64,000 nucleotides of DNA from Novosphingobium sp. 28-62-57 (GTDB taxonomy: Bacteria; Pseudomonadota; Alphaproteobacteria; Sphingomonadales; Sphingomonadaceae): assembly GCA_002256985.1 (NCBI GenBank), contig NCGO01000005.1, positions 186,001 to 250,000 of the forward strand. The letters are read 5' to 3'. The notes under the pieces were generated by a model, which ran no database searches, was not told the origin of the DNA, and worked only from the letters and a program-made list of their open reading frames with translations. The translations under genes and the position numbers were made by a program. This document shows positions 1 to 64,000 of this stretch, one piece after another; position 1 is the stretch's first letter; the number at the start of each line of letters is the position of its first letter.

Positions 1-2
1 CT

Positions 3-1235
3 TATACCGGGCGCATCAACCTGAACTACGCCGGGATCGACTTCCTGCATGGGCCTGATCCAACGCCTGCCAAGAACAAGGCGCTGTTCGCCAACTTCAC
101 CTATGCCCTGGCCGAAGGGGCAAACCTGACCGGCGGTATCCGCCAATCGTGGGACGAGAAGGATTACGGTTATGTTCGCCGAAATCCCGATCTGACGCCG
201 ATTCAGGGGCCGTGCAACTTCTTCCTCGGCGCGCCCACCGCGGGTCCGGTGGGACTTGGCAACCAACCCAACTGCCTGCTGTTTGGCCTGAACGGATTGA
301 CCGCGCAGTTCCGGGATAGCCGCTTGGATTGGCGCATTGCCGCAGATTACCGCTTCAGCCCCGATTTCATGGCCTATGCGCAAGTATCGACCGGGTATCG
401 TGCAGGCGGCGTGAACCCGCGTCCGTTCTTCCCCAGCCAGGCAACCTCCTTTACGCCCGAAACCATCACCGCCTACGAAGTAGGCTTCAAGTCCGACCTT
501 TTTGATCGCAAGCTGCGCGTCAACGTTTCGGCGTTCTTCAACGATTACAAGAACATCATTCTGTCGAGCGTGAACTGCCTCGATCTGGCGACAGCCGGCC
601 CCGGCGGATCATCGCAGGCCACGCCATGCCTGCGCCCGTCCAACGTGGGTTCGGCCCATGTGAAGGGCTTCGAAGTGGAAACGCTGATCCGCCCGACCGA
701 ATACTTCACCATCGATGGGTCGGTCAGCTACCTCGATTTCCAGTACCAGAACGTCGATACGCTCTCGACCGGAGTGACGCTGAACGATGTGACGCCCTAT
801 ACGCCGAAGTGGAAGGCAGCAGTTGGTGTGCAGTATGACATTCCCGATGTGCTGAACGGCGTGGTGACGGCGCGGGTAGACGGCGCTTATCAATCGGAAA
901 TCTTTACCGAAGCGGCAAACTTGCGCAGCCTTGCGGTCAGCAGCACCGTCCCGGCCAACGGCCCAGTCACGCCTTCGCCATTCAGCAATGCTGGCGGCGG
1001 CGGGCCGATCACCACACTGCGCCTGTCCAACCGCATCGCCCCCTATTTCCTCGCCAATGCGCGGCTGGGCTGGCAATCGGATGCCAAGGATTGGGGCGTG
1101 ACGCTGGAAGTGCAGAACCTGACCAACAAGTACTACTTCCTGACCCTGCTGCAGGAAGCGTTCGGTGCAGGCACCGCATCAGGCCAACCGGGGCGTCCGC
1201 GCACGTGGTCGGTCTCGGTCCGCCGGACGTTCTGA
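3..1235 (+). CDS. TonB-dependent receptor, C-terminal part
   Basis: The reading frame is open at the left edge, so only about 410 C-terminal residues are visible. The repeated amphipathic beta-strand pattern (Y-x-A-x-V-S-T-G-Y-R-A-G-G-V-N-P-R near residue 130), the 'ELGFKSDLFDRKLRVN'-type stretch and the terminal segment ending in an aromatic residue (SVSVRRTF) are typical of the 22-strand outer-membrane barrel of TonB-dependent receptors. The plug domain and signal peptide lie outside the window. The aromatic final residue is the usual outer-membrane insertion signal. The gene converges on the GH43 gene, and a long inverted repeat lies between them. Substrate is unknown; the next genes suggest plant glycans, but this receptor may belong to another locus. 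Confidence 0.9.
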   Translation, partial: YTGRINLNYAGIDFLHGPDPTPAKNKALFANFTYALAEGANLTGGIRQSWDEKDYGYVRRNPDLTPIQGPCNFFLGAPTAGPVGLGNQPNCLLFGLNGLTAQFRDSRLDWRIAADYRFSPDFMAYAQVSTGYRAGGVNPRPFFPSQATSFTPETITAYEVGFKSDLFDRKLRVNVSAFFNDYKNIILSSVNCLDLATAGPGGSSQATPCLRPSNVGSAHVKGFEVETLIRPTEYFTIDGSVSYLDFQYQNVDTLSTGVTLNDVTPYTPKWKAAVGVQYDIPDVLNGVVTARVDGAYQSEIFTEAANLRSLAVSSTVPANGPVTPSPFSNAGGGGPITTLRLSNRIAPYFLANARLGWQSDAKDWGVTLEVQNLTNKYYFLTLLQEAFGAGTASGQPGRPRTWSVSVRRTF

Positions 1236-1288
1236 ATAGGGGCTTGGGGTGAGATGGTGTCATCTGACCCCAAGCTGTAAAGAAGTTG

Positions 1289-1458
1289 TTTCGCGCAGAG
1301 GGCGCAGAGGAAGCAGAGACGCAGAGATGACGCTTCGGACCGAAGGTCCTTCTATCCCGAATGCCTTGCGCAAAACGCAACGTCCGGATTCATGAGACGG
1401 CTTCGCCGCCGCTTCTACCTCTCTGCGGTCTCTGCTTCCTCTGCGGCCTCTGCGCGAA
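1289..1458. repeat. Long inverted repeat between convergent genes (GCAGAG-rich family)
   Basis: A left arm at about 1289-1327 (tttcgcgcagagggcgcaga and on) is matched by an inverted right arm at about 1420-1458 (ending ctgcggcctctgcgcgaa), separated by about 92 bp. The arms are rich in GCAGAG/CTCTGC steps. A related pair occurs at 55128-55408. It sits where the left-edge receptor gene and the GH43 gene converge, so it may act as a bidirectional terminator or be a dispersed intergenic element. Confidence 0.6.
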
Positions 1459-1487
1459 CCCCTTTTTCTTGGATGGAATGACCTTTA

Positions 1488-3095
1488 TCAATCATCCAAC
1501 GCGGTGAAGGTGAAGTTGCGGAACTTCGTTTCGCCCGGACCGGCGGCATAGAGGCCGGGGCGCAGCATAAGGAAGCCGCCGCGCACATTGTGGTGATAGC
1601 CCGATACTTCCATGCCGCGATCAAACTTGCGCCAGGTGCGCCCGCCATCGCCCGAAGTGTAGTAGCTGACGATATGGCGGCGGTTGACCACACGCATGCG
1701 CATGGACGTGCCGTGGGGATTGACCGGGCGTCCGCGCTCTATGCCGTATTGGTGGGTGACGAAGCGGTCCTTGTCGAAGCCTAGCCCCGCATAGAGTTTG
1801 TCATCATAGAACAGCACCAGCCCTGCGGTGGCGCCGGGGGCCAAATCGATATCGCATTCGAACTGGTAGGACGTATCACCCGCGATCAGCAGCAGCGGGG
1901 AGCCCGTTGAGGGGGCGAGGCCTTTGCCTTTGAAATAGAGCGTGTTTTCGGCCACGCGCACGCGGCTTGCCTCGTCCGGCGCGGGGCGGAAGAACGACCA
2001 TTTGGTGCCCAGTTGCAGCGTGCTGAAATCATCGGACAGCGGCATGCCGTGGGGCAGAGCGGCTCCGCCTTTTGGCTTGGGCAGGGCCTGTGCCAGATCA
2101 CCGCCAGTCATGCGGAACCAGCCATCCGGGGTCCATTCCACCGGATCGAGCAGGCACTGGCGGCCCAGCGTCCAATAGCCGTTTTCAAAGCCGTGGTAGA
2201 GGCTCCACCATGAAGCGTCGGGCGCCTGCACCAGACTGGCATGACCGCGTGACCACCATGCTTCACGAATGTCTGTGGTGCGCACCAGCGGGTTGCCGGG
2301 GTGCTGTTCCCATGGGCCGTGGATCGACTTTGACCGGGCAGCGATGACCATGTGGCCGGTGGGCGGGCCTGCGGTGCCGCCGACGGCGGTGATCATGTAG
2401 AACCACTGGCCGACGCGGTGGATCTTGGGGCCTTCGGGCGAGAAGCCTTCGACGTCCCATTCCTCAGGGTAGCGCCAGGGATCATAGACATGTTCGACCG
2501 GGCCGACCGTGCGCATGCCATCATCGGACAGGCGCACACGGTCTCCGCCCGAAAGGAACAGCCAGCGCGAGCCATCTTCACCGACAGCATGGCATGGGTC
2601 GATATGGGCGTGCAGGCCCAGCGACACCGGATCGCTCCACGGGCCATCGATGTTGTCGGCCCAGATCACGAAAATGTCGTTCCTGGGGGAGGCCTTGACC
2701 GGGATGTAGAGGAAGTAACGGCCCTTGTGCTTTTCAAGGCTGACCGCCCAGACAGAGCCGATGTTCTTGTGTAGCGCGGGTTTGCGCGGTTGCCAGTTCA
2801 CCAGATCGCGCGAATGCCAGATCAGCAGGCCCGGGTAGCTCTCGAAACTGGAGAAGGTGAGGTAATAGTCCTTGCCGTCTTTCAGGATGGCAGGGTCGGG
2901 CCGGTCACCCGACAACACGGGGTTGAGGAACGTGCCATTGCCTTGATCAGCAATGCGTTGGTTGTCGAAGCCCCGACGCTGCGTGGAGATTGGACGCGGC
3001 GTCGGGGCAGGTTCAGCACTTGCGTTAAGAGGGAGCGCAAGGCCGAAAGCTGAAATCGAGGCGGATTTGATCGCATCGCGGCGGTTGATCATCAT
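1488..3095 (-). CDS. Glycoside hydrolase family 43 (beta-xylosidase/arabinosidase type), exported
   Basis: A 535-residue protein with an N-terminal Tat-like signal (NRRDAIKSASISAFGLALPL). The five-bladed propeller of GH43 is indicated by the expected acidic triad: Asp67 in PDPAILKDG, Asp166 in HIDPCH and Glu221 in SPEGPKIH. The last ~190 residues resemble the concanavalin-like beta-sandwich found at the C-terminus of many GH43 beta-xylosidases. It would release xylose or arabinose from side chains of hemicellulose or pectin in the periplasm. The start at 3095 is chosen because ATGATG overlaps the stop of the upstream esterase (translational coupling); the upstream in-frame extension has no signal-like features. 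It is the third gene of the minus-strand group receptor-esterase-GH43. Confidence 0.88.
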   Translation of the reverse strand: MMINRRDAIKSASISAFGLALPLNASAEPAPTPRPISTQRRGFDNQRIADQGNGTFLNPVLSGDRPDPAILKDGKDYYLTFSSFESYPGLLIWHSRDLVNWQPRKPALHKNIGSVWAVSLEKHKGRYFLYIPVKASPRNDIFVIWADNIDGPWSDPVSLGLHAHIDPCHAVGEDGSRWLFLSGGDRVRLSDDGMRTVGPVEHVYDPWRYPEEWDVEGFSPEGPKIHRVGQWFYMITAVGGTAGPPTGHMVIAARSKSIHGPWEQHPGNPLVRTTDIREAWWSRGHASLVQAPDASWWSLYHGFENGYWTLGRQCLLDPVEWTPDGWFRMTGGDLAQALPKPKGGAALPHGMPLSDDFSTLQLGTKWSFFRPAPDEASRVRVAENTLYFKGKGLAPSTGSPLLLIAGDTSYQFECDIDLAPGATAGLVLFYDDKLYAGLGFDKDRFVTHQYGIERGRPVNPHGTSMRMRVVNRRHIVSYYTSGDGGRTWRKFDRGMEVSGYHHNVRGGFLMLRPGLYAAGPGETKFRNFTFTALDD

Positions 3096-4108
3096 AGCGC
3101 CAACCCCGTGGTGCGCGTCCATGCGCGCCACAGATCGGGCCAGACTTCCACCGGCTTGCCAATGGCCTTGCGCAGGCCGAAGCCGTGGCCGCCAAATTCG
3201 AACAGGTGGGTTTCGGTGCGAATGGCTTTTTCCTTCAAGGCCGCGCGCAGCAGCAGGGTGTTGTTCACCGGCACGGCATCGTCATCTTCGGCATGGAGCA
3301 GGAAGAAGGGCGGAGCGTCCTTTGGCACGTTGCGGTGCGGCGAATGCGCGGCTTCCTGTGCAGGGGTGGCGGATTTGCCGACCAGCAGTTCGCGCGATCC
3401 GGGGTGGGCATCGGGGGCGGTCATGGAGATGACCGGGTAGATCGGCGCGGCGGAGTGCGGTTTGGCAGAGAGCGCATCGGCGGCATCGATGGGTTCATAG
3501 GTCTTTGCCGCAAAGCGGGTGGCAAGATCGGCGCACAAATGCCCGCCTGCGGAAAAGCCCATTGCCGAAACACGCTCCGGGTCCACCGCAAAATCGCGCG
3601 CGCGGTGGCGGATCAGGCGGATGGCGCGCTGCGCATCGGACAGTGCCACGTCAGGCCCTGCCGCCCAGCCCTCTCCGGGCAGGCGATAGAACAGGACGAA
3701 GGCGGTGAAGCCGCGTGCCGCCAGCCAGCGGCCCATTTCATAGCCTTCCTTGTCCACCACCACCCACTTGTAACCGCCCCCGGGTGTGATGAGGACACCC
3801 GCGCCATTTGGGCGGTCTGGCCGAAACACCGCCATGCGCGGGGCGGTGATGCCATAAACGGCGCGGTCGGTGACGAGGCGGTCGGTTGAGCGTTCGAGAA
3901 CGGTTTCGGTGAGCGCTTTGGCGGGCATGCCCGGCGCGCCATTTGGCCACAGGTCAATGGTCTCGTTCGGTTGCGGCAGACCGGGGGGCAGGGCGCCACC
4001 GGGCACGGCAGGCACGGCGGTTTGGGCAAGGGCCTGCTGCGCCAGCCCAACAGACAAAAGCGAAGCCGCCATGAACGACCGACGATCAATTGATGCGGCG
4101 TTGGTCAT
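3092..4108 (-). CDS. Exported alpha/beta hydrolase (acetyl-xylan esterase-like)
   Basis: 338 residues with an N-terminal export signal (DRRSFMAASLLSVGLAQQALAQ). The alpha/beta-hydrolase fold is shown by the oxyanion region ITPGGGY (residues 108-113), the nucleophile elbow GFSAGG with Ser186, acidic residues at 275-277 (EDDD) and the distal His308 in FGGHGFG. The family includes proteins annotated as acetyl esterases or mislabelled xylanases acting on decorated plant glycans. It overlaps the GH43 gene and follows the TonB receptor gene by 61 bp, so it probably removes acyl groups that block the glycosidase. The exact substrate (xylan or pectin acetyl groups) is inferred from context. Confidence 0.85.
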   Translation of the reverse strand: MTNAASIDRRSFMAASLLSVGLAQQALAQTAVPAVPGGALPPGLPQPNETIDLWPNGAPGMPAKALTETVLERSTDRLVTDRAVYGITAPRMAVFRPDRPNGAGVLITPGGGYKWVVVDKEGYEMGRWLAARGFTAFVLFYRLPGEGWAAGPDVALSDAQRAIRLIRHRARDFAVDPERVSAMGFSAGGHLCADLATRFAAKTYEPIDAADALSAKPHSAAPIYPVISMTAPDAHPGSRELLVGKSATPAQEAAHSPHRNVPKDAPPFFLLHAEDDDAVPVNNTLLLRAALKEKAIRTETHLFEFGGHGFGLRKAIGKPVEVWPDLWRAWTRTTGLAL

Positions 4109-4169
4109 GACGGCTTCCTGAGTATGTTGCCGGACGCGGGAGGGCTGCGTCCGGCAGGGTAGATGCGGT

Positions 4170-7058
4170 TTAGTACTTGAAGCGCGCGCCGATCAGGATG
4201 TTGCGCCCGAAGTGGTTGTTCTCACTGTTCCGATTGGCAGCAAGATCAACGAAGCGATAGCGGTAAGTGTCGAGCAAGTTGTTGCCTTCCACCGAAAGTT
4301 CAACCCATTCGGCCAGCTTGTAGCGGATCGAGGCATCGAGGTTGAACTGGCTGCCGAACCCTTCGAGCACGTTGCCGGTGCCGCTGGCGCCTTCATGGAA
4401 GCGGCTGCGATAGGTGCCCATCACACGGGCCGAGAACCGGCCATCATCGTAGTACAGCGTGCCGTTGTAGGCCCACTTCGATACGTTGGCGAGCGTGCTG
4501 GTCAGCGTGACCGGGACGAGTCCCCCGCCCGGTGTGGTGGCTGGGCCAGCAAGCGTATAAGTCGCGCTGCTATCGATATAGGTCGCGTTGGCAAGGATCC
4601 CGAAGTTGCCAAGGAAGCCTTCGGTGAAGATCTTGAACGGGATCTGCGCGGCCACTTCCACGCCCTTGAGCGTCGCCCCTTCGCCATTGATGATGGTGGT
4701 CAGCTGCCAGATCGGCTGGTTGAGCAGATCGGGGTTCAGCGCCGCCGGGGACGAGGGGTTGAGCACGGAAACCGGCAGGCCGGTCTGTGCAAAGGTAGCT
4801 TCGGGCACCACCGAAGATTGCGTGAACGTGGCGATCTGCTTGATGAAGCCTGCTACGGAAAGCAGCGCCTGCGGGGCAAAGTACCATTCCACCGCGACGT
4901 CATAATTGGTCGCGCGGAAGGGCCGCAGGAACGGGTTGCCGCTGTTCACGCGGAAGTTGAAACCGTCAGCCGAACCACCCGGCGTGAGCGACCCCAGCGA
5001 CGGACGCGTGATCACCTCGGCCACGGCACCGCGGATGATCAGGTCATCGGTGGGATAGAGCGCAATGTTGGCCGCGGGCAGCCAATCGTCATAGGCGCGC
5101 TCAACCGTGGCTTGCACCCCGCTGACCAGACCAAAAGACGACTGTTCTGTCTTCACATAGCGCATGCCAGCATTGAGCGCGTAGCGCAGCCCCAGCAGCT
5201 CACCCTTGCCATCAAACTGGATGTAACCGCCCTTGGTGGTTTCCTGCACACCACGGTTGTTGCCAGCGTCCACCGCCAGAGGGCGATTGTAAAGTCCGGT
5301 CAGCGCCGTTGTTGCGTCAAGATTGGGGATGAGCCACGAGTTGGTATTGCCCGCTGGTTGTCCTGCGTTGCCCAGATTGAAGATTTGCGAGAGTTGCGCA
5401 GTGACGGGAATGCCATAGATCGCATTGGGCCCGAACACCGTTGATGCAGAGCAGTTGATCGTACCCAGGATGCGGTCGAGACCGCCGTTGCCGCAGACCG
5501 CTGTATCACGGGTAAAGGCATCAAGTGCAAAGTTGAAACGCCGCCAGACGGCGCCCGCCTTGATCGTGAATCCTTCAGCCACATCCCATTCGGTGCGGAA
5601 CTGCACGGTCTTGAAACGGTTTTCGACGCTTGACGGGCGGTCGCGGACTTCGGCCAGCTGGAAGTTGGCAGGGTCGGTTACGCTCGTGCCGAAGGTCAGC
5701 GTCGGCCGTGCCATATTGGTGTAGTTATAGCTGTACCCTTGGGCATCGCGATCATCGAAGATCATCGTCGTCTCAATGGGGATATCAGCCGTGGACTTGG
5801 AAAAGCCGCCCAGAAGGGTGAAGCGCAGGCTGTCCGAAACGTCCTGATCCCAGGTGCCGCCCACCTGATAGAATTCGGTCGTGCTCTTGCGCAGGTAATG
5901 CTCGGTGCGCACCCAGGCATCGTTGAGCGTGGCCGAGATCATGTTGTTGTTGGAATCGTAAACCGGGTTCACCACATCGATCGAGCGCTCATTGCTGCGC
6001 AGCAGGACTTCGCCCCACTTTTCGTTGCGATCATTGTTGAAGCGCGAATAGAGCCCGTCGATCGAGAACTTCGTGGCGTCACTTGGCGCGAACTGGACCG
6101 AGCCGGTGAGGCCCAGACGTTCGCGATCATGCTTCACTTCGCCATAGCGCGGAATGCGCGGGTGAAAGGCGAGGGCGGCCTTGTCGCACGCGGCGTTGCG
6201 GCCGACCGTGTAGGTCCCGCCGGAATTCGGGCGGCCGGCAAGGTCCGTGGCACTTTGGGTGAAGCACGGTGCACCATCGACCGAATCAAAGCGCGCCTGT
6301 GCCCAGCGCACAGTGTTGTTGCCCAGTTCGAGCACGCGGGTCTTCTGATAGGCCGCCGACAGCGAGGCACCGAATGTGCCGGCATCATTGCGCCAGCTGA
6401 GCAGCCCGGCAAGGCGCGGACCGACGTACTTGGACAGATCGTTATACGTGCCGACGACCGAGGCAACGCCCGTAAACCCGGCCTTGCCCGCCAGCGGATT
6501 GCCCGTGTTCAGATCGACCACGGCACCCAGCGAACCTTCGTCCAGCGAGGCTTCAGCGGTCTTGTGGACGACAATGGAGCTGAACAGTTCCGAGGCAAAG
6601 ACGTTGAAATCGAACGCGCGGTCACGGTTGGCAGAGGCGCCATCGGTGGACGTAGCAACGGTTTCGAGGCCGTTCACACGCACGCGGGTGAACTGGCTGG
6701 ACAGGCCGCGCACGGTGATCGCGCGCCCTTCACCGGCATCGCGCGAAATCGAAATGCCGGGAATGCGCTGCAGCGATTCTGCCAGGTTCTGATCGGGGAA
6801 CTTGGCGATATCTTCGGCCACGATCGCATCGACCGCGCCCACGGCGTTCTTCTTGACGTTGATCGCAGCCTGCAGCGACTGGCGGAAACCAGTGACGACG
6901 ATGGCATCTACCGATGCTTCATCTTCAGCCGCAATCTGCGGTTCGGCTGCCGCGTCTTGCGCATGCGCAGTGCCTGCTGCAGCCAATGCGCCACCAATTG
7001 CGCCGCTGGCCAGCAAAGCCATCCTCAACAGCGAAACGCGCGAAACGGAAAAACGCAT
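4170..7058 (-). CDS. TonB-dependent receptor, oligosaccharide type
   Basis: 962 residues with a signal peptide ending near AGTAHA and a TonB-box-like stretch DAIVVTGFRQSLQ at about residue 52. The plug contains AKFPDQNLAESLQRIPGISI and an R-G-L motif (TVRGLSSQFTRVRVNG), which I recognise from the large Caulobacter/sphingomonad receptor subfamily linked to carbohydrate uptake. The barrel ends with GRNILIGARFKY. It is the first gene of a minus-strand unit with the esterase and GH43 genes. A copy of the ACCGGT-centred palindrome lies 35-48 bp upstream of the start, so the unit probably belongs to the regulon of the LacI-family protein at 13121-14137. It likely imports pectin- or xylan-derived oligosaccharides across the outer membrane. 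Confidence 0.93.
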   Translation of the reverse strand: MRFSVSRVSLLRMALLASGAIGGALAAAGTAHAQDAAAEPQIAAEDEASVDAIVVTGFRQSLQAAINVKKNAVGAVDAIVAEDIAKFPDQNLAESLQRIPGISISRDAGEGRAITVRGLSSQFTRVRVNGLETVATSTDGASANRDRAFDFNVFASELFSSIVVHKTAEASLDEGSLGAVVDLNTGNPLAGKAGFTGVASVVGTYNDLSKYVGPRLAGLLSWRNDAGTFGASLSAAYQKTRVLELGNNTVRWAQARFDSVDGAPCFTQSATDLAGRPNSGGTYTVGRNAACDKAALAFHPRIPRYGEVKHDRERLGLTGSVQFAPSDATKFSIDGLYSRFNNDRNEKWGEVLLRSNERSIDVVNPVYDSNNNMISATLNDAWVRTEHYLRKSTTEFYQVGGTWDQDVSDSLRFTLLGGFSKSTADIPIETTMIFDDRDAQGYSYNYTNMARPTLTFGTSVTDPANFQLAEVRDRPSSVENRFKTVQFRTEWDVAEGFTIKAGAVWRRFNFALDAFTRDTAVCGNGGLDRILGTINCSASTVFGPNAIYGIPVTAQLSQIFNLGNAGQPAGNTNSWLIPNLDATTALTGLYNRPLAVDAGNNRGVQETTKGGYIQFDGKGELLGLRYALNAGMRYVKTEQSSFGLVSGVQATVERAYDDWLPAANIALYPTDDLIIRGAVAEVITRPSLGSLTPGGSADGFNFRVNSGNPFLRPFRATNYDVAVEWYFAPQALLSVAGFIKQIATFTQSSVVPEATFAQTGLPVSVLNPSSPAALNPDLLNQPIWQLTTIINGEGATLKGVEVAAQIPFKIFTEGFLGNFGILANATYIDSSATYTLAGPATTPGGGLVPVTLTSTLANVSKWAYNGTLYYDDGRFSARVMGTYRSRFHEGASGTGNVLEGFGSQFNLDASIRYKLAEWVELSVEGNNLLDTYRYRFVDLAANRNSENNHFGRNILIGARFKY

Positions 7059-7092
7059 GCCAAATCCCCTTTAGGCCCTTGTTCAGGGCAAT

Positions 7093-7106
7093 TGCTACCG
7101 GTGTCA
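7093..7106. promoter_or_regulatory. LacI-type operator, copy 1 (TonB receptor)
   Basis: TGCTACCGGTGTCA. One half matches the consensus TGACACC exactly and the centre is ACCGGT. It lies in the divergent region between the receptor and pectate lyase genes, nearer to the receptor. Confidence 0.7.
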
Positions 7107-7226
7107 AAGGGAGACGCGCATATTCGCCCGTCCTTCCCTGGCACCTCTACTCCCAACCACCGATGCTGCGAATTGCGGGCATCAGCACCATCTCCGGCCT
7201 TTTTCCAAAACACTTGCAGTGGCTTT

Positions 7227-7240
7227 GGTAACCGGTGTCA
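7227..7240. promoter_or_regulatory. LacI-type operator, copy 2 (pectate lyase)
   Basis: GGTAACCGGTGTCA, identical to the copy at 13064-13077 and the reverse complement of the copy at 14284-14297. It is 57-70 bp before the lyase start. Its presence here argues against the longer in-frame start at 7219, which would place the operator in the coding region. Confidence 0.8.
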
Positions 7241-7296
7241 TTATTTATTGCCCTCAAGCTGCGGCTCTGTCAATAACCATGACATTGGGAGAGTCG

Positions 7297-8652
7297 ATGA
7301 TGCGCAATATGTTGCAAAAAGCCTGCATTTCAGCCCTCGGGCCTGCCCTCGTGGGAATGTTCGCTTGCGGAGTAGCCGTGGCCGAGCCGCACCCTGCCGA
7401 CCCAACAAAGGGTGGTGCAGGCGGGCGAATCATCCGCGTCACCACGCTTGCCAAATCCGGCCCGGGCTCGCTGACCGAAGCCCTTGCCGCCAAAGGCCCG
7501 CGCACGGTGGTGTTCGAAGTGGGTGGCGTGATTGATCTTGGCCGCGAATCAATTGCGATTACAGAACCTTACTTGACAGTGGCGGGGCAGACTGCGCCTT
7601 CACCCGGCATTACGCTGATCAAGGGCGGCATCGATCTGAAGACGCACGATGTGGTGCTTTCGCACTTGCGTGTGATGACCGGGGCCGATGGGCAGGCCAA
7701 GCTTTCAGGCTGGGAAGCCGATGCCTTTTCCGGCGTATCGGCGCACAATGTGGTGGTGGAACACTGCAGTTTCCTGTGGGCGCTGGATGAAAACATGTCA
7801 GCCTCCGGCCCGCGCTTTACCGGCAATACAGTGGCGCAATGGCGTGCCGGGACCAGCCATGATGTGGTGTTTCGCGATAATATCGCCGCAGAAGGTCTGG
7901 CCAATTCCAGCCACCCCAAGGGCGAGCATTCCAAGGGTTCACTTATCCACGATAATGCCACGAATATAACATTTTACCGCAATGTGTGGGCGCACAATGT
8001 GGAACGCGCGCCGTTGGTCAAGGGCGGGGCGCAAGTGACGATGATCAACAACGTGATCTACAATCCCGGCCACCGCGCGGTGCATTACAACCTGATGAAT
8101 CTTGAGTGGCAGGGCTACCCTTACGTGACCGGTGAGATTACCGCTGTGGGCAATGTGATGCGCGGGGGGAACGATACCGATCCGGGCATGCCGTTCCTGA
8201 TGCTGGGCGGCGATGGCGACCTCAAGTATTTCGGCAAGGACAACCGCGCGGTGGACCGGCACGGCAATCCGCTACCGCAATTCGGCCGCTATGGTGAGAC
8301 GCAGGCAAAGCTGATCACGGCCAAGGCACCGATGACCGACCTGTCGCGCTACAGCGTGCTGCCATCGGGCGATGTCGAAACATCGGTGCTGCAAACCGCA
8401 GGCGCGCGGCCTTGGGACCGGGCACCCGATGATATCCGCGTGCTGTTTTTCGTAGCCGAAGGACGCGGCGATATCATCGACGATGAGAGCGAAGTGGGCG
8501 GCTATCCGCAGCCGGTGCCGACCCATGCACCGTTCAATGAGGTAGACTGGAACCTTGATACGATGACGCCAAAATCGGGGCGCTATCCGGGCCAGAAGGC
8601 GGGCGCGCAGGAGAAGCTTTCCACCCGCGATGCTGCGATGCGTGCACAATGA
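7297..8652 (+). CDS. Pectate lyase-like polysaccharide lyase (PL1 type), exported
   Basis: 451 residues with an N-terminal signal (ISALGPALVGMFACGVAVAE). The body is a right-handed parallel beta-helix: repeated V/I-rich rungs such as HNVVVEHCSFLWALDENMS, HDVVFRDNIAAEG and VTMINNVIYNPGHRAVHYN resemble the pectate lyase / Amb-allergen family. It would cleave de-esterified homogalacturonan by beta-elimination, giving 4,5-unsaturated oligogalacturonides in the periplasm or outside the cell. Start 7297 (or the adjacent ATG at 7300) follows a good ribosome site (ttgggagag). It overlaps the cupin gene by 4 bp (ATGA). Exact PL family assignment is from general pattern, so moderately sure. Confidence 0.85.
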   Translation: MMRNMLQKACISALGPALVGMFACGVAVAEPHPADPTKGGAGGRIIRVTTLAKSGPGSLTEALAAKGPRTVVFEVGGVIDLGRESIAITEPYLTVAGQTAPSPGITLIKGGIDLKTHDVVLSHLRVMTGADGQAKLSGWEADAFSGVSAHNVVVEHCSFLWALDENMSASGPRFTGNTVAQWRAGTSHDVVFRDNIAAEGLANSSHPKGEHSKGSLIHDNATNITFYRNVWAHNVERAPLVKGGAQVTMINNVIYNPGHRAVHYNLMNLEWQGYPYVTGEITAVGNVMRGGNDTDPGMPFLMLGGDGDLKYFGKDNRAVDRHGNPLPQFGRYGETQAKLITAKAPMTDLSRYSVLPSGDVETSVLQTAGARPWDRAPDDIRVLFFVAEGRGDIIDDESEVGGYPQPVPTHAPFNEVDWNLDTMTPKSGRYPGQKAGAQEKLSTRDAAMRAQ

Positions 8653-9044
8653 GCGTGTTGCTGGCTCTGTTGATGTCGTCCGCGCCGCCCATGGCGGTGA
8701 TTGACGAGGCCGATACCGTGCGGCGCGAACCGCCGCCGCACGGCGCCATCGGCATGAGCACCGCATGGCGCATCAGCGATGCCGTACCCCAACCCCGCCG
8801 CATGGAATTCCGCCGCCGCACACTCGATGTGGGAGCTGCCATCGGCGAACACCCGATTGCGCATGACGAAGTCTATTATGTGCTGGAAGGAGAGGGCGAA
8901 GTCGTTTCCGACGGGAAGCGCGCGAAGCTCACCAAGGGCATGACCGCCTACCTCTATGAAGGCGCGGTCGTTGGCATCTGGCAGAAAGGCGATGCGCCGC
9001 TGGCGCTGATCGTCAGCTACCCGGTTGAACGTAAGGCGCCCTAG
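8649..9044 (+). CDS. Cupin-domain protein
   Basis: 131 residues. A hydrophobic N-terminus (MSVLLALLMSSAPPMAV) may be a signal peptide or anchor. The C-terminal ~90 residues hold the two cupin motifs: HPIAHDEVYYVLEGEGEV, with G-x-E-x-x and His/Glu candidates for metal, and a later LTKGMTAYLYEGAVVGI. Start and stop overlap with the lyase gene (ATGA) shows a common transcript. Cupins in pectin loci include KdgF, which helps linearise unsaturated galacturonate, but the His spacing here does not clearly match KdgF and the N-terminus suggests export, so I do not assign that name. Its last 32 bp overlap the convergent carboxylesterase gene. Confidence 0.75.
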   Translation: MSVLLALLMSSAPPMAVIDEADTVRREPPPHGAIGMSTAWRISDAVPQPRRMEFRRRTLDVGAAIGEHPIAHDEVYYVLEGEGEVVSDGKRAKLTKGMTAYLYEGAVVGIWQKGDAPLALIVSYPVERKAP

Positions 9045-10557
9045 CCCACAGTTCGCGCTCCCACTGGCGTGGGTCGTGCACTGTCTCTACCTGACCGTCG
9101 CCCACTACCAGCGTGGCGCGGTCGGGCAGGGTATAGGGCGTCCACGCAGCAAGGCCCGGCAGGCCTGTCTTGGCAAGGCCGGTGAAGGCCTGCATCAGCA
9201 GCCTGCTCGTGGCCTGCGCTCCCGCATCGGTGCCGCTCATGCTCCCCGGCGCATCCAGCGTGCCGAAAACATAGGGAATGTCATCGGTATGCGCCGCACC
9301 GCGCAGCGGATCGAGCGGGGAAGGGCGATCGAACTGATAGACCCATGTTGCCGTCGCTCCTGCCTTGGCGCGCTCGTCGGCCTCGATCACCTGTCCCGGC
9401 CATGACCGGCCGGCCGTGGTGGCCGAATAGAACGCCTGTTGCGGCGTCCAGTCCGGATAGTGCGCGCGATATTGCGCCACGACCCAGTGAACGTCGAGGT
9501 CAATCTTGATTTCCGGCGCAATCCGTGCGGCCAGATTGTCCCAGTCCAGCCCTTGCAGCTTTGGCCCGCGTGGATCGATGAAGGCGCGGGTTTCTTCACG
9601 CGTGTTGCCAAGGATCATCGGGATCTGCCGCGATTGCGGCGCGGCATCGGGCCAGAAAGGGTGGCGGGGCAGGTTGGTCATATCCAGCACCGGCCCGAAA
9701 TAGAGCGAACCGCCAATCACCGGGTCGGTGGCGGCAAGGCCATCGACCAAATGCTGCACCGGCATTGTGCGCAGCATTTCCACATCGCTGGGAGCAAGTT
9801 TCAACGCGGCAAGCAGCGCCTGCGTGCGCTTCCATGCATTGGCCGGGCCACTTGCGGTTACTTGCTGCCCGCTCATCGTGGCGGCGCTGTGGAACAGCCC
9901 CTTGGCGGCGGGCATGGCTATCAGTGTGGCAATCTTGGCCCCGCCACCCGATTGGCCGAACACCATCACACGCGCCGGATCACCGCCGAATTCGGCGATA
10001 TGAGCGTGCACCCATTCAAGCGCGAGGATCAGATCGAGCTGCCCCAGATTGCCGCTGTCAGCATAACGCGGGCCAAACGGCTTGAGCCAGGCATATCCAA
10101 AGGCATTGAGCCGGTGGTTGACTGTGACGACCACGACATCGCCCTGCGCCGCCAGCTTACCGCCGTGGGTCAAAGGATCGGTAACGGTCCCATTGGCATA
10201 GGCTCCGCCGTGAAAGTAGACCATCACAGCGCGACGGGCCTTGGGATTGGCATCCGGCGTCCAGACATTCAGGAACAGGCAGTCTTCGCTTTGCGGCAAG
10301 TCAGGATTGCCCCGCTGCGGCGCAATCGCTGCGAAGGCTTGCGCCTTTATCGGCGCGCCATTCCACGGCTCGGCCACCGCGCGCTCAAATCGGGCGGCGC
10401 GGCCATATCGGATGCCTTTGAAGGCCAGTACGCCGTCTTCGCGCAGACCGGTAAAGCCCGCAACTCGGGGATCGCGCGTCTTTGCCAGAACCGGTCCAGC
10501 CACCAGTGCTGCACCTGCACCGAGCAGGCTCCGCCGGGTCAGATCAACGGCGGACAT
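9013..10557 (-). CDS. Carboxylesterase type B, exported
   Basis: 514 residues with a Tat-like signal (DLTRRSLLGAGAALVAGPVLA). Family signatures are EDCLFLNVWTP near residue 91, the oxyanion loop FHGGAY, and the nucleophile elbow FGQSGGG with Ser203. An acidic residue and histidine follow in the usual order (e.g. RGAAHTDDIPYVF). It is the last gene of the minus-strand uronate operon and overlaps the end of the KDG kinase gene. The ATG at 10557 is chosen because AAGG lies 6-9 bp before it; a GTG at 10563 is the alternative. It may remove methyl, acetyl or feruloyl esters from pectic fragments; the specificity cannot be read from the sequence. Confidence 0.88.
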   Translation of the reverse strand: MSAVDLTRRSLLGAGAALVAGPVLAKTRDPRVAGFTGLREDGVLAFKGIRYGRAARFERAVAEPWNGAPIKAQAFAAIAPQRGNPDLPQSEDCLFLNVWTPDANPKARRAVMVYFHGGAYANGTVTDPLTHGGKLAAQGDVVVVTVNHRLNAFGYAWLKPFGPRYADSGNLGQLDLILALEWVHAHIAEFGGDPARVMVFGQSGGGAKIATLIAMPAAKGLFHSAATMSGQQVTASGPANAWKRTQALLAALKLAPSDVEMLRTMPVQHLVDGLAATDPVIGGSLYFGPVLDMTNLPRHPFWPDAAPQSRQIPMILGNTREETRAFIDPRGPKLQGLDWDNLAARIAPEIKIDLDVHWVVAQYRAHYPDWTPQQAFYSATTAGRSWPGQVIEADERAKAGATATWVYQFDRPSPLDPLRGAAHTDDIPYVFGTLDAPGSMSGTDAGAQATSRLLMQAFTGLAKTGLPGLAAWTPYTLPDRATLVVGDGQVETVHDPRQWERELWARAPYVQPGS

Positions 10558-11569
10558 CGCCACCTTGCGCTGAAAACGCGGCCAGTTCGTCCGCGCCGAT
10601 CAGGCAGAAATCGCCCGGAAGCGAATGCTTGAGCGCGGCCAGTGCCAGCCCGCATTCCGCCATCGCCTGCGCATCCCCGCCGCGCAGAAACTGGTGCAGC
10701 ACGCCTGCAGCATAAGCGTCACCCGTGCCGATGCGGTCGACAATGCCGGTCACGTCAATCTCGGCAGTCTGGTGCTTTGAGCCGCGGGTATCGACGCGCG
10801 CGGCCAGGCGGTGATGATCGCTCGACACCACGTGGCGGGCGGTCGATGCCACCAGTTCAAGGTTCGGGAAGGCGGCAAATGCTGCGTCCACCGCCTCGCG
10901 CCGCCGCTCTGCACCATCGCCGGAAAAGGTCTTGCCCAGCAGCAGCGAAATGTCGCGGTGATTGCCGATCAGCACGGTGGCCGCGCTGACCAGTTCGGTC
11001 AGGACGCCGCGCGGGTCGCTGTCCCAGCTTTCCCACAATTGTGCGCGGTAATTGCCATCGAGGCAGATCGGGACGCCTGCCGCCTGCGCTGCGGCTACGG
11101 CTGCCCGGGCCAGCGCAACGCCATTCGGCCCCAGAGCGGGGGTGATGCCCGACAGGTGCAGCAAAGCTGCACCTTCCAGCGCGCCTGCAAAATCAAACGC
11201 CGCCGGATCGGCCAATGCGAAGGCTGACCCGGCCCGGTCATACGTGATCGACGAAGGCCGCAGCCCGGCGCCGGGCTCCATGAAGTAGAGCCCCATGCGC
11301 CCTGCGCCCATATCTTTCCTAGGGCGCGCTACGAACCGCGTATCCACGCCCGCTGCGCCAAGCTCGGCGCGGGCCTTGTCGCCCAGCGGGGTTGCAGGCA
11401 GCAGCGTGACCATGCGCGCATGGTGCCCCAACGCGGCCAGAGCTGCCGCAACATTGGCCTCCGCCCCGCCCACCACCATGTCAAGGCTTTGCGCCTGCAC
11501 CATCAGCCTTGCGCCGGGTGGCGAGAGGCGCAGCAGCATTTCGCCAAAGCAGACGATAGAGCCACCCAT
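10544..11569 (-). CDS. kdgK: 2-dehydro-3-deoxygluconokinase (KDG kinase), PfkB family
   Basis: 341 residues of the PfkB/ribokinase family. The N-terminal sugar-binding motif VGGAEANVAAALAALG and the C-terminal signature DRIGTGDAYAAGVL with the catalytic Asp are both present. It phosphorylates 2-keto-3-deoxygluconate to KDPG in the cytoplasm, the last committed step before aldol cleavage; no KDPG aldolase gene is in this window. Start 11569 is preferred because TGATG couples it to the stop of the KduD-like gene; an ATG at 11584 would overlap further. Neighbours KduD and the RpiB-family isomerase support KDG over another ketose as substrate. Confidence 0.87.
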   Translation of the reverse strand: MGGSIVCFGEMLLRLSPPGARLMVQAQSLDMVVGGAEANVAAALAALGHHARMVTLLPATPLGDKARAELGAAGVDTRFVARPRKDMGAGRMGLYFMEPGAGLRPSSITYDRAGSAFALADPAAFDFAGALEGAALLHLSGITPALGPNGVALARAAVAAAQAAGVPICLDGNYRAQLWESWDSDPRGVLTELVSAATVLIGNHRDISLLLGKTFSGDGAERRREAVDAAFAAFPNLELVASTARHVVSSDHHRLAARVDTRGSKHQTAEIDVTGIVDRIGTGDAYAAGVLHQFLRGGDAQAMAECGLALAALKHSLPGDFCLIGADELAAFSAQGGDVRR

Positions 11570-12336
11570 CAGCGGGCCAGCCATCCGCCATCTACGGCCA
11601 GCACATGCCCCTGCACATAGTCCGCTGCACTGCTGGCAAGGAACACCGCGGCCCCGCCAATGTCCGACGGCGCGCCCCAGCGGCCTTCGGGGATGCGCTC
11701 CATGATCTGGCGGTTGCGCACCTCATCGCCCTGCAGCGCGGCGGTGTTGTTGGTGGCGATATAGCCCGGCGCGATGGCATTCACGTTCACGCCCTTGGCC
11801 GCCCATTCGCAGGCGAGCAGCTTGGTCAGGCCTGCAACGCCGCTTTTGCTGGCGGTGTAGCTTGGCACGCGGATGCCGCCCTGAAAGCTGAGCATCGAGG
11901 CGATGTTGATGATCTTCCCGCGCTGTCCGGTGGCTTCGCGGTTGGCAATCATGTGCCGTCCGGCGGCTTGGCTGAGGAAGAACACCGATTTGAGGTTGGT
12001 GTCGACCACCGCGTCCCAATCTTCCTCGGTAAAGTCCACCGCATCAGCCCGGCGGATGATGCCGGCGTTGTTGACGAGGATATTGAGGCCGCCCAGCGTT
12101 TCGATGACATAGTCCACCACCGCCTGCACTGGCGCGATGGTGGACAGGTCAGCGCCCACCAGTTCGCACTTGCGGCCCAGCGCGCGCACCATGGCTGCAG
12201 TTTCTTCAGCTGGGGTGCGGCCGACGGCGGCGATATCCGCGCCTGCCTGCGCCAAGGCCACGGCAATGCCTTGGCCAATGCCAGTGTTCGCGCCGGTGAC
12301 GACCGCGACGCGGCCTGTCAGATCAAAAAGGCTCAT
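11569..12336 (-). CDS. kduD: 2-dehydro-3-deoxy-D-gluconate 5-dehydrogenase (SDR family)
   Basis: 255 residues, the usual length for classical short-chain dehydrogenases. The cofactor motif TGANTGIGQG (residues 14-23), NNAG, the catalytic Ser in IASMLSFQGG and the YTASKSG Tyr/Lys pair are all present. The N-terminus (FDLTGRVAVVTGANTGIGQG) and VPSYTASKSGVAGLTK closely recall KduD/DhuD. It reduces 3-deoxy-D-glycero-2,5-hexodiulosonate to 2-keto-3-deoxygluconate with NAD(P)H. It lies between the isomerase and KDG kinase genes in the reaction order, transcribed from the operator at 13064. Confidence 0.9.
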   Translation of the reverse strand: MSLFDLTGRVAVVTGANTGIGQGIAVALAQAGADIAAVGRTPAEETAAMVRALGRKCELVGADLSTIAPVQAVVDYVIETLGGLNILVNNAGIIRRADAVDFTEEDWDAVVDTNLKSVFFLSQAAGRHMIANREATGQRGKIINIASMLSFQGGIRVPSYTASKSGVAGLTKLLACEWAAKGVNVNAIAPGYIATNNTAALQGDEVRNRQIMERIPEGRWGAPSDIGGAAVFLASSAADYVQGHVLAVDGGWLAR

Positions 12337-12361
12337 GCTCAGTCCTCTCCCTGCCGCGTTT

Positions 12362-13000
12362 TCAGGCGGTCAGGCCGCGCAAGTAGTCGGCAATCGCTTC
12401 GTCCTTGCAATTGGGATAGAACAGTTCGGCAAACTTTTCGCCCGCAATGGCGGACTTGAGCAGGTCCTGATCCACATTCTTCAGCACGGTCAGCATATCG
12501 TGGCAGGCAGCCGCCTTGAGCCCTTTCAGGATGCCGCGATTGGTGGCCATGATCGCCGCGCGCTCCTTGGGGTAGCCAAGGCCGCGCTCGCCTTCGAACA
12601 GCTTGCCGAAGATGTCCTGCATGTTCAGTTCGGCAGCCCAGCCAAAGCCCTTGGCAAAGGGCATGGCGATGGCATTGCCATCGTTGATCTGGCCGAACAG
12701 GAAAGCGTCGGTCGGATCGATCACCAGCCCGCAGAACACGCCGGGCATGGCGTTTGCCGCCAGCATTGAACCCATGCCAGTGCCGCAACCGGTCACCACG
12801 AAGTCAGCCGCGCCGGAATTGAGCAGGATGCCGCTGAGCAAGCCGTTCATCACGTAGGTGAGCGAGGCTTTGTCGTCAGCTGCATACATGCCGTAGTGGT
12901 GGACTTCATGGCCGAGCGGCGTGGCGACCGTGGTCAGCGCGTCGTGGACGATGCTGCTCTTGGCGGCCTGGCTGTTCTCGATGATGAGCGCGATCTTCAT
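12362..13000 (-). CDS. RpiB/LacAB-family isomerase, probable unsaturated-uronate (DKI) isomerase
   Basis: 212 residues. The N-terminus MKIALIIENSQAAKSS and the core VVTGCGTGMGSMLAANAMPG match the RpiB/LacA/LacB sugar-phosphate isomerase fold, whose GTGxG loop binds the substrate. A KduD-like dehydrogenase and KdgK follow on the same strand, and no KduI gene is seen. In streptococci and some other bacteria an RpiB-family enzyme called DhuI replaces KduI and converts 4-deoxy-L-threo-5-hexosulose uronate to the 2,5-diketo form. I infer the same job here. Start 13000 is chosen because the motif begins there; the in-frame extension upstream would run into the operator. First gene of a four-gene operon. 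Confidence 0.75.
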   Translation of the reverse strand: MKIALIIENSQAAKSSIVHDALTTVATPLGHEVHHYGMYAADDKASLTYVMNGLLSGILLNSGAADFVVTGCGTGMGSMLAANAMPGVFCGLVIDPTDAFLFGQINDGNAIAMPFAKGFGWAAELNMQDIFGKLFEGERGLGYPKERAAIMATNRGILKGLKAAACHDMLTVLKNVDQDLLKSAIAGEKFAELFYPNCKDEAIADYLRGLTA

Positions 13001-13063
13001 GGGAAATGTCCTCTCGCTCCGGCGGTTGCGGCCGGTGGGCTGTTGTCTGAAAGCTGACGCGTA

Positions 13064-13077
13064 GGTAACCGGTGTCA
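13064..13077. promoter_or_regulatory. LacI-type operator, copy 3 (isomerase-kduD-kdgK-esterase operon)
   Basis: GGTAACCGGTGTCA, identical to the copy before the pectate lyase gene. It lies 64-77 bp upstream of the isomerase start and just beyond the 3' end of the regulator gene. Confidence 0.8.
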
Positions 13078-13120
13078 TAAATTGGCGCAAGCCTGTTTGT
13101 GGCGTTTGCACAAAAGCCCC

Positions 13121-14137
13121 TCAGGCCGAACGCACTGAGGCGCGTTCGATCAGGTCTGACAGGAAGTGGGATGGTTGCCGCCGCGCCTCAGCCGGGTCGA
13201 TCAGCTTGAGTGCAGCGGATTTGGCCATGGCCTTAATCGGCCAGCGCACTGTGGTGAGTGGCGGCCAGATGTGTGCGGCGATGGCAGTATCGTCAAAGCC
13301 CACGATCGACAGGTCTTCGGGCACGGACAGGCCCTGTTTGCGGGCGGCATGCAGCACGCCTGCGGCCATTTCATCGTTGCTGGCAAAGATGGCGGTTGGA
13401 CGCGGAGTGGCGGCCAGCAGCTTTTCGCCCGCGGCAATGCCGGTTTCAAAGGTATAGCTGCCTTCGGCCATGATCGCGGCATCTTGCGCCAGCCCGGCGC
13501 TGGCCAGGGCATCGGTGAAGCCCAGCGCGCGTTCGGCAGCGGAACGGAACCCTTCTGGCCCCGCCACAAAGCCGATGCGGCGATGCCCGCGCCCGATCAG
13601 ATAGGCGACCGCCTTGGCCACGGCCTCTCGGTCGTTCGATGCGACCATGTGCTGGTCCTCATCCAGCTTGACCGAACCCATGCGCACCCAGGCCACGCCC
13701 AGTTCCTCGCACAGATCGGCCAGCGCATCGTTTTCGGAGATCGGCGGGAGCAACAGCACGCCATAGAGGCGCTGCTGTTCCAGAAAGCTGCGCACATCGT
13801 CGAGCATATCGGGTGACCGGCGGTTTACAGGCCGCACCACCAGCGCAAATTCGGTATTGGTGATGGCTGACAGGATGCCTTGCTGCACGCCCAGCACCAT
13901 CTGCGCGTTGGGGTTATCGTGAATCAGGCCGATCAGGAAATTGCGCCGCAGTGCCAGCGCGCGCGCCTGCGGATTGGGCACATAGCCAAGCTCGGCGATG
14001 ACCGCCTCAACCTTTTCGCGCGTCGCCTCGTTCAGCAGGGGCGACCGGTTGATCACGCGGCTGACGGTCTTTTTCGAAACGCCGGCGATCCGCGCCACAT
14101 CATTGATCGTTGGCTTCCCGTCCTTAGCCTTTTTCAC
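13121..14137 (-). CDS. LacI-family transcriptional regulator of the pectin/uronate locus
   Basis: 338 residues from the GTG at 14137. The DNA-binding helix-turn-helix is at about residues 8-57 (TINDVARIAGVSKKTVSRVI, then a hinge ending near NPQARALALRR). The rest is a periplasmic-binding-protein-like effector domain, with phrases such as GRGHRRIGFVAGPEGFRSA and AIFASNDEMAAGVL. The GTG has a clear ribosome site (GGGGACA) and puts the helix-turn-helix at the family's usual distance from the N-terminus; a GTG at 14194 would add 19 residues encoded across a tandem repeat. The 14-bp palindromes at six sites around it, including its own upstream region, are the likely operators. The effector is probably a uronate or KDG-pathway intermediate (inference). 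Confidence 0.9.
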   Translation of the reverse strand: MKKAKDGKPTINDVARIAGVSKKTVSRVINRSPLLNEATREKVEAVIAELGYVPNPQARALALRRNFLIGLIHDNPNAQMVLGVQQGILSAITNTEFALVVRPVNRRSPDMLDDVRSFLEQQRLYGVLLLPPISENDALADLCEELGVAWVRMGSVKLDEDQHMVASNDREAVAKAVAYLIGRGHRRIGFVAGPEGFRSAAERALGFTDALASAGLAQDAAIMAEGSYTFETGIAAGEKLLAATPRPTAIFASNDEMAAGVLHAARKQGLSVPEDLSIVGFDDTAIAAHIWPPLTTVRWPIKAMAKSAALKLIDPAEARRQPSHFLSDLIERASVRSA

Positions 14138-14169
14138 GCCTGTCCCCGTTCGATCCCGTTGCGGCCCCG

Positions 14170-14217
14170 ATGGCTTACACCCCCGATGGCTCACACCCTC
14201 AATGGCTTACACCGGTG
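14170..14217. repeat. Three 16-bp tandem repeats upstream of the LacI-family gene
   Basis: The hexamer ATGGCT recurs at 14170, 14186 and 14202, an exact 16-bp period. Each is followed by T/CACACC, and the third copy runs into the operator at 14207. The repeated ACACC element resembles one operator half-site. Confidence 0.7.
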
Positions 14218-14220
14218 TCA
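14207..14220. promoter_or_regulatory. LacI-type operator, copy 4 (regulator gene)
   Basis: TTACACCGGTGTCA, an almost perfect palindrome. It is 70-83 bp upstream of the chosen regulator start, consistent with autoregulation; it may also act on uxaA, which starts 117 bp away on the other strand. Confidence 0.75.
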
Positions 14221-14283
14221 CCAACGCTGCCGTCCTAGCCGCATCACCCCGAACTTTGCAATGGCAGCACATTTTCCGGTGAT

Positions 14284-14297
14284 TGACACCGGTTACC
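14284..14297. promoter_or_regulatory. LacI-type operator, copy 5 (uxaA)
   Basis: TGACACCGGTTACC, the exact reverse complement of copies 2 and 3. It ends 40 bp before the uxaA start. Confidence 0.8.
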
Positions 14298-14337
14298 TAA
14301 ACGCTATCCATGGGCGCGACAATATAGGGAGAGTCGC

Positions 14338-15876
14338 TTGTCCATGCTGGACACCCGGATACCAGTTGCGCTGCCCGATGCGCTGCAAATCCATGCCAGC
14401 GATAGCGTGGCTGTGGCGCTGCGCGATCTTGGGGCGGGTGAAGCGGTGTGGGTGAATGGCGCAAGCGTTGCGGTGAAGGCGGCGATTGCCAAAGGTCACA
14501 AGTTTGCCCTCGCCGCGCATGCCGCAGGCACGCCGGTGATAAAATATGGCCTGACGATTGGCCGCACGACACAAGCCATCGCCGCAGGAGAGCACGTTCA
14601 CGTGCACAATCTGGCCACCGCGCTGGCAGGGGAAGTGGCCTATGCGCCACCTGCTTCTTCGGCAAAAGCGCGTGTCCAGCACGCCACAGGGTCCGGGGTG
14701 ATGTGGCAAGGCTATCTCCGCGCTGATGGCCGGGCAGCCACGCGCAACGAGATCTGGATTCTCCCCACCGTCGGCTGCGTGGGCCTGACGTCCGAACAGA
14801 TCGCGCGTGCTGCCGAAGCCCGCCATGCTGGACTGATTGCCCAAGGGCGGATTGATGGCATTCTGGCCTTTGCGCACCCGCACGGTTGTTCGCAACTGGG
14901 CGATGATCTTGGCGGCACCCGTGCCTTGCTGGCGGGCCTTGCGGCCAATCCCAATGCCGCAGGCGTGCTGCTGCTGGGACTGGGCTGCGAATCGAACCAA
15001 CTGGCCGATCTGTTGGCAGCCATCCCTGCAAGCCTGCACCACAAAATCCGCATGTTATCATCACAAAGCGCAGGCGATGAACTGGCCAAAGCAGCCGTGC
15101 TGGTCGATGAACTGGTAGCACAGGCCGCCACAGCTCAGCGCGAACCCTTGCCGCTGGCTGCGCTGACGGTTGGCCTCAAGTGCGGCGGATCAGATGGCTT
15201 TTCCGGGTTGACCGCCAATCCGCTGCTCGGCCGTTTTAGCGATGCTCTTGCTGCAGCAGGCGGCACGCCGGTCCTGACCGAAATTCCCGAGATCTTCGGA
15301 GCCGAACAGGCCCTGCTGGAGCGCGCCGTGGATGCCGCCACGTTCGATGCTGCCGCCGCTCTGGTCAACGGGTTCAAGCGCTACTACCTCGATCAAGGAT
15401 TGTCGGTTTCGGAAAATCCCTCTCCCGGCAACATCGCAGGCGGCATTACCACGCTGGAGGAAAAGTCGGCAGGGGCTGTGCAGAAAGCGGGCAATGCGCC
15501 GCTGTGCAGTGTGGTCCCTTATGGCGAGCAAGCGCGCGGGCCAGGGCTTGCCTTGCTCGAAGCGCCGGGCAACGATGCGGTGTCTTCCACCGCGCTGACC
15601 GCCGCCGGGGCCACCTTGGTGCTGTTCACCACCGGGCGCGGCACGCCGCTGGGCTTTCCGGCACCAACGGTCAAAGTCGCATCGAATCGCACCCTGGCGC
15701 AGGCCAAGCCGCACTGGATCGATTTCGATGCCTCACGCGTGCTTGATGAAGGGCTGGAAGCTGCAGATGCAGCCTTCCTGAACACGCTGATGGCCATCGC
15801 CAGCGGACAGAAGACCGCCGCCGAACGCACCGGACAGCGGGCCATAGCCATCTGGAAGAAGGGCGTAACGCTGTAA
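14338..15876 (+). CDS. uxaA: Altronate dehydratase-like protein (UxaA family)
   Basis: 512 residues, the length of a fused UxaA with an N-terminal SAF-like domain (about 1-95) and a large C-terminal catalytic domain. The C-terminal stretch ENPSPGNIAGGITTLEEKSA is characteristic of the family, as are VGCVG and HPHGCSQLGDD. It would dehydrate D-altronate to 2-keto-3-deoxygluconate in the cytoplasm, feeding KdgK. The TTG at 14338 follows gggagag by 4 bp; the ATG at 14344 is the alternative. UxaB and UxaC, which make altronate from galacturonate, are not in this window. Operator copy 5 lies just upstream. Confidence 0.85.
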   Translation: MSMLDTRIPVALPDALQIHASDSVAVALRDLGAGEAVWVNGASVAVKAAIAKGHKFALAAHAAGTPVIKYGLTIGRTTQAIAAGEHVHVHNLATALAGEVAYAPPASSAKARVQHATGSGVMWQGYLRADGRAATRNEIWILPTVGCVGLTSEQIARAAEARHAGLIAQGRIDGILAFAHPHGCSQLGDDLGGTRALLAGLAANPNAAGVLLLGLGCESNQLADLLAAIPASLHHKIRMLSSQSAGDELAKAAVLVDELVAQAATAQREPLPLAALTVGLKCGGSDGFSGLTANPLLGRFSDALAAAGGTPVLTEIPEIFGAEQALLERAVDAATFDAAAALVNGFKRYYLDQGLSVSENPSPGNIAGGITTLEEKSAGAVQKAGNAPLCSVVPYGEQARGPGLALLEAPGNDAVSSTALTAAGATLVLFTTGRGTPLGFPAPTVKVASNRTLAQAKPHWIDFDASRVLDEGLEAADAAFLNTLMAIASGQKTAAERTGQRAIAIWKKGVTL

Positions 15877-15925
15877 TGCAAAGCGCTGGAATGCAACCTG
15901 ATACCGGAGCGCAGGCTCTTGTGAA

Positions 15926-15939
15926 TGACACCGGTTTCC
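15926..15939. promoter_or_regulatory. LacI-type operator, copy 6 (2-keto-acid hydratase-like gene)
   Basis: TGACACCGGTTTCC, one mismatch from copy 5. It lies between uxaA and the hydratase-like gene, 33-46 bp before the preferred start at 15972. Confidence 0.7.
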
Positions 15940-15971
15940 TATACGCAGCCGGACGAATGAAGGACCTGGGG

Positions 15972-16781
15972 ATGGGGATAGAATTGAACGAGAATGTCGA
16001 TCATGTGGCCAAGGCGTTTGTCGATGCCCGCCACGCAGCGCGCGCCCTGCCGGTCTATCCCGGCATAGCGCCGCACAATCTGGCGGCAGCCTATACCGTG
16101 CAGGACCGCGCGATTGCGATCGATGGCCGTGTGGTAGCGGGATGGAAGGTTGGCCGGATCAATGTCCCGCTTGATAGCCAGCTTGGCGCAAACCGTCTGG
16201 CCGGCCCGATCTTTGCCGACAGCATTGTTGATGCCGCTGCGGGCGATACCCCGCACATGCCGGTCTTTGCTGGCGGGTTTGCCGCCGCTGAGGCTGAGAT
16301 GCTGTTGCATGTTGCCCCCGGTTTTCAAGGGCCGGTGCCAACCGACGATGCCGGAACCATCGCCATTCTGGATGACGTGCGGGTCGGCATTGAAATGGCC
16401 AGTTCGCCCTATCCCGGCATCAACACCGACGGCCCATTGGTGACTGTATCGGATTTTGGCAACAACGCCGGGCTGGTGCGCGGAGCCGCCATAGACGGTT
16501 GGCAAACGCTGGATCTGTGCGCGATTGTTGTGCGCAGCGAAATCGATGGGGTCGAGGTGGGCGCAGCAACCGCGGCCACCATGCTCGACGGGCCCTATGG
16601 CGCCGTGCGGTTCCTGCTGGCGAACCTGATGGCGCGCGGCTTTGATGTTTCGGAAGGCCTGTGGGTTTCAACAGGCGCGATTACCGGCGTGCATGACATT
16701 GCGGTGGGCCAGTCCTTCCGCGCCATATTCGAAGGTTGCAGCGAAGTGCGCTGCAGCGTGGTCGCCGCTAGCCCCCGCTAA
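15972..16781 (+). CDS. 2-keto-4-pentenoate hydratase-like protein (MhpD/FAH superfamily)
   Basis: 269 residues from the ATG at 15972. Segments VVAGWKVGRINVPL, GPIFADSIVDAA and AAAEAEMLLHVAPGF (acidic metal-ligand region) match the hydratase/decarboxylase branch of the fumarylacetoacetate-hydrolase superfamily. In-frame starts at 15876 and 15957 exist, but 15972 has AAGGA about 7 bp before it and leaves the operator at 15926 outside the coding region. Its reaction here is unknown: it may act on a 2-keto-3-deoxy acid related to uronate breakdown. Classical galacturonate and alginate routes do not need it, so its place in the operator-bearing cluster is notable. Confidence 0.75.
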   Translation: MGIELNENVDHVAKAFVDARHAARALPVYPGIAPHNLAAAYTVQDRAIAIDGRVVAGWKVGRINVPLDSQLGANRLAGPIFADSIVDAAAGDTPHMPVFAGGFAAAEAEMLLHVAPGFQGPVPTDDAGTIAILDDVRVGIEMASSPYPGINTDGPLVTVSDFGNNAGLVRGAAIDGWQTLDLCAIVVRSEIDGVEVGAATAATMLDGPYGAVRFLLANLMARGFDVSEGLWVSTGAITGVHDIAVGQSFRAIFEGCSEVRCSVVAASPR

Positions 16782-16831
16782 CAGGCAAGCTACGGCGGAC
16801 CGGCAAAGCCGGACGCCCGCTTGGGAGAGTA

Positions 16832-18118
16832 ATGATGGTCCAAGGTTCAGCCCCCGCTGTCGATGCCGCCGCCGCCAAGGCCGGGCGTTATCGCTGGGTG
16901 ATTGTCGCGCTGCTGTTTGCGGCAACGGCGGTCAACTATATCGATCGGCAGATGATCGGCGTGTTGAAGCCCACGCTGGTGGCCGAGTTCGGGTGGACCG
17001 AGACCGACTTTGCCTACATCGTGTTCTGGTTTCAGGTCGCCTATGCCATCGGCTACATCGGCTTTGGCCGCATTGTCGATGTGGTGGGCGCAAAACTCGG
17101 CTATACCATCGCCATCGTGGTATGGACCGCCGGGCACGTGGCGCATGGCTTTGCCAGCGGTCTGATGAGCTTTGCCGCGGCCCGCTTTGGCCTTGGTATC
17201 GGCGAAAGCGGCAATTTCCCCGCAGGCATCCGCGCGGTCACGGACTGGTTCCCGCAGCGTGAACGCGCCTATGCTATCGGTCTGTTCAACGCCGGGGCCA
17301 ATGTCGGCGCGATCATCACCCCGCTGCTGGTGCCTGCGCTGGTGCTGTGGTTCGGCTGGCGGGCCGCGTTCTTTATCACCGGCATCTTTGGCGTGTTGTG
17401 GCTGGTGGCATGGTGGCTGATCTATCGCCACCCGTCCGAACACAAGAAGGTATCCCCGGCAGAGCTTGCCTGGATCCAGCAGGACCCCGCAGACCCGGTG
17501 GAAGCCATCGGTTGGAGCCGCCTGCTGACCGTGCGGGAAACCTGGGCCTATGCGCTGGGCAAGTTCCTGATCGACCCGATCTGGTGGTTCTTCCTGTTCT
17601 GGCTGCCGGGCTATCTGTTCGAACGCTATGATATGGATCTCAAGACCTTCGGCCTGCCGCTGGCCGCGATCTACCTGATTTCCGATGGCGGTTCGATCTT
17701 TGGTGGCTGGATGTCCTCGCGCCTGATCAAGGCCGGGCGCACGCCCAACTTTGCCCGCAAGATCACGATGCTGCTTTGCGCTTTCGCAGTCACGCCGATC
17801 TGGTTTGCGCAAAGCATCGACAGCGTGTGGGGTGCGGTGCTGATCATTGGCCTTGCCACAGCCGCGCATCAGGCGTTTTCGGCGAACCTCTACACACTGC
17901 CATCCGACATGTTCCCGCGCGGGGCAGTGGGTTCAGTCGTGGGAATTGGCGGCACGGTGGGGGCGCTTGGCGGCATGGGCATGGCGCTGTTCACGGGCTA
18001 CATTCTCGATACCACTGGCAGTTACGAAATCCTCTTCGGTATCTGCGCAAGCGCCTATTTCGCAGCTCTGGGCGTGGTGCATCTGCTGACGCCCCGATTG
18101 GCTCCGGTAAAGGTCTGA
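16832..18118 (+). CDS. MFS transporter, hexuronate (ExuT) type
   Basis: 428 residues with about 12 membrane segments. The first loop contains NYIDRQMIGVLKPTLVAEFGW and the 4/5 region GIGESGNFPAGIRAVTDWFP, both typical of the anion:cation symporter (ACS) family that includes hexuronate transporter ExuT. It would carry galacturonate or glucuronate across the inner membrane with protons. A strong ribosome site (gggagag) precedes ATG 16832. It follows the hydratase-like gene by 50 bp and ends the plus-strand pectin operon. Confidence 0.85.
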   Translation: MMVQGSAPAVDAAAAKAGRYRWVIVALLFAATAVNYIDRQMIGVLKPTLVAEFGWTETDFAYIVFWFQVAYAIGYIGFGRIVDVVGAKLGYTIAIVVWTAGHVAHGFASGLMSFAAARFGLGIGESGNFPAGIRAVTDWFPQRERAYAIGLFNAGANVGAIITPLLVPALVLWFGWRAAFFITGIFGVLWLVAWWLIYRHPSEHKKVSPAELAWIQQDPADPVEAIGWSRLLTVRETWAYALGKFLIDPIWWFFLFWLPGYLFERYDMDLKTFGLPLAAIYLISDGGSIFGGWMSSRLIKAGRTPNFARKITMLLCAFAVTPIWFAQSIDSVWGAVLIIGLATAAHQAFSANLYTLPSDMFPRGAVGSVVGIGGTVGALGGMGMALFTGYILDTTGSYEILFGICASAYFAALGVVHLLTPRLAPVKV

Positions 18119-18131
18119 AACTAAAGCGCGA

Positions 18132-18159
18132 AAGGGACGGATTTCCGCTGCCGTCCCTT
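18132..18159 (+). terminator. Hairpin after the ExuT-like gene
   Basis: Arms AAGGGACGG (18132-18140) and CCGTCCCTT (18151-18159) form a perfect 9-bp stem with a 10-nt loop, 13 bp after the stop codon. No T-run follows directly; a short TTTT comes at 18171. Confidence 0.5.
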
Positions 18160-18194
18160 CGGCGCCCCCGTTTTGTCCGGGCAAAGGGCCGTGC

Positions 18195-18224
18195 GTGACA
18201 CTTTACCCACAGGCAAAGTGTCAC
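18195..18224. promoter_or_regulatory. Perfect 10-bp inverted repeat
   Basis: GTGACACTTT (18195-18204) and AAAGTGTCAC (18215-18224) flank 10 bp. It lies about 85 bp upstream of the winged-helix-like gene and after the preceding terminator-like hairpin. No T-run follows, so an operator is as likely as a terminator. Confidence 0.55.
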
Positions 18225-18308
18225 AGGGGACAAATGTTGGAATTCGGGTGATGGCGGGCACGGAAGGGATTCACAGGAATCCTGTTATGTGCTTTGTTGA
18301 ATCACGAA

Positions 18309-18878
18309 ATGTTCCATACAGCGATCCTCTCCGGCCCATCCGAAATGTCGATCCTGCTCGATTGTCTTGCGCAGGTCAGTTCGAGGCCGCGCTATGCTTT
18401 CATGGTGCTCAGCCTGATTGCCGAAGTGGCCGATCCGCATGGTGAGGCTGGGCCATTCGTGCGGCGTGGCAACCAGACGCAGACCTTGCGCGATTTCCTG
18501 TGTGACAGTTTGGCCCCGATGGGCGGGCGCGATCCACGCCGGATCGCTTTGGCAGAGCGGGTGAAATCGGATCTGATCCTCGAAGATCGCATGCCAACCG
18601 ATCCTGCCGCCGCTGCCGCGCTGGTGGAAGAGGAAGTGCGTGAACGCGTGCGTGCTTCTGGCAAGACCAACCTGAGCCGGGCCGTGTCCGAACTGGTCGG
18701 AGCGGGGCTTTTGCGTCGCTATTACAAGGGCTTTGCCGTGGACCACGAAAATCGCGGCGGGCAGCGCCATGCGGTCTACGTGCTGCAAGGCATGGCGCGG
18801 TGCCTGCTGTCGCACCGCATGGCAACGCCGCCGCCGGTTCGCAAATCCCCGGTTCAGGGTGAACTTCGGCTCTTTTGA
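18309..18878 (+). CDS. Uncharacterised protein with winged-helix-like C-terminus
   Basis: 189 residues from ATG 18309; a TTG at 18294 would add five. I do not recognise the family. Residues about 110-165 (RASGKTNLSRAVSELVGAGL, then RRYYKGFAVDHENRGGQRHA) look like a winged helix: a helix pair, a beta-wing with basic residues, and a hydrophobic strand. The N-terminal half is helical with several basic and acidic patches. No signal or membrane segment. No ribosome site is obvious. A perfect palindrome upstream could be its own operator. It stands alone between two unrelated transcription units. Possibly a small regulator. Confidence 0.6.
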   Translation: MFHTAILSGPSEMSILLDCLAQVSSRPRYAFMVLSLIAEVADPHGEAGPFVRRGNQTQTLRDFLCDSLAPMGGRDPRRIALAERVKSDLILEDRMPTDPAAAAALVEEEVRERVRASGKTNLSRAVSELVGAGLLRRYYKGFAVDHENRGGQRHAVYVLQGMARCLLSHRMATPPPVRKSPVQGELRLF

Positions 18879-18942
18879 GCACAGCGGGCTTGGAACTTCG
18901 GCACAGATTTGGCATTCAGGTCTCGATGAGCCTGAAATTTCA

Positions 18943-20709
18943 ATGACATTAGCCCAATGGCTTTCGCTGGCAACGCTCGGCGGAATGATGGCCTTGTTCC
19001 TCTGGGGGCGTTTCCGATATGATGTAACGGCGGTGATGGCGCTGCTGGGCGCGGTCGCGCTTGGGGTCGTATCACCCGAAGCGGCATTTACCGGCTTTTC
19101 GGATGATATCGTCATCATCGTTGGCTCCGCCCTGGTGCTGTCGGCGGCAGTCCAGCGCTCCGGCATGATCGAAGGCCTGCTGCAATCGCTGGCCCAGCGT
19201 ATCAAGCGGCCACAAACGCAGATGCTGGTGATGTCAGCCGCGGTGGGCCTTGCGTCCGGTTTCATCAAGAATGTGGGCGCGCTGGCCATGCTGATGCCGG
19301 GCGCTGTCCACATGGCCCGCAAGAACGGCGCATCGCCCTCGCTCTATCTGATGCCGATGGCCTTCGCCTCCTTGCTCGGCGGCCTGACCACGCTGATCGG
19401 CACATCGCCCAACATCATCGTTTCGCGCGTGCGCGAGGAGATGACGGGCGAGCCGTTCAAGATGTTCGATTATCTGCCGACCGGGTTGGCGCTGCTGGCC
19501 GTTGGCCTGCTTTTCCTCAGCGTGGGCTGGCGGTTGCTGCCGACCGACCGCAATGCCGCACAGGGCATGGACGAGGCGATCAACATTTCGTCTTACGTGA
19601 TTGAAGCCAAAGTGACGACCGGCTCGCCTATTGCTGGATTGACTGTTGCGGCCTTCCGCGAGCGGCATGACAGCGAAATCGAGGTCACCGGTCTGGTCCG
19701 TGGAGACATGCGCGGGGCGGTTGATCCGGGCATCCACATTGAAGAAGGCGACGTGCTGATCGTCAGCGGCGAGCCCAACACACTTGAGCGGGTGGTGGGG
19801 GCCGATCGTCTGATCCTTGCCGGCGGCGACAAGGACGATCAGGGCAAAGCCGATAGCCTCGGCGTGATCGAAGCGGTGATCCATGCCGAATCTGCACTGA
19901 TCGGGCGCACGGCGCGGCGGCTGCAAATGCGGGACCGGCTGGGCATAAACCTGATCGCCATTTCGCGCGAAGGGGCGACAATCGCCAGCAAGCCGGGCAA
20001 TACCGTGCTGCAGGCAGGCGATGTGATCGTCTTGCAAGGCCCGCTGCAAACGATGCCCGCGCGCCTTTCCGAAATGGGCGCGCTGCCCTTGGCGCAGCGG
20101 AAAATCGGCCTTGGATCACGCAAATCACGCTGGCTGCCGCTGGTGATTCTGGCCGCCGCGATGGTGGCTGCGGGCAGTGGCGTTGTCCCTGCCGCCATGG
20201 CGTTTTTTACCGCTGCTGGCCTTACCGTCATCACCGGAGCCCTGCCTGCGGATGAGGCTTACAAAGCCATAGAGTGGCCGATCCTGATCATGCTGGCCGC
20301 GCTGATCCCGGTCAGCGAATCCTTGCAAACGTCCGGCGCATCCGACGTGATCGCACGGCTGTTGGCCGATCTGGCGATGCAACTCCCTGCATGGGGCGCG
20401 GTGGCGCTGATTCTGGTGGCGGCAATGGCGGTTACGCCGTTCCTGAACAATGCCGCCACGGTGCTGGTTATGGCGCCAATTGCGGCAGTCTTTGCCGAAC
20501 AGCTGCATTATCGCCCCGAGGCCTTCCTGATCGCCACCGCTATTGGCGCAGGCTGCGATTTCCTCACCCCCATTGGCCACCAGTGCAACACACTCGTCCT
20601 CGGCCCGGGCGGCTATCGCTTCGGCGATTACGCAAGGCTGGGCGCGCCGCTCTCACTGCTGGTAGTGCTGATCGGCACGCCGCTGATCCTGTGGTCATGG
20701 CCGCTTTGA
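18943..20709 (+). CDS. SLC13-type transporter with two internal RCK_C (TrkA-C) domains
   Basis: 588 residues. Membrane helices fill the first ~200 residues (VTAVMALLGAVALGVVSPEA, then ALVLSAAVQRSGMIEGLL) and the last ~190. Two soluble TrkA-C-like domains (about 205-390) separate them: INISSYVIEAKVTTGSPIAG, then GVIEAVIHAESALIGRTARR. The layout equals bacterial citrate/sulfate-type SLC13 permeases (DASS/CitT group). The repeated SNP-like hairpins TLIGTSPNIIVS and PFLNNAATVLVMAP bind sodium and the anion in this family. The ATG at 18943 is the first that starts at the first helix. Substrate unknown. Confidence 0.85.
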   Translation: MTLAQWLSLATLGGMMALFLWGRFRYDVTAVMALLGAVALGVVSPEAAFTGFSDDIVIIVGSALVLSAAVQRSGMIEGLLQSLAQRIKRPQTQMLVMSAAVGLASGFIKNVGALAMLMPGAVHMARKNGASPSLYLMPMAFASLLGGLTTLIGTSPNIIVSRVREEMTGEPFKMFDYLPTGLALLAVGLLFLSVGWRLLPTDRNAAQGMDEAINISSYVIEAKVTTGSPIAGLTVAAFRERHDSEIEVTGLVRGDMRGAVDPGIHIEEGDVLIVSGEPNTLERVVGADRLILAGGDKDDQGKADSLGVIEAVIHAESALIGRTARRLQMRDRLGINLIAISREGATIASKPGNTVLQAGDVIVLQGPLQTMPARLSEMGALPLAQRKIGLGSRKSRWLPLVILAAAMVAAGSGVVPAAMAFFTAAGLTVITGALPADEAYKAIEWPILIMLAALIPVSESLQTSGASDVIARLLADLAMQLPAWGAVALILVAAMAVTPFLNNAATVLVMAPIAAVFAEQLHYRPEAFLIATAIGAGCDFLTPIGHQCNTLVLGPGGYRFGDYARLGAPLSLLVVLIGTPLILWSWPL

Positions 20710-20722
20710 GGTTAAGCCCATT

Positions 20723-20752
20723 TGTGTTACACCGCACTTCGTTTGTAACACA
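20723..20752. promoter_or_regulatory. Probable toxin-antitoxin autoregulatory operator
   Basis: TGTGTTACA (20723-20731) and TGTAACACA (20744-20752) form a perfect 9-bp inverted repeat ending 11 bp before the antitoxin start. RHH antitoxins usually bind such promoter palindromes. Confidence 0.65.
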
Positions 20753-20763
20753 GGAGCAAGGTC

Positions 20764-21051
20764 ATGGGCGATGCTACCTTTACGTTCAGGATAGACGGTG
20801 ATCTGAAAGCCGCGTTTTCAGAAGCCGCCAAAGCCCAAGACCGCACCGGAGCACAACTGCTGCGCGATTTCATGCGCGAATACGTGAAAGAGCAGCGCGA
20901 GGCGGCAGATTATGACGCATGGTTCCAGCGCGAGGCGCAGATCGGCATCGATCAGGCCAACGCGGGGCTGATGATCCCGGCAGAGGAAGTGGAGGCACAC
21001 TTTGCAGAGAGGCGCGCTGAACTTCGTGCCCGACTGGCTGCCGGAGAGTGA
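20764..21051 (+). CDS. Ribbon-helix-helix antitoxin (ParD/RelB-like)
   Basis: 95 residues. The N-terminal 45 residues (ATFTFRIDGDLKAAFSEAAK, then GAQLLRDFMREYV) are a ribbon-helix-helix DNA-binding fold; the acidic C-terminal tail would wrap the toxin. It overlaps the toxin gene by 4 bp (GTGA). A perfect inverted repeat lies before the start, consistent with autoregulation. ParD and RelB are not distinguishable with certainty by eye. Confidence 0.85.
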   Translation: MGDATFTFRIDGDLKAAFSEAAKAQDRTGAQLLRDFMREYVKEQREAADYDAWFQREAQIGIDQANAGLMIPAEEVEAHFAERRAELRARLAAGE

Positions 21052-21332
21052 AGCGTGTCCTCTGGACCAAGCAGGCCATGAAGGACCGCGATAGCATTTT
21101 TGACTGGATAGAGCAGGAAGCACCACACGCCGCCGAAGCGCTTGACGCTATGTTCGCGGAAAAATGCAAACCACTCGCGCATCATCCCTACATGGGCCGC
21201 CCCGGCCGAATTGATGGAACGAGGGAACTCGTGATCCACAGCAATTATCGCCTTCTCTATGCGGTATCCGCAGACACCGTGCGCATTTTGCGTCTCCTTC
21301 ACGCGCGCAGACGATGGCGGGAAGAGGATTGA
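21048..21332 (+). CDS. RelE/ParE-family toxin
   Basis: 94 residues, GTG start coupled to the antitoxin stop. The sequence KRVLWTKQAMKDRDSIFDWI, followed by PYMGRPGRIDGTRELVIHSN and YRLLYAVSADTVRILRLLHA, is the standard ParE/RelE pattern of two N-terminal helices and a C-terminal sheet. The GRPGR and R/H-rich C-terminus are typical. It would inhibit gyrase (ParE type) or translation (RelE type); the sequence does not decide which. Both genes look intact. Confidence 0.87.
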   Translation: MKRVLWTKQAMKDRDSIFDWIEQEAPHAAEALDAMFAEKCKPLAHHPYMGRPGRIDGTRELVIHSNYRLLYAVSADTVRILRLLHARRRWREED

Positions 21333-21420
21333 AAGAACGCTGCGCCGGTGTCGAATGGCGTATTGCCACCTCCGGTGCAGCGATGAATGACCGGCCATCG
21401 ATTGTGATGGAGCACATTTC

Positions 21421-22029
21421 ATGGGTTTGAGGATTTCGGGCGCGGCATTGGCTTTGGCCGCGCTGGCTCTGGCAAGCAGCCCAGCTTTGGCGCAGACGGC
21501 TGCGCCAGCGGCCACGGCGCAGCCTGCGCCGCTGCTGGTGCCCGCCGATTTCAAGGTGCCAACGCTGGTGGAAGGGCCAGGGTTCAAGCTGGTTCCGCTC
21601 GGGCCCGATTTGGTCAAGGTCGATTTTGACGCCTACATGTCGTCAATCGAACATCTGCAAAAGACCTTCTCGCGCAGCACCAGTTGGCCGCATCCCGGCA
21701 TTACCGATGCCGATGCGATGAAGGACATGGAAGGCGAACAGGCCCGGTTTCAGGCGCGCAAGTCGTTTGCCTATGGCGTGCTGACGCCCGATGGAAAGCG
21801 TGAGATGGGCAGCGTCTATGTCTCGCCTAGCCGCGCGCCGGGTTATGATGCGATGGTCAGGATGTGGGTGACGAAGGCCGATTACGATGCAGGCTTTGAT
21901 GCGCAGCTCTATGCCTGGGTGCAGGCTTGGGTGGCGAAGGAATGGCCCTTTGCGCGGGTGGCCTATCCGGGCCGCGCGATTGCGTGGGACGAGTGGGACG
22001 CAAAGCTTGCAGCGGCGAAAGCCAAGTAA
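21421..22029 (+). CDS. Exported protein of unknown function
   Basis: 202 residues with a clear Sec signal peptide (ALALAALALASSPALAQ, cleavage near residue 25) and a Pro/Ala-rich linker. The mature part includes ARKSFAYGVLTPDGKREMGS and VRMWVTKADYDAGFDAQLYA, alternating strand/helix segments faintly like a GNAT fold, but I cannot assign a family. No catalytic motif is visible. It is an independent gene converging on the aminotransferase gene. Confidence 0.7.
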   Translation: MGLRISGAALALAALALASSPALAQTAAPAATAQPAPLLVPADFKVPTLVEGPGFKLVPLGPDLVKVDFDAYMSSIEHLQKTFSRSTSWPHPGITDADAMKDMEGEQARFQARKSFAYGVLTPDGKREMGSVYVSPSRAPGYDAMVRMWVTKADYDAGFDAQLYAWVQAWVAKEWPFARVAYPGRAIAWDEWDAKLAAAKAK

Positions 22030-22039
22030 GGCGCCAAAG

Positions 22040-22063
22040 CCCTCTCCCCTTCAGGGGAGAGGG
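22040..22063. terminator. Bidirectional hairpin between convergent genes
   Basis: CCCTCTCCCC (22040-22049), loop TTCA, GGGGAGAGGG (22054-22063): a perfect 10-bp stem 11 bp after one stop codon and 20 bp before the other. No T-run. Similar CT/GA-rich hairpins are frequent intergenic repeats in proteobacteria. Confidence 0.55.
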
Positions 22064-22082
22064 TTGGGAGAGGGGGCGTGCA

Positions 22083-23258
22083 TCAGCCCGTGAAAGCTCC
22101 ATCCCGCCACCGCGCCAGCTGCTCAACCGCTTGCGTCAACATCGTTTCCGGCTTGCAGTGACATAGCCGGGCAATGTGCGTGGGGGCGTTCGCGCCTTCC
22201 CACAGCGCGGATAGCGGGATCGAAGCAACGCCAGCTTCGTGCACCGCGCGCAAGGCAAAGGCGCGGTCGTCCAGCGCGATGCCCGATGCGGGCAGGTTGA
22301 TACAGGTGAACCATGTGGCGGCGCTGGGCAGCAGCGCAAAGCCTTCGCTGGCCAAGGCGCCAAGCAGGCACTGCCGCGTCTCGGCCCAGCGGGTGGTGCA
22401 ACTTTGCGCAATCTCGGGCCGGTCCAGTGCTTCGGCGACGGCCCATTGCAGCATTGGCGGTGTGGTGAAGGTCAGGAATTGGTGGGCCCGACCAACAATG
22501 GTGGCCACATCGGGCGTAGCCACGATCCAGCCGACTTTCCAGCCTGTTGCGCCAAAAATCTTGCCAGCAGAGCCGATCTTCAGCGCGCGGCCTTCCATAC
22601 CGGACTGGGCCATCAGTGAAGCGTGGGCCTGCCCGTCAAACCGCACATTTTCCCAGACTTCATCACAGATCGCGAAGAGATCGTGCGCAATGCACAGCTC
22701 GGCCAGCATGGCGAGGTCTGCGGCGCTTGCCACAGTCCCTGTGGGATTCAGCGGATCGTTCAGCACAATCGCGCCGGTGCGCGGGGTGATGGCCGCTTCA
22801 ATCGCCGCGCGATCATACGCCCACTGCGGCGGCTGCAGCGCCACGAACACCGGCACGCCGCCCGCACGGCGCACCAGTGGAGCATAGGCATCATAGGCGG
22901 GCGCAAACAGCAGGACTTCATCGCCGGGTTGCACCACCGCAAAGATTGCCGACGCCACTGCTTCGGTCGCACCGGAGGTCACGATCACGGCCTCGGGCGG
23001 CACTTCAAGCCCCTGCGTGCGCGCATAAAATGCAGCCACCGCGCGGCGCAATTCGGGCAGGCCCGCCATCGGCGGATACTGGTGCGATTGCTGCGCCGAA
23101 GCCCGCGCCAAAGCGTCCAGCAACGCAGGCGGCGGCGGGCCATCGGGGAAACCCTGCCCCAGATTGATCGCGCCGGTCGCGCGGGCAAGGCCGGACATCT
23201 CTTCGAAGATCGTCACCGGCATATCGGCGTAAATCGGGTGGAGGCGCGGTTGGGTCAT
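22083..23258 (-). CDS. PLP-dependent class I/II aminotransferase
   Basis: 391 residues. The order of motifs is that of fold-type I aminotransferases: GAINLGQGFPDGPPP (residues 29-43), YPPMAGLPELRRAV, the PLP-phosphate stretch SGATEAVASAI, NDPLNPTG, and the Schiff-base lysine in KIGSAGKIFGATGWKVGW. The latter, with the GQGFPD segment, resembles the methionine/kynurenine aminotransferase branch (YbdL-like). Cytoplasmic. Start 23258 puts MTQPRLHPIYADMP at the N-terminus; the open frame continues upstream without family features. Amino-donor specificity cannot be read. Confidence 0.85.
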   Translation of the reverse strand: MTQPRLHPIYADMPVTIFEEMSGLARATGAINLGQGFPDGPPPPALLDALARASAQQSHQYPPMAGLPELRRAVAAFYARTQGLEVPPEAVIVTSGATEAVASAIFAVVQPGDEVLLFAPAYDAYAPLVRRAGGVPVFVALQPPQWAYDRAAIEAAITPRTGAIVLNDPLNPTGTVASAADLAMLAELCIAHDLFAICDEVWENVRFDGQAHASLMAQSGMEGRALKIGSAGKIFGATGWKVGWIVATPDVATIVGRAHQFLTFTTPPMLQWAVAEALDRPEIAQSCTTRWAETRQCLLGALASEGFALLPSAATWFTCINLPASGIALDDRAFALRAVHEAGVASIPLSALWEGANAPTHIARLCHCKPETMLTQAVEQLARWRDGAFTG

Positions 23259-23347
23259 CACGCCCAAGCCTAGCCTTTGCCTGCGTCCGGTTGCAATGCG
23301 TGTGATGGCAGCTACTTTGCCATGCGCACAAAAAGGGAGTTGGCCGC

Positions 23348-23986
23348 GTGTCGCAAGAGATTGTCCTGCACGGTTTCTGGCGTTCCACCGCCACATGGCG
23401 CGTGCGCATCGCGCTGGCGCTGAAGGGCCTCGCGTGGGACACCGCACCGCATGACTTGCGCACCAATGAACAGCGCGCGGCCGATTACCTTGCGCTCAAT
23501 CCGCAGGGCATGGTGCCCGCGCTGGTCATCGGCGATACTGTGCTGACGCAGAGCATGGCGATTTGTGAGTATCTTGACGAGATCCATCCCCAACCGCCGC
23601 TCCTGCCGCAAACCCCGCTCGCCCGCGCGCGGGTACGGGCCTTTGCGCAAGTGGTGGCGTGCGAGATACACCCGCTGCAGAACATCGGCGTGCTGCGTAT
23701 GCTGAAAGCGCGAGGGCAGGATCAGGCCGCCACCGATGGCTGGGCGCGCGCCGTGATCGAACGCGGGCTTGAGGCCTGCGCCGCGCTGATCGCCGCGCAC
23801 GATGGCCCCTATTGCTTTGGGCCGCAGGTGACATTGGCCGATGTGCTGCTGGTCCCGCAGCTCAGCAATGCACGGCGGTTCGGTGCGCGCTTTGATTTCG
23901 GGCGGATTGCGGCGGTGGAGGAAGCCTGCATGGCGCTGCCAGCCTTTGCCGATACGGCCCCGGACAAGCAGCCCGAGGCGGATTAG
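23348..23986 (+). CDS. Glutathione S-transferase, maleylacetoacetate isomerase-like (zeta class)
   Basis: 212 residues, GTG start. An N-terminal thioredoxin-like domain holds the zeta-class motif as RSTATWRVRIALALKG and NPQGMVPALVIGDTVLTQSM; the helical C-terminal domain includes EIHPLQNIGVLRML and FGPQVTLADVLLVPQL. Zeta enzymes isomerise maleylacetoacetate or maleylpyruvate with glutathione in the cytoplasm. No other tyrosine/homogentisate or gentisate genes are near, so the role may be different. It starts 89 bp from the divergent aminotransferase gene. Confidence 0.82.
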   Translation: MSQEIVLHGFWRSTATWRVRIALALKGLAWDTAPHDLRTNEQRAADYLALNPQGMVPALVIGDTVLTQSMAICEYLDEIHPQPPLLPQTPLARARVRAFAQVVACEIHPLQNIGVLRMLKARGQDQAATDGWARAVIERGLEACAALIAAHDGPYCFGPQVTLADVLLVPQLSNARRFGARFDFGRIAAVEEACMALPAFADTAPDKQPEAD

Positions 23987-24033
23987 CCGCGCCCACTGGC
24001 GATTTGCCACCTGCGCGCTTAAAGGGGCGGGCC

Positions 24034-24975
24034 ATGGATACCAATCAGCCGATCACCGTTGCCGCGCTTTATCACTTTGCCGTGGTGGAAGACCCGGCAG
24101 CCTTGCGCGATGCGCTGGATGCGCTGTGCCGCGCGCAGCAGATCAAGGGCACGCTGCTGGTGGCGCGCGAGGGGATCAACGGGACCATTGCCGGCAGTGC
24201 GCAAGCCATTGCGCAAGTCGTCGGCTTCATCCGCGCCCAGTTTGGTGATGGGGTTGAGGTCAAGTATTCAGGCGCGGCGGACATGCCGTTCTACCGGATG
24301 AAAGTGCGGGTGAAGTCCGAAATTGTGACGATGGGCCAGCCGGATATCGATCCGCGCGCCAGCGTGGGGACCTATGTGGCTCCGCAAGACTGGAACGCGC
24401 TGATCGCCGATCCCGACACGATTGTGATCGACACGCGCAATGACTACGAGGTTGAGGTCGGCACGTTCGAACGCGCCATCGACCCGCGCACGCGCACCTT
24501 CCGCGATTTCCCTGACTGGTTCCGGCAAGAGCGGGAGCGGCTTTTGGGTGAGGGCAAAGCACCCAAAGTCGCCATGTTCTGTACCGGCGGCATTCGCTGC
24601 GAGAAATCAACCGCGTTTCTGAAATCCGAAGGGGTGGAAGAGGTCTATCACCTCAAGGGCGGCATCCTGAAGTATCTGGAGGAAGTGCCACCCGACCAGA
24701 GCCTGTGGCACGGCGAATGCTTCGTGTTCGATGAGCGCGTGGCGGTGGGCCACGGCCTAGTGCCCGGCACCCACGTGCTGTGCCGCGCCTGCCGCCGTCC
24801 GGTGAGCGAAGAGGGCCGCCAGTCGGAACTCTATGAAGACGGGGTTTCGTGCGCAGCCTGCTATCACGAACGCACCGACGAACAGCGCGCTTCGGCGCGG
24901 GAGCGGGACCGGCAGGAGAAGCTGGCGCGGGCGAGGGGCCTTGCGCATATCGGCGCGGTGCAGGGGGAGGGTTAG
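24034..24975 (+). CDS. trhO: tRNA uridine(34) hydroxylase TrhO (rhodanese-domain protein)
   Basis: 313 residues. An N-terminal domain (AREGINGTIAGS, residues about 47-58) is followed by a rhodanese domain with the catalytic cysteine in MFCTGGIRCEKSTAFLK, and a Cys-rich tail (CRACRRP, CAACYHE) that may bind metal. This is the YceA/TrhO layout. TrhO makes 5-hydroxyuridine at position 34 of tRNA in an oxygen-dependent, prephenate-independent way. The ATG at 24034 is preceded by aaaggggcggg. It is a single-gene unit. Confidence 0.9.
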   Translation: MDTNQPITVAALYHFAVVEDPAALRDALDALCRAQQIKGTLLVAREGINGTIAGSAQAIAQVVGFIRAQFGDGVEVKYSGAADMPFYRMKVRVKSEIVTMGQPDIDPRASVGTYVAPQDWNALIADPDTIVIDTRNDYEVEVGTFERAIDPRTRTFRDFPDWFRQERERLLGEGKAPKVAMFCTGGIRCEKSTAFLKSEGVEEVYHLKGGILKYLEEVPPDQSLWHGECFVFDERVAVGHGLVPGTHVLCRACRRPVSEEGRQSELYEDGVSCAACYHERTDEQRASARERDRQEKLARARGLAHIGAVQGEG

Positions 24976-24999
24976 GCTCGAACTTTCTGACTGACCCAT

Positions 25000-25064
25000 C
25001 CGTTCGTGTCGAGCGAAGTCGAGACACATGTGCGCGGTGTCTCGACTTCGCTCGACACGAACGG
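25000..25064. repeat. Perfect palindromic intergenic repeat, copy 1
   Basis: 28-bp arms at 25000-25027 (starting CCGTTCGTGTCGAGCGAAGT) and 25037-25064 are perfect inverse complements with a 9-nt loop. Copies with the same arms lie at 44246-44316 and, diverged, at 55208-55311. It separates two convergent genes. Confidence 0.9.
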
Positions 25065-25090
25065 GAGCGTTGGCGGAGATTTAACCGACC

Positions 25091-25762
25091 CTAACTGTAA
25101 AACTCGCTCTCAATCCGCGCCAGCGTTTCAAAGCCATCACCGATGTGCGCGCGCATGGCCCGTTCAGCACCATCAGCATCGCCTGCCACGATCAGCGCCA
25201 GCATGGCGCGATGATCGGCATTGGCGGTCTTCAGCCGCTCCTCGTCATAGAAACTTTCGAACAGGAGGCGGTGGATCGGCACGTTGAGCCGCTGCAAGTG
25301 ATCAGCGATGACCTTGTTGCCCGATCCTTCCACGATCAACCGGTGCCATTCGTTGTTCAACCGGCCAAACCGGTCCGGCGCGCGGTCTTGCACGCAGGCG
25401 TCAAGCTGGTCCTGCAGGTCCTGCAGCCGTGCGATCATGGCCGGATCGGCCCGCGCGGTGAAATCGTGCATGGCCATGCCTTCCAACGCCATGCGCGCGC
25501 GGTAGATCTGGCGCACTTCATCGAGCGTTGACGAACGCACCGACGCGCCGCGAAACTCCTCAATCTCGACCAGCCCTTCGCCTTCAAGCCGCTTCAATGC
25601 CTCGCGCACTTTGGACCGGCTCGCCCCGGTTTGGCGGATGATGTCGACCTCCACCAGCCGCTGGCCGGGCACAAACCGCCCAGTGCGGATGCGCTGGCGC
25701 ACCCAATCGGCGATTTCAGGGCCCGTGGGCGGGCGCGGCGGTTCTTGGCTTCCTGCTTGCAT
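25091..25762 (-). CDS. GntR-family (FadR/FCD type) transcriptional regulator
   Basis: 223 residues. The N-terminal winged helix (residues about 15-75: IADWVRQRIRTGRFVPGQRL, QTGASRSKVREALKRLEGEG) is followed by an all-helical FCD effector domain with the likely metal ligands NNEWHRLIVEGSGN and later His residues (DHRAMLALIVAG, RAHIGDGFE). FCD regulators commonly respond to organic acids. It is divergent from the CocE-like gene that opens the large operon; the inverted repeat ATTGTcaACAAT between them is a likely binding site. I infer it represses that operon. Confidence 0.88.
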   Translation of the reverse strand: MQAGSQEPPRPPTGPEIADWVRQRIRTGRFVPGQRLVEVDIIRQTGASRSKVREALKRLEGEGLVEIEEFRGASVRSSTLDEVRQIYRARMALEGMAMHDFTARADPAMIARLQDLQDQLDACVQDRAPDRFGRLNNEWHRLIVEGSGNKVIADHLQRLNVPIHRLLFESFYDEERLKTANADHRAMLALIVAGDADGAERAMRAHIGDGFETLARIESEFYS

Positions 25763-25792
25763 GACGCGGACCTATCGCGCAGCATCAACGAT

Positions 25793-25804
25793 ATTGTCAA
25801 CAAT
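25793..25804. promoter_or_regulatory. FadR-type operator candidate
   Basis: ATTGT-CA-ACAAT, a perfect short palindrome 31 bp upstream of the GntR gene start, in the divergent promoter region. Confidence 0.55.
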
Positions 25805-25824
25805 CTCGTCAGCCATTTTTCAGT

Positions 25825-25838
25825 TGTAAGCGCTTGCC
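25825..25838. promoter_or_regulatory. LacI/GalR-type operator candidate (AAGCGCTT class)
   Basis: TGTAAGCGCTTGCC matches the classic TGTAAGCGCTTACA palindrome recognised by many LacI-family proteins, with two changes. It is 60-73 bp before the CocE-like gene start. A similar site lies at 51472-51485. Confidence 0.55.
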
Positions 25839-25897
25839 ACTTCAACGATCACAGGTCCAGCAACAAAGCGGACATCGAATCCGCGAGGAGAGATGGC

Positions 25898-27646
25898 GTG
25901 ACAAGGACTCCGATCCTGGCAGCGGTAATGGCGGCGGCTTGCACAACCGCTGCGCCTGTCGCCTTGCAGGCGCAGGCGCTCTCTGCCGCGCCCTATCCTG
26001 ATGTCGTGCGCACGTCTTCCTATGTACCGGTGCGCGATGGCACACGGCTTGCGGTCAACGTCTATCGCCCCGCCCGTGATGGCGTGGTCGAAACCGCACC
26101 GTTGCCGGTGATCTTTTCCTTCACCCCCTATCGCGCGCGCTTCAAGGACAAGGACGGCAAGATTGAAGAGTTGGCCCTGAGCGACCGGCTCGCCATGCGC
26201 AGCCTGATCCGCGCGGGCTATGTCGTGGCCACGGCCGACATTCGCGGCAAGGGCACCTCGTTAGGGCACCGCCGCGGCTTTCAGGATCGCACCGAGGCAC
26301 AGGACGGCCACGATCTTGTCGAATGGCTGGCCAGGCAGCCGTTCTCCACGGGCAAGGTCGGCATGATCGGCTGCTCCTATCTTGGCGGGTCAACCTTCCA
26401 TACCGCCACCACCGCCCCTCCATCGCTGAAGGCCGTGTTCATCGGCGCATCGGATCTCGACAAGTACGCCTTCGTGCGCCGGGGCGGTATTCCCGCGCAG
26501 TTCAACACGCGGCCTGATGAGCCGCCCGAAGTTGATCTGGCCAGCGTGCCGGTGGACGCCGATACCGATGGCACCATGCTGCGCGCCGCCGTGGCCGAAC
26601 ATGCCGCCAACACGCCAATGGCCGCGCTGTGGTATGGCATGCCCTATCGTGACAGCGTTTCGGCCTTCACCGGCAATGCCTTCTGGGAAGAGGTTGGGAC
26701 CTATAACTACCTTGATGCGATCCGCCGCGCCGGAATTGCCACCTATTTCTGGAGCAACTGGCAGGACGAGCCAACCGCGCAATCGCTTTTGAGTGCGGCC
26801 AATTTCCCGCAAAGCCGCTTTCTGGCCGGGCCAGGCAGCCATTGCGTGCCCCCACCGGGGTTTGATTTCACCGGCGAAATCACCCGCTATTTCGATTTGC
26901 ATCTGAAGAGTGCTGGCACTTCCGCCAAGGCCCCGCGCGCGACTTATTGGGTCGAAGGGCTGAATGGGAAGGGCGGCTATGTCACCTCCGACACGCTGCC
27001 AGGTGAGGCCAGCACGCCGCAAGGCTGGTTTCTCAGCGGCGGCAAAAGCAGCACCGCGCGTTCGGCCAATGATGGCACCTTGCTGCTCAAGGCTGGGCGC
27101 TCCGGCGCTGACAGCTTCACCGTGCAATACGATCTGCCCGATCCTGAATACTTCGCGTTCTGGGCCAAGCCGATGGACGACAAGGGGCTGAGTTACACCA
27201 CGGCGGCGCTGACGAAGCCCGCCAAGCTTATCGGCTTTCCGGTGGCGCATCTGGCGGTTTCGGCGGACAAGCCCGACGCTCACGTGTTTGTCTATCTCGA
27301 TCAGGTGGATGCTGCGGGCAAGGCTGAGGTCGTGGCCTTCGGGCGGCTCGCATTGTCGCACCGTATCGAGGGCCGCGCGCCTTATGCGGCCATGGGTCTG
27401 CCGTTCCATCCGGGACGTCAAGGCGATGTCATGCCGGTCGCTCCGGGGCAGGTGGTGCGTATGAACATCGATATGACGCCAATATCGCGCGTGGTTCCCG
27501 CGGGTGCGCGGCTGCGGTTGACGATTGCCGGGGCCGATCCGCGCCAGCGCAACTTGAAGGACATCCGGCAAAATCCAGCTCCGGTCATCACGGTGCATCA
27601 CGGCGGGGCCGATGCCTCACGCCTCGATCTGCCGCTGGCGCAATGA
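25898..27646 (+). CDS. Exported CocE/NonD-family hydrolase
   Basis: 582 residues from GTG 25898 (ribosome site gaggagag). Signal peptide, then an alpha/beta-hydrolase domain with SYVPVRDGTRLAVNVYRP, the nucleophile elbow GCSYLGG with Ser160, and ADIRGKGTSLG. The C-terminal ~220 residues form the jelly-roll of the X-Pro dipeptidyl-peptidase/CocE family (GFPVAHLAVSADKPDAHVFV). These enzymes hydrolyse esters (cocaine esterase) or acyl-amide/peptide bonds. It opens the 18-kb operon and would act outside the inner membrane, releasing the acid that the downstream TRAP system could import (inference). Confidence 0.87.
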   Translation: MTRTPILAAVMAAACTTAAPVALQAQALSAAPYPDVVRTSSYVPVRDGTRLAVNVYRPARDGVVETAPLPVIFSFTPYRARFKDKDGKIEELALSDRLAMRSLIRAGYVVATADIRGKGTSLGHRRGFQDRTEAQDGHDLVEWLARQPFSTGKVGMIGCSYLGGSTFHTATTAPPSLKAVFIGASDLDKYAFVRRGGIPAQFNTRPDEPPEVDLASVPVDADTDGTMLRAAVAEHAANTPMAALWYGMPYRDSVSAFTGNAFWEEVGTYNYLDAIRRAGIATYFWSNWQDEPTAQSLLSAANFPQSRFLAGPGSHCVPPPGFDFTGEITRYFDLHLKSAGTSAKAPRATYWVEGLNGKGGYVTSDTLPGEASTPQGWFLSGGKSSTARSANDGTLLLKAGRSGADSFTVQYDLPDPEYFAFWAKPMDDKGLSYTTAALTKPAKLIGFPVAHLAVSADKPDAHVFVYLDQVDAAGKAEVVAFGRLALSHRIEGRAPYAAMGLPFHPGRQGDVMPVAPGQVVRMNIDMTPISRVVPAGARLRLTIAGADPRQRNLKDIRQNPAPVITVHHGGADASRLDLPLAQ

Positions 27647-27717
27647 TTACGAAGTGACGCTTGAGTTTTGGGGAAATGGAAGCCGCGTTTGACGGCTCAG
27701 GGAAGGAGCAAGGCAAC

Positions 27718-30420
27718 ATGAAGGGCAATCTCGATCGGTCTGCCAAGGCCATTTTGAACATCAGCTGCAGCGCGCTGGCACTGGTTCTGCCGGTAGCCGC
27801 GCAGGCGCAGGACGTTCCGCAGGAGGCCGCAGAAGACGCATCGCCCACCGATGACGCCATCATCGTCACCGGCAGCCGCGTGCGCGGCACCGCGCCGGTG
27901 GGTGCGGCGGTGACAGCACTGGGCCGCAAGGACATCGAAACATCGAGCGCGGTAACCGTGGACCGCATGATCCGCGAAATTCCGCAGGTCTTCGATCTGG
28001 GCGTGTCCGAAAACTCGCGCGGGCAATCGGGCGGCGCGGGCAATATCACGTTCGGCAACTCGGTGAACCTGCGCGGTATCGGGCCTTATGCCACGCTGAT
28101 CATCGTCGATGGCCACCGCGTGACCAACAACAGCCGCTCGATCGACCCCTCAACCATTCCATCGCTGGGTGTGGAGCGGGTTGAAATCATCGCTGATGGC
28201 GCTTCGGCCATCTATGGTTCGGATGCCGTGGCAGGTGTGGTCAATATCATCCCGCGCCGTTCGCTGGATGGTGGTGAACTGCTGGCGCGTCAGGGCATCA
28301 GCAGCCGTGGCGATTTCCACGAAACCACGCTGGGCGCAGCGCTGGGCAAAGTGTTTGATCGCGGCCAGATCATGGTCGCCTATGAACATATCGAACGCTC
28401 GAACCTGTCGGGCGATGATCGCGATTTCTTCACCAGCGATCAGCGCGCATTTGGTGGCACAGACTATCGCATCGTCCGCTGCGCACCGGGCAATATCAAC
28501 GCCAACGGCACGACTTATGCCATCCCCACAGCAGGGCTGACTCAGGCAGGCGCGGCGGGACTGGTCGCAGGCTCGCTCAACAAGTGCGATGAGCTGACCA
28601 ATCAGGATCTGATCCCCGAACAGCGCTATGATTCGGTCAACAGCACCGGGCGCTTCGAAGTGACCGACTGGCTCGAAGTGTTCTACGACGGCTTCTATTC
28701 CAAGCGCTCGTTCTATCGCAAATCGGCGTTTGCCAGCGCGCGCTTGACCGTGCCGCAGACCAACGCATTCTTCGTGCGGCCAGCAGGCTTTACCGGCTCC
28801 AGCTACACGCTCGATTACAATTTCCGCGATGATCTGCCGACCAACGATTCCTCGGGCTTTGCCAAATCGTGGCAGATCACGCCAGGGATCAAGGTCAAAC
28901 TGCCGGGCGATTGGCAGGCCGAAGCCCTGTTCGGTTATGGCAAGACCAACGATTTTTCGGGATCGTACTTTGCCACCAATAACGCTGCTCTGAATGCGGC
29001 GCTGGCCAGCAGCAACCCCGACACCGCGTTTGATCCTTATGGCCTTGGTCGCACCAGCCAGGCCGTGCTGAATGGCATTGCCAACCAGATCTTCCTTGCC
29101 CCCACCAATGGCCGGTTGCGCACCTATGAAGGCCGCCTCAACGGCAGCCTGTTTGCCGCTCCCGGGGGTGACGTGAAACTGGCCGCAGGCTATGAACGGC
29201 AGGACTTCACCGTTGCGCTCGGCTCTGCGCGCGGCGCACCGACCACGCCAATCGTGTTCCGCAACTTCGGGCGAAAAGTCGATTCGTTCTACGCTGAGCT
29301 CTATGTGCCGGTGTTCGGCCCTGAAAATGCGATGGGCGGCTTCCAGCGTCTGGAATTCAACGCCGCCGTGCGCCACGACAAGTATTCGGACGTGGGCGGC
29401 ACCACCAATCCCAAGTTTGGCGTAAACTGGGTGCCGTTCGATGGCGTGAAGCTGCGCGGCAGCTATGGCACATCGTTCCGCGCGCCGACGATCCCGGAAA
29501 TCTACGGCAATTCGAACAACATCTTCGGCCAATCGTACCAGAACCCGGCAGGCGGCGCGCCGCTGCAGGGCTATGCGCTGTCGGGCCCCAACCTTGATCT
29601 TGAGCCGGAAACGGCCACGTCATGGTCGGTCGGCATCGATTTTGATCCCACGCCCAACCTGCATTTCGGCCTGACGTACTGGGATGTGAACTACAAGAAT
29701 CAGGTGCTCGCCAACCTGTCGAACCTCGCCATTCTGGGCACCGAGGCGCAATATACCGGGACCGGAATCATCCTGCGCGGCACCGATGCGGCCACGCGTG
29801 TGCAGCAATTGCTGGCTCAGGGCGTGACGCTGGCAGGCGGCTCCTTCCCCGGCGGCAGCGCGGCCAATGTCACGCTGTTCGTCGATGGGCGCAGCCAGAA
29901 CCTTGGCGTTTCGATCACGCGCGGCATCGATTTCATCGGCAGCTGGCGGGCCGAACTGGGCGGCGAAGATGCGCTGACATTCAGCGCTTCGGGCACCTAC
30001 CTGACCAAGTACCGCGTGGCGCTGACCCCCACCGCCCCGCTGATTGATCGGCTGAACTTCATCTTCAACCCGCTGAAATTCCGCGCCCGTGGTAGTGTCA
30101 CGTGGGATCACGGCGCGTTCAGCGCGCGCGTGCTGGCCAACCACGTCAACGGCTATTTCAACAACCTGACCGCCGCAGGGCAACAGGTGAAGAGCTACAC
30201 GCCGATCGAACTGAACCTGACCTACCGGATCGGGGACCGCAACGCGACGGGCTTCTTCGACAAGGGCATGACGCTCAGCCTCGAAGTGCGCAACCTGTTC
30301 GATATCGATCCGCCTTATGTCAATCTGGCGCCCAGCGGCAACGGCAGTGGCGGCTATGACGCCAGCGCCAGCGACCCGATTGGCCGCCTGTTTGCCGTGT
30401 CCTTGCGCAAATCGTTCTGA
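27718..30420 (+). CDS. TonB-dependent receptor
   Basis: 900 residues from ATG 27718 (ribosome site ggaagga). Signal peptide ending near AAQAQ, TonB box-like DDAIIVTGSRVRG, plug motifs TLIIVDGHRVTN and VERVEIIADGASAIYGSDAV, and a barrel finishing RLFAVSLRKSF. This is the large family with an ADGASAIYGSDAVAG plug signature. It sits between the CocE-like gene (71 bp) and the first CapA-like gene (4 bp), so it is part of the operon and probably imports the intact conjugate or its fragments. Confidence 0.93.
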   Translation: MKGNLDRSAKAILNISCSALALVLPVAAQAQDVPQEAAEDASPTDDAIIVTGSRVRGTAPVGAAVTALGRKDIETSSAVTVDRMIREIPQVFDLGVSENSRGQSGGAGNITFGNSVNLRGIGPYATLIIVDGHRVTNNSRSIDPSTIPSLGVERVEIIADGASAIYGSDAVAGVVNIIPRRSLDGGELLARQGISSRGDFHETTLGAALGKVFDRGQIMVAYEHIERSNLSGDDRDFFTSDQRAFGGTDYRIVRCAPGNINANGTTYAIPTAGLTQAGAAGLVAGSLNKCDELTNQDLIPEQRYDSVNSTGRFEVTDWLEVFYDGFYSKRSFYRKSAFASARLTVPQTNAFFVRPAGFTGSSYTLDYNFRDDLPTNDSSGFAKSWQITPGIKVKLPGDWQAEALFGYGKTNDFSGSYFATNNAALNAALASSNPDTAFDPYGLGRTSQAVLNGIANQIFLAPTNGRLRTYEGRLNGSLFAAPGGDVKLAAGYERQDFTVALGSARGAPTTPIVFRNFGRKVDSFYAELYVPVFGPENAMGGFQRLEFNAAVRHDKYSDVGGTTNPKFGVNWVPFDGVKLRGSYGTSFRAPTIPEIYGNSNNIFGQSYQNPAGGAPLQGYALSGPNLDLEPETATSWSVGIDFDPTPNLHFGLTYWDVNYKNQVLANLSNLAILGTEAQYTGTGIILRGTDAATRVQQLLAQGVTLAGGSFPGGSAANVTLFVDGRSQNLGVSITRGIDFIGSWRAELGGEDALTFSASGTYLTKYRVALTPTAPLIDRLNFIFNPLKFRARGSVTWDHGAFSARVLANHVNGYFNNLTAAGQQVKSYTPIELNLTYRIGDRNATGFFDKGMTLSLEVRNLFDIDPPYVNLAPSGNGSGGYDASASDPIGRLFAVSLRKSF

Positions 30421-30424
30421 TCGG

Positions 30425-31531
30425 ATGCGCGGCGGAGCGATCACTATTGTGCTGGCAGGGGACCTCGTGCTCGATGAGCCCGATGCCCCCTACTGGCTGG
30501 CCGGGATCGCTCCGGCGCTGCAGGCGGCAGACCTAGCGGTCGGCCACATGGAAGTGCCGCATTCGGCGCGCGGGGTAGAGCTGAAAGGCGATGTCCCCGC
30601 ACCCGCCGCGCCGCCCGAAAATGTGGCGGCGATTGCAGGGGCGGGGTTTCACATGCTGAGCCTTGCCGGAAACCACATCGCCGATTGCGGGGCCGATGGC
30701 ATTGCCGATACGCTTGCTTTGCTTGAAGAAGCGGGGCTCAAAGGCACTGGGGCAGGGCTGACCCTCGCACAAGCAAAAGCACCGGCAGTGGTTGAACGCG
30801 GCGGACGCCAGATCGGCCTGCTCAGCTATAATTGCGTCGGCCCGGAGATTTCGTGGGTCAGCGACAGCCGCGCCGGTTGCGCCTACTTGCGCATCGAAAC
30901 GGCAGACGGCTCCGCAATCGCGCCCGCCGCCAACCTTGAACACGTGACCGATGCAGCCGTGGCAACCCTGCAAGCCGATATCGCCGCCCTGCGCCAAGAG
31001 GCGGATTTCGTAATGGTCGCGCTGCACAAGGGCATCGTCCACACGCCCGCCAAGCTCGCCCCCTATGAACGCGCGATCAGCCATGCCGCGATTGATGCAG
31101 GCGCGAATGTGGTGATCGGCCACCACGCCCATATCGTGCGCGGCATCGAATTCTATCGCGGCAAACCGATCTTCCACGGCCTCGGCAATGGCTGCGTCGT
31201 CACCAGCGCGCTCAGCCCCGCGCAAGACCATCCGGCCCGCCGCGAATGGGCCGAGCGGCGCAAAGTGATGTTCGGCTTCGAACCGGACCCGGCCTACACG
31301 CTCGCGCCGTTCCATCCCGAGGCGGTCAATGCCATGCTGGGGCGTCTGACCTTGCACCCAGACGGTAGCGTAGATGTGGGTATCGTGCCAGTCAATGTGC
31401 TGGCACCCGGACGGCCCGTGCTGGCAACAGGAGAACGCAAGACCGCCGTGGCCCGCTATATCGAACAGATCACAGTGGCTGCCGGACTGCCCGCCATCAC
31501 CATCGCGGCTGACGGGACGGTATCGGCATGA
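30425..31531 (+). CDS. CapA-family (PGA_cap) metallophosphatase-fold protein, first copy
   Basis: 368 residues. Metallophosphoesterase-like motifs appear in order: TIVLAGDLVLDE, VGHMEVP, LAGNHIADCG, VALHKGIVHTP and IGHHAHIVRG. These match the CapA/PgsA group named for poly-gamma-glutamate capsule genes. No signal peptide or membrane anchor is visible, unlike PgsA, so it is probably cytoplasmic. The rest of the capsule genes (CapB/CapC) are absent. It starts 4 bp after the receptor stop and overlaps dctQ (ATGA). A catabolic hydrolase role is inferred from operon context. Confidence 0.8.
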   Translation: MRGGAITIVLAGDLVLDEPDAPYWLAGIAPALQAADLAVGHMEVPHSARGVELKGDVPAPAAPPENVAAIAGAGFHMLSLAGNHIADCGADGIADTLALLEEAGLKGTGAGLTLAQAKAPAVVERGGRQIGLLSYNCVGPEISWVSDSRAGCAYLRIETADGSAIAPAANLEHVTDAAVATLQADIAALRQEADFVMVALHKGIVHTPAKLAPYERAISHAAIDAGANVVIGHHAHIVRGIEFYRGKPIFHGLGNGCVVTSALSPAQDHPARREWAERRKVMFGFEPDPAYTLAPFHPEAVNAMLGRLTLHPDGSVDVGIVPVNVLAPGRPVLATGERKTAVARYIEQITVAAGLPAITIAADGTVSA

Positions 31532-31980
31532 AATCCTTGCGCACAGCCATGACTCTGACCGGCGGCATCGCCCTGCTGGCGGCAACCGGCATCGATACGA
31601 TCTCGGTCATCGGGCGGCACGTGGGAATGCCGTTTCGCGGCTCCATCGAACTGGTGCAGGTGGCCGTGCTGGTCGCCGGAACGCTGGCGTTGCTGGTGGC
31701 CACGGTAGACCGTTCCCACGCCAAAGTGCACCTGCTGGTTGATCGCATGAGCGAACCCGCCCGCGCCATGCTGGATCGCGTGTCCGCGCTGTTGGGCGCG
31801 CTATTCTTCGCCGCGCTGCTGGCAGGCGCGGCATGGCTGATGGCCGATCTGTGGAGCGGGCATGAGGAAAGCGAAGTTGTCGGCGTGCCGTGGCGCTGGA
31901 TGCGGCTGTTCGCCAACGTCGTGTTCCTCGCCATCGTCCTCGCGCTGCTTGGCCAAGCCATTCGGAGGCGAAAGCCATGA
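31528..31980 (+). CDS. dctQ: TRAP transporter small permease (DctQ)
   Basis: 150 residues, four predicted membrane helices (SLRTAMTLTGGIALLAATGI; LVQVAVLVAGTLALLVATVD; LGALFFAALLAGAAWLMADL; VVFLAIVLALLGQAI). The short size and the helix pattern, directly before DctM, identify it as the small TRAP subunit. It overlaps both neighbours by 4 bp. Confidence 0.88.
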   Translation: MKSLRTAMTLTGGIALLAATGIDTISVIGRHVGMPFRGSIELVQVAVLVAGTLALLVATVDRSHAKVHLLVDRMSEPARAMLDRVSALLGALFFAALLAGAAWLMADLWSGHEESEVVGVPWRWMRLFANVVFLAIVLALLGQAIRRRKP

Positions 31981-33287
31981 TGCTGGCGACGCCCGAAACC
32001 GGCCTGATCGGCGTGCTGATCCTGTTCGCCCTGCTGCTGGCGGGCCTGCCTATTGGCGTGGCACTGGGCCTTGTCGGCCTTGGCGGGCTGTTTCTGGTGC
32101 TCGGCATAGAGCCGGGGCTGATCAAGGGCGGCGTCGTGCTGGTCGATACGCTCACTCGCTATGAACTCGGCACGCTGCCGCTGTTCATGTTTATGGCGCA
32201 CCTGTTCTTTTCGTCGAACGCCAGCCGCGATTTGTTCGATGCGGCGGCCAAGATGGTCGGCCACCGGCGCGGGGGCCTTGCCTATGCCTCGGTCGGCGGG
32301 TGCGCAGGGTTCGGCGCAATCAATGGCTCCAGCCTTGCCACGGCAGCCACCATCGGGCTGGTGGCGCTGCCCGAAATGCGCAAGCGCGGCTATTCCGATG
32401 CACTGGCCACCGGAACCGTGGCCGCAGGCGGCACACTTGGCCAGATGATCCCACCTTCGGGCGCGCTGATCGTGTTCGGGATCATTGCCGAACAGTCCAT
32501 CGGCAAGCTGTTCACCGCCGCCATTGTGCCGGGCATCACACAGGCGCTGCTCTATTGCGCAGTGATCTGGATCGTGGTGCGCCTGCGCCCCAACGCCGCC
32601 CCCGCCAGCGAACGCGCCACATGGGCGGAACGCCGCGCCGCGCTGGGCAAGATTGCGGACATGGTGCTGCTGATTGCGCTGGTCATTGGCGGCATTGCGC
32701 TCGGGTGGTTCAGCCCTTCCGAAGCCGCCTCCATCGGCGCGGCAGGCGCTCTGGCCATTGCCGCATGGCGCCGCCGCCTGAACCGCGACATGCTGATGCA
32801 GGCCTTCGAAGAAACATTGCGGACCAGCGGCCTGATCCTGATGGTCATCATCGGCGCGCTGGTGTTCTCGGTCTTCGTGTCGGTTACTGGCGTCACCGAT
32901 GCGGTGGGCGCATGGGTCACCGGCCTTGCGCTCGGCACCGTGCCCACGCTGCTGCTGGTCGCGCTGATCCTGCTGCTGCTCGGCTCCGTGCTCGATGGGC
33001 TGGCGCTGATGCTGCTGACCACGCCGATCTTGCTGCCGGTGGTGGAAAGCGTGGGCATGTCGGCCATCTGGTTCGGCATTTTTCTGTGCCGTGCGATGGA
33101 AATCGGCTTCGTCCACCCGCCGCTGGGTATGAACCTCTATGTCATTCAGGGCGTGGCCAAGGACGTGTCCATCAACCGCATCTTCAAGGGCGTGATGCCG
33201 TTCCTCGCCAGCGATCTGTTCCACCTCCTGATCATCATCCTGTTCCCCGCCTTGGCGCTGGGACTGCCTGAATTGCTTGGAAATTAA
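31977..33287 (+). CDS. dctM: TRAP transporter large permease (DctM)
   Basis: 436 residues with about 12 helices. Family motifs include GLPIGVALGLVGLGGLFLVL, FGAINGSSLATAATIG, GGTLGQMIPPSGALIVFG and the C-terminal PPLGMNLYVIQGVAKD. With DctQ and the binding protein encoded downstream it forms a sodium-driven importer of organic acids. ATG 31977 overlaps the dctQ stop; ggaggcg is the ribosome site. Confidence 0.93.
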   Translation: MMLATPETGLIGVLILFALLLAGLPIGVALGLVGLGGLFLVLGIEPGLIKGGVVLVDTLTRYELGTLPLFMFMAHLFFSSNASRDLFDAAAKMVGHRRGGLAYASVGGCAGFGAINGSSLATAATIGLVALPEMRKRGYSDALATGTVAAGGTLGQMIPPSGALIVFGIIAEQSIGKLFTAAIVPGITQALLYCAVIWIVVRLRPNAAPASERATWAERRAALGKIADMVLLIALVIGGIALGWFSPSEAASIGAAGALAIAAWRRRLNRDMLMQAFEETLRTSGLILMVIIGALVFSVFVSVTGVTDAVGAWVTGLALGTVPTLLLVALILLLLGSVLDGLALMLLTTPILLPVVESVGMSAIWFGIFLCRAMEIGFVHPPLGMNLYVIQGVAKDVSINRIFKGVMPFLASDLFHLLIIILFPALALGLPELLGN

Positions 33288-34171
33288 TGATGATAGCTTA
33301 CGCCGGTCCCAACCTGCCGCACGATCTGTTCGATGCCACGGGCCGCAACGCCGGGCCGCTCACCTGGAACATCGACCGCGCGATGCCCGCTGCCGACCGG
33401 TGGCTGGAAAGCAAGTTCGCGCCATGGACCCGCTCGGTGGTGCAGGACTGGGCCGATGGCGCGCTCGATCATCTGGAAGCGGTGGTCTTCACCCGCGCCG
33501 ACGACAGCGCGCAGCGGCTTTACTACTATCTGTGCGAGTTGCGCCGCGCAGGTTCGATCAAAGGCCCCGAACCGCTGATGCTCGACATCGCCAAGATCGC
33601 GCGCAATAGCAGTGTGGCTCGGGGCGAAGCGGCCTTGCGCAAGCTGGGCGAAGGGCTGGGCGTTGATTCCGCAGCGCTCTCTGCCGCCATCGCCACCGGA
33701 AATGCGGCGCGGCGCGAAGCTACGCCTGCTGTGGCAGCCACCAACCCGGTTTGCCTGATCGCCGGAAGCCCGCTGCCCGATGACCGGATGCACGCGATGA
33801 TCGCGCAGGCCGGTTGGAGTGCCACTGGCCGCACCCTCGCCGATGAATGGGCAGATCGCGGCCCTGAAGTCGATGAAACTGGCGACCCGTTCACCGCGCT
33901 CGCCCGCCAGCTTCACGCCCGTCACCTTGATACGCGCGGGTTCTATGATCGCTCCGCCGCCTTGGCTGAACAGGCGCGCAGCATCGGCGCGAAAGCCGCG
34001 GTGCTGTGGCTGATCGAAGAGGACGATACCACCGTCTGGCACTTGCCCGCGATGCGCACCGTGCTCGAAGGCCTTGGCCTGCCGGTGCTGGTGGCCACGC
34101 GCCGCGATTGGTCCTGCCGTGACGGGATCGACACTGAAATTGCAGCATTTCTGCAGGGAGTTTCCGCATGA
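33287..34171 (+). CDS. BcrC/BadD/HgdB-family protein, small (dehydratase D-component-like)
   Basis: 294 residues. The pattern AVVFTRADDSAQRLYYYLCE, then GPEPLMLDIAKIARNSSVAR, and a C-terminal GAKAAVLWLIEEDDTTVWHL resembles the small subunit of 2-hydroxyacyl-CoA dehydratases / benzoyl-CoA reductases. These enzymes carry a [4Fe-4S] cluster held by three cysteines per subunit. Only three cysteines exist here (83, 156, 277), and the position where I expect a Cys-Asp ligand reads ADDS, so cluster binding is uncertain. Start and stop are coupled to DctM (TAATG) and the CoA-transferase (ATGA). Likely partner of the protein at 36252-37550. Confidence 0.65.
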   Translation: MMIAYAGPNLPHDLFDATGRNAGPLTWNIDRAMPAADRWLESKFAPWTRSVVQDWADGALDHLEAVVFTRADDSAQRLYYYLCELRRAGSIKGPEPLMLDIAKIARNSSVARGEAALRKLGEGLGVDSAALSAAIATGNAARREATPAVAATNPVCLIAGSPLPDDRMHAMIAQAGWSATGRTLADEWADRGPEVDETGDPFTALARQLHARHLDTRGFYDRSAALAEQARSIGAKAAVLWLIEEDDTTVWHLPAMRTVLEGLGLPVLVATRRDWSCRDGIDTEIAAFLQGVSA

Positions 34172-36255
34172 AGCCGCTCTCCGGCCACCGCGTTGCCGTG
34201 CTGGGCACCATGGGAGACCGCGCGCTCGCCCGCTTCTTCGCCTCACTGGGCGCTGAATTGGGCGGCCCGGTCGAAGGCGCGTCGTTCGTGATCGATGACC
34301 TTGGCCTTGAAGCGCTGGAAGGCGTCAACATCCCCGAAAGCGCGGTCCACGTTTCGGTCACCGCCTTTGGCTCAGGTGGCCCGCGTTCGGCATGGCAAGG
34401 CGGCGAACTCGTCGCCTCGGCCATGGGCGGGGCCTTGCGCGTAACCGGAGAACCGGGCCTGCCGCCGGTCAAGGAAGCGGGCGATGCCTGCACCTTCCAC
34501 GCCGATATGGTGGCCGCATCCGGCGCGCTGGCGGCACACTATGCGCGCGGGTCGCACGGAAAGGGCCAGCACGTCGACGTAGCGATCCAGCAGGTCGCAT
34601 TCAGCCGCAATTTCAACGGTGTGCTGGTGTGGCAGTTCGATCAGCGCAAGCTGGTGCGCGTCGGCGGCGCGCTCGCCTATGGCAAGGCCACGGTCCGCGC
34701 CATCTGGCGGCTCGCCGATGGCTGGTGCTTCCATTCGCTGATGACCGGCCGCCTAGGCGCGCCCGCCAATCAGGCGCTGTCTGACTGGATGGATGAGGCC
34801 GGTGTGCCCAACCCGCTGGCAGGCGCCGACTGGCTTGCCTACAACCGCTCCACTCTTCCGGCGGAAACCCGGGCAGTGTGGGAAGCGGCCATCGCGGCGT
34901 TCTTCCTGTCGCGCACCAAGCACGAAATCGCCACCGAAGGCCTGCGGCGTGGGATCAACGCCTGCGTTGCGAACGAACCGGCTGACGTGCTGGCCGACCC
35001 GCATCTGGCCGCGCGCGGCTTTTTCGATACGGCAGACGGGTTGCCTGACCGCTTTGCCAGCTTCCGCGAGGGCACGGCGCAAGTGGACGCGCCCGCGATC
35101 CACACCGGCACCCGCCCCGGCCCGCTGTCCGGCGTCAAAGTGCTCGATTTCGCTTGGGCGCTGGTGGGTTCCATCACCACCAAGACGCTGGGTGATCTTG
35201 GCGCGGAGATCGTCAAGATCGAAAGCCGCACCCGGCCCGATCTTGCCCGGCTCGATGTGCAGGTCTCGGCCTCAAAGCCCGGAAACTGGGATGACAAGCC
35301 GTGGTTTTCGCACCTCAACACGTCCAAGCGCAGTGTCTCGCTCAACATGAAAAAGCCAGAGGCGCGCGAACTGATCGATCCGCTGATCGATTGGGCTGAT
35401 GTGGTGGTGGAGAATTTCTCCCCCGGCACGATGGCCAAGCTGGGGCTGGACTATGACAGCCTTGCCGCGCGCAATCCCGGCATCGTCATGGTATCGGGCA
35501 GCGTCTTCGGCCAGACCGGGCCGATGGCGCAGGAATGGGGCGTCGATGGCACCGGCGGCGCGCTTTCGGGCCGCACGTTTCTCACCGGATGGGCTGATCG
35601 TGATCCGGTGATCCCCGGCGCAGTGCCGTTTGGCGATGTGATCGTGCCCTATGTCATGGCGGCGGGCGTGGCGGGAGCCTTGCAGCATCGCCGCGAAACC
35701 GGGCGCGGGTGCCATATCGATGCGTCGATGTATGAAATCTGCGTGCAGCAGATGCGCGATTATCTGGCTCAGGCCAAGCGGGGGGAACGCCCGCAGCGAA
35801 TGGGCAATGCCGACGCGCGGGTGTTCTGGCAGGATGTGCTGCCTGCCGCCGGGGATGACCGCTGGGTCGCCATTTCCTGCCCGACCGAGGCCGATCATGC
35901 CAAGCTGCTGGCGCTGACCGGGCCGGATGTGGCGGCGTGGACCTCAATCCGCGATGATCAAGCCATTGCCGCCGAGTTGCAAGCCCACGGCATCGCCTGC
36001 GGCGTGGTGCAGGATTGCGAGGACATGATCGAGCGCGATGCGCAGCTGATCGGGCGCGGCGCTTTGGCCATGCTGGACCATCCGCTGCTCGGCCCCTTCG
36101 GCCACATCGCCACGCCGATCCAGTTCTCGCGCGATACGTTCCAACCCTTCCGCGCACCCGGCATGGGCGAGCATGTGCATGAAATCGCACGTGATCTGTG
36201 CGGCCTTACCGAGGCCCGGATTGCCGAACTAGACCAGGCAGGAGTTTTCCAGTGA
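34168..36255 (+). CDS. Fused double-domain CaiB/BaiF (family III) CoA-transferase
   Basis: 695 residues, nearly twice the usual ~400. The first half (about 1-315) is shortened but retains GKGQHVDVAIQQVAFSR and a possible catalytic Asp near 106 (AGD); the second half (about 318-695) is a complete family III unit with GVKVLDFAWALVGSITTKTL, GAEIVKIESRTRPD, NMKKPEARE, VVVENFSPGTMAKLGLDY and the catalytic Asp near 490 (PFGD). Family III enzymes move CoA from an acyl-CoA to a free acid without ping-pong covalent release. It is placed between the two dehydratase-family genes, so it probably makes the hydroxyacyl-CoA substrate. Overlaps both neighbours. Confidence 0.85.
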   Translation: MKPLSGHRVAVLGTMGDRALARFFASLGAELGGPVEGASFVIDDLGLEALEGVNIPESAVHVSVTAFGSGGPRSAWQGGELVASAMGGALRVTGEPGLPPVKEAGDACTFHADMVAASGALAAHYARGSHGKGQHVDVAIQQVAFSRNFNGVLVWQFDQRKLVRVGGALAYGKATVRAIWRLADGWCFHSLMTGRLGAPANQALSDWMDEAGVPNPLAGADWLAYNRSTLPAETRAVWEAAIAAFFLSRTKHEIATEGLRRGINACVANEPADVLADPHLAARGFFDTADGLPDRFASFREGTAQVDAPAIHTGTRPGPLSGVKVLDFAWALVGSITTKTLGDLGAEIVKIESRTRPDLARLDVQVSASKPGNWDDKPWFSHLNTSKRSVSLNMKKPEARELIDPLIDWADVVVENFSPGTMAKLGLDYDSLAARNPGIVMVSGSVFGQTGPMAQEWGVDGTGGALSGRTFLTGWADRDPVIPGAVPFGDVIVPYVMAAGVAGALQHRRETGRGCHIDASMYEICVQQMRDYLAQAKRGERPQRMGNADARVFWQDVLPAAGDDRWVAISCPTEADHAKLLALTGPDVAAWTSIRDDQAIAAELQAHGIACGVVQDCEDMIERDAQLIGRGALAMLDHPLLGPFGHIATPIQFSRDTFQPFRAPGMGEHVHEIARDLCGLTEARIAELDQAGVFQ

Positions 36256-37550
36256 GCGACGCCCCAACAACGACATCGGGCCAGCGCAGCCGCAAGGACC
36301 TTGCCTGCACATCTGCCGCCAACGCCTATCAAAAGCAGTTCGGCGCAGACCTGAAACGCCGCGTGGTGGACGAGGGCGAGCCCTTTGCCATCGTGCAGGC
36401 CGATACCCCGCACGAGATTTTCCACGTGATGGGCATCCCGATCATCACCAACCAGTGGTGGTCGGCCTATATCTCGGCCAAGCAGCTTTCGAACCACTAT
36501 TTCGAAGTGATGGCGCAGGCGGGCTACCCGAAGAACAGCTGCAAATACTGCTCGCTCGGCCTTGCCTGCACGCTGGCGAATGACCCGAAAACCGCGCCGT
36601 GGGGCGGCTTGCCCAAGCCCACCGTGCTGGTCGCCCGCATGACCTGTGATTGCATCCAGCACGTGTTCGGCCAGTGGGCCGATGCGCTGGGCAGCGAGTT
36701 CTTTCCGATGGAAGCGCCCGCATGGGAACACAAGGACCCGCGCTGGTTCGCCCACTCAAAGGACCAGTGGGAACAGGTCTATGATCCAGACCGCATCGCG
36801 CTGGCGGTCACGGAAATGCGCGATCTGATCACGCTGTTGGAAAACCGCACCGGCCGCAAGTTCGATGAGGCCAAACTCCAGTATCTGATGGAGCGGATCA
36901 ACGAGCAGGAAGGCTATATCTGGGAAGCGGCGCAAGCCATTGGCACGGCGCGGCCTTGCCCGGTTTCGATCGCCGAACAGATGCCCAACACGATGATCCC
37001 GCAGTGGCACCGCGGCTCCGACTGGGCGGTGAACCACGCCAAACGCTTCCGCGACGAGGTGATGGAGCGCGTTGCCGCAGGTGCTGGTTGCGCCACGCAG
37101 GAGAAGATCCGCCTGATGTGGATCGGCGCGGGCGTGTGGCACGATCCCGGCTTTTATCAGGCCCTTGAAGAGCGGATGGGCGCGGTCTTCGTCTGGTCGA
37201 TGTACATGCCGTTCGCAGGCCCCCAGTATATCCGCGAATTGCAGGGCCGCCCGATGGACGCGCTCGCCAGCCGCGTCTGTTCGATGAACGAGGTGCTGCA
37301 CCTGCCGCCATGGATGAACGGGTGGATGACCAGCGAGGCCGAGCGGTGCGGGGTCGATGCCTGCGTCGTGCTGCTGCCGCCTGAGAACCGCCTGTCGCAA
37401 TCAGGCACCAAGATCACCGCAGAGGCTTTGGAAAAGGCGGGCGTGCCGGTGCTGATGATCGATGCCGACATGGTCGATGCGGGCAACTGGGATCATGACA
37501 AGATGGTTGGCCTTGTAGCGGACTTTCTGGTGCAGCGGGGGCTGGCTTGA
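36252..37550 (+). CDS. BcrC/BadD/HgdB-family protein, large (2-hydroxyacyl-CoA dehydratase-like)
   Basis: 432 residues, GTG start overlapping the upstream stop (GTGA). Features of the family are the N-terminal helix, ADTPHEIFHVMGIPIITNQ, a cysteine cluster (YPKNSCKYCSLGLACTL), the Cys-Asp motif in VARMTCDCIQHVFGQW, and later KIRLMWIGAGVWHDPGF and RVCSMNEVLHLPP. Several conserved cysteines could hold a [4Fe-4S] cluster. Known members dehydrate 2-hydroxyacyl-CoA or reduce benzoyl-CoA through ketyl radicals in anaerobes, and need an ATP-dependent activator. An aerobic sphingomonad setting is unexpected, so the reaction here is unknown. Confidence 0.75.
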   Translation: MSDAPTTTSGQRSRKDLACTSAANAYQKQFGADLKRRVVDEGEPFAIVQADTPHEIFHVMGIPIITNQWWSAYISAKQLSNHYFEVMAQAGYPKNSCKYCSLGLACTLANDPKTAPWGGLPKPTVLVARMTCDCIQHVFGQWADALGSEFFPMEAPAWEHKDPRWFAHSKDQWEQVYDPDRIALAVTEMRDLITLLENRTGRKFDEAKLQYLMERINEQEGYIWEAAQAIGTARPCPVSIAEQMPNTMIPQWHRGSDWAVNHAKRFRDEVMERVAAGAGCATQEKIRLMWIGAGVWHDPGFYQALEERMGAVFVWSMYMPFAGPQYIRELQGRPMDALASRVCSMNEVLHLPPWMNGWMTSEAERCGVDACVVLLPPENRLSQSGTKITAEALEKAGVPVLMIDADMVDAGNWDHDKMVGLVADFLVQRGLA

Positions 37551-38611
37551 GGCGGCCAGGTGTCATCTCTGTGCTTCTAGGTGCACTTCAGACTTTGCTG
37601 ATAGCAGGGCTGCTTTCCGGCTGTGCGCGGCCCGTGGAGCCGGGCGTGACGGAGCTGGTCTTTGCCTCACCCTACAGCCCCAATCACCCGTTTTCGAAGG
37701 CCGATCAGGAGTGGATGGCGTTTGTTGAAAAGCGCTCCGAAGGGCGGCTGAAGATCAAGCCGGTGTGGTCGGGCGCGCTGCTTTCGTCAGACATGTCGAT
37801 GGAGGAACTGCGCCACGGCGTGGCCGATATCGGCCTGATCACGCCAATCTATGTGCGTGGCGGAACGCATCTGATCCGCATCCAGTCGGGCTTCTATCAG
37901 GGCGCGGACAGCGTTGAATCGCAAGTGGCGCTCTATCGCTGCATTGATGCTGCAAACCCGCAGGTCGGGCGTGAACTGGCAGGGCTGAAAGTGCTTGCCG
38001 TTCAGGGCGGGACGCTACCCGGCCTGATCACCGTCAACCGCCCGGTCAGGAGCCTTGCCGACATCAAGGGCCTGCGCATCCGCGCGCCGACCGAACTGCT
38101 GAGCGTGCTGGATTCGCTGGGCGCAGACCCCGTGAACATGCCGATGGGCGAGGTCTATTCCGCGATGGCCAAGGGCGTGATCGATGGCGTGATCGCGCCG
38201 GAGGACACGTTCAAATCGCTGCATTTTGCCGAAATTTCCAAGCACTTCTACCAGATCGCCGTGCCGCGCGGGGCCTATCCAGCGCGCGCAATGAGTGCGA
38301 AGCGGTGGAACACTTTGGCGGCGCAGGACCGCGCTGTGCTGGAAGAAGGCATTGCCGTTTGGGAAGCAGCGCTGGCGCGGCAAGTGCGCGCGGCGGTGGA
38401 CAAGGGGAAGGACGAAGCGGCGGCCTACAAGGTCACGTTCAACCCGGCAACGACGGCGGACCAGCAACGCTTCGATGCGATCTATCTGCGCGATTCGCAG
38501 GCCAATGCGCGCGGCCTATCGGCCTTTGGCATCGATGGCGAAGCTGCGTTCCAATCGGCCCGCACGGCGGTGCAGGGGCGGGACCGGATTTCCTGTGGGA
38601 GTGGAACATGA
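37547..38611 (+). CDS. dctP: TRAP transporter substrate-binding lipoprotein (DctP)
   Basis: 354 residues. A lipobox LLSGC ends the signal (residues about 22-26), so the protein is lipid-anchored. The mature part shows the DctP pattern: LVFASPYSPNHPFSKADQEW, ELRHGVADIGLITPIYV, and the conserved binding segment SLADIKGLRIRAPTELLSVL, with the Arg that pairs with a substrate carboxylate (RIRAP). The start is uncertain: TTG 37547 overlaps the upstream stop, and GTG 37571 is possible. It is separated from dctQM by three catabolic genes in the same operon. Confidence 0.85.
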   Translation: MRRPGVISVLLGALQTLLIAGLLSGCARPVEPGVTELVFASPYSPNHPFSKADQEWMAFVEKRSEGRLKIKPVWSGALLSSDMSMEELRHGVADIGLITPIYVRGGTHLIRIQSGFYQGADSVESQVALYRCIDAANPQVGRELAGLKVLAVQGGTLPGLITVNRPVRSLADIKGLRIRAPTELLSVLDSLGADPVNMPMGEVYSAMAKGVIDGVIAPEDTFKSLHFAEISKHFYQIAVPRGAYPARAMSAKRWNTLAAQDRAVLEEGIAVWEAALARQVRAAVDKGKDEAAAYKVTFNPATTADQQRFDAIYLRDSQANARGLSAFGIDGEAAFQSARTAVQGRDRISCGSGT

Positions 38612-39522
38612 AACGTCTGACAGCCCTTGCGCTATCGGTAGCATTGAGCGCCGCGCCGCTTGCCGCCAGCGCGCAAGTGATTGGCGACCCTGCAGGAACA
38701 GGCGGCCTTCCCGCTGTGGCCGAGGCGCGCGCCGATGCGCCGGGTTACACGATCTATCGCCCCGCCACTTGGCCCAAGGAACCGCTGCCGCTGGTGCTGT
38801 GGGGCAATGGCGGGTGCCGCAACAACGGTCTGTCAGCCAGCCACTTCCTGCGCGAGATTGCCAGCCATGGCTACCTGGTGATCGCCAATGGCGCGCCAAA
38901 GGAAGAGCGCCCGGTGATGGCCACACTGCCGCCAGCCAACGGCCCGCGTCCCACCGGAGCGCCACCCCCGCGCGCAACGCCCGATGAAACGCAAGTCAGC
39001 CAGTTGCTTGGCGCGATTGACTGGGTGGCAGGCAGCGACCTTGCACCCCATGTGGACACCACCCGTATCGCGGTAATGGGCCATTCCTGTGGCGGATTGC
39101 AGGCGCTGGCCGCCGGGGCCGATCCGCGCATTGATGCCGTGATGGCGTTCAACAGCGGCGTCTACGTTCGCGCCGGTTCGGGCTTAAGCGGTGTGGGCAT
39201 CACCAAGGACGATCTGACCAAGCTGCACACTCCGGTCGCTTACATTCTCGGCGGGCCGGATGACATTGCCTATCCCAACGGGTCTGACGATGTGGCGCGG
39301 ATTGCGCATGTGCCGGTGTTCTATGCCAACTCGCCGGTAGGCCACGGCGGCACATTCGGTCTTGCCAATGGCGGGGATTATGGACGCATCGGCGCGGCCT
39401 GGCTCGATTGGCAGCTGAAGGGCAGCAAGGCTGCAGGCGCGATGTTTACAGGGGCCGACTGCGGCCTGTGCAATGACAAGACGTGGACAATTGTCCGCAA
39501 GCAGTTTCCGGAGAACCCATGA
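38608..39522 (+). CDS. Exported alpha/beta hydrolase
   Basis: 304 residues. Sec signal peptide (ALALSVALSAAPLAASAQ), then an alpha/beta hydrolase with LVLWGNGGCRNNG (oxyanion region) and the nucleophile elbow GHSCGG with Ser160. A His candidate lies in SPVGHGGTFG. I do not recognise a closer family; related proteins act as esterases or on polyester-like compounds. It overlaps dctP and the second CoA-transferase gene by 4 bp each. Its export, like that of the CocE-like enzyme, suggests the pathway starts with hydrolysis in the periplasm. Confidence 0.8.
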   Translation: MKRLTALALSVALSAAPLAASAQVIGDPAGTGGLPAVAEARADAPGYTIYRPATWPKEPLPLVLWGNGGCRNNGLSASHFLREIASHGYLVIANGAPKEERPVMATLPPANGPRPTGAPPPRATPDETQVSQLLGAIDWVAGSDLAPHVDTTRIAVMGHSCGGLQALAAGADPRIDAVMAFNSGVYVRAGSGLSGVGITKDDLTKLHTPVAYILGGPDDIAYPNGSDDVARIAHVPVFYANSPVGHGGTFGLANGGDYGRIGAAWLDWQLKGSKAAGAMFTGADCGLCNDKTWTIVRKQFPENP

Positions 39523-40715
39523 ATCAGCCAACGTCCGGTAAGGGTCCACTGGCCGGCATCCGCATTGCCGATTTCAGCCATGTCATGGCAGGCCCCTATG
39601 CCTCGCACCTGCTGCGGCTGATGGGCGCGGAGGTCATCAAGATCGAGCCGAAGGGCGGCGACGGGTTCCGCAATTACGGCGCGGACCGGCGCTATGATGG
39701 CATGTCGCCCGCGTTCATCGCGGCCAATGCGGGCAAGAAATCCATCGCGCTCGATCTGAAGGATGCAGGCGATCTGGGCATTGCCCGCGATATCATTGCG
39801 CGCAGCGATGTGGTGCTGGAAAACTTCCGCCCCGGCGTGATGGCGCGGCTTGGGCTGGGCTATGAAGCGGTCTGCGAACTGCGCGCCGACGTGATCTATT
39901 GCTCGGTTTCCGGCTATGGTCAGGAAGGCCCGCTGCGCGATTGGCCCGCCATCGACAACATCGTGCAGGCCACCAGCGGCATGATGATGCTGAGCGGCGA
40001 GGAAGGCGATCCGCCGGTGCGCGTGGGCTTTCCGATTGTGGATACGCTGACCGGGCAGACTGCGGCAATGGCGATCCTTGGCGCGCTGATGCAGCGGGAG
40101 CGCCATGGCACTGGCAGCAAGCTTGATGTCTCGATGCTCGATGCCAGCCTTGCTTTCATGACATCGGCGCTGACGCCGTTCATGGTGACCGGCAAGCCGA
40201 TGACCCGCATGGGCAATACCGGCTATAGCGGGTTGCCCACTGCATCGCTGTTCACCGCTGCCGATGGGCGGCAAGTGTCGCTGGGCGTGGTGCAGCCACC
40301 GCAATTTGCCGCGCTGGCCCGCGCGATGGGGCGCGAGGACTGGCTGACCGATCCGGCCTATGCCACGCCCGATGCACGCCGGGCCAATTTTGATGCAATG
40401 CATGCGCAATTATCAGCCGAGTTCGCAAAGGATGCAGCGGTCGCTTGGGAACAGCGGCTGAGCGCTGCGGGCATCCCTTGCGGCATGGTGCGCCGGGTGG
40501 ATGAAGCCGCTGATCTTGCCGGTGAATCGGCGCTGATCGACCTTGCCATTCCGGGCCTGCCGCAAGAAAACGTGCGCATCCCCGGCGCGGGCTATCGCGT
40601 GGAAGGGCGGGCGCCGCTCGCGCTGGATGCGCCGCCACGCCTTGATGCCGATCGCGAGAGCATTCTGGCGTGGCTGGCGGGCGAGGCTGTGGAACTGGCC
40701 AAAGTGGCGTCATGA
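39519..40715 (+). CDS. CaiB/BaiF (family III) CoA-transferase
   Basis: 398 residues, standard length. Motifs: GIRIADFSHVMAGPYASHLL (residues 13-32), GAEVIKIEPKGGD, ENFRPGVMARLGLGYE and the catalytic Asp175 in FPIVDTLTG, followed by RHGTGSKLDVSMLDA. It transfers CoA between a dicarboxylic or other acid pair. It may supply the thioester for the dehydratase-like enzyme or recycle CoA from the product. Translationally coupled on both sides (ATGA). Confidence 0.9.
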   Translation: MNQPTSGKGPLAGIRIADFSHVMAGPYASHLLRLMGAEVIKIEPKGGDGFRNYGADRRYDGMSPAFIAANAGKKSIALDLKDAGDLGIARDIIARSDVVLENFRPGVMARLGLGYEAVCELRADVIYCSVSGYGQEGPLRDWPAIDNIVQATSGMMMLSGEEGDPPVRVGFPIVDTLTGQTAAMAILGALMQRERHGTGSKLDVSMLDASLAFMTSALTPFMVTGKPMTRMGNTGYSGLPTASLFTAADGRQVSLGVVQPPQFAALARAMGREDWLTDPAYATPDARRANFDAMHAQLSAEFAKDAAVAWEQRLSAAGIPCGMVRRVDEAADLAGESALIDLAIPGLPQENVRIPGAGYRVEGRAPLALDAPPRLDADRESILAWLAGEAVELAKVAS

Positions 40716-41833
40716 TCCACACTGTGCTGGCAACCGGCGATCTTGCCATGGATCGCGAGGATTACGACGCCTGCTTTGCCGGAACCGCCAATGTGCTAAG
40801 CGCGGCAGACATCGTGTTTGGCCAGCTTGAAACCAGCTTTGCCAGCAAGGGCGTGCGCTTGCCACAGGCACGCCATGCCGTGCTGGCGCGGCCTGAAGGC
40901 GCAGCGGCGCTGGGCCGGGCCGGGTTTGACGTGATCTCGATGGCGGGCAACCACGTGATGGATTGGGGGCACGAAGCCTTTTTCGAAACCCGCGCGCATA
41001 TCGAGGCTGCGGGCATGAGCGTGGTGGGCGCAGGCGCGAACATCGCCGAGGCGCGCCGCCCGGTGATCCGCAGCTTGCCCGATGGCACGCGTGTGGCGTT
41101 TCTGGCCTATTCCAGCATCCTGCCGCATTCCTATTGGGCCGATGAGCGCCGCCCCGGCTGTGCGCCAATGCGGGCTTTCACCGTCTATGAACAGATCGAG
41201 CATGACCAGCCCGGCACGCCCGCGCGCGTCCATACTTATCCACACCGCGAGGACCTTGCCGCGATGGAGGCCGATATTCGCGCCGCCAAGGCAGACGCCG
41301 ATGTTGTGCTGGTATCGCACCACTGGGGCATCCACTTTGTGCGTGCAGTAATTGCCGATTATCAGCGCGATGTAGCGCGTGTCGCGATTGCCGCCGGGGC
41401 CGATGCGATCTTTGGCGGGCATGCGCATATCCTGAAGGGGTGCGAGCTGATCGACGGCAAGCCGGTGTTCTATTCGCTGTGCAACTTTGCCACCGACCTG
41501 GCGATGGACGAGGCGCACGCCGCATCCAAAAGCTTCAATGAAATCCGCGTGCTGGCCGAGGAGTGGGAGCCAGACTTCGAAAGCCTGTACAACTTCCCCA
41601 AGGCGGCGCGGCTTTCGATGATGGCAAAGCTGGAGATCGCGGGTGGCAAGGTGCTGCGCGCAGGCCTGCTCCCGCTGGTGATCGGGCGCGATGCGGTGCC
41701 GCGTCTGGCAGCGCCGGGCAGTGAGGATCACGCCGCAGTGGTCGATTACTTGAGCGCGGTGACGCAGGAGGCGGGCCTCAATGCACGCTATCGCACCGAT
41801 GGCGACATGGTGCTGCTGGAAGCAGCGGCGTGA
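40712..41833 (+). CDS. CapA-family (PGA_cap) metallophosphatase-fold protein, second copy
   Basis: 373 residues. Motifs in order: VLATGDLAMDRED, FGQLETSF, SMAGNHVMDWG, VLVSHHWGIHFV and FGGHAHILKGCEL. These are closer to the canonical family pattern than in the copy at 30425 (HWG kept). No signal peptide. The two copies differ widely, so they are not a recent duplication and may act on different intermediates. Coupled to both neighbours by 4-bp overlaps. Confidence 0.83.
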   Translation: MIHTVLATGDLAMDREDYDACFAGTANVLSAADIVFGQLETSFASKGVRLPQARHAVLARPEGAAALGRAGFDVISMAGNHVMDWGHEAFFETRAHIEAAGMSVVGAGANIAEARRPVIRSLPDGTRVAFLAYSSILPHSYWADERRPGCAPMRAFTVYEQIEHDQPGTPARVHTYPHREDLAAMEADIRAAKADADVVLVSHHWGIHFVRAVIADYQRDVARVAIAAGADAIFGGHAHILKGCELIDGKPVFYSLCNFATDLAMDEAHAASKSFNEIRVLAEEWEPDFESLYNFPKAARLSMMAKLEIAGGKVLRAGLLPLVIGRDAVPRLAAPGSEDHAAVVDYLSAVTQEAGLNARYRTDGDMVLLEAAA

Positions 41834-42858
41834 CCGCGCGCAAGGGTGGCTTTCCGCTCGAGGGCTTCGTTGTCCTCTATCTGCTGGCCTATCTGCCCAA
41901 TGTGATCGTGACCAAGCTGGTCACCTCGATCCCGCATCCCGGCCTTGGCCGTCCGCTGACCGGGTTGGAGACGCTGCCTGCATCGCTGATCATCAGCATG
42001 GTGCTGACCTATGGCTTCATCTGGCTGTCGGGCTGGCATAGGGATGCCAACAAGATTGCGCTGGGGCCGGTGCAGGTGCCGTTTCCCACGCGCTATACGT
42101 TCCTTTCGGGCATTGGCACGGCGATGGTGCTGTTCACGGTGCCGCTCAGCTTCACCATTCCCGATGTCAGCATTCCGTTCATCCAGTTGCTGATGCGCGG
42201 GGATATTCTGGTGATCGCGCCAATTGTCGATCTGATGTTCGGACGCCGGGTGCGCTGGTGGAGCTGGACCGCGCTGGTCATGGTGCTGTTCGCGCTGGTC
42301 ATCGCGCTGTCGGACCGGGGCGGGCTGAAGCTGCCGCCGATCGCGATTCTGACAGTGGTGCTCTACACCATCGGCTATTTCCTGCGCCTGTTCGTAATGA
42401 CCAAGATTTCGAAGAGCGGCGATCCGGCTTCGGTGCGGCGCTATTTCGTGGAAGAAAAGGTCATCGCGCTGCCGATGTCGGTCGTGATCCTTGGGGCCAT
42501 TTCAGCCAGCGGGATCGGCGGGCAATCTGGTGAGCTGGCCTGGGGCTTTATCCGCGTATGGGGCGATCCGGTGCTGGCCGACCTGTTCTGGATCGGCGCG
42601 ACGCTGACGGTGATTTCGGTGCTGGCGATCATCATCCTGCTCGACCCGCGCGAGAACGCCTATTGCGTGCCGCTGGAACGCGCGGCGAGCCTTGTGGCGG
42701 GGATTGGCGGATCGGTGCTGCTGGCCTGGTTCTGGGGCCTGCGCATGCCGCGCGATGCCGAACTGATTGGCGCAGGCGTGCTGGTGGGGGCGATTGTGCT
42801 GCTCTCGCTCGCCCCGCGCTTTGCCGCAAGGCGTGAAGCGTTGAGCGAAAGCGCATGA
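41830..42858 (+). CDS. EamA-like (DMT) integral membrane protein
   Basis: 342 residues, about ten hydrophobic helices, GTG start coupled to the preceding stop. The pairwise layout and segments such as MRGDILVIAPIVDLMFGRRV and ALVMVLFALVIALSDRGG are like drug/metabolite transporters, which usually have ten helices. I cannot assign a substrate. It may export a product or intermediate; since a TRAP importer is present, a second import role is less likely. Confidence 0.65.
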   Translation: MTARKGGFPLEGFVVLYLLAYLPNVIVTKLVTSIPHPGLGRPLTGLETLPASLIISMVLTYGFIWLSGWHRDANKIALGPVQVPFPTRYTFLSGIGTAMVLFTVPLSFTIPDVSIPFIQLLMRGDILVIAPIVDLMFGRRVRWWSWTALVMVLFALVIALSDRGGLKLPPIAILTVVLYTIGYFLRLFVMTKISKSGDPASVRRYFVEEKVIALPMSVVILGAISASGIGGQSGELAWGFIRVWGDPVLADLFWIGATLTVISVLAIIILLDPRENAYCVPLERAASLVAGIGGSVLLAWFWGLRMPRDAELIGAGVLVGAIVLLSLAPRFAARREALSESA

Positions 42859-44225
42859 TGGTGGGTGTCAGCGATACGCTTTGCGCGCACATCGCCTCAG
42901 TGCGCTGGGAGGATCTGCCCGAAGCGGCGCGCGAAGGGGCGCGGCGGGTGCTGCTTGATGCGGTGGGAGTGACTTATGCCGCCAGCGGCCTTGCACCAGA
43001 AGCCGCGCCGTTCATCGCGCTGGCCCGCGCCAATGGGGCAGGGCCCTGCCGCATTCTGGGCACGGCGCACCGGGTACAACCGCTGGGCGCGGCACTAGCC
43101 AATGGCGCGCTCGCCCATGCGGTGGATTATGAGGACGCGTTTGACCGTGCACCTGCGCATCCCAACGCTTCGCTGGTGCCGGTGCTGCTTGCACTTGCGC
43201 AAGCTGAGGCTCCAGTGGATGGTAGGCGTTTGCTGACGGCGCTGGCGGTGGGCGGGGATGTGGCCTGCCGCATCGCGCTGTCGCTGCGGCAGCCGATGGA
43301 GCAGGGCGGGTGGTATCCGCCGCCGATCGTCGCCGCGTTTGGCGCGGTGGCGGGCGCGGCGAACCTGTTGGGGTTGACGGCAGAGCAGACCAAGGATGCG
43401 CTGTCGCTCACGCTGTGTCAGGTGACAATGCCCGGAGAAATCAAGCACAGCCGCCGCACCGTGTTGCGCGCCGTGCGCGAGGCTTTCCCGGCGCAGGCCG
43501 CGCTGACGGCGGCGCTGCTGGCGCGCGATGGCGTGGCCGGATTTGAAACGCCGCTGGAGGGCAAGGCGGGCTTCTATGCGCTTTATGCGGGCGGGCAGTT
43601 TGACGAGGGTGATCTGACGGACCGTCTGGGCCAGCATTACTGGGGCGCGGAATTGACGTTCAAGCCATGGCCCAGTTGCCGGGGCACGCATCCCTTCATT
43701 GAAATGGCGCTCGATCTGGTGGCGCGGCATGGCTTTGCGGCGGATGACATCGCGTCAGTTCAGGTCATGGTCGACGATGTTCAGGCGATGCTGGTCGAGC
43801 CGCTGGAGCGCAAACAGGCCCCGGACGTGGCGATTGACGCCAAGTTCTCGATCCCCTTCACCACGGCGCTGGCACTGGTGCGCGGCGGGGTGAGGCTGGA
43901 TTCGTTCGGGCCGGAAAGCCTGTGTGATCCGCAGGTTCTGGCGATGGCGGCCAAGGTTGTGCCGGTCGTGCAAGCCTCGCCCAAGTGGCAGCGCGGCGTA
44001 GGTGGGGCGATGCGGGTGACGCTGAAGGATGGTACGGTGCATGAGGCGTTTGTCGCCAATGCGCTGGGGTGCCCGGACCGGCCTTTGAGCGATACGGCGC
44101 AACGCGCGAAGTTCACCGATTGCCTGTCGCGTGCGGCGGTGCCGGTGGGGCTTCGGGATGCAGAGGCTCTGGCGGAACGCATATTGGCACTGGATATGTG
44201 CGAGGATGTGGGCGCGCTGTTCTGA
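42855..44225 (+). CDS. MmgE/PrpD-family protein
   Basis: 456 residues. Family features: an N-terminal helical domain with LLDAVGVTYAASG, the segment LANGALAHAVDYEDAFDRAPAHPNASLVPVLLALAQ (shown in parts: GALAHAVDYEDAF, AHPNASLVPVLLA), YPPPIVAAFGAVAGAANLLG, and FKPWPSCRGTHPFIEMALDL. Members dehydrate 2-methylcitrate, decarboxylate cis-aconitate or isomerise branched acids without iron-sulfur clusters. The last gene of the operon, coupled to the permease gene. Its presence points to a branched or polycarboxylic acid intermediate. Confidence 0.88.
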   Translation: MMVGVSDTLCAHIASVRWEDLPEAAREGARRVLLDAVGVTYAASGLAPEAAPFIALARANGAGPCRILGTAHRVQPLGAALANGALAHAVDYEDAFDRAPAHPNASLVPVLLALAQAEAPVDGRRLLTALAVGGDVACRIALSLRQPMEQGGWYPPPIVAAFGAVAGAANLLGLTAEQTKDALSLTLCQVTMPGEIKHSRRTVLRAVREAFPAQAALTAALLARDGVAGFETPLEGKAGFYALYAGGQFDEGDLTDRLGQHYWGAELTFKPWPSCRGTHPFIEMALDLVARHGFAADDIASVQVMVDDVQAMLVEPLERKQAPDVAIDAKFSIPFTTALALVRGGVRLDSFGPESLCDPQVLAMAAKVVPVVQASPKWQRGVGGAMRVTLKDGTVHEAFVANALGCPDRPLSDTAQRAKFTDCLSRAAVPVGLRDAEALAERILALDMCEDVGALF

Positions 44226-44245
44226 TATCCGTAACCTTGCACTAA

Positions 44246-44316
44246 ACCCGTTCGTGTCGAGCGAAGTCGAGACACCGCGCGCCTGTGTCTCGACTTCGCT
44301 CGACACGAACGGGTTA
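44246..44316. repeat. Perfect palindromic intergenic repeat, copy 2
   Basis: 31-bp arms (44246-44276 and 44286-44316, core CCGTTCGTGTCGAGCGAAGT) with a 9-nt loop; perfect inverse complements. It lies between the convergent PrpD and OmpA-domain genes and could terminate both transcripts. Confidence 0.9.
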
Positions 44317-44346
44317 AGGGCGGAGCGGGTTAGGGGCGGGGCGGCC

Positions 44347-45120
44347 TCAGAAAACCGCGCGTATTTCCGCCCTGCGCTGGCTTTGCCAGGGCAGGCCATC
44401 CGCCTCTGGCTCATCAGTCGCCTTGGCCGCCACTTCCCATTTGGTTTCGACCGCCAGACCCGGCAGCAGACGGCGCATGGTCTCAGCAATCGTCTCGGCG
44501 CGCTCTTGCGCCGCTTCGGGGCGTTCAGCCAGCACTACGCCGCTGACGGTTTCCGGCTCCGTCGCGGCAAAGCCGGTGATGACCAGCTTCTTGGGCTTGG
44601 CGGCCTTTATCCACGTCACCGCGTTGTCGATCAGCCAGTCATCATATTGATAGACCAGAAAATCCTTGTCGAATTCAAAGTACACCGGAAAGGTCCGCTC
44701 GGCATAAGGGCCGGGCGGCACCGGGCGGGCGACCGATGCGGGCGCAATATTGCGGCGGGGCAGGGTGTAGCGGCGGCCGGGGAAGCCTTCGGCCGGGATC
44801 ATGTGGCGCGTGCAGGGAATGTCGAGCCGCGATGTGCGCACCGGGTCCAGCGGGGGGGCACCGCAGGGTTGGGCCGTGTTGGCAGAGGGCTTGCCTTCGA
44901 CCAGCACCGCGAAGTTCCAGTCGGGCTTGTAAGGGCTTTCGGTCACGTCCCAACGTTTGCCCGTTTCGCGATCATCGGTCAGCCAGCAGCCCGATTTGCG
45001 GCCCGCATCGGTATCGCGATAGACCGGGCAGGCCACGAAGCGCACCAGGCCGGCGGTATCCTGCGCCGCTTGCGCGGTGGTCGCGGTGCAGAGCGCGGCG
45101 AGGAGTGCGAACCGCTTCAC
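44347..45120 (-). CDS. Exported protein with C-terminal OmpA-like domain
   Basis: 257 residues from GTG 45120. Signal peptide KRFALLAALCTATTAQA. The C-terminal ~100 residues (FPVYFEFDKDFLVY, WLIDNAVTWIKAAKPKKLVI, ERPEAAQERAETIAETMRR, SQRRAEIRAVF) are an OmpA-type peptidoglycan-binding fold. The N-terminal part has paired cysteines (ACPVYR, SGCWL; QPCGAP, IPCTRH), probably disulfides. GTGA overlap with the cytochrome gene indicates joint translation. It could anchor the cytochrome or receptor complex to the wall (inference). Confidence 0.75.
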   Translation of the reverse strand: MKRFALLAALCTATTAQAAQDTAGLVRFVACPVYRDTDAGRKSGCWLTDDRETGKRWDVTESPYKPDWNFAVLVEGKPSANTAQPCGAPPLDPVRTSRLDIPCTRHMIPAEGFPGRRYTLPRRNIAPASVARPVPPGPYAERTFPVYFEFDKDFLVYQYDDWLIDNAVTWIKAAKPKKLVITGFAATEPETVSGVVLAERPEAAQERAETIAETMRRLLPGLAVETKWEVAAKATDEPEADGLPWQSQRRAEIRAVF

Positions 45121-46634
45121 AGCGCGCTCATCAGGTTGACCAGATCCTGCTTTTCCTGCTCGGTATAGCCGATGAAATAGCGCCGTTCGTAATAGTCCAC
45201 CACGCCGCGCAGATCCTTGGCCAGACCGTTCGAGAAATAGGGCGCGCGGCTTGAAAGGCCCCGCATCGATTGCAGCGTGATCTTGCCAACATCGGCGCAT
45301 TTGCCCGATGTCAGGCCAAAGCCCGGATCGTAGGTATAGATGACCTTGCCATAATGCGGGTGCGGGCGTCCGGTGCAGGTAACCTTGAACAGCGGCAGAT
45401 CGTCCCACGGATCGGCAAAGGGCAGGGTGGTGGTGCCCAGATCGACCTGACCCGGGGCCACATCATTGCCCATCTGGCTCATATTGTGGCAGAATACGCA
45501 CGAGTTCCGCACCGGATTGCCAAAGCCGATGCGCGAATTGATGCCTGCCGTATCGGTGATCAGGAACATCTTTTCGCGGAAAACCCGCGCGCCACGCGCG
45601 ACCGATTGGCGGAAGGTCAGCTGCTCGGGCGTCAGCTTGGCGGCTTCATCAGCGGAGATGTTTTCCCAGCCCTTGAACTCGCTCCACACCGGCTCGCCAA
45701 TCGAGCCGAGTGCTCCGGGTTCGCTGTCGCGCAGCCGCGCCGGGCCAGCCTTGGCACCGCCGGAATCCACTGCGCCGCCCGCCTTTGTCACCTGCATGGC
45801 CGTGTAGATGCGCAGTTCAAAGTCCTGCAATTGCTTGCGCTGGGCGGGGCTTAGCGCCTTGAGCATTTGCAGGTGGGTGGCGGCCGCATCGTCCATCTGG
45901 ATGCGCAAATTGCCCGCGCGGTTATCGGCCATCAGGTTGCCCGATTGCGGTTTGCCATCATCGGGATCGAGCGGCAGCGCATAGCCCTGCTTGGGGTCGA
46001 ACGGGAAGCCGACCGCCAGCAGATACTTCATGTTCGCCACCGGACGCGGGCGGCGATAGACCGAGATCTTGCCAGCCTCAGGCCCATAATTCGGCCCCGA
46101 ATTGCAGCCATTAGGATCGCGCACCACTTCGATGGTGAAATCGGGCTTTATCGGTTTGCCATTGAAGCTTTTGGCAGGCCATGGCCGTTCGATGCGGATC
46201 AGCCCGCGATCGAGCAGCAGCGAATGGCTCTCGCGCTTGGCTTGCGGCAAGGTGGGGCAGTTCGATCCGTCATAGGCGGCAAAGAGCGGGTCCTTGCCCT
46301 TTGTGCGCTCCCACTGGCGGCGCGCGCTCTCCACCGAAAGGCCCATTGCATCAGCGGGTTGATGACAGGTGACGCACGCCCGCCCGTCCTTGCCCAGCGG
46401 CTCGAAAAACGGGTGGCCTGCCGTCTTCAACGGCCCGCCCACGGTTAGCGTCCGCAGCGTGCCATTGGCGTTTTCATAGTCCAGAACCGCTGGCAGGACC
46501 CGGCCCTCACCGGGTGCCCACCAGCGGTCCGGCACATCCCCGCCACGCGCGCCGACCGCAAGAGTCAGCACCAGCGCGGCGAGGGGCAGGGCAAGCGACC
46601 TTTGCGGGAGGAAATGCATCGGTCGCTTTCCCAT
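45117..46634 (-). CDS. Di-haem cytochrome c (cytochrome c peroxidase-like)
   Basis: 505 residues with a signal peptide and two haem-c sites, CVTCH (residues 87-91) and CVFCH (379-383). The distance and the stretch LSSRAPYFSNGLAKDLRGVV near the C-terminus are like the MauG/CcpA peroxidase superfamily, where that segment precedes a second haem ligand region. Larger than classical CcpA (~350). It would act in the periplasm as an electron carrier, peroxidase or oxidase. It starts 2 bp after the TonB receptor gene and overlaps the OmpA-domain gene. Confidence 0.82.
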   Translation of the reverse strand: MGKRPMHFLPQRSLALPLAALVLTLAVGARGGDVPDRWWAPGEGRVLPAVLDYENANGTLRTLTVGGPLKTAGHPFFEPLGKDGRACVTCHQPADAMGLSVESARRQWERTKGKDPLFAAYDGSNCPTLPQAKRESHSLLLDRGLIRIERPWPAKSFNGKPIKPDFTIEVVRDPNGCNSGPNYGPEAGKISVYRRPRPVANMKYLLAVGFPFDPKQGYALPLDPDDGKPQSGNLMADNRAGNLRIQMDDAAATHLQMLKALSPAQRKQLQDFELRIYTAMQVTKAGGAVDSGGAKAGPARLRDSEPGALGSIGEPVWSEFKGWENISADEAAKLTPEQLTFRQSVARGARVFREKMFLITDTAGINSRIGFGNPVRNSCVFCHNMSQMGNDVAPGQVDLGTTTLPFADPWDDLPLFKVTCTGRPHPHYGKVIYTYDPGFGLTSGKCADVGKITLQSMRGLSSRAPYFSNGLAKDLRGVVDYYERRYFIGYTEQEKQDLVNLMSAL

Positions 46635-46636
46635 TC

Positions 46637-48865
46637 TCAGCTGCCGATTTCAACGCGCAGGCGAACCCCAAATGTGCGTGGCGCGCCATAGATGCTGCCG
46701 CCGTCCGCGCTTGAGCTGTTCTGGATCTGCGATGCGATGTAAGTCTTGTTGGTCAGGTTGTTGACGAACCCTTCCAGCTTGTACTTGCGGCCCATATCGA
46801 CCGTAAGGCGCGCGTCGAAGATGCTGCGGCCCGGCACCAGCGTGTTGACACTGGGGAAGGGGGTGGCGAACTGTTCGGCGATATAGGACCACTGCACGCG
46901 CGGGGTAACCTCAACCGAGCCCAGCGGAATGGCATATTGCACGCCAGCATTGACCGTCCATTCGGGCGAGAACGGCAGCACGCGATCCTTGGGCACGAAG
47001 CGCAAGTTGGTGGGGCAGCCGGCATCGGTGCCCGGCGCATTGGTATCGGAGATACAGGCCGAATTGGCGAACTTGGAATTGAGGTAACCCATACCCGCAT
47101 TGGCGGCAAATCCGCCGAATTGCGCGGTCACTTCCAGCTCTGCGCCCCACGATTTGCCCGCCAGCGCATTTTGCGTGACCGGCAATCCGCCAACAAGGCT
47201 GGAAAGCTGGATATCCTTGTAATCCGAATAGAACACATCGCCGTTCACGCGCAGGTGCCGGTCAAACAGCTCGGTCTTGAGGCCCGCTTCATAAACGAAG
47301 TTGCGCTCGGGCAGGAAATCGGGGGTATTGGGCGTCAGGTTCACGCCGCCCGCCTTGTAGCCCTTTGATGCGGTCAGGTAGAACATGTTGTTATCACCGA
47401 AGTGATAGTTCACGCCCAGCTTGCCGGTCAGCTGCTGTGACGTGACCTGGCTGGTGAAGGGCAGCGTGATCGGCGGACCGGGCACGGCAAAGCGGGTATA
47501 GACCTGCTTGTCCCATGAATAGCGCGCGCCTGCCAGCACCTCGATGGCATCGGTCAGGTAGTAATTGACCTGCCCGAACACCGATTGTGACGTGTTCTTG
47601 GCCTCGGTGATGATGCTGCTGTTGGACTGCCGAACATCGAGCACGTTGCGGTTGTCGCGCAGCAAGGTGACGGGGATCGATTCATCCATCACAAACCCGC
47701 CGAGCACCCACTGCAGCGGACCCTTGCCGGTGGACAGCAGGTTGAATTCGCCGATCAGCGTCTTGAACCGGGTCTTGCCATTGCTCATCCGGCCGGGGAA
47801 GCGCGCGGTGTTGGCACCGCTGGTAGGCAGGTTGGCGGGCACAGGCAGGGCCGTGGCGGTGCGGTCACCATCGGTCTGATCGTCGGTCGTGCCATCCTGC
47901 CATGATACCAGCGCACGCGCTTGCACGCTGTCGCTCACGTCATAACGCGCTTCGGTAGACAGGCGGTATCCGGCCTGATCCTGAAACGACAGGCCATCTT
48001 CCTGAATTTCGAACGGATTGGTGCTGACCGTATCGCCCCGACGCTTGACCGCGTTGTTGTCGCTGCGCACATCGAAGTATTCGCCGCGCACGTTCACATT
48101 CAGCCGCCCGTCCATGCCGCGCAGGCGCAGATTGGCGCGGATGGCGTCCATGTTCATGTTGCCGGGCTGGCTTTGCGCATTGGCGGCAATGTTGCGGGTA
48201 AAGCTGTCACGCTCTTCATGAACGCCTGCGATGCGCAGCGCCACGTTTTCGCCACCAACGTTGATCGCCACAACCGCGCGGTAACGGTCATAGTTGGCCA
48301 CCGTTACATCACCAATGGCAAAGGCGCTGTCGAATTCCGGCTCGGGCGTGCGGACATAGAGCGCGCCGCCGGTGGAGTTCTGCCCGGTCAGCGTCCCCTG
48401 CGGCCCGCGCAGCACTTCCATCGATCCGATATCGAAGAAGGTATGGCCAATGAACTGTTCGTGCGGGATCAGCTGGCCATCGATGTAATAGGCGACGCCG
48501 GGGTTCGATGTTGGCGCGGATTGCGCGATGCCAACCCCGCGAATGTTGATGAAAGTGGACCGGTTGAACGTGTTGATCGCAATCGAAGGGGCGATCTGCT
48601 GAATGTCGTTCAGATTGACAACGCCCTTGCGCTCAAGCTCTTCACCGGTGAAGACCGAGGCGGAAATCGGAATGTCCTGAAGGCTCTGTTCGCGGCGTTC
48701 GGCGGTCACGACAATGGCGGTAAGGCCGCCGGTATCGCTTGCATCAGCCTGGGGTGCACCGGTCTGCGCTGCGTCCTGCGCCAGAGCGGGGACAGCGGCG
48801 AAGATGGCTGTGCTGCCAAGCAGCGCGCCGAGCACAGTGGCTCTGCGAGTGTTGATGGAAAGCAT
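46637..48865 (-). CDS. TonB-dependent receptor
   Basis: 742 residues. Signal peptide ending near AVPALAQ; TonB-box region TAIVVTAERREQSLQDIPIS; plug motifs FINIRGVGIAQSAPTSNPGV and MEVLRGPQGTLTGQNSTGGA; barrel ending TFGVRLRVEIGS. This is the sphingomonad subfamily with VTAERREQSLQDIPIS at the plug start, often linked to aromatic, terpenoid or other small hydrophobic compounds. Two bp upstream of the cytochrome gene and 75 bp after the MFS gene, all on the minus strand. Confidence 0.93.
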   Translation of the reverse strand: MLSINTRRATVLGALLGSTAIFAAVPALAQDAAQTGAPQADASDTGGLTAIVVTAERREQSLQDIPISASVFTGEELERKGVVNLNDIQQIAPSIAINTFNRSTFINIRGVGIAQSAPTSNPGVAYYIDGQLIPHEQFIGHTFFDIGSMEVLRGPQGTLTGQNSTGGALYVRTPEPEFDSAFAIGDVTVANYDRYRAVVAINVGGENVALRIAGVHEERDSFTRNIAANAQSQPGNMNMDAIRANLRLRGMDGRLNVNVRGEYFDVRSDNNAVKRRGDTVSTNPFEIQEDGLSFQDQAGYRLSTEARYDVSDSVQARALVSWQDGTTDDQTDGDRTATALPVPANLPTSGANTARFPGRMSNGKTRFKTLIGEFNLLSTGKGPLQWVLGGFVMDESIPVTLLRDNRNVLDVRQSNSSIITEAKNTSQSVFGQVNYYLTDAIEVLAGARYSWDKQVYTRFAVPGPPITLPFTSQVTSQQLTGKLGVNYHFGDNNMFYLTASKGYKAGGVNLTPNTPDFLPERNFVYEAGLKTELFDRHLRVNGDVFYSDYKDIQLSSLVGGLPVTQNALAGKSWGAELEVTAQFGGFAANAGMGYLNSKFANSACISDTNAPGTDAGCPTNLRFVPKDRVLPFSPEWTVNAGVQYAIPLGSVEVTPRVQWSYIAEQFATPFPSVNTLVPGRSIFDARLTVDMGRKYKLEGFVNNLTNKTYIASQIQNSSSADGGSIYGAPRTFGVRLRVEIGS

Positions 48866-48940
48866 TCGAATCCCCTCACTTTATTTCTGCTCTTGTCGAT
48901 AACAGTTTTCATAACGGCAATGTAAGGGCTTGCAAAGCCC

Positions 48941-50131
48941 CTATTTCGCTCCATGTGTCGCACGCGCCCCAAGCGCACTGGCCAAGGCGATGCCCGCCGC
49001 AAGGACCAAGGCACAGGCCACGCGCAGCGGATCGAGCGGCGCCAGCAGGCCGAGCAGAGCCATCGCTGTGCCACTGGCCAGCATCTGCAAGGCCCCGGCA
49101 AGGCTGGTGGCGGTGGCAGCCAGCCCCGCTTCAGCAAAGGCGACAGCGTTGAACGCCACGGGCCCGGCCAGCCCTGCGCCAAGTCCCAGCAGCGTGATCG
49201 GCGCGATCAGCGGCACCACGCCTTCGATCCCGCTCACGGCCAGCACAAATGCGATGGAAGCGCCCGTGGCCGAGCTTGCGGTGCCCAAAATCAGCGCGCT
49301 GAACCGGCGCTCCACCGGCACCACCAGCCGCGTGCCGCCGATGCTGGCCGCAGCGATGACCAGCAGCGCCAGCCCCGCTTCCGCCGAGGACAGACCAAAG
49401 CGGTGAACCAGCAAAAACGGCGCTGCGCCCAGAAACATGTAGAGCCCGCTGCTGGCCGCGCACAGCGTGAGCGTGGTCAACACGAAGCGGCGATTGCGGG
49501 CAAGCTGGGCATAATCGCCCAGCAGGCTGCGCGCCTGCGCCGGGCGGCGTTGGCCTGCACTAGTCTCTGCCAGCCGCTGCCAGGCCGCCACCAGCGCCAG
49601 CATTCCGGCACAGGCCAGCAGGGCGAACACGGCGCGCCAGCCTGCAAAATCGGCCACCGCGCCGCCGATTACCGGGGCAATCGCGGGCGATATCAGCACG
49701 ATGGTCATCAACGTGGCTTGCACGCCTGCCGCGCGCGCCTGGCCAAAGACATCGCCCACCATGACCCGCGCGGTCACCACCCCGCAGGCCCCGCCAAGCG
49801 CTTGCACCAGCCGCGCCAGCAGCAACCATTCGGGCTTTGCCGCAAAAGCTGCTGCTGCGCTGCCCAGAATATAAAGCGTCAGGCCCGAGAGCATCACCGG
49901 TCTGCGGCCCAGCCGATCAGCCAGCGGCCCGGCCACCAGTTGCCCAGCAGCAAGCCCCGCCAGATAGACGCTGACCACCTGCTGCGCGCGCGCTTCGCCA
50001 ATGGCAAAATCCGCGGCGATCAGTGGCAGCGCGGGCACCAGCATGTGGATCGCCATCGATCCCATCGCCGCAATGGCCGCCAGCGTCAGGATCGTGACGC
50101 GATAGCCTGCGGGCTGATCGGCTTTGGTCAT
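48941..50131 (-). CDS. MFS transporter, Bcr/CflA drug-resistance type
   Basis: 396 residues, 12 helices. DRLGRRPVMLSGLTLYILGS in loop 2-3 and ARLVQALGGACGVVTARVMV in helix 4 are typical of the DHA1/Bcr-CflA group of proton antiporters. It probably exports a toxic substrate or product. The ATG at 50131 overlaps the preceding MFS stop (ATGA). It precedes the TonB receptor gene on the same strand. Confidence 0.87.
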   Translation of the reverse strand: MTKADQPAGYRVTILTLAAIAAMGSMAIHMLVPALPLIAADFAIGEARAQQVVSVYLAGLAAGQLVAGPLADRLGRRPVMLSGLTLYILGSAAAAFAAKPEWLLLARLVQALGGACGVVTARVMVGDVFGQARAAGVQATLMTIVLISPAIAPVIGGAVADFAGWRAVFALLACAGMLALVAAWQRLAETSAGQRRPAQARSLLGDYAQLARNRRFVLTTLTLCAASSGLYMFLGAAPFLLVHRFGLSSAEAGLALLVIAAASIGGTRLVVPVERRFSALILGTASSATGASIAFVLAVSGIEGVVPLIAPITLLGLGAGLAGPVAFNAVAFAEAGLAATATSLAGALQMLASGTAMALLGLLAPLDPLRVACALVLAAGIALASALGARATHGAK

Positions 50132-51486
50132 TGCCCGCTGCGCGCTGCCACCTGCCGCGCGGTCAGCGTAAGCGCGGCGCAAACCACGGCGATGCCCACC
50201 AGCAGCAGCGTGGGCGGGGTGAACGATCCGGTGGTCTGGCGCAGCCACCCCATCAGCGGCGGCACCGTGGCTCCGGCCAGGCTCCCGGTCATGTTGATTA
50301 CCACGATGCCCATCGCCATGCTGCCGGGGGCAAGCAGGCGCGTGGGGATCGCCCAGAACGCGGCCACCGTGCAGCCGGTGCAGGCCCCGCCGATCACCAG
50401 CGCAATCAGCCCCTGCAAGCCAGCGCCAAACAGGTTTGCGGCAAAGAGCCCCAAACCGCCGAGCACCGCGGGGATGGCGACATGCAGATAGCGCTCGCCC
50501 GTCCGATCAGAATGGCGCGCATTCAGGATCAATCCGATACCGCTGGCCGCCCATGGCAGGGCCACGATCAGCCCGGTCTGCGCCGAGGTTAGCCCCGACA
50601 GGCTTTTCACCACTTGCGGCAGCCAGAACATGATGCCGTAATTCGACGCCAGAATGCAGAACCAGATCGCCGCGCAAAGCCAGCCCACCGGGCTGCGCAG
50701 CACTGCCCAGCGTTCGCCGGGTGCGTCGCTGGCCGCAGCCTTGCTGGCGCCTTTGACATTGCGGACGATCCAGTCGCGTTCAAGCGCGGTCAGCCAGCGC
50801 GCGTCCTTGGGCGTATCGGGGAACCACACCCACGCAAACACCGCCAGCGCCAGCGCGGGCAGGGCTTCGACCAGAAACATGAAGCGCCAACTGGCCATGC
50901 CGAACGGTTGATCCAGATCGATCAGCATACCCGAAATCGGCGCGCCAATCACTTGCGCGACCGAGATCGACACGATCGGGATGGCCAGAATGGACGCGCG
51001 ATAGCGTTCGGGCGCCCACTGGCTGAGGTACAGCATCAGCCCCGATGACAGCCCGCCTTCGGAAAAGCCGATGGCCACGCGCAAGCCATAGAGCTGCCAT
51101 TCGTTGGTTACCGCCGCCATCAGGCACGAACAGATCCCCCACGCCGCCGTGATCGTGGCCAGCCAGCGGCGCAGGCCCACGGCCTCGTAAAACAGCACGC
51201 TCGGATACTTCGCGATCATGTAGCCCACGAACAACACGCCCGCGCCAAAGCCATATTGCGTGGCCGAAAGCCCCAGCGCGCGGTTCATGTCGATGGCGGC
51301 AAAGCCGACGTTCGTGCGGTCAATCGCGCCGACGAGGATGAACAGCGCCGCCGGAATCACCAGCCTGCGGATCACCTTTGTGCCAACGCTGCTTTCCAGC
51401 GCTTCGTCGTGTGCCACACCCACCGTGGGCTTTCCCTTTGGCACCAGCTTTCCCCTTGGTTCATGTCGTGATGATAGCGCTTGCAT
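50128..51486 (-). CDS. MFS transporter, ACS family
   Basis: 452 residues if started at ATG 51486; a GTG at 51420 would shorten it by 22 residues and leave the operator at 51472 upstream of the gene. Loop signatures GAIDRTNVGFAAIDMNRALG and GFSEGGLSSGLMLYLSQWAP identify an anion:cation symporter of the phthalate/tartrate type. It likely imports an organic anion. First gene of a minus-strand unit continuing to 44347. The 5' region is shared with the divergent P450 gene. Confidence 0.88.
   Translation of the reverse strand: MQALSSRHEPRGKLVPKGKPTVGVAHDEALESSVGTKVIRRLVIPAALFILVGAIDRTNVGFAAIDMNRALGLSATQYGFGAGVLFVGYMIAKYPSVLFYEAVGLRRWLATITAAWGICSCLMAAVTNEWQLYGLRVAIGFSEGGLSSGLMLYLSQWAPERYRASILAIPIVSISVAQVIGAPISGMLIDLDQPFGMASWRFMFLVEALPALALAVFAWVWFPDTPKDARWLTALERDWIVRNVKGASKAAASDAPGERWAVLRSPVGWLCAAIWFCILASNYGIMFWLPQVVKSLSGLTSAQTGLIVALPWAASGIGLILNARHSDRTGERYLHVAIPAVLGGLGLFAANLFGAGLQGLIALVIGGACTGCTVAAFWAIPTRLLAPGSMAMGIVVINMTGSLAGATVPPLMGWLRQTTGSFTPPTLLLVGIAVVCAALTLTARQVAARSGQ
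51472..51485. promoter_or_regulatory. LacI/GalR-type operator candidate (AAGCGCTT class) at P450/MFS divergent promoter
   Basis: TGATAGCGCTTGCA, close to TGTAAGCGCTTACA and sharing 12 of 14 positions with the site at 25825. The second LacI-family regulator gene lies 1.3 kb downstream of it. Confidence 0.55.
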
Positions 51487-51504
51487 GGCGCAGCGCGGCT
51501 GCTT

Positions 51505-52710
51505 ATGCAACCGGTGATGACCGATCTTGTCCCAAATATCGAGCTTGACGACTTCAACCCCGAAGTCGCCGAAGATTTCGACAGTCCGCACATCGAATAT
51601 GCGCGGCTGCGGCGGGAATGCCCGGTGGCGCACACCAGCGCGCTCGGCGGGTTCTGGGCGCTTACCCGCTATGAAGATGTGAAGCGGGCAGCATCGGATT
51701 CGGCCACGTTCATCACCTCGGTGCAGAATGTCGTGCCCAAGATCGCCTATACCGGGCGGCGGCCCCCGCTGCACCTCGATCCGCCCGAGCACACCCCCTA
51801 TCGCAAGGCGCTCAATCCGCTGCTGTCGCTTGACCGGGCCGAAATGTTTGCCGATCGCGCCCGCGAATTGACCCGCCGCCTGCTCGATCCGATGGTGGCC
51901 AAGGGCGGGGGCGATATCTGTGTCGAACTGTCCAGCTATCTGCCGGTCCACGTCTTTGGCGAATGGATGCGCATGCCCGAAGAGTGGCTGGATACGCTGC
52001 ACGATGCCGGGCGCGCATTCATTCTGGCGGTGCATTGCAACAACCCCGAGGTGATGAAGAAAACCTCGCTGCGGCTTTATGACATGGCCCGCGCGCTGAT
52101 TGCGCTGCGCCATGAAGCGCCGCAAGACCCCGCGCTCGATCCCACCAGCGCGCTGATTGCAGCGCGACATGAGGGCGAGCCACTGCCCGACGAATTGCTG
52201 GTCGGCACCGTCCGTCAGGTGCTGGTTGTGGGCATCGTCGCGCCGATGGTGATGATTGGCAATGTCTGCGTCCACCTTGCCCGCGACAAGGCGCTGCAGC
52301 AGCAATTGCGCACAGACCCTTCGCTGATTCCGGCGGCGATCGAGGAATTCCTGCGGCTCTACACGCCCTATCGCGGCTTTGCGCGCACGGCGGTGTGCCC
52401 GGTCAACATGGGCGGGCGAACGATCCCCGAAGGCGAGGCGATTGCACTGATCTATGCCTCGGCCAACCGCGATGAAGACGTGTTCCCCGAACCGGACACA
52501 TTCATCCTCAACCGCCCCAACATTGCCCAGCATCTGGCCTTCGGGCGCGGGCCGCACAATTGCCCCGGCGTCCATCTGGGCCGCATGCAACTGCGCGTGA
52601 TGCTGGAGGAAATTCTGGCAGCCACGCGCGAGTTTGATCTTGATGGTCCGGTCACGGTCAGCCGCTGGCCCGAAATCGGCGCGCTGTCGGTGCCGCTCAG
52701 GTTTGCCTGA
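51505..52710 (+). CDS. Cytochrome P450
   Basis: 401 residues from ATG 51505; ATG 51517 is equally possible. The haem-binding loop FGRGPHNCPGVHLGRMQLR has the thiolate cysteine; the ExxR motif is EEFLRL; HLDPPEHTPYRK is the helix-C region. In the I-helix the usual acid-Thr pair is missing: the sequence reads VVGIVAPMVMIGN where A/G-G-x-D/E-T is expected. Class I bacterial P450s need ferredoxin and reductase, and neither is in this window. It is divergent from the MFS gene and followed by a LacI-family regulator gene. Confidence 0.92.
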   Translation: MQPVMTDLVPNIELDDFNPEVAEDFDSPHIEYARLRRECPVAHTSALGGFWALTRYEDVKRAASDSATFITSVQNVVPKIAYTGRRPPLHLDPPEHTPYRKALNPLLSLDRAEMFADRARELTRRLLDPMVAKGGGDICVELSSYLPVHVFGEWMRMPEEWLDTLHDAGRAFILAVHCNNPEVMKKTSLRLYDMARALIALRHEAPQDPALDPTSALIAARHEGEPLPDELLVGTVRQVLVVGIVAPMVMIGNVCVHLARDKALQQQLRTDPSLIPAAIEEFLRLYTPYRGFARTAVCPVNMGGRTIPEGEAIALIYASANRDEDVFPEPDTFILNRPNIAQHLAFGRGPHNCPGVHLGRMQLRVMLEEILAATREFDLDGPVTVSRWPEIGALSVPLRFA

Positions 52711-52792
52711 AACTCGGTGACCTGAGGGCCTGCAAAGAGCGCCAACAAACAGCGATTGCGTTTCACCGGCACAAGGCGCTAGCCACGGTGCC

Positions 52793-53818
52793 ATGACAGG
52801 CCAATCCGCCGAACCTTTCGATGCCCATGGAGCCAAGGCCGCCACGCTGGATGACGTGGCCACGCGCGCGGGTGTCTCCACCGCCACGGTCAGCCGCTTC
52901 ATCAACAATCCGCAAGTCGTTGCCAAGCCCACGGCAGAGCGAATACGCGAGGCGATCGCCGCCACCGGCTATATTCCGAACCTGCTGGCCGGCGGCCTTG
53001 CCTCCAGCAAGTCCAAGATGGTGGCGGTGCTGATCCCCTACCTGACCGATTCGATCTTCAACGATACGATGCAGACGATGGTCGAAGAACTGTCCGCCGC
53101 CGGAACCACCGTCATGCTCGGCCTGACCGGGGTGTCAGAGACGCGGACCGAAGACCTGATCCGCGCGGCCATCAGCCGCCGGGTCGATGCGATCATCTTT
53201 ACAGGTCCGGTGACGCCCCATGTCGAAGCGATGGTGCGGCGCAGCCCGGCGCTGTTCATTCAGGTCTGGGACCTGCCCGAAGATCCCATCGGCATCGCGG
53301 TGGGCTTTTCGCACCATGCAGCGGGGCGGGATATCGCCCGTTTCCTGATGTCGCGCGGATACCGGCGGCCGCACGTGGTGACCGCCCAGGGTGCGCGCGC
53401 CAACATGCGCCGCGATGGGCTGGTGTCCGAATGGCTGGCCGGGGGCAACGCTGCGCCCACCGAGGCCAGCGTTGAAGTGCCCTCGCGCTTTGGCCACGCC
53501 CGGCGCATTTTTGCAGAAATCCGCAGGCTTGATCAGATGCCCGATGTGGTGGTCTGCGGGTCGGACTATCTGGCCCAGGGCGTCATCGTTGAAGCGCTGG
53601 CCGCCGGTTTGCGCGTGCCCGAAGATATTGCCGTGGTCGGCTTTGGCAACAGCTCCATCGCCGGTGAAATGCGCCCGACGATCACCTCGGTCGAAGTGGA
53701 CGGTGCCCGTATCGCGCGCGAAGCCATTGCCGCTATCCGCAACCGCGCTGGCGCTGCGCTGCCGCAGGAACGCTGGATCGATGTCGGCTTTCGCCTCGTG
53801 GCCCGCGAAAGCGCCTGA
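52793..53818 (+). CDS. LacI-family transcriptional regulator
   Basis: 341 residues. Helix-turn-helix at about 18-65: TLDDVATRAGVSTATVSRFI, with recognition residues Thr-Ala as in GalR/CcpA-like proteins that bind AAGCGCTT-type sites. The effector domain includes SKSKMVAVLIPYLTDSIFND and PEDIAVVGFGNSSIAGEMRP. It follows the P450 gene by 82 bp on the same strand. The palindromes at 51472 and 25825 fit the binding specificity expected for this recognition helix, so it may control the P450/MFS promoter and perhaps the CocE-led operon (inference). Confidence 0.92.
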   Translation: MTGQSAEPFDAHGAKAATLDDVATRAGVSTATVSRFINNPQVVAKPTAERIREAIAATGYIPNLLAGGLASSKSKMVAVLIPYLTDSIFNDTMQTMVEELSAAGTTVMLGLTGVSETRTEDLIRAAISRRVDAIIFTGPVTPHVEAMVRRSPALFIQVWDLPEDPIGIAVGFSHHAAGRDIARFLMSRGYRRPHVVTAQGARANMRRDGLVSEWLAGGNAAPTEASVEVPSRFGHARRIFAEIRRLDQMPDVVVCGSDYLAQGVIVEALAAGLRVPEDIAVVGFGNSSIAGEMRPTITSVEVDGARIAREAIAAIRNRAGAALPQERWIDVGFRLVARESA

Positions 53819-53905
53819 ATCGCGCGCATGTGGCTGATGTTTAGAGCATCGCAAGACCTGCACTTTACAGCCCATTGCACAACAGCATTCGGGTAAGATC
53901 ACGGC

Positions 53906-54919
53906 ATGAAGATTCTTCTGACAGGCGGCGCAGGATATATCGGCAGCCACGCCGCCGTTGCCCTGCTCGAAGCCGGGCACAGCGTGGTCTGCTTTGACAA
54001 TTACGCCAACAGCAAGCCCGATATTGCCGTGCAGCTTGAACAGATCACCGGTTCGCAACCGGTCCTGATCAAAGGCGATATCCGCGATCGTGCGGCGCTC
54101 GATGCGCTGTTTTCGGCGCATAAGATTGATGCAGTGATTCATTTCGCGGGCCTGAAGGCGGTGGGAGAATCGGTGGCCAGGCCGCTCGATTATTATGAGA
54201 ACAATGTCTGGGGCACGGCGTGCCTGCTGCAGGCGATGACAGCTGCAGGCGTGCGCCAACTGGTGTTTTCCTCCAGCGCCACGGTTTACGGATCACCGCA
54301 ATATCTGCCGCTGGATGAAGCGCACCCGCGTTCGGCCACCAATCCCTATGGCCGCACCAAGCTGATAGTCGAGGAGATGCTGGAGGATCTGGCAGCCTCC
54401 GATCCTTCATGGCGCATCGCCATCCTGCGCTATTTCAATCCGGTGGGAGCCCATGCCAGCGGATTGATTGGTGAGGACCCGAACGGCATTCCCAATAACC
54501 TGATGCCCTTCGTCACCCGCGTGGCATCGGGCAAACTGGCGCAGCTTTCGGTGTTCGGCAACGATTACGATACGCCCGATGGCACCGGCGTGCGCGATTA
54601 CATTCACGTGGTCGATCTGGTCGAGGGCCACTTGGCCGCACTGACGCGCATCGCCAACGATGACCGGCCCCTGTCGATCTGGAATCTGGGCACTGGCACC
54701 GGCTATTCGGTGCTCGATCTGGTGCGCACGTTCGAGGCGGTGAACGATGTCACCGTGCCTTTCACCATCGCCCCGCGCCGCGCAGGCGATGTCGCCGCCT
54801 GCTATGCCGCACCAGACCGCGCGCGGGCAGAGCTGGGCTGGCAGGCGCAACGCGATCTGGCCGAGATGTGCCGTTCGGCCTGGCAGTTTGAAGCGCTGGC
54901 GGCCAAGCGCAACTCCTGA
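53906..54919 (+). CDS. galE: UDP-glucose 4-epimerase
   Basis: 337 residues. The NAD-binding motif LLTGGAGYIGSH is at residues 4-15; the catalytic Ser lies in SSSATVYG and the Tyr/Lys pair in NPYGRTKLIVEE. HFAGLKAVGESVARPLDYYE and ILRYFNPVGAHASGLIGEDP are diagnostic of GalE. It interconverts UDP-glucose and UDP-galactose for surface polysaccharides or galactose use. Stand-alone gene, not linked to other sugar-nucleotide genes in the window. Confidence 0.95.
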   Translation: MKILLTGGAGYIGSHAAVALLEAGHSVVCFDNYANSKPDIAVQLEQITGSQPVLIKGDIRDRAALDALFSAHKIDAVIHFAGLKAVGESVARPLDYYENNVWGTACLLQAMTAAGVRQLVFSSSATVYGSPQYLPLDEAHPRSATNPYGRTKLIVEEMLEDLAASDPSWRIAILRYFNPVGAHASGLIGEDPNGIPNNLMPFVTRVASGKLAQLSVFGNDYDTPDGTGVRDYIHVVDLVEGHLAALTRIANDDRPLSIWNLGTGTGYSVLDLVRTFEAVNDVTVPFTIAPRRAGDVAACYAAPDRARAELGWQAQRDLAEMCRSAWQFEALAAKRNS

Positions 54920-54977
54920 CCCTTCCGCTTGCATTGTTTGCAACTGCAACGCCATTGTTCGCACTTGCGAGATAAGA

Positions 54978-55060
54978 CTTCAAAGCCCATCTGAGTGAGG
55001 CCTTTCAGGCATCCTCTCCCAAAACTTCCCAGGGTCGGCCCAGCGCCGGCCCTTTTTTTT
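54978..55060 (+). ncRNA. Candidate small RNA (possibly suhB/mmgR-like)
   Basis: About 80 nt ending in a rho-independent terminator. The segment GCATCCTCTCCCAAAACTTC before the terminator is an unpaired C/A-rich stretch of the type used by Hfq-dependent small RNAs, and recalls the alphaproteobacterial suhB/mmgR family; that resemblance is from memory and uncertain. The 5' end is only estimated. The terminator is 112 bp past the galE stop, far for a simple galE terminator. Confidence 0.4.
55032..55060 (+). terminator. Rho-independent terminator
   Basis: Stem GGGTCGGC (55032-55039) with GCCGGCCC (55045-55052), one G-U pair, 5-nt loop, followed by eight T (55053-55060). Confidence 0.85.
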
Positions 55061-55127
55061 GCGCACGTTACCGCGGTCGCGAGTTCAAGCGCATTTGGTG
55101 ACCGTTAGGTTATCAAAGAAGAAGATA

Positions 55128-55408
55128 TTTCGCGCAGAGGCGCAAAGAAACTGCAATCGCGGCAAAGCCACCGCTAGAGCGGGATGACGTTAAACTGACT
55201 CAGATCTCCGTTCGTGTCGAGCGAAGTCGAGACACTTTGCGCGGTGTCTCGACTTCGTGCCGAAGGCACGAAGTTCATCCCGAGCATGTCGAGGGGCTCG
55301 ACATGAACGGGACATGTGTTGGATCAATGTAATGTCATCCCGGTTTACGAGGCTTCGCCGTAAATCCAGCTCCTCCGCGCCTCCGCGCCTCTGCGCCTCT
55401 GCGCGAAA
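55128..55408. repeat. GCAGAG-rich inverted repeat, second copy
   Basis: TTTCGCGCAGAGGCGCAAAG at 55128-55147 and its near inverse complement CTCTGCGCCTCTGCGCGAAA at 55389-55408. Same family as 1289-1458; here another palindrome lies between the arms. Confidence 0.6.
55208..55311. repeat. Palindromic intergenic repeat, diverged copy 3
   Basis: The left arm (from CCGTTCGTGTCGAGCGAAGT) is intact at 55208-55235. The right side begins normally (GTGTCTCGACTTCG) and then carries about 40 extra bp, ending in a variant arm (GGGGCTCGACATGAACGGG) at 55311. Confidence 0.8.
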
Positions 55409-55565
55409 CCCCTTTTCCTTTCTGAGAATGAACGGCAAAGTACGGCGCTCAAGAGCCACATACGCAATTCCACAAGCTTCAATTTACATAATCATTATTA
55501 TCAAGCCAATCCAGCTGTCTGCAACCGTGCAAGGGGAGCGCCATTCCTGACGCTCCCCGCACGTT

Positions 55566-56945
55566 TCACGCCGCCCTTGCTCGCAGTTCGTCAAAGCTGT
55601 GGCGGATGAGCAGGGCCCCATTGCGCCATACCGGACGCAGCAGGTTATCGGATGCGGCTACTTGCTCCGTTCGCCTCGCGACCAAGTGGCCCGATTCGGG
55701 CACCACCGCTTGCCGCCCGGCCTTGCTGGCCTTGCCAGGGTCGGTGGCAGGTGCCTTGGCCACATCGTGCCACACGCCATCGGCATCGCGCATGGCGTTG
55801 GCCTTCATCGCAAAGCGCAGGGTGTCGCGGTTGACTTGCTGAAGCAGGCCCCCACCCATGCCGAAGGCGATGTTGTCGATGGCAAAGCCTTCCTCGATCA
55901 GCCGGTCGATCAGCTTGGCAATCGTCGGCGGCGTCATGCCATCACCCTGGATCACGCGAACGTGAGGATCAAGCACGCGGTAGCCCTTGGCGTTGACTGT
56001 ACCGCCAAAGGCCTCCCACAGCGTCTTGACCGCCCGCACCGGGGTTTCCACCGGATCGCCGCTGTCGGGCCGCACCACCAGTGTACCCTTGCGCGTCAGC
56101 ACCTTGTCCCGCAGACTTCCGCCCCAGATGCCGGTCAGCGCGGCATCCAGATCATAGCTGTCCGACACGACAGCGACGATTTTGCCCTCGCCCTCGAAGG
56201 CGTCGAGCATGTTGGCATAGGCCGCTTCCTCGCGCTCCTTTCCCCAACTGGTAATCGTGCTGTGCTCGGCTGCCGGGATCGAGAAGCCGGCCATGTCTGC
56301 GCCGTAGTAACGACGGGCGGCAATCAGCCCCTCCATGGTGTCAGTCCCCATGAAGTTCACAAGGTGCGCCATACCGCCCAGCCCTGCGCTTTCGCCGCTG
56401 CTGGTGCCGCGCGCACCGAAGTCGTGCAGCTTGAACGGCAGCTGGCCTGCCACGTCCTCGCTGGTCTTTTCCAGCCCCGCGCGGATGATCAGGCGGCATA
56501 GGCGGCTGAGCGTGGCGACCGTGGTTGGATACCAGATCGCGCGCAGCAAGGCTGTTTCGATGAAAGTCGCCAGCCATGGCAAGCGCGGGTCCGTCGTCTC
56601 GACTTGCACCAAAGGCACGCCGGTCGGCACGATCATGCCTTCAGGCAAGGCGCGGATTTCGATGGGCAAGTAGCCGCCATGTTCGTCCAAAATGATCTGC
56701 CAGCCTGCGCGGTTGAACGGCACGCCATGGGCAATGCAGATTGCCTCGGCCTCCTCGATGTCAGCCGCGGTGATCGGACGCGCCAAATAGTCCATCAGAT
56801 AGGGCTGCAGCCCCATGAACAGCACTTCATCGGCAAAGTCATTGGGCCGCGCCTCGATATAGGCGCTGATCGCGCGCGCCTCGGGCGGGTATTGCAGGAA
56901 GTGGCTGTGCTTGTAGCTGTCGGTTGCCAGAATCAGGTTGGTCAT
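55566..56945 (-). CDS. nadV: Nicotinamide phosphoribosyltransferase
   Basis: 459 residues. The N-terminus NLILATDSYKHSHFLQYPP and the core HDFGARGTSSGESAGLGGMA, VVSDSYDLDAA, VVRPDSGDP and VIQGDGMTP match NadV/Nampt. It joins nicotinamide and PRPP to nicotinamide mononucleotide in the cytoplasm. It follows the nadM-Nudix gene by 59 bp on the same strand, so the two make NMN and then NAD. The NrtR-type operator upstream of nadM probably controls both. Confidence 0.95.
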   Translation of the reverse strand: MTNLILATDSYKHSHFLQYPPEARAISAYIEARPNDFADEVLFMGLQPYLMDYLARPITAADIEEAEAICIAHGVPFNRAGWQIILDEHGGYLPIEIRALPEGMIVPTGVPLVQVETTDPRLPWLATFIETALLRAIWYPTTVATLSRLCRLIIRAGLEKTSEDVAGQLPFKLHDFGARGTSSGESAGLGGMAHLVNFMGTDTMEGLIAARRYYGADMAGFSIPAAEHSTITSWGKEREEAAYANMLDAFEGEGKIVAVVSDSYDLDAALTGIWGGSLRDKVLTRKGTLVVRPDSGDPVETPVRAVKTLWEAFGGTVNAKGYRVLDPHVRVIQGDGMTPPTIAKLIDRLIEEGFAIDNIAFGMGGGLLQQVNRDTLRFAMKANAMRDADGVWHDVAKAPATDPGKASKAGRQAVVPESGHLVARRTEQVAASDNLLRPVWRNGALLIRHSFDELRARAA

Positions 56946-56974
56946 GATGTGAACTCCTCACATGATCGCCGGAT

Positions 56975-56989
56975 GCAGGGCTCCCCTGC
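56975..56989. other. Short hairpin between nadM-Nudix and nadV
   Basis: GCAGGG-ctc-CCCTGC with outer CGCCG/CGGCG complementarity. No T-run in the direction of transcription, so attenuation or mRNA processing between the two genes is possible but unproven. Confidence 0.4.
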
Positions 56990-57004
56990 GCGGCGTTTTA
57001 ATCT

Positions 57005-58069
57005 TCAAAGATCGGCCATTTCCTCGATGATGGCCCAATGGTCCTCGAACAGCATTTCCGGGGAAAGATCGCCAAAGCGATACCACTGCGCATGGGCCGC
57101 ATCGTCACCCCCTTTCACACTGAACAGCTTGCGGCGTTCAGGCAGGCGGAAGAGGAAGGCGTGGGTGATGATCCGCCCCCGCAAGCTCCGGTTCGGCGCA
57201 TCAAACACCCGCGTGCGCGCATCCTCGATGAAACTCGCCAGCATGGCGGGCGGGATCTGGCCCTTGCCATCGCTGATCGCGGTCTCCTCGCGCAGTTCCC
57301 GGATAGCCGCATCGCGGATCCGCTCGGCCGGGTTGACGAATCCGCCCGGCAGCGCAAGCAGGCCCTTGCCCGGTGCGCGCCCACGTTCAACGAGCAGGAT
57401 GTGGCCCGACTGGACGACAACAGCATCGGCGGTGACAAAAGGCCCCCTTCCCCATTGCGCCGGATAGGCGGCAAGGAACTCGGCTTCCTCAAGCAGCGCC
57501 TTGAACGTCTCGCCCAGCATGAACTCGCGCAGAAAGTCAGCCACGCCTGCAGAAAGGATGCTGGCGGGCACTTCCGGGATGCGCTGGAAATAGCGTTGGC
57601 GCACGTCGTTTGATGAAAAGGTGCCGTACTGGCTCTCAACCTGCAGGTTCTCCCATTCGGGGAACAGCTTGAGGTAATAGGACGAGGCATCCTTGCCATA
57701 ACCTGCCAGCGCCACCCGGAAATCGCGCAGGCCATGGTTCTGGAAGCCATGGCCGTTGCCATGCTCCAGCACCAGCGCGCGCACTGTGCGCTGGACCTGC
57801 GTGACCCATGCGGTGTCGGAATAGAGATGATCGTCAATCGGCGCGATGATCAACCGACCTTGCGCCACTTCGTGCCGGAAAGCGGAGCGCAGCATCGCCT
57901 CACGCTCGGCATATGTGAAGGGATTGCGCGGGTCGCGCGCGACATTGGCCGATCCCACCAGCACGATCAGGCGCTCGACCTGTTCGAGCGTGCGTGCGAT
58001 GACATGTTCGTGCCCCACATGCAGTGGCTGGAAGCGTCCGATGAAGACGCCGAAATCAAACTTGCCCAT
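57005..58069 (-). CDS. nadM: Bifunctional NMN adenylyltransferase / Nudix hydrolase
   Basis: 354 residues. N-terminal nucleotidyltransferase domain (about 1-185) with FIGRFQPLHVGHEHVI containing the H-x-G-H motif, and SANVARDPRNPFTYAEREAM. C-terminal Nudix domain with GGFVNPAERIRDAAIRELRE and EET close to the consensus box. It adenylates NMN to NAD; the Nudix half probably hydrolyses ADP-ribose or NAD derivatives. ATG 58069 starts MGKFDFGVFIGRFQP. Divergent from nrtR. Confidence 0.93.
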   Translation of the reverse strand: MGKFDFGVFIGRFQPLHVGHEHVIARTLEQVERLIVLVGSANVARDPRNPFTYAEREAMLRSAFRHEVAQGRLIIAPIDDHLYSDTAWVTQVQRTVRALVLEHGNGHGFQNHGLRDFRVALAGYGKDASSYYLKLFPEWENLQVESQYGTFSSNDVRQRYFQRIPEVPASILSAGVADFLREFMLGETFKALLEEAEFLAAYPAQWGRGPFVTADAVVVQSGHILLVERGRAPGKGLLALPGGFVNPAERIRDAAIRELREETAISDGKGQIPPAMLASFIEDARTRVFDAPNRSLRGRIITHAFLFRLPERRKLFSVKGGDDAAHAQWYRFGDLSPEMLFEDHWAIIEEMADL

Positions 58070-58139
58070 ATCCGAGGCTCCCCCAGATCGTTGAAACGAG
58101 GCGGACTCCCCGACTCGCATCTACCTTATGCACACTGGA

Positions 58140-58162
58140 CTTATATCCAGTCAAGATATAAG
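58140..58162. promoter_or_regulatory. NrtR-type operator
   Basis: CTTATATC (58140-58147) and GATATAAG (58155-58162), perfect 8-bp arms with a 7-bp spacer, in the divergent nadM/nrtR region. An overlapping ACTGGA/TCCAGT pair is also present. It lies 10 bp before the nrtR start. Confidence 0.7.
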
Positions 58163-58171
58163 ATCGTCGCC

Positions 58172-58816
58172 ATGAGCCATCCACCCTTCGCTGTCACGGT
58201 TGACCTCGTGCTGATGACCGTTGCCCATGGCACTCTGTCAGTCCTGCTGCAGCGCCGCGCAGAAGAGCCTTTTGGTGACAGGCTTGCACTGCCGGGAGGC
58301 TTCGTGGGCATTGACGAGGCATTGGACGAGGCTGCGAAGCGTGTGCTGGCAGACAAGGCGGGCCTTGCCGCCAAAGACAGCGCATGGCTCGAACAACTCT
58401 ACACTTTCGGCAACCCGCAGCGTGATCCCAGAATGCGGACAGTCAGCATTGCCTACTTTGCGTTGCTGCCGCATGTCGTGCTGGAAGAGGCGGTTGCAGC
58501 ACGGACGGACCTTACGCTTCACTCGGCCCCCAGTCCCGGCGAACGACTGGCATTCGACCACGCCGCGATCATCGCCACAGCGCATGAGCGGCTCCGCGGC
58601 AAGCTTGACTACACGCCCATCGCCTTCTCGCTGCTACCCGGCCTGTTCACCCTGCGTGATCTTCAGTCAATGCATGAGGCGATCACCGGCACGACCTTCA
58701 ACAAACCCGCCTTCCGCCGCCGGATGCTCGACACCGGTTGGATAGAGCCCACTGGTCAGCGTGAAAGCGACACGCCTTTCCGGCCAGCGGAGCTTTACCG
58801 ACGAAGAGTGTCGTGA
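58172..58816 (+). CDS. nrtR: NrtR family Nudix-related transcriptional regulator
   Basis: 214 residues. N-terminal Nudix-like domain (FAVTVDLVLMTVAHGTLSVL; LALPGGFVGIDEALDEAAKR) in which the catalytic REXXEE glutamates are altered (VLADKAG), as expected for a ligand-sensing rather than hydrolytic domain. The C-terminal ~70 residues (FTLRDLQSMHEAITGTTFNK, PAFRRRMLDTGWIEPTG) form the winged helix of the NrtR group. NrtR represses NAD-synthesis genes and is released by ADP-ribose. ATG 58172 follows the palindrome directly. Confidence 0.9.
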   Translation: MSHPPFAVTVDLVLMTVAHGTLSVLLQRRAEEPFGDRLALPGGFVGIDEALDEAAKRVLADKAGLAAKDSAWLEQLYTFGNPQRDPRMRTVSIAYFALLPHVVLEEAVAARTDLTLHSAPSPGERLAFDHAAIIATAHERLRGKLDYTPIAFSLLPGLFTLRDLQSMHEAITGTTFNKPAFRRRMLDTGWIEPTGQRESDTPFRPAELYRRRVS

Positions 58817-58898
58817 TGCTTCCCATCCCTGCGCTTTCCAAGCCCACCTGAGCGTCGCGGGCTTAGCTGCATTGCGCAACTTACCCCGGAAAAGCCTG

Positions 58899-58920
58899 AA
58901 AATGCAGGTTTGCGCATTTT
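58899..58920 (+). other. Hairpin in the nrtR-acyl-CoA ligase gap
   Basis: AAAATGC (58899-58905) and GCATTTT (58914-58920), extended by GCCT/AGGC at 58894-58897 and 58925-58928, followed by TT. It could be a weak terminator for nrtR. Otherwise nothing recognisable in 58817-59044. Confidence 0.4.
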
Positions 58921-59044
58921 TTATAGGCTTGTAATTCGCATATGATCCATTATCTCGGTTTCAAATGAAGCTGTGCATCGATTCGGTGAGAGGGATTTAT
59001 CGCATGATCAGGTCGCGCCCTATCGGCTGCGAACGGTGCCTGGT

Positions 59045-60712
59045 ATGACCATAGCGCCCGATCCGGTGCTGGCCCGCGTCACTGGCCCCGGCTCTCCCTT
59101 TGAAATCGGCACCGTGGATGGCCTGCGCCAATTCGTGGCCGCGCCGCCTGATCTGAATCTGCTGCTCGAATCCGCGCGCCGCTTTGGCGACCGTACATGC
59201 GTGGTCGATTTTGACAGCGCCGGGACCGAACGTCGCCTCAATTACGACCAACTCTTCGCATGGCGCGATCAGCTCGTGCCCATCCTGCACATCGCGCGCG
59301 GCGATCGTGTAGCCATTGCCATGCGCAACCGCGCCGAATGGCTGGTGGGTTTCCTTGCGGTGATGAAGGCGGGCGGCGTGGCCGTGCTGGTCAACAGCCG
59401 GGGCTCGGGGCCCGAACTCCTCGCCATGCTGGAAGATGTCGATCCCGCCGTGGTGCTGGCCGATGGCGAACGCGCGGTGGCGATCCGTGATGCGGGCTTC
59501 ACCGGCCGCGTGCTCGATCTGACCAAGCCGTTTGACGCTGAGGAAATCGCGCGCCGCAACGCCGATACGCCCGCAGCTTCCGGCACCGCACAAGCCACAG
59601 ATCCTTGCGCCATCCTGTTCACTTCGGGCACCACCGGCCGGGTCAAAGGCGCGGTCCTGTCGCACCGCAATGTCATCACCGGGCTGATGTCCACGCAGAT
59701 GTCGGGCATGGTCGTTCTGGGCAACATGGCCGCGCAGATGGGCATCACGCCCGAGGCGCTGATTGCGCAACTGCCGCAACAGGCCTCGCTGCTGGTCTAT
59801 CCGCTGTTTCATGTTTCCGGCCTTGGCGCAGGGTTCCTCTCGCCCTTCCTGGGCGGCGGCAAAGTGGTGATCATGCGCCGCTGGGATGCCGAAGAGGCCG
59901 CGCGCCTGATTGCCGCCGAACAGATCAGCATGTTCAGCGCGGTCCCCACCATGCTGTGGGACATTCTCCACCGCGCCCGCGTGGAGGGTGCAAGCCTCAC
60001 CAGTTTGCGCAATATCGGCAGTGGCGGTCAGGCCCTGCCGGTCAATCTGGTCGAGGAAGTCCACGCGCTGTGCCCCCATGCGCAGATCGGCACCGGCTAT
60101 GGCATGACCGAATGCGCAGGCGCCATCGCGCAGGCCGTCGGCCCCGATTTCATGGCGAGGCCTTCCGCCGCCGGGCGCGTGCTGCCGATGGTGGAAGTGC
60201 GGATCGAAGGCGCTGACGGCGCGATCCTCGCACCGCACGAAACCGGCGAGATCGTGGTGCGCGGCGCGCAAGTCATGTCCGGCTACTGGAACCGGCCTGA
60301 GGAAACCGCCGCCGTCCTCACCCCCGATGGCTGGCTGCGCACCGGCGATGTCGGAATGGTCGATGATGACGGCTACATCTTCATCATCGACCGCAAGAAG
60401 GACATGGTGATTTCCGGCGGTGAGAACATCTATTGCGCCGAAGTAGAGCGCGTGCTGGGCCAGATCCCCGGCCTCACCGAATGTGCCGCCTTTGGCCTGC
60501 CCGATGAACGGCTGGGCGAACGCCTCGTTGCCGTCGTAATCGCTCCGAAAATCGATGAGGCTGGCGTGATCGAATGGGTCGCCAGCCACCTCGCCCGCTA
60601 CAAGGCGCCCACCCGCGTCGTCTTTGCCCCCACCACACTGCCGCGCAACGCGCTGGGCAAGGTCGACAAGATCGCCCTGCGCAAGTTGTGGCCCACCCTG
60701 TCAGGAGAATAG
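59045..60712 (+). CDS. AMP-dependent acyl-CoA synthetase/ligase
   Basis: 555 residues from ATG 59045; GTG 58973 would add 24. Adenylate-forming motifs are complete: ILFTSGTTGRVKGAVLSHRN (A3), GTGYGMTECAG (A5), GWLRTGDVGMVDDDGYIFII (A7), DRKKDMVISGGENIYCAEVE (A8) and the C-terminal Lys in LPRNALGKVDK (A10). It activates a carboxylic acid to the CoA ester in the cytoplasm. The neighbours (KshA-like oxygenase, amidase) suggest an aromatic, terpenoid or steroid-like acid. First gene of a plus-strand unit reaching the right edge. Confidence 0.9.
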   Translation: MTIAPDPVLARVTGPGSPFEIGTVDGLRQFVAAPPDLNLLLESARRFGDRTCVVDFDSAGTERRLNYDQLFAWRDQLVPILHIARGDRVAIAMRNRAEWLVGFLAVMKAGGVAVLVNSRGSGPELLAMLEDVDPAVVLADGERAVAIRDAGFTGRVLDLTKPFDAEEIARRNADTPAASGTAQATDPCAILFTSGTTGRVKGAVLSHRNVITGLMSTQMSGMVVLGNMAAQMGITPEALIAQLPQQASLLVYPLFHVSGLGAGFLSPFLGGGKVVIMRRWDAEEAARLIAAEQISMFSAVPTMLWDILHRARVEGASLTSLRNIGSGGQALPVNLVEEVHALCPHAQIGTGYGMTECAGAIAQAVGPDFMARPSAAGRVLPMVEVRIEGADGAILAPHETGEIVVRGAQVMSGYWNRPEETAAVLTPDGWLRTGDVGMVDDDGYIFIIDRKKDMVISGGENIYCAEVERVLGQIPGLTECAAFGLPDERLGERLVAVVIAPKIDEAGVIEWVASHLARYKAPTRVVFAPTTLPRNALGKVDKIALRKLWPTLSGE

Positions 60713-60715
60713 CCC

Positions 60716-61585
60716 ATGCCCATGCCCACCGATATCGGCATCATTGATTGCATGCTGGGCATTCCCGAGGCGGAGGATCGCGGCGATTGGTACGCCTCGT
60801 TCCGCCCGCTGATCAAGGACAAGCAGACGCTCAGCCAGTTCGCCATGCCCGCGCAGTACATGTTCAAGGACATTCCGGTCTCGGGCCAACAGGACGATTA
60901 CCTCGCCTGGACCGTGGCGCAGATGGACAAGCATAATGTCCAGCGCGCGCTCGTCGGCTGGAACGACAACGACACCTCGCGCCGCGCCAAGGAGCTTTAC
61001 GGCGACCGCTTCTTCTTCGACCTGCCGACCGATCCCAACATGGGCGTCGAAGGCATCCGCCGGATCAAGCGCATCCACGCCGAAGTGGGGCTTTCGGCGG
61101 TCAGCGTGTTCCCCTCGGGCACGCTGCCGCAAGTGGCGATCAACCACAAATACATGTTCCCGCTCTATGCCGCGTGCGAGGAAATGGGCCTGCCGATCCT
61201 GCTCAACGTCGGCATTCCCGGCCCGCGCATCCCGATGGAAACGCAAAAGGTCGAACATCTCGACGAGGTCTGCTGGTTCTTCCCCGAACTCAAGGTCGTC
61301 ATGCGCCACGGAGCCGAACCGTGGGAGGCCCTGGCCGTAAAGCTCATGCTCAAATGGCCGAACCTCTACTATTCGACCAGCGCCTTCGCGCCCAAACACT
61401 ACCCCAAGGCGATCATCGATTACGCCAACACCCGCGGGGCCGACAAGGTGATCTACGCCGGCTACTTCCCGATGGGCCTCAGCCTCGACCGGATCATGGC
61501 CGACATGCAGAACGTCCCCTTCAAAGACGAAGTATGGCCCAAGTTCCTGCGCGAGAACGCGATGAAGGTGTTCGGCCTGTCATGA
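60716..61585 (+). CDS. Amidohydrolase-2-like protein with altered metal site
   Basis: 289 residues. The overall pattern is that of the amidohydrolase_2 (ACMSD/decarboxylase) barrel: YMFPLYAACEEMGLPILLNV, ELKVVMRHGAEPWEALAVKL, NLYYSTSAFAPKHYPKAIID and a C-terminal FLRENAMKVFGL. Yet the N-terminal H-x-H metal motif is replaced (GIIDCMLGIPEAE), the third histidine strand reads LLNVGIPGP, and the late Asp motif reads AGYFPMG. So it may be metal-free or non-catalytic. It starts 3 bp after the ligase stop. Confidence 0.78.
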   Translation: MPMPTDIGIIDCMLGIPEAEDRGDWYASFRPLIKDKQTLSQFAMPAQYMFKDIPVSGQQDDYLAWTVAQMDKHNVQRALVGWNDNDTSRRAKELYGDRFFFDLPTDPNMGVEGIRRIKRIHAEVGLSAVSVFPSGTLPQVAINHKYMFPLYAACEEMGLPILLNVGIPGPRIPMETQKVEHLDEVCWFFPELKVVMRHGAEPWEALAVKLMLKWPNLYYSTSAFAPKHYPKAIIDYANTRGADKVIYAGYFPMGLSLDRIMADMQNVPFKDEVWPKFLRENAMKVFGLS

Positions 61586-61614
61586 TGCGGCGCCCCACCC
61601 CTAACCCCAAACAC

Positions 61615-61708
61615 ACCGTCATCCTGAACTTGTTTCAGGATCCATCGTGCCAATCAAGCCGCCGTTGGTGGTGAGAAATGGACCCTGAAACAAGTTCAGG
61701 GTGACGGT
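61615..61708. repeat. Imperfect inverted repeat (TGAACTTGTTTCAGG family)
   Basis: 30-bp arms at 61615-61644 (core TCCTGAACTTGTTTCAGGA) and 61679-61708 pair with two G-U type mismatches around a 34-nt loop. Such elements are common between genes in sphingomonads (recollection). It separates the amidohydrolase-like and oxygenase genes and may reduce read-through. Confidence 0.8.
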
Positions 61709-61829
61709 TAGATTATAACGGACCCGTAAGTCCGATCGAAATCCCAAGGGAGCCGGGAAGTCTGCTCCCCCTGCAAAAACGGCCAGATGGCGCAGACAAC
61801 CCGCGCCGTGGCACTTCAGGAGTAAGATC

Positions 61830-62918
61830 ATGGCTGAAGCAGACCCCAAAACCCCTGCGGCAACCGACGCCCGCACCGCGCCCGTCGCGGTCTGGCAGAT
61901 CCTCGAAAAGCTGAAAGGCGCAGACCTCACCGACTGGCGCACCGCGCCGGTCGAAGGCCGCGCCTCTATTGCCGAGCGCAATCTCGACATCGGCTTCCCC
62001 TTTGGCTGGTACCCGGTGGACCTGTCGGCCAAGCTCGCCGTCGGCGAAGTGCGCCCGCTGCGCTACTTCTCGCAAGACCTTGCCATGTGGCGCGGCGAGG
62101 ACGGGCAAGTCCGCATCATCGATGCTTATTGCAAGCACTTGGGCGCACACATGGGCCACGGCGGCAAAGTCCATGGCAACCTGCTCGAATGCCCGTTCCA
62201 CGCCTGGCGCTATGATGGCGAAGAAGGCATCGTCAAGGACATCCCCTACTCCAAATCGATCCCCCCGCAGGTCAAGCGCAAGTGCACGCGCACCTGGCAT
62301 GTGACCGAGGCGAACCGCTTCATCTGGATCTGGTATCACCCCGAAGACGCCGCTCCGCTGTTCGACGTGGTCCACCTGCCCGAAGCGACTGACCCCGAAT
62401 GGACCGATTACGACGTGTTCGAATGGAACGTCTATGGCTCCATCCAGAACATGGCCGAAAACGGCGTGGACGTGGCACACTTCAAATACATCCACGGCAC
62501 CGCCAACGTGCCGCTGGGCGAATTGCGCTGGGGCGATTGGGGCCGCGGTGCCACCGTCAAGGCCAAGATGGGCACGCCCTGGGGCGAGGTTGATGGCGAA
62601 ATCAGTTACGACACGATGGGCCCGGGCCAAAGCTGGACGCGCTTCACCGGCATTTCCGAAACCCTGCTCGTCGCCTGCATCACGCCAGTCGAGCTTGACC
62701 ACGTGCAAGTCCGCTTCTGCTTCACCCAGCCCAAGGCTCAGGCCGAAGGCGAACGCGCTGGCGTCGCCCGTGCGATCATCCGCGATATCTGCAAGCAGTT
62801 CGATCAGGACAAGATCATCTGGGATCGCCAGAAGTATCAGCCAAACGCCCTGATCTGCGAAGGCGATGGCCCCATCGCGCAGTTCCGCAAATACTACGCG
62901 CGCTATTACGTCGCGTGA
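61830..62918 (+). CDS. Rieske non-haem iron oxygenase, KshA-like
   Basis: 362 residues. Rieske [2Fe-2S] ligands: Cys101-Lys-His103 and Cys121-x2-His124 (CKHLGAHMGHGG; CPFHAWRYDG). Mononuclear iron site: Asn211, Asp214, His217, His222 in MAENGVDVAHFKYIHG. The pattern IPYSKSIPPQVKRK and the short alpha-only size are like the 3-ketosteroid 9-alpha-hydroxylase oxygenase KshA and related DAF-36/Neverland enzymes, rather than ring-hydroxylating dioxygenases with a beta subunit. It needs a separate reductase, not in view. ATG 61830; GTGA overlap with the amidase gene. Confidence 0.88.
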   Translation: MAEADPKTPAATDARTAPVAVWQILEKLKGADLTDWRTAPVEGRASIAERNLDIGFPFGWYPVDLSAKLAVGEVRPLRYFSQDLAMWRGEDGQVRIIDAYCKHLGAHMGHGGKVHGNLLECPFHAWRYDGEEGIVKDIPYSKSIPPQVKRKCTRTWHVTEANRFIWIWYHPEDAAPLFDVVHLPEATDPEWTDYDVFEWNVYGSIQNMAENGVDVAHFKYIHGTANVPLGELRWGDWGRGATVKAKMGTPWGEVDGEISYDTMGPGQSWTRFTGISETLLVACITPVELDHVQVRFCFTQPKAQAEGERAGVARAIIRDICKQFDQDKIIWDRQKYQPNALICEGDGPIAQFRKYYARYYVA

Positions 62919-64000
62919 CGAACCCCACCAGAAGAGATGCCCTCGCCGGCGGTATCGCGCTTGTCGCCACCGCCGGCCTGCCGGGAAGCGCACAGGCCAT
63001 GGATAGCGTCCTCGATACCCACGATTGCCTCGGCCTTGCCGATCTGGTGCGCAAGCGCAAAGTCTCGCCCGCCGAACTGCTCGATGCCGCCATTGCGCGC
63101 ACCGAAGCGCTCAACCCGCGCTTCAATTTCATGGCGCAAAAGCACTATGACTATGCGCGCAAAGCCATCGCGGGCGGCCTGCCCAAAGGCCCCTTCACCG
63201 GCGTGCCGTGGCTGCTGAAAGACCTCAACACTTATATCGCGGGCGAAGTGACCGAAAACGGCAGCCGCCTCTACAAAGGCAACCGCGCCACCGTCACCTC
63301 CGAACTCGTCCGCCGGATCGAGGCGGCAGGCTTCGTCGTGTTCGGCAAGACCACCACCCCCGAATTCGGCCTTACCGGCACCACCGAAAGCATCGCCACC
63401 GGCGCCACCCGCAATCCGTGGGACCCGACCCGCGTGGCCGGCGGCTCCTCGGGCGGAGCCGCTGCTGCTGTCGCCGCAGGCGTCATCCCCGCCGCCCACG
63501 CCACCGATGGCGGCGGCTCGATCCGCATTCCGGCCTCTGCCTGCGGGCTGTTCGGCCTCAAACCCTCACGCGGGCGCGTGCCGATGGGGCCGCTCAGGAC
63601 CGAAGGCTGGGGCGGCATGTCGGTCCACCACGCGGTCAGCCGCACCGTGCGCGATTCCGCCGCGATCCTTGATGCCACCTGTGGCACCGAACCCGGCTCC
63701 CGCTATGGCGCACCCACGCCCGAACGCCCGTACTTGCAGGAAGTTGGCCGCGATCCCGGCAAGTTGCGCGTCGCCCTGATGCTCAGCCCCTTCTCCGGCG
63801 CGCCGGTTGATCCAGAAGTCATCGAAGCCACCCGCGCTGCGGCAAAACTGCTCGAAAGCCTCGGCCACCACGTGGAAGAAGCCGCGCCCAGGATCGACAT
63901 GGCCGCCATCGGTGCCAGCAGCTTCGCCCTGATGGCCTCCTCCGTCGCCGCCGACTGCATCGACCGCGCCAAGGCGCTGGGCGTGGAGCTCGGCCCCGAT
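62915..64000 (+). CDS. Amidase-signature family protein, exported (truncated by window)
   Basis: 362 residues visible; the frame is open at the right edge. GTG 62915 overlaps the oxygenase stop. The N-terminus [20 protein letters not shown] is a Tat-like signal. The Ser-cisSer-Lys triad is visible: Lys102 in WLLKDLN, cis-Ser in [11 protein letters not shown] (178/179) and the nucleophile Ser202 in [12 protein letters not shown]. The enzyme hydrolyses an amide in the periplasm. The unit with the ligase and Rieske enzyme suggests removal of an amide-linked group, but substrate is unknown. About 100-150 C-terminal residues are probably missing. Confidence 0.92.

Follow-up and report, generated by a model that had tools for sequence, protein, structure and literature searches.

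A 14-gene operon of Novosphingobium encoding a paired, probably activator-independent HGD-D-superfamily enzyme with uptake and CoA-transferase genes

Within a 64,000-nucleotide stretch of Novosphingobium sp. 28-62-57 (here called the window), we found a 14-gene operon in which two proteins, designated A and B, probably form an activator-independent, non-radical acyl-CoA enzyme of an acid-ester pathway, as judged from their sequences. The HGD-D superfamily is known for radical enzymes that are sensitive to oxygen and need ATP-dependent activation, and the A/B family occurs, where examined, mostly in genomes with no activator. An activator-free A/B, if true, would reveal how this fold functions in the absence of radical chemistry. 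In these genomes, labels from automated annotation, such as 2-hydroxyacyl-CoA dehydratase or benzoyl-CoA reductase, may be misleading. Our full proposal, that the genes form a regulated module for breaking down an ester or amide of an organic acid with an activator-free, non-radical A/B, is in our judgment about evenly balanced between right and wrong.

The operon occupies 25898-44225 on the plus strand. The first-pass annotation had described 14 genes on one strand with a list of families, separated by no gap above 71 bp, and our open reading frame and Pfam/NCBIfam profile searches bore this out. The largest gap, 71 bp, lies 5' of the TonB gene when ATG 27718 is taken as its start. With the chosen starts, neighboring genes overlap by 4 bp at 10 of 13 junctions and by 1 bp at one, and are separated by 4 bp at another. 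The features are listed below, where locus counts refer to the best 80 of 285 relatives of B found in one genome scan.

25091..25762, minus strand: GntR/FCD-family regulator, divergent, the probable local regulator of the cluster (Pfam FCD 97.6 bits, GntR 51.7 bits)
25793..25804, no strand assigned: putative operator ATTGTCAACAAT with palindromic ends TTGT..ACAA, conserved upstream of the regulator in relatives
25898..27646, plus strand: exported CocE/NonD-family hydrolase, Peptidase_S15 + PepX_C (Pfam 135.8 and 101.8 bits; NCBIfam TIGR00976 211 bits, cut-off 66.3; leader-like N terminus)
27718..30420, plus strand: TonB-dependent receptor (barrel and plug domains by Pfam); alternative start 27661
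30425..31531, plus strand: CapA1, PGA_cap metallophosphatase-like protein, core (PF09587 182.7 bits; 59/80 loci)
31528..31980, plus strand: TRAP transporter DctQ (Pfam 67.1 bits)
31977..33287, plus strand: TRAP transporter DctM (Pfam 328.3 bits; single genome match at 1e-10)
33287..34171, plus strand: subunit A, degenerate HadC/BzdN-type HGD-D protein (PF06050 below cut-off; family profile matches HadC at 5.7e-22)
34168..36255, plus strand: tandem CaiB-CaiB class III CoA-transferase, BbsEF-like (Pfam CoA_transf_3 in two stretches, 360.5 bits)
36252..37550, plus strand: subunit B, HadB/BzdO/MbdO-type HGD-D protein with C97, C100, C132 and C134 (PF06050 167.6 bits; profile matches MbdO at 1.9e-23)
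37547..38611, plus strand: DctP, TRAP solute-binding protein with a lipoprotein-like start (Pfam 113.6 bits; PDB relatives)
38608..39522, plus strand: exported alpha/beta hydrolase, weakly PETase/BHET-hydrolase-like (PF12740 and NCBIfam, both under cut-off)
39519..40715, plus strand: second CaiB/BaiF CoA-transferase (Pfam 345.2 bits; PDB YfdE 3.6e-60)
40712..41833, plus strand: CapA2, accessory PGA_cap protein (Pfam 217 bits; 8/80 loci)
41830..42858, plus strand: membrane protein (permease), accessory (no Pfam match; 9/80 loci)
42855..44225, plus strand: MmgE/PrpD-family protein, accessory (Pfam 185.6 and 105.8 bits; 3/80 loci)

The TRAP transporter is complete, with DctP, DctQ and DctM each above its Pfam cut-off. 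The alpha/beta hydrolase scored 26 bits against PF12740 (cut-off 28; query ORF 38305-39522) and 25.5 bits against the NCBIfam BHET hydrolase model (cut-off 520; query from 38605). In a whole-genome profile search, the genome's only HGD-D match over cut-off fell in this operon, as did its sole DctM match at 1e-10 and both of its PGA_cap proteins. Because the gene order also recurs across genera in the relative loci, chance grouping can be excluded. The earlier remark that no described system has this gene set agrees with our literature searches aimed at the set, in which no description of it was among the papers listed. No RNA element in the operon exceeded Rfam thresholds (the window's sole Rfam match falls outside it), and predicted sigma-70 promoters and terminators did not rise above the level in shuffled sequence. 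A link to defense systems, considered for A, B, the permease and the gene at 45117, was rejected since PADLOC gave no matches.

A core consisting of the TonB receptor, TRAP importer, two CoA-transferase genes, one CapA, exported hydrolases and A/B recurs among Alpha- and Gammaproteobacteria, and a reduced core extends to Acidobacteria and Bacteroidota. Among the loci are those of N. subterraneum (L060) and N. taihuense (L058), which carry the cluster. CapA2, the permease and PrpD are local extras. PrpD had been listed as part of the system, and although the gene is indeed in the operon, its presence in just three of the best 80 loci led us to reject it as a member of the pathway core. In co-occurrence counts, DctM was found in 19/19 versus 49/279 genomes and CapA in 18/19 versus 51/279; the genes of the cluster itself are part of these counts, and kinship is disregarded. 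Because several family genomes are present in both collections, the set of 80 loci is not independent of the 18 family relatives. One locus, L103, has a shortened cluster in which several genes are absent or fragmented. In one clustering, four extra neighbor families were found in at least seven loci.

By sequence, A and B are members of the HGD-D (BcrC/BadD/HgdB) superfamily. B scored 167.6 bits against PF06050, above the 28.4-bit cut-off, while A alone reached 24.5 bits, below it, and as a single query A had no family member among its PDB matches. A profile built from relatives of A, however, matched HadC (5.7e-22), BzdN (2e-19) and, weakly, MbdN (1e-5), and it is on the HadC and BzdN matches that the family claim for A holds; the profile of B relatives matched MbdO (1.9e-23) and HadB (1e-16). 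The first-pass annotation had named two BcrC/BadD/HgdB-family proteins and had proposed that assignment of 33287-34171 and 36252-37550 to an unrelated family would count against it; the profile searches placed both in HGD-D, B directly and A through its family profile. In four sister-clade loci, A and B form one open frame of 716-799 aa, which indicates that the two act as a pair.

We then compared the pair with characterized relatives at the residues that bind the cluster and the thioester. In the account of BzdO given in PMC11971306, the cluster ligands are Cys95/128/380 and the thioester-binding residues include Tyr97/298. The former align with C97/C132/N379 of B and the latter with Y99/Y318. 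Both tyrosines are invariant, in 12/12 rows of one alignment that includes clade 2 (A1) and in 55/55 rows of a larger one (A5). In A5, C97, C100 and C132 are present in all 55 rows and C134 in 54, and this (near-)invariance suggests that a metal is important at this site in these proteins, possibly still as a [4Fe-4S] cluster. The third-ligand column holds Asn in 42/55 rows and Cys in 2/55, with B of L127 and L132 retaining the third cysteine. None of the aligned cluster positions is a cysteine in the A protein of the window; in L128-L131, A retains one at what appears by eye to be the canonical position. The sister clade lacks all four site cysteines of B. Other residues also differ: the third thioester contact of BzdO, Gln274, is replaced by A293 in B, His131 of BzdO aligns with I135, and the class I benzoyl-CoA reductase acid Glu65 aligns with Q68 through the MbdO and HadB alignments. 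For A/B, the geometry of the cysteines and the roles of individual residues are predicted from these alignments.

We also searched for an activator (PF01869, cut-off 31.5 bits). No match over cut-off was found in the 19 genomes that encode a clade-1 or clade-2 B, one of them the Novosphingobium genome itself (best 17.8 bits), and none was found near the cluster. The same search recovered activators in both of two genomes with distant HGD-D proteins, about 120 bases from the HGD-D match, and a third such genome (G421) has an activator-type gene inside the same locus. When the genomes of 40 of the 80 relatives were searched, 13 had a PF01869 match over cut-off. We inspected one locus per genome in 12 of the 13 (G682 had no locus): the activator Cys loop was present in four (L135, L136, L137, L140), while eight (L138, L139, L141-L146) have a GxDGGG-type start without it, so a PF01869 match was rejected as proof of an activator. 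Activator-type genes thus identified lie elsewhere in the genome in 4 of these 40 further genomes.

Like the class I benzoyl-CoA reductases BzdNO/MbdNO (8s02, 9g87), A/B is by sequence a two-subunit HGD-D protein, with B near the O subunits, A near BzdN and the thioester tyrosines shared. It differs in having no activator over cut-off, no cluster cysteines in A, Asn as the third ligand in B, and Gln68, Ile135 and Ala293 in place of Glu, His131 and Gln274, so that B does not carry the class's set of Cys95/128/380, Glu65 and His131. 2-Hydroxyisocaproyl-CoA dehydratase (HadBC, 3o3m) is similar through A to HadC, B to HadB and the partnership with a CoA-transferase, but here the genome has no activator over cut-off and the cluster ligands are incompletely kept. 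Double-cubane cluster proteins (6eno, 7yyl) share the superfamily; here, in contrast, there are two different subunits, the window's A has no recognized cluster cysteines and no activator exceeds the cut-off.

The first-pass annotation had proposed a 2-hydroxyacyl-CoA dehydratase that removes water, an enzyme with three cysteine ligands per subunit and an ATP-dependent [4Fe-4S] activator. That step finds no support in our analysis, because the window's A keeps none of the ligands at the aligned positions, B keeps two of three and no activator exceeded the cut-off in its own genome or among the 19, and we rejected a radical dehydratase as the leading reading. We consider it unlikely that A/B has remained a radical 2-hydroxyacyl-CoA dehydratase or arene reductase, served by an unrecognized activator or reductant. 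B is clearly PF06050, C97 and C132 correspond to two of the three BzdO ligands, C100 and C134 might supply further ligands of a cluster, and activator-type genes do occur in the four relatives' genomes noted above. Against this, besides the lack of an activator over cut-off in the 19 genomes and of cluster cysteines in the window's A, the sister clade has kept much of the gene set though its B lacks all four cysteines. The cluster's host groups are also generally aerobic. Known 2-hydroxyacyl-CoA dehydratases, by contrast, are described in PMC8473912 as extremely oxygen-sensitive.

We favor a non-radical A/B. Its retained thioester tyrosines suggest that the pair could stabilize an enolate or oxyanion and so perform a non-radical dehydration, isomerization or C-C/C-X cleavage for which no activator would be required. 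A/B descends from the family of the radical 2-hydroxyacyl-CoA dehydratases and benzoyl-CoA reductases and seems to have lost the path of electron entry, and C97/C100/C132/C134 may bind a metal in a structural or Lewis-acid role, at a site dropped in the sister clade. Weighing against the proposal are the conserved cysteines of B, the loss of the Gln274 contact, the cysteines retained by B in L127 and L132 and by A in L128-L131, the activator-type genes in 4 of 40 further genomes, and the presence of a hydroxycinnamate hydratase/lyase near the cluster in just three loci. We give roughly even weight, for and against, to the broader idea that a widespread lineage of this fold has turned into an oxygen-compatible, redox-silent acyl-CoA enzyme that needs no activator, with one branch fused and its metal site lost, and that an undescribed aerobic pathway for aromatic-acid or dicarboxylic-acid conjugates is built around it.

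The gene content fits the earlier outline of hydrolysis outside the cell, TRAP import and CoA-ester formation, to which we add the TonB receptor. The exported CocE-type and PETase-like hydrolases, with the TonB receptor, would take in and cleave a conjugate, the released acid would enter through the TRAP importer, the CaiB-type transferases would convert it to a CoA ester, and the A/B heterodimer would act on that thioester, with CapA1 perhaps performing a further step. We infer this order, the A/B chemistry and the metal site from gene content and alignments. A biosynthetic module, e.g., one for a CapA-linked gamma-glutamyl or capsule-type polymer, is suggested by the PGA_cap family name, but we regard it as highly improbable, given that exported hydrolases, importers of the TonB and TRAP types and a GntR/FCD regulator are in keeping with uptake and catabolism and that a polymer ligase was not found among the 14 genes.

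Two CaiB/BaiF CoA-transferases had been annotated. There are indeed two genes, both with the CoA_transf_3 domain of class III CoA-transferases, but they hold three CaiB domains, as 34168-36255 is a tandem fusion. The best PDB matches of its N and C halves are 9fn0_A and 9fn0_B, the two subunits of the benzylsuccinate CoA-transferase BbsEF, which unlike the two halves here are not fused in one chain. Class III enzymes use a catalytic aspartate; an Asp in the C half aligns with an Asp of 10uh but lies one column off the Asp of 9fn0_B. We treated the CaiB genes of the second clade as separate, since their CaiB matches fall in different frames. The closeness of CaiB genes to A/B raises the alternative that A/B catalyzes no distinct step and instead binds CoA esters as a partner of the transferases or serves as their scaffold: in the window, the A and B genes each overlap the fusion gene by 4 bp, most of the 80 loci have CaiB genes close to B, and ligand cysteines were lost while thioester tyrosines were retained. 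We doubt this explanation, since B is strongly conserved (75-81% identity across 14 family relatives) and locus L039/L084 keeps A and B without the fused CaiB gene (CapA1 is also absent there).

The operator, importer and hydrolases offer direct routes toward the substrate; its class, a hydroxycinnamate-type aromatic or a substituted dicarboxylic acid, is no more than a lead. Ferulate/hydroxycinnamate catabolism is known from ferA/ferB of SYK-6. Hydratase/lyase, aldehyde dehydrogenase and CoA ligase genes of this kind adjoin the cluster in L127, L034 and L073, but the hydratase/lyase is outside the conserved core: tblastn detected it in 3 of 99 sequences (98 loci plus the window) and not in the window, making it modest evidence on substrate. 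Pfam places the Rieske oxygenase adjoining L127 in VanA_C, but in NCBIfam it matched a methylsterol monooxygenase best, far below the cut-off, which leaves a predicted O-demethylase role uncertain.

Upstream of the cluster, the GntR/FCD protein is the probable local regulator, with a homologue in 25/80 relative loci, where many contigs or flanks end early. Of the 200-bp sequences upstream of the regulator gene, 34 were distinct, and TTGTCAACAA occurred exactly in 14 of these, with one mismatch in 12 and with at least two in 8; in the shortened cluster of L103, the best match has three or more. Among 680 random windows, six had an exact copy and two a copy with one mismatch. The Novosphingobium genome holds one exact copy.

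The first-pass annotation had described fourteen open frames on one strand at 25898-44225 and assigned them to families, and both readings were borne out (on the forward strand) by ORF reading and by Pfam and NCBIfam searches, with 34168-36255 forming one gene for a CaiB-CaiB fusion. Within the 4.10-Mb source genome (reported completeness 100%), the sole HGD-D match over cut-off lies in this operon, as do the only DctM match and both PGA_cap proteins. Novosphingobium is aerobic. A literature search on the gene set or its parts, at the level of titles and abstracts, found none describing the set.

Conservation was followed through B (36252-37550), which had a match at E 1e-5 or better in 21 of the 298 family genomes surveyed. 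Fifteen of these, including the source genome, make up clade 1, in which the B proteins of the 14 relatives are 75-81% identical to that of the window; clade 2 has four members (38-42%), and the remaining two carry distant HGD-D proteins alone (22-24%). A survey of the class at 1e-8 returned 5/385 genomes, two of which were already in the family survey. A contig-wide profile scan with A1, a 12-row alignment of B relatives, gave 285 relatives, and the best 80 of these (L055-L134) were searched for neighbors by tblastn at 1e-5. Among these 80 loci, which are of unequal length, B lay near homologs of the fused CaiB in 71, A (33287-34171) and the second CaiB each in 67 and DctM and DctP each in 65, followed by CapA1 (59), DctQ (58), CocE (51), TonB (50), the hydrolase (43), the GntR/FCD regulator (25), the permease (9), CapA2 (8) and PrpD (3); the CaiB, hydrolase and TonB counts may take in paralogs, as these families are large. 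The nearest B proteins in named records among the best 80 of 285 are from Novosphingobium (L055-L060, 93-97%). The eight loci L127-L134, of which two are short or stop just past B, have B at 49-54% identity; six of the eight have CapA, six a CaiB gene and three CocE. They include an Acidobacteria MAG with A, B and CaiB (L133) and a Saprospiraceae MAG with A, B, CapA, CaiB and the hydrolase (L134); an MFS carrier or a homolog of one lies near B in both, and in L128 and L129.

Some loci depart from this arrangement. The conserved set has a natural exception in locus L039/L084, where A directly adjoins B and both CapA1 and the fused CaiB gene are lacking. Novosphingobium sp. ERN07 (L103, about 5600-16500) holds a shortened or decaying copy with several genes fragmented, and tblastn of that locus did not find DctQ, DctM, CapA1 or the small hydrolase. 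A MAG labelled Klebsiella pneumoniae (L089) carries the cluster with B at 77% identity, and that label is probably wrong.

Between the GntR/FCD gene and CocE sits ATTGTCAACAAT. The sequence TTGTCAACAA is exact in 14 of 34 distinct 200-bp upstream regions, has one mismatch in 12 and two or more in 8, and occurs exactly once in the source genome. Random windows of the same loci held it exactly in 6/680 and with one mismatch in 2/680, some of which may be real sites. The cluster is real, conserved and regulated.

The earlier placement of A and B in the BcrC/BadD/HgdB family held up: the A profile (61 rows) matches HadC (5.7e-22), BzdN (2e-19), double-cubane proteins and MbdN (1e-5), and the B profile (55 rows) matches MbdO (1.9e-23), BzdO (3e-18) and HadB (1e-16). 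Because the A proteins of six relatives (L127-L131 and L133) score 99.8-132 bits as HGD-D whereas that of the window scores 24.5, window A is a decayed member and not an unrelated protein. The radical-enzyme identity proposed for the pair, however, was not borne out. Judged by sequence, A and B belong to a known family yet fail tests that define the radical enzymes, on the activator and the cluster cysteines.

One account of the 2-hydroxyacyl-CoA dehydratases lists as their features an activator, three-cysteine clusters in each subunit and oxygen sensitivity (PMC8473912). No activator match (PF01869) exceeded the cut-off in the source genome, the best reaching 17.8 bits vs 31.5. Among the 21 genomes with B-like proteins only G088 and G152, the two with distant HGD-D proteins, had a match over the cut-off, about 120 bases from an HGD-D match; a fragment in G063 fell just under the cut-off (31.1 bits). 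No homolog of these two activators was found in the best 80 of 285 loci (tblastn, E 1, at most about 10 kb per side), whereas one was found at L054, where G421 has its distant HGD-D protein. For 40 of the 80 relatives the genome was searched with PF01869: 26 gave no match at 1e-5, one gave a match below the cut-off and 13 gave one above it; inspection of one locus in each of 12 over-cut-off genomes found four activator-type genes and eight of other types. Those four, in G712 (L128), G698 (L097), G715 (L132) and G713 (L129), weaken the absence argument for their genomes.

The BzdO study (PMC11971306) names Cys95, Cys128 and Cys380 as cluster ligands, Tyr97, Tyr298 and Gln274 as thioester contacts, and Glu65 and His131 as acid/base residues. 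Reading the profile alignment residue by residue (+4 from profile to window numbers), these ligands fall on C97, C132 and N379 of window B, and the contacts on Y99, Y318 and A293, so that two of three contacts are kept. His131 aligns with I135; the conserved Glu of HadB and MbdO aligns with Q68, BzdO's own Glu65 region lying outside the aligned stretch. C97, C100 and C132 are invariant (55/55 rows) and C134 is present in 54, and the third-ligand column holds N in 42, S in 8, C in 2, T in 2 and H in 1. Clade-2 rows of A1 (L043-L046 and L053, n = 5) lack all four cysteines and keep Y99 and Y318. Window A has only three cysteines (C83, C156 and C278), and the alignments place none of them on a ligand position; BzdN Cys100 is outside the aligned stretches. 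C83 is found in 48/61 rows, and its aligned counterpart in HadC is a cysteine that, in our unproven view, is not the ligand.

Clade 2 (L043-L046) encodes A and B in a single open frame of 716-799 aa, whose N-terminal part matches HGD-D in L043 (60.6 bits). Clade 1 has them as separate genes and the CaiB pair fused; among the clade-2 and distant loci that were inspected, none showed a frame with both CaiB halves. Since A and B are fused in clade 2, and the N and C halves of the CaiB fusion each have a different BbsEF subunit as best match, we take this as evidence for two separate complexes, A/B and the CaiB fusion.

Neighbors of the cluster in L127 include genes for a VanA_C-type Rieske oxygenase, aldehyde dehydrogenase, CoA ligase and p-hydroxycinnamoyl-CoA hydratase/lyase (the last at 465 bits vs a cut-off of 276). 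The hydratase/lyase recurs in L034 (80%, with aldehyde dehydrogenase and CoA ligase homologs) and L073 (77%, with the aldehyde dehydrogenase plus a CoA ligase of the ATP-grasp type). Nine further loci have the L127 aldehyde dehydrogenase at 69-74%, two of these matches being partial and two of the loci, L040 and L086, coming from one genome; another locus has it at 33%. A search of 99 sequences (98 loci and the window) gave homologs of PHB-type esterases in 8 and of BD-FAE-type esterases in 6. Because the window itself yielded neither the hydratase/lyase nor either esterase type under the search thresholds, these hydroxycinnamate-type neighbors are a lead to the substrate class, not an assignment.

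Other features of the window
45117-46634, reverse strand: 505-aa protein carrying a pair of CxxCH haem motifs, without a Pfam match over cut-off
48953-50491, forward strand: 512-aa open frame, unassigned by Pfam and NCBIfam at the thresholds used
51481-52710 and 58973-62918, forward strand: cytochrome P450, AMP-forming CoA ligase, amidohydrolase and KshA-like Rieske oxygenase
54993-55067, forward strand: suhB/mmgR small RNA (Rfam RF00519, 45.2 bits)

The 505-aa protein has a homolog in 19 of the best 80 of 285 loci. The P450, CoA ligase, amidohydrolase and Rieske genes are a possible second degradation block, the CoA ligase of which is steroid-24-oyl-CoA synthetase-like at a score below the cut-off.
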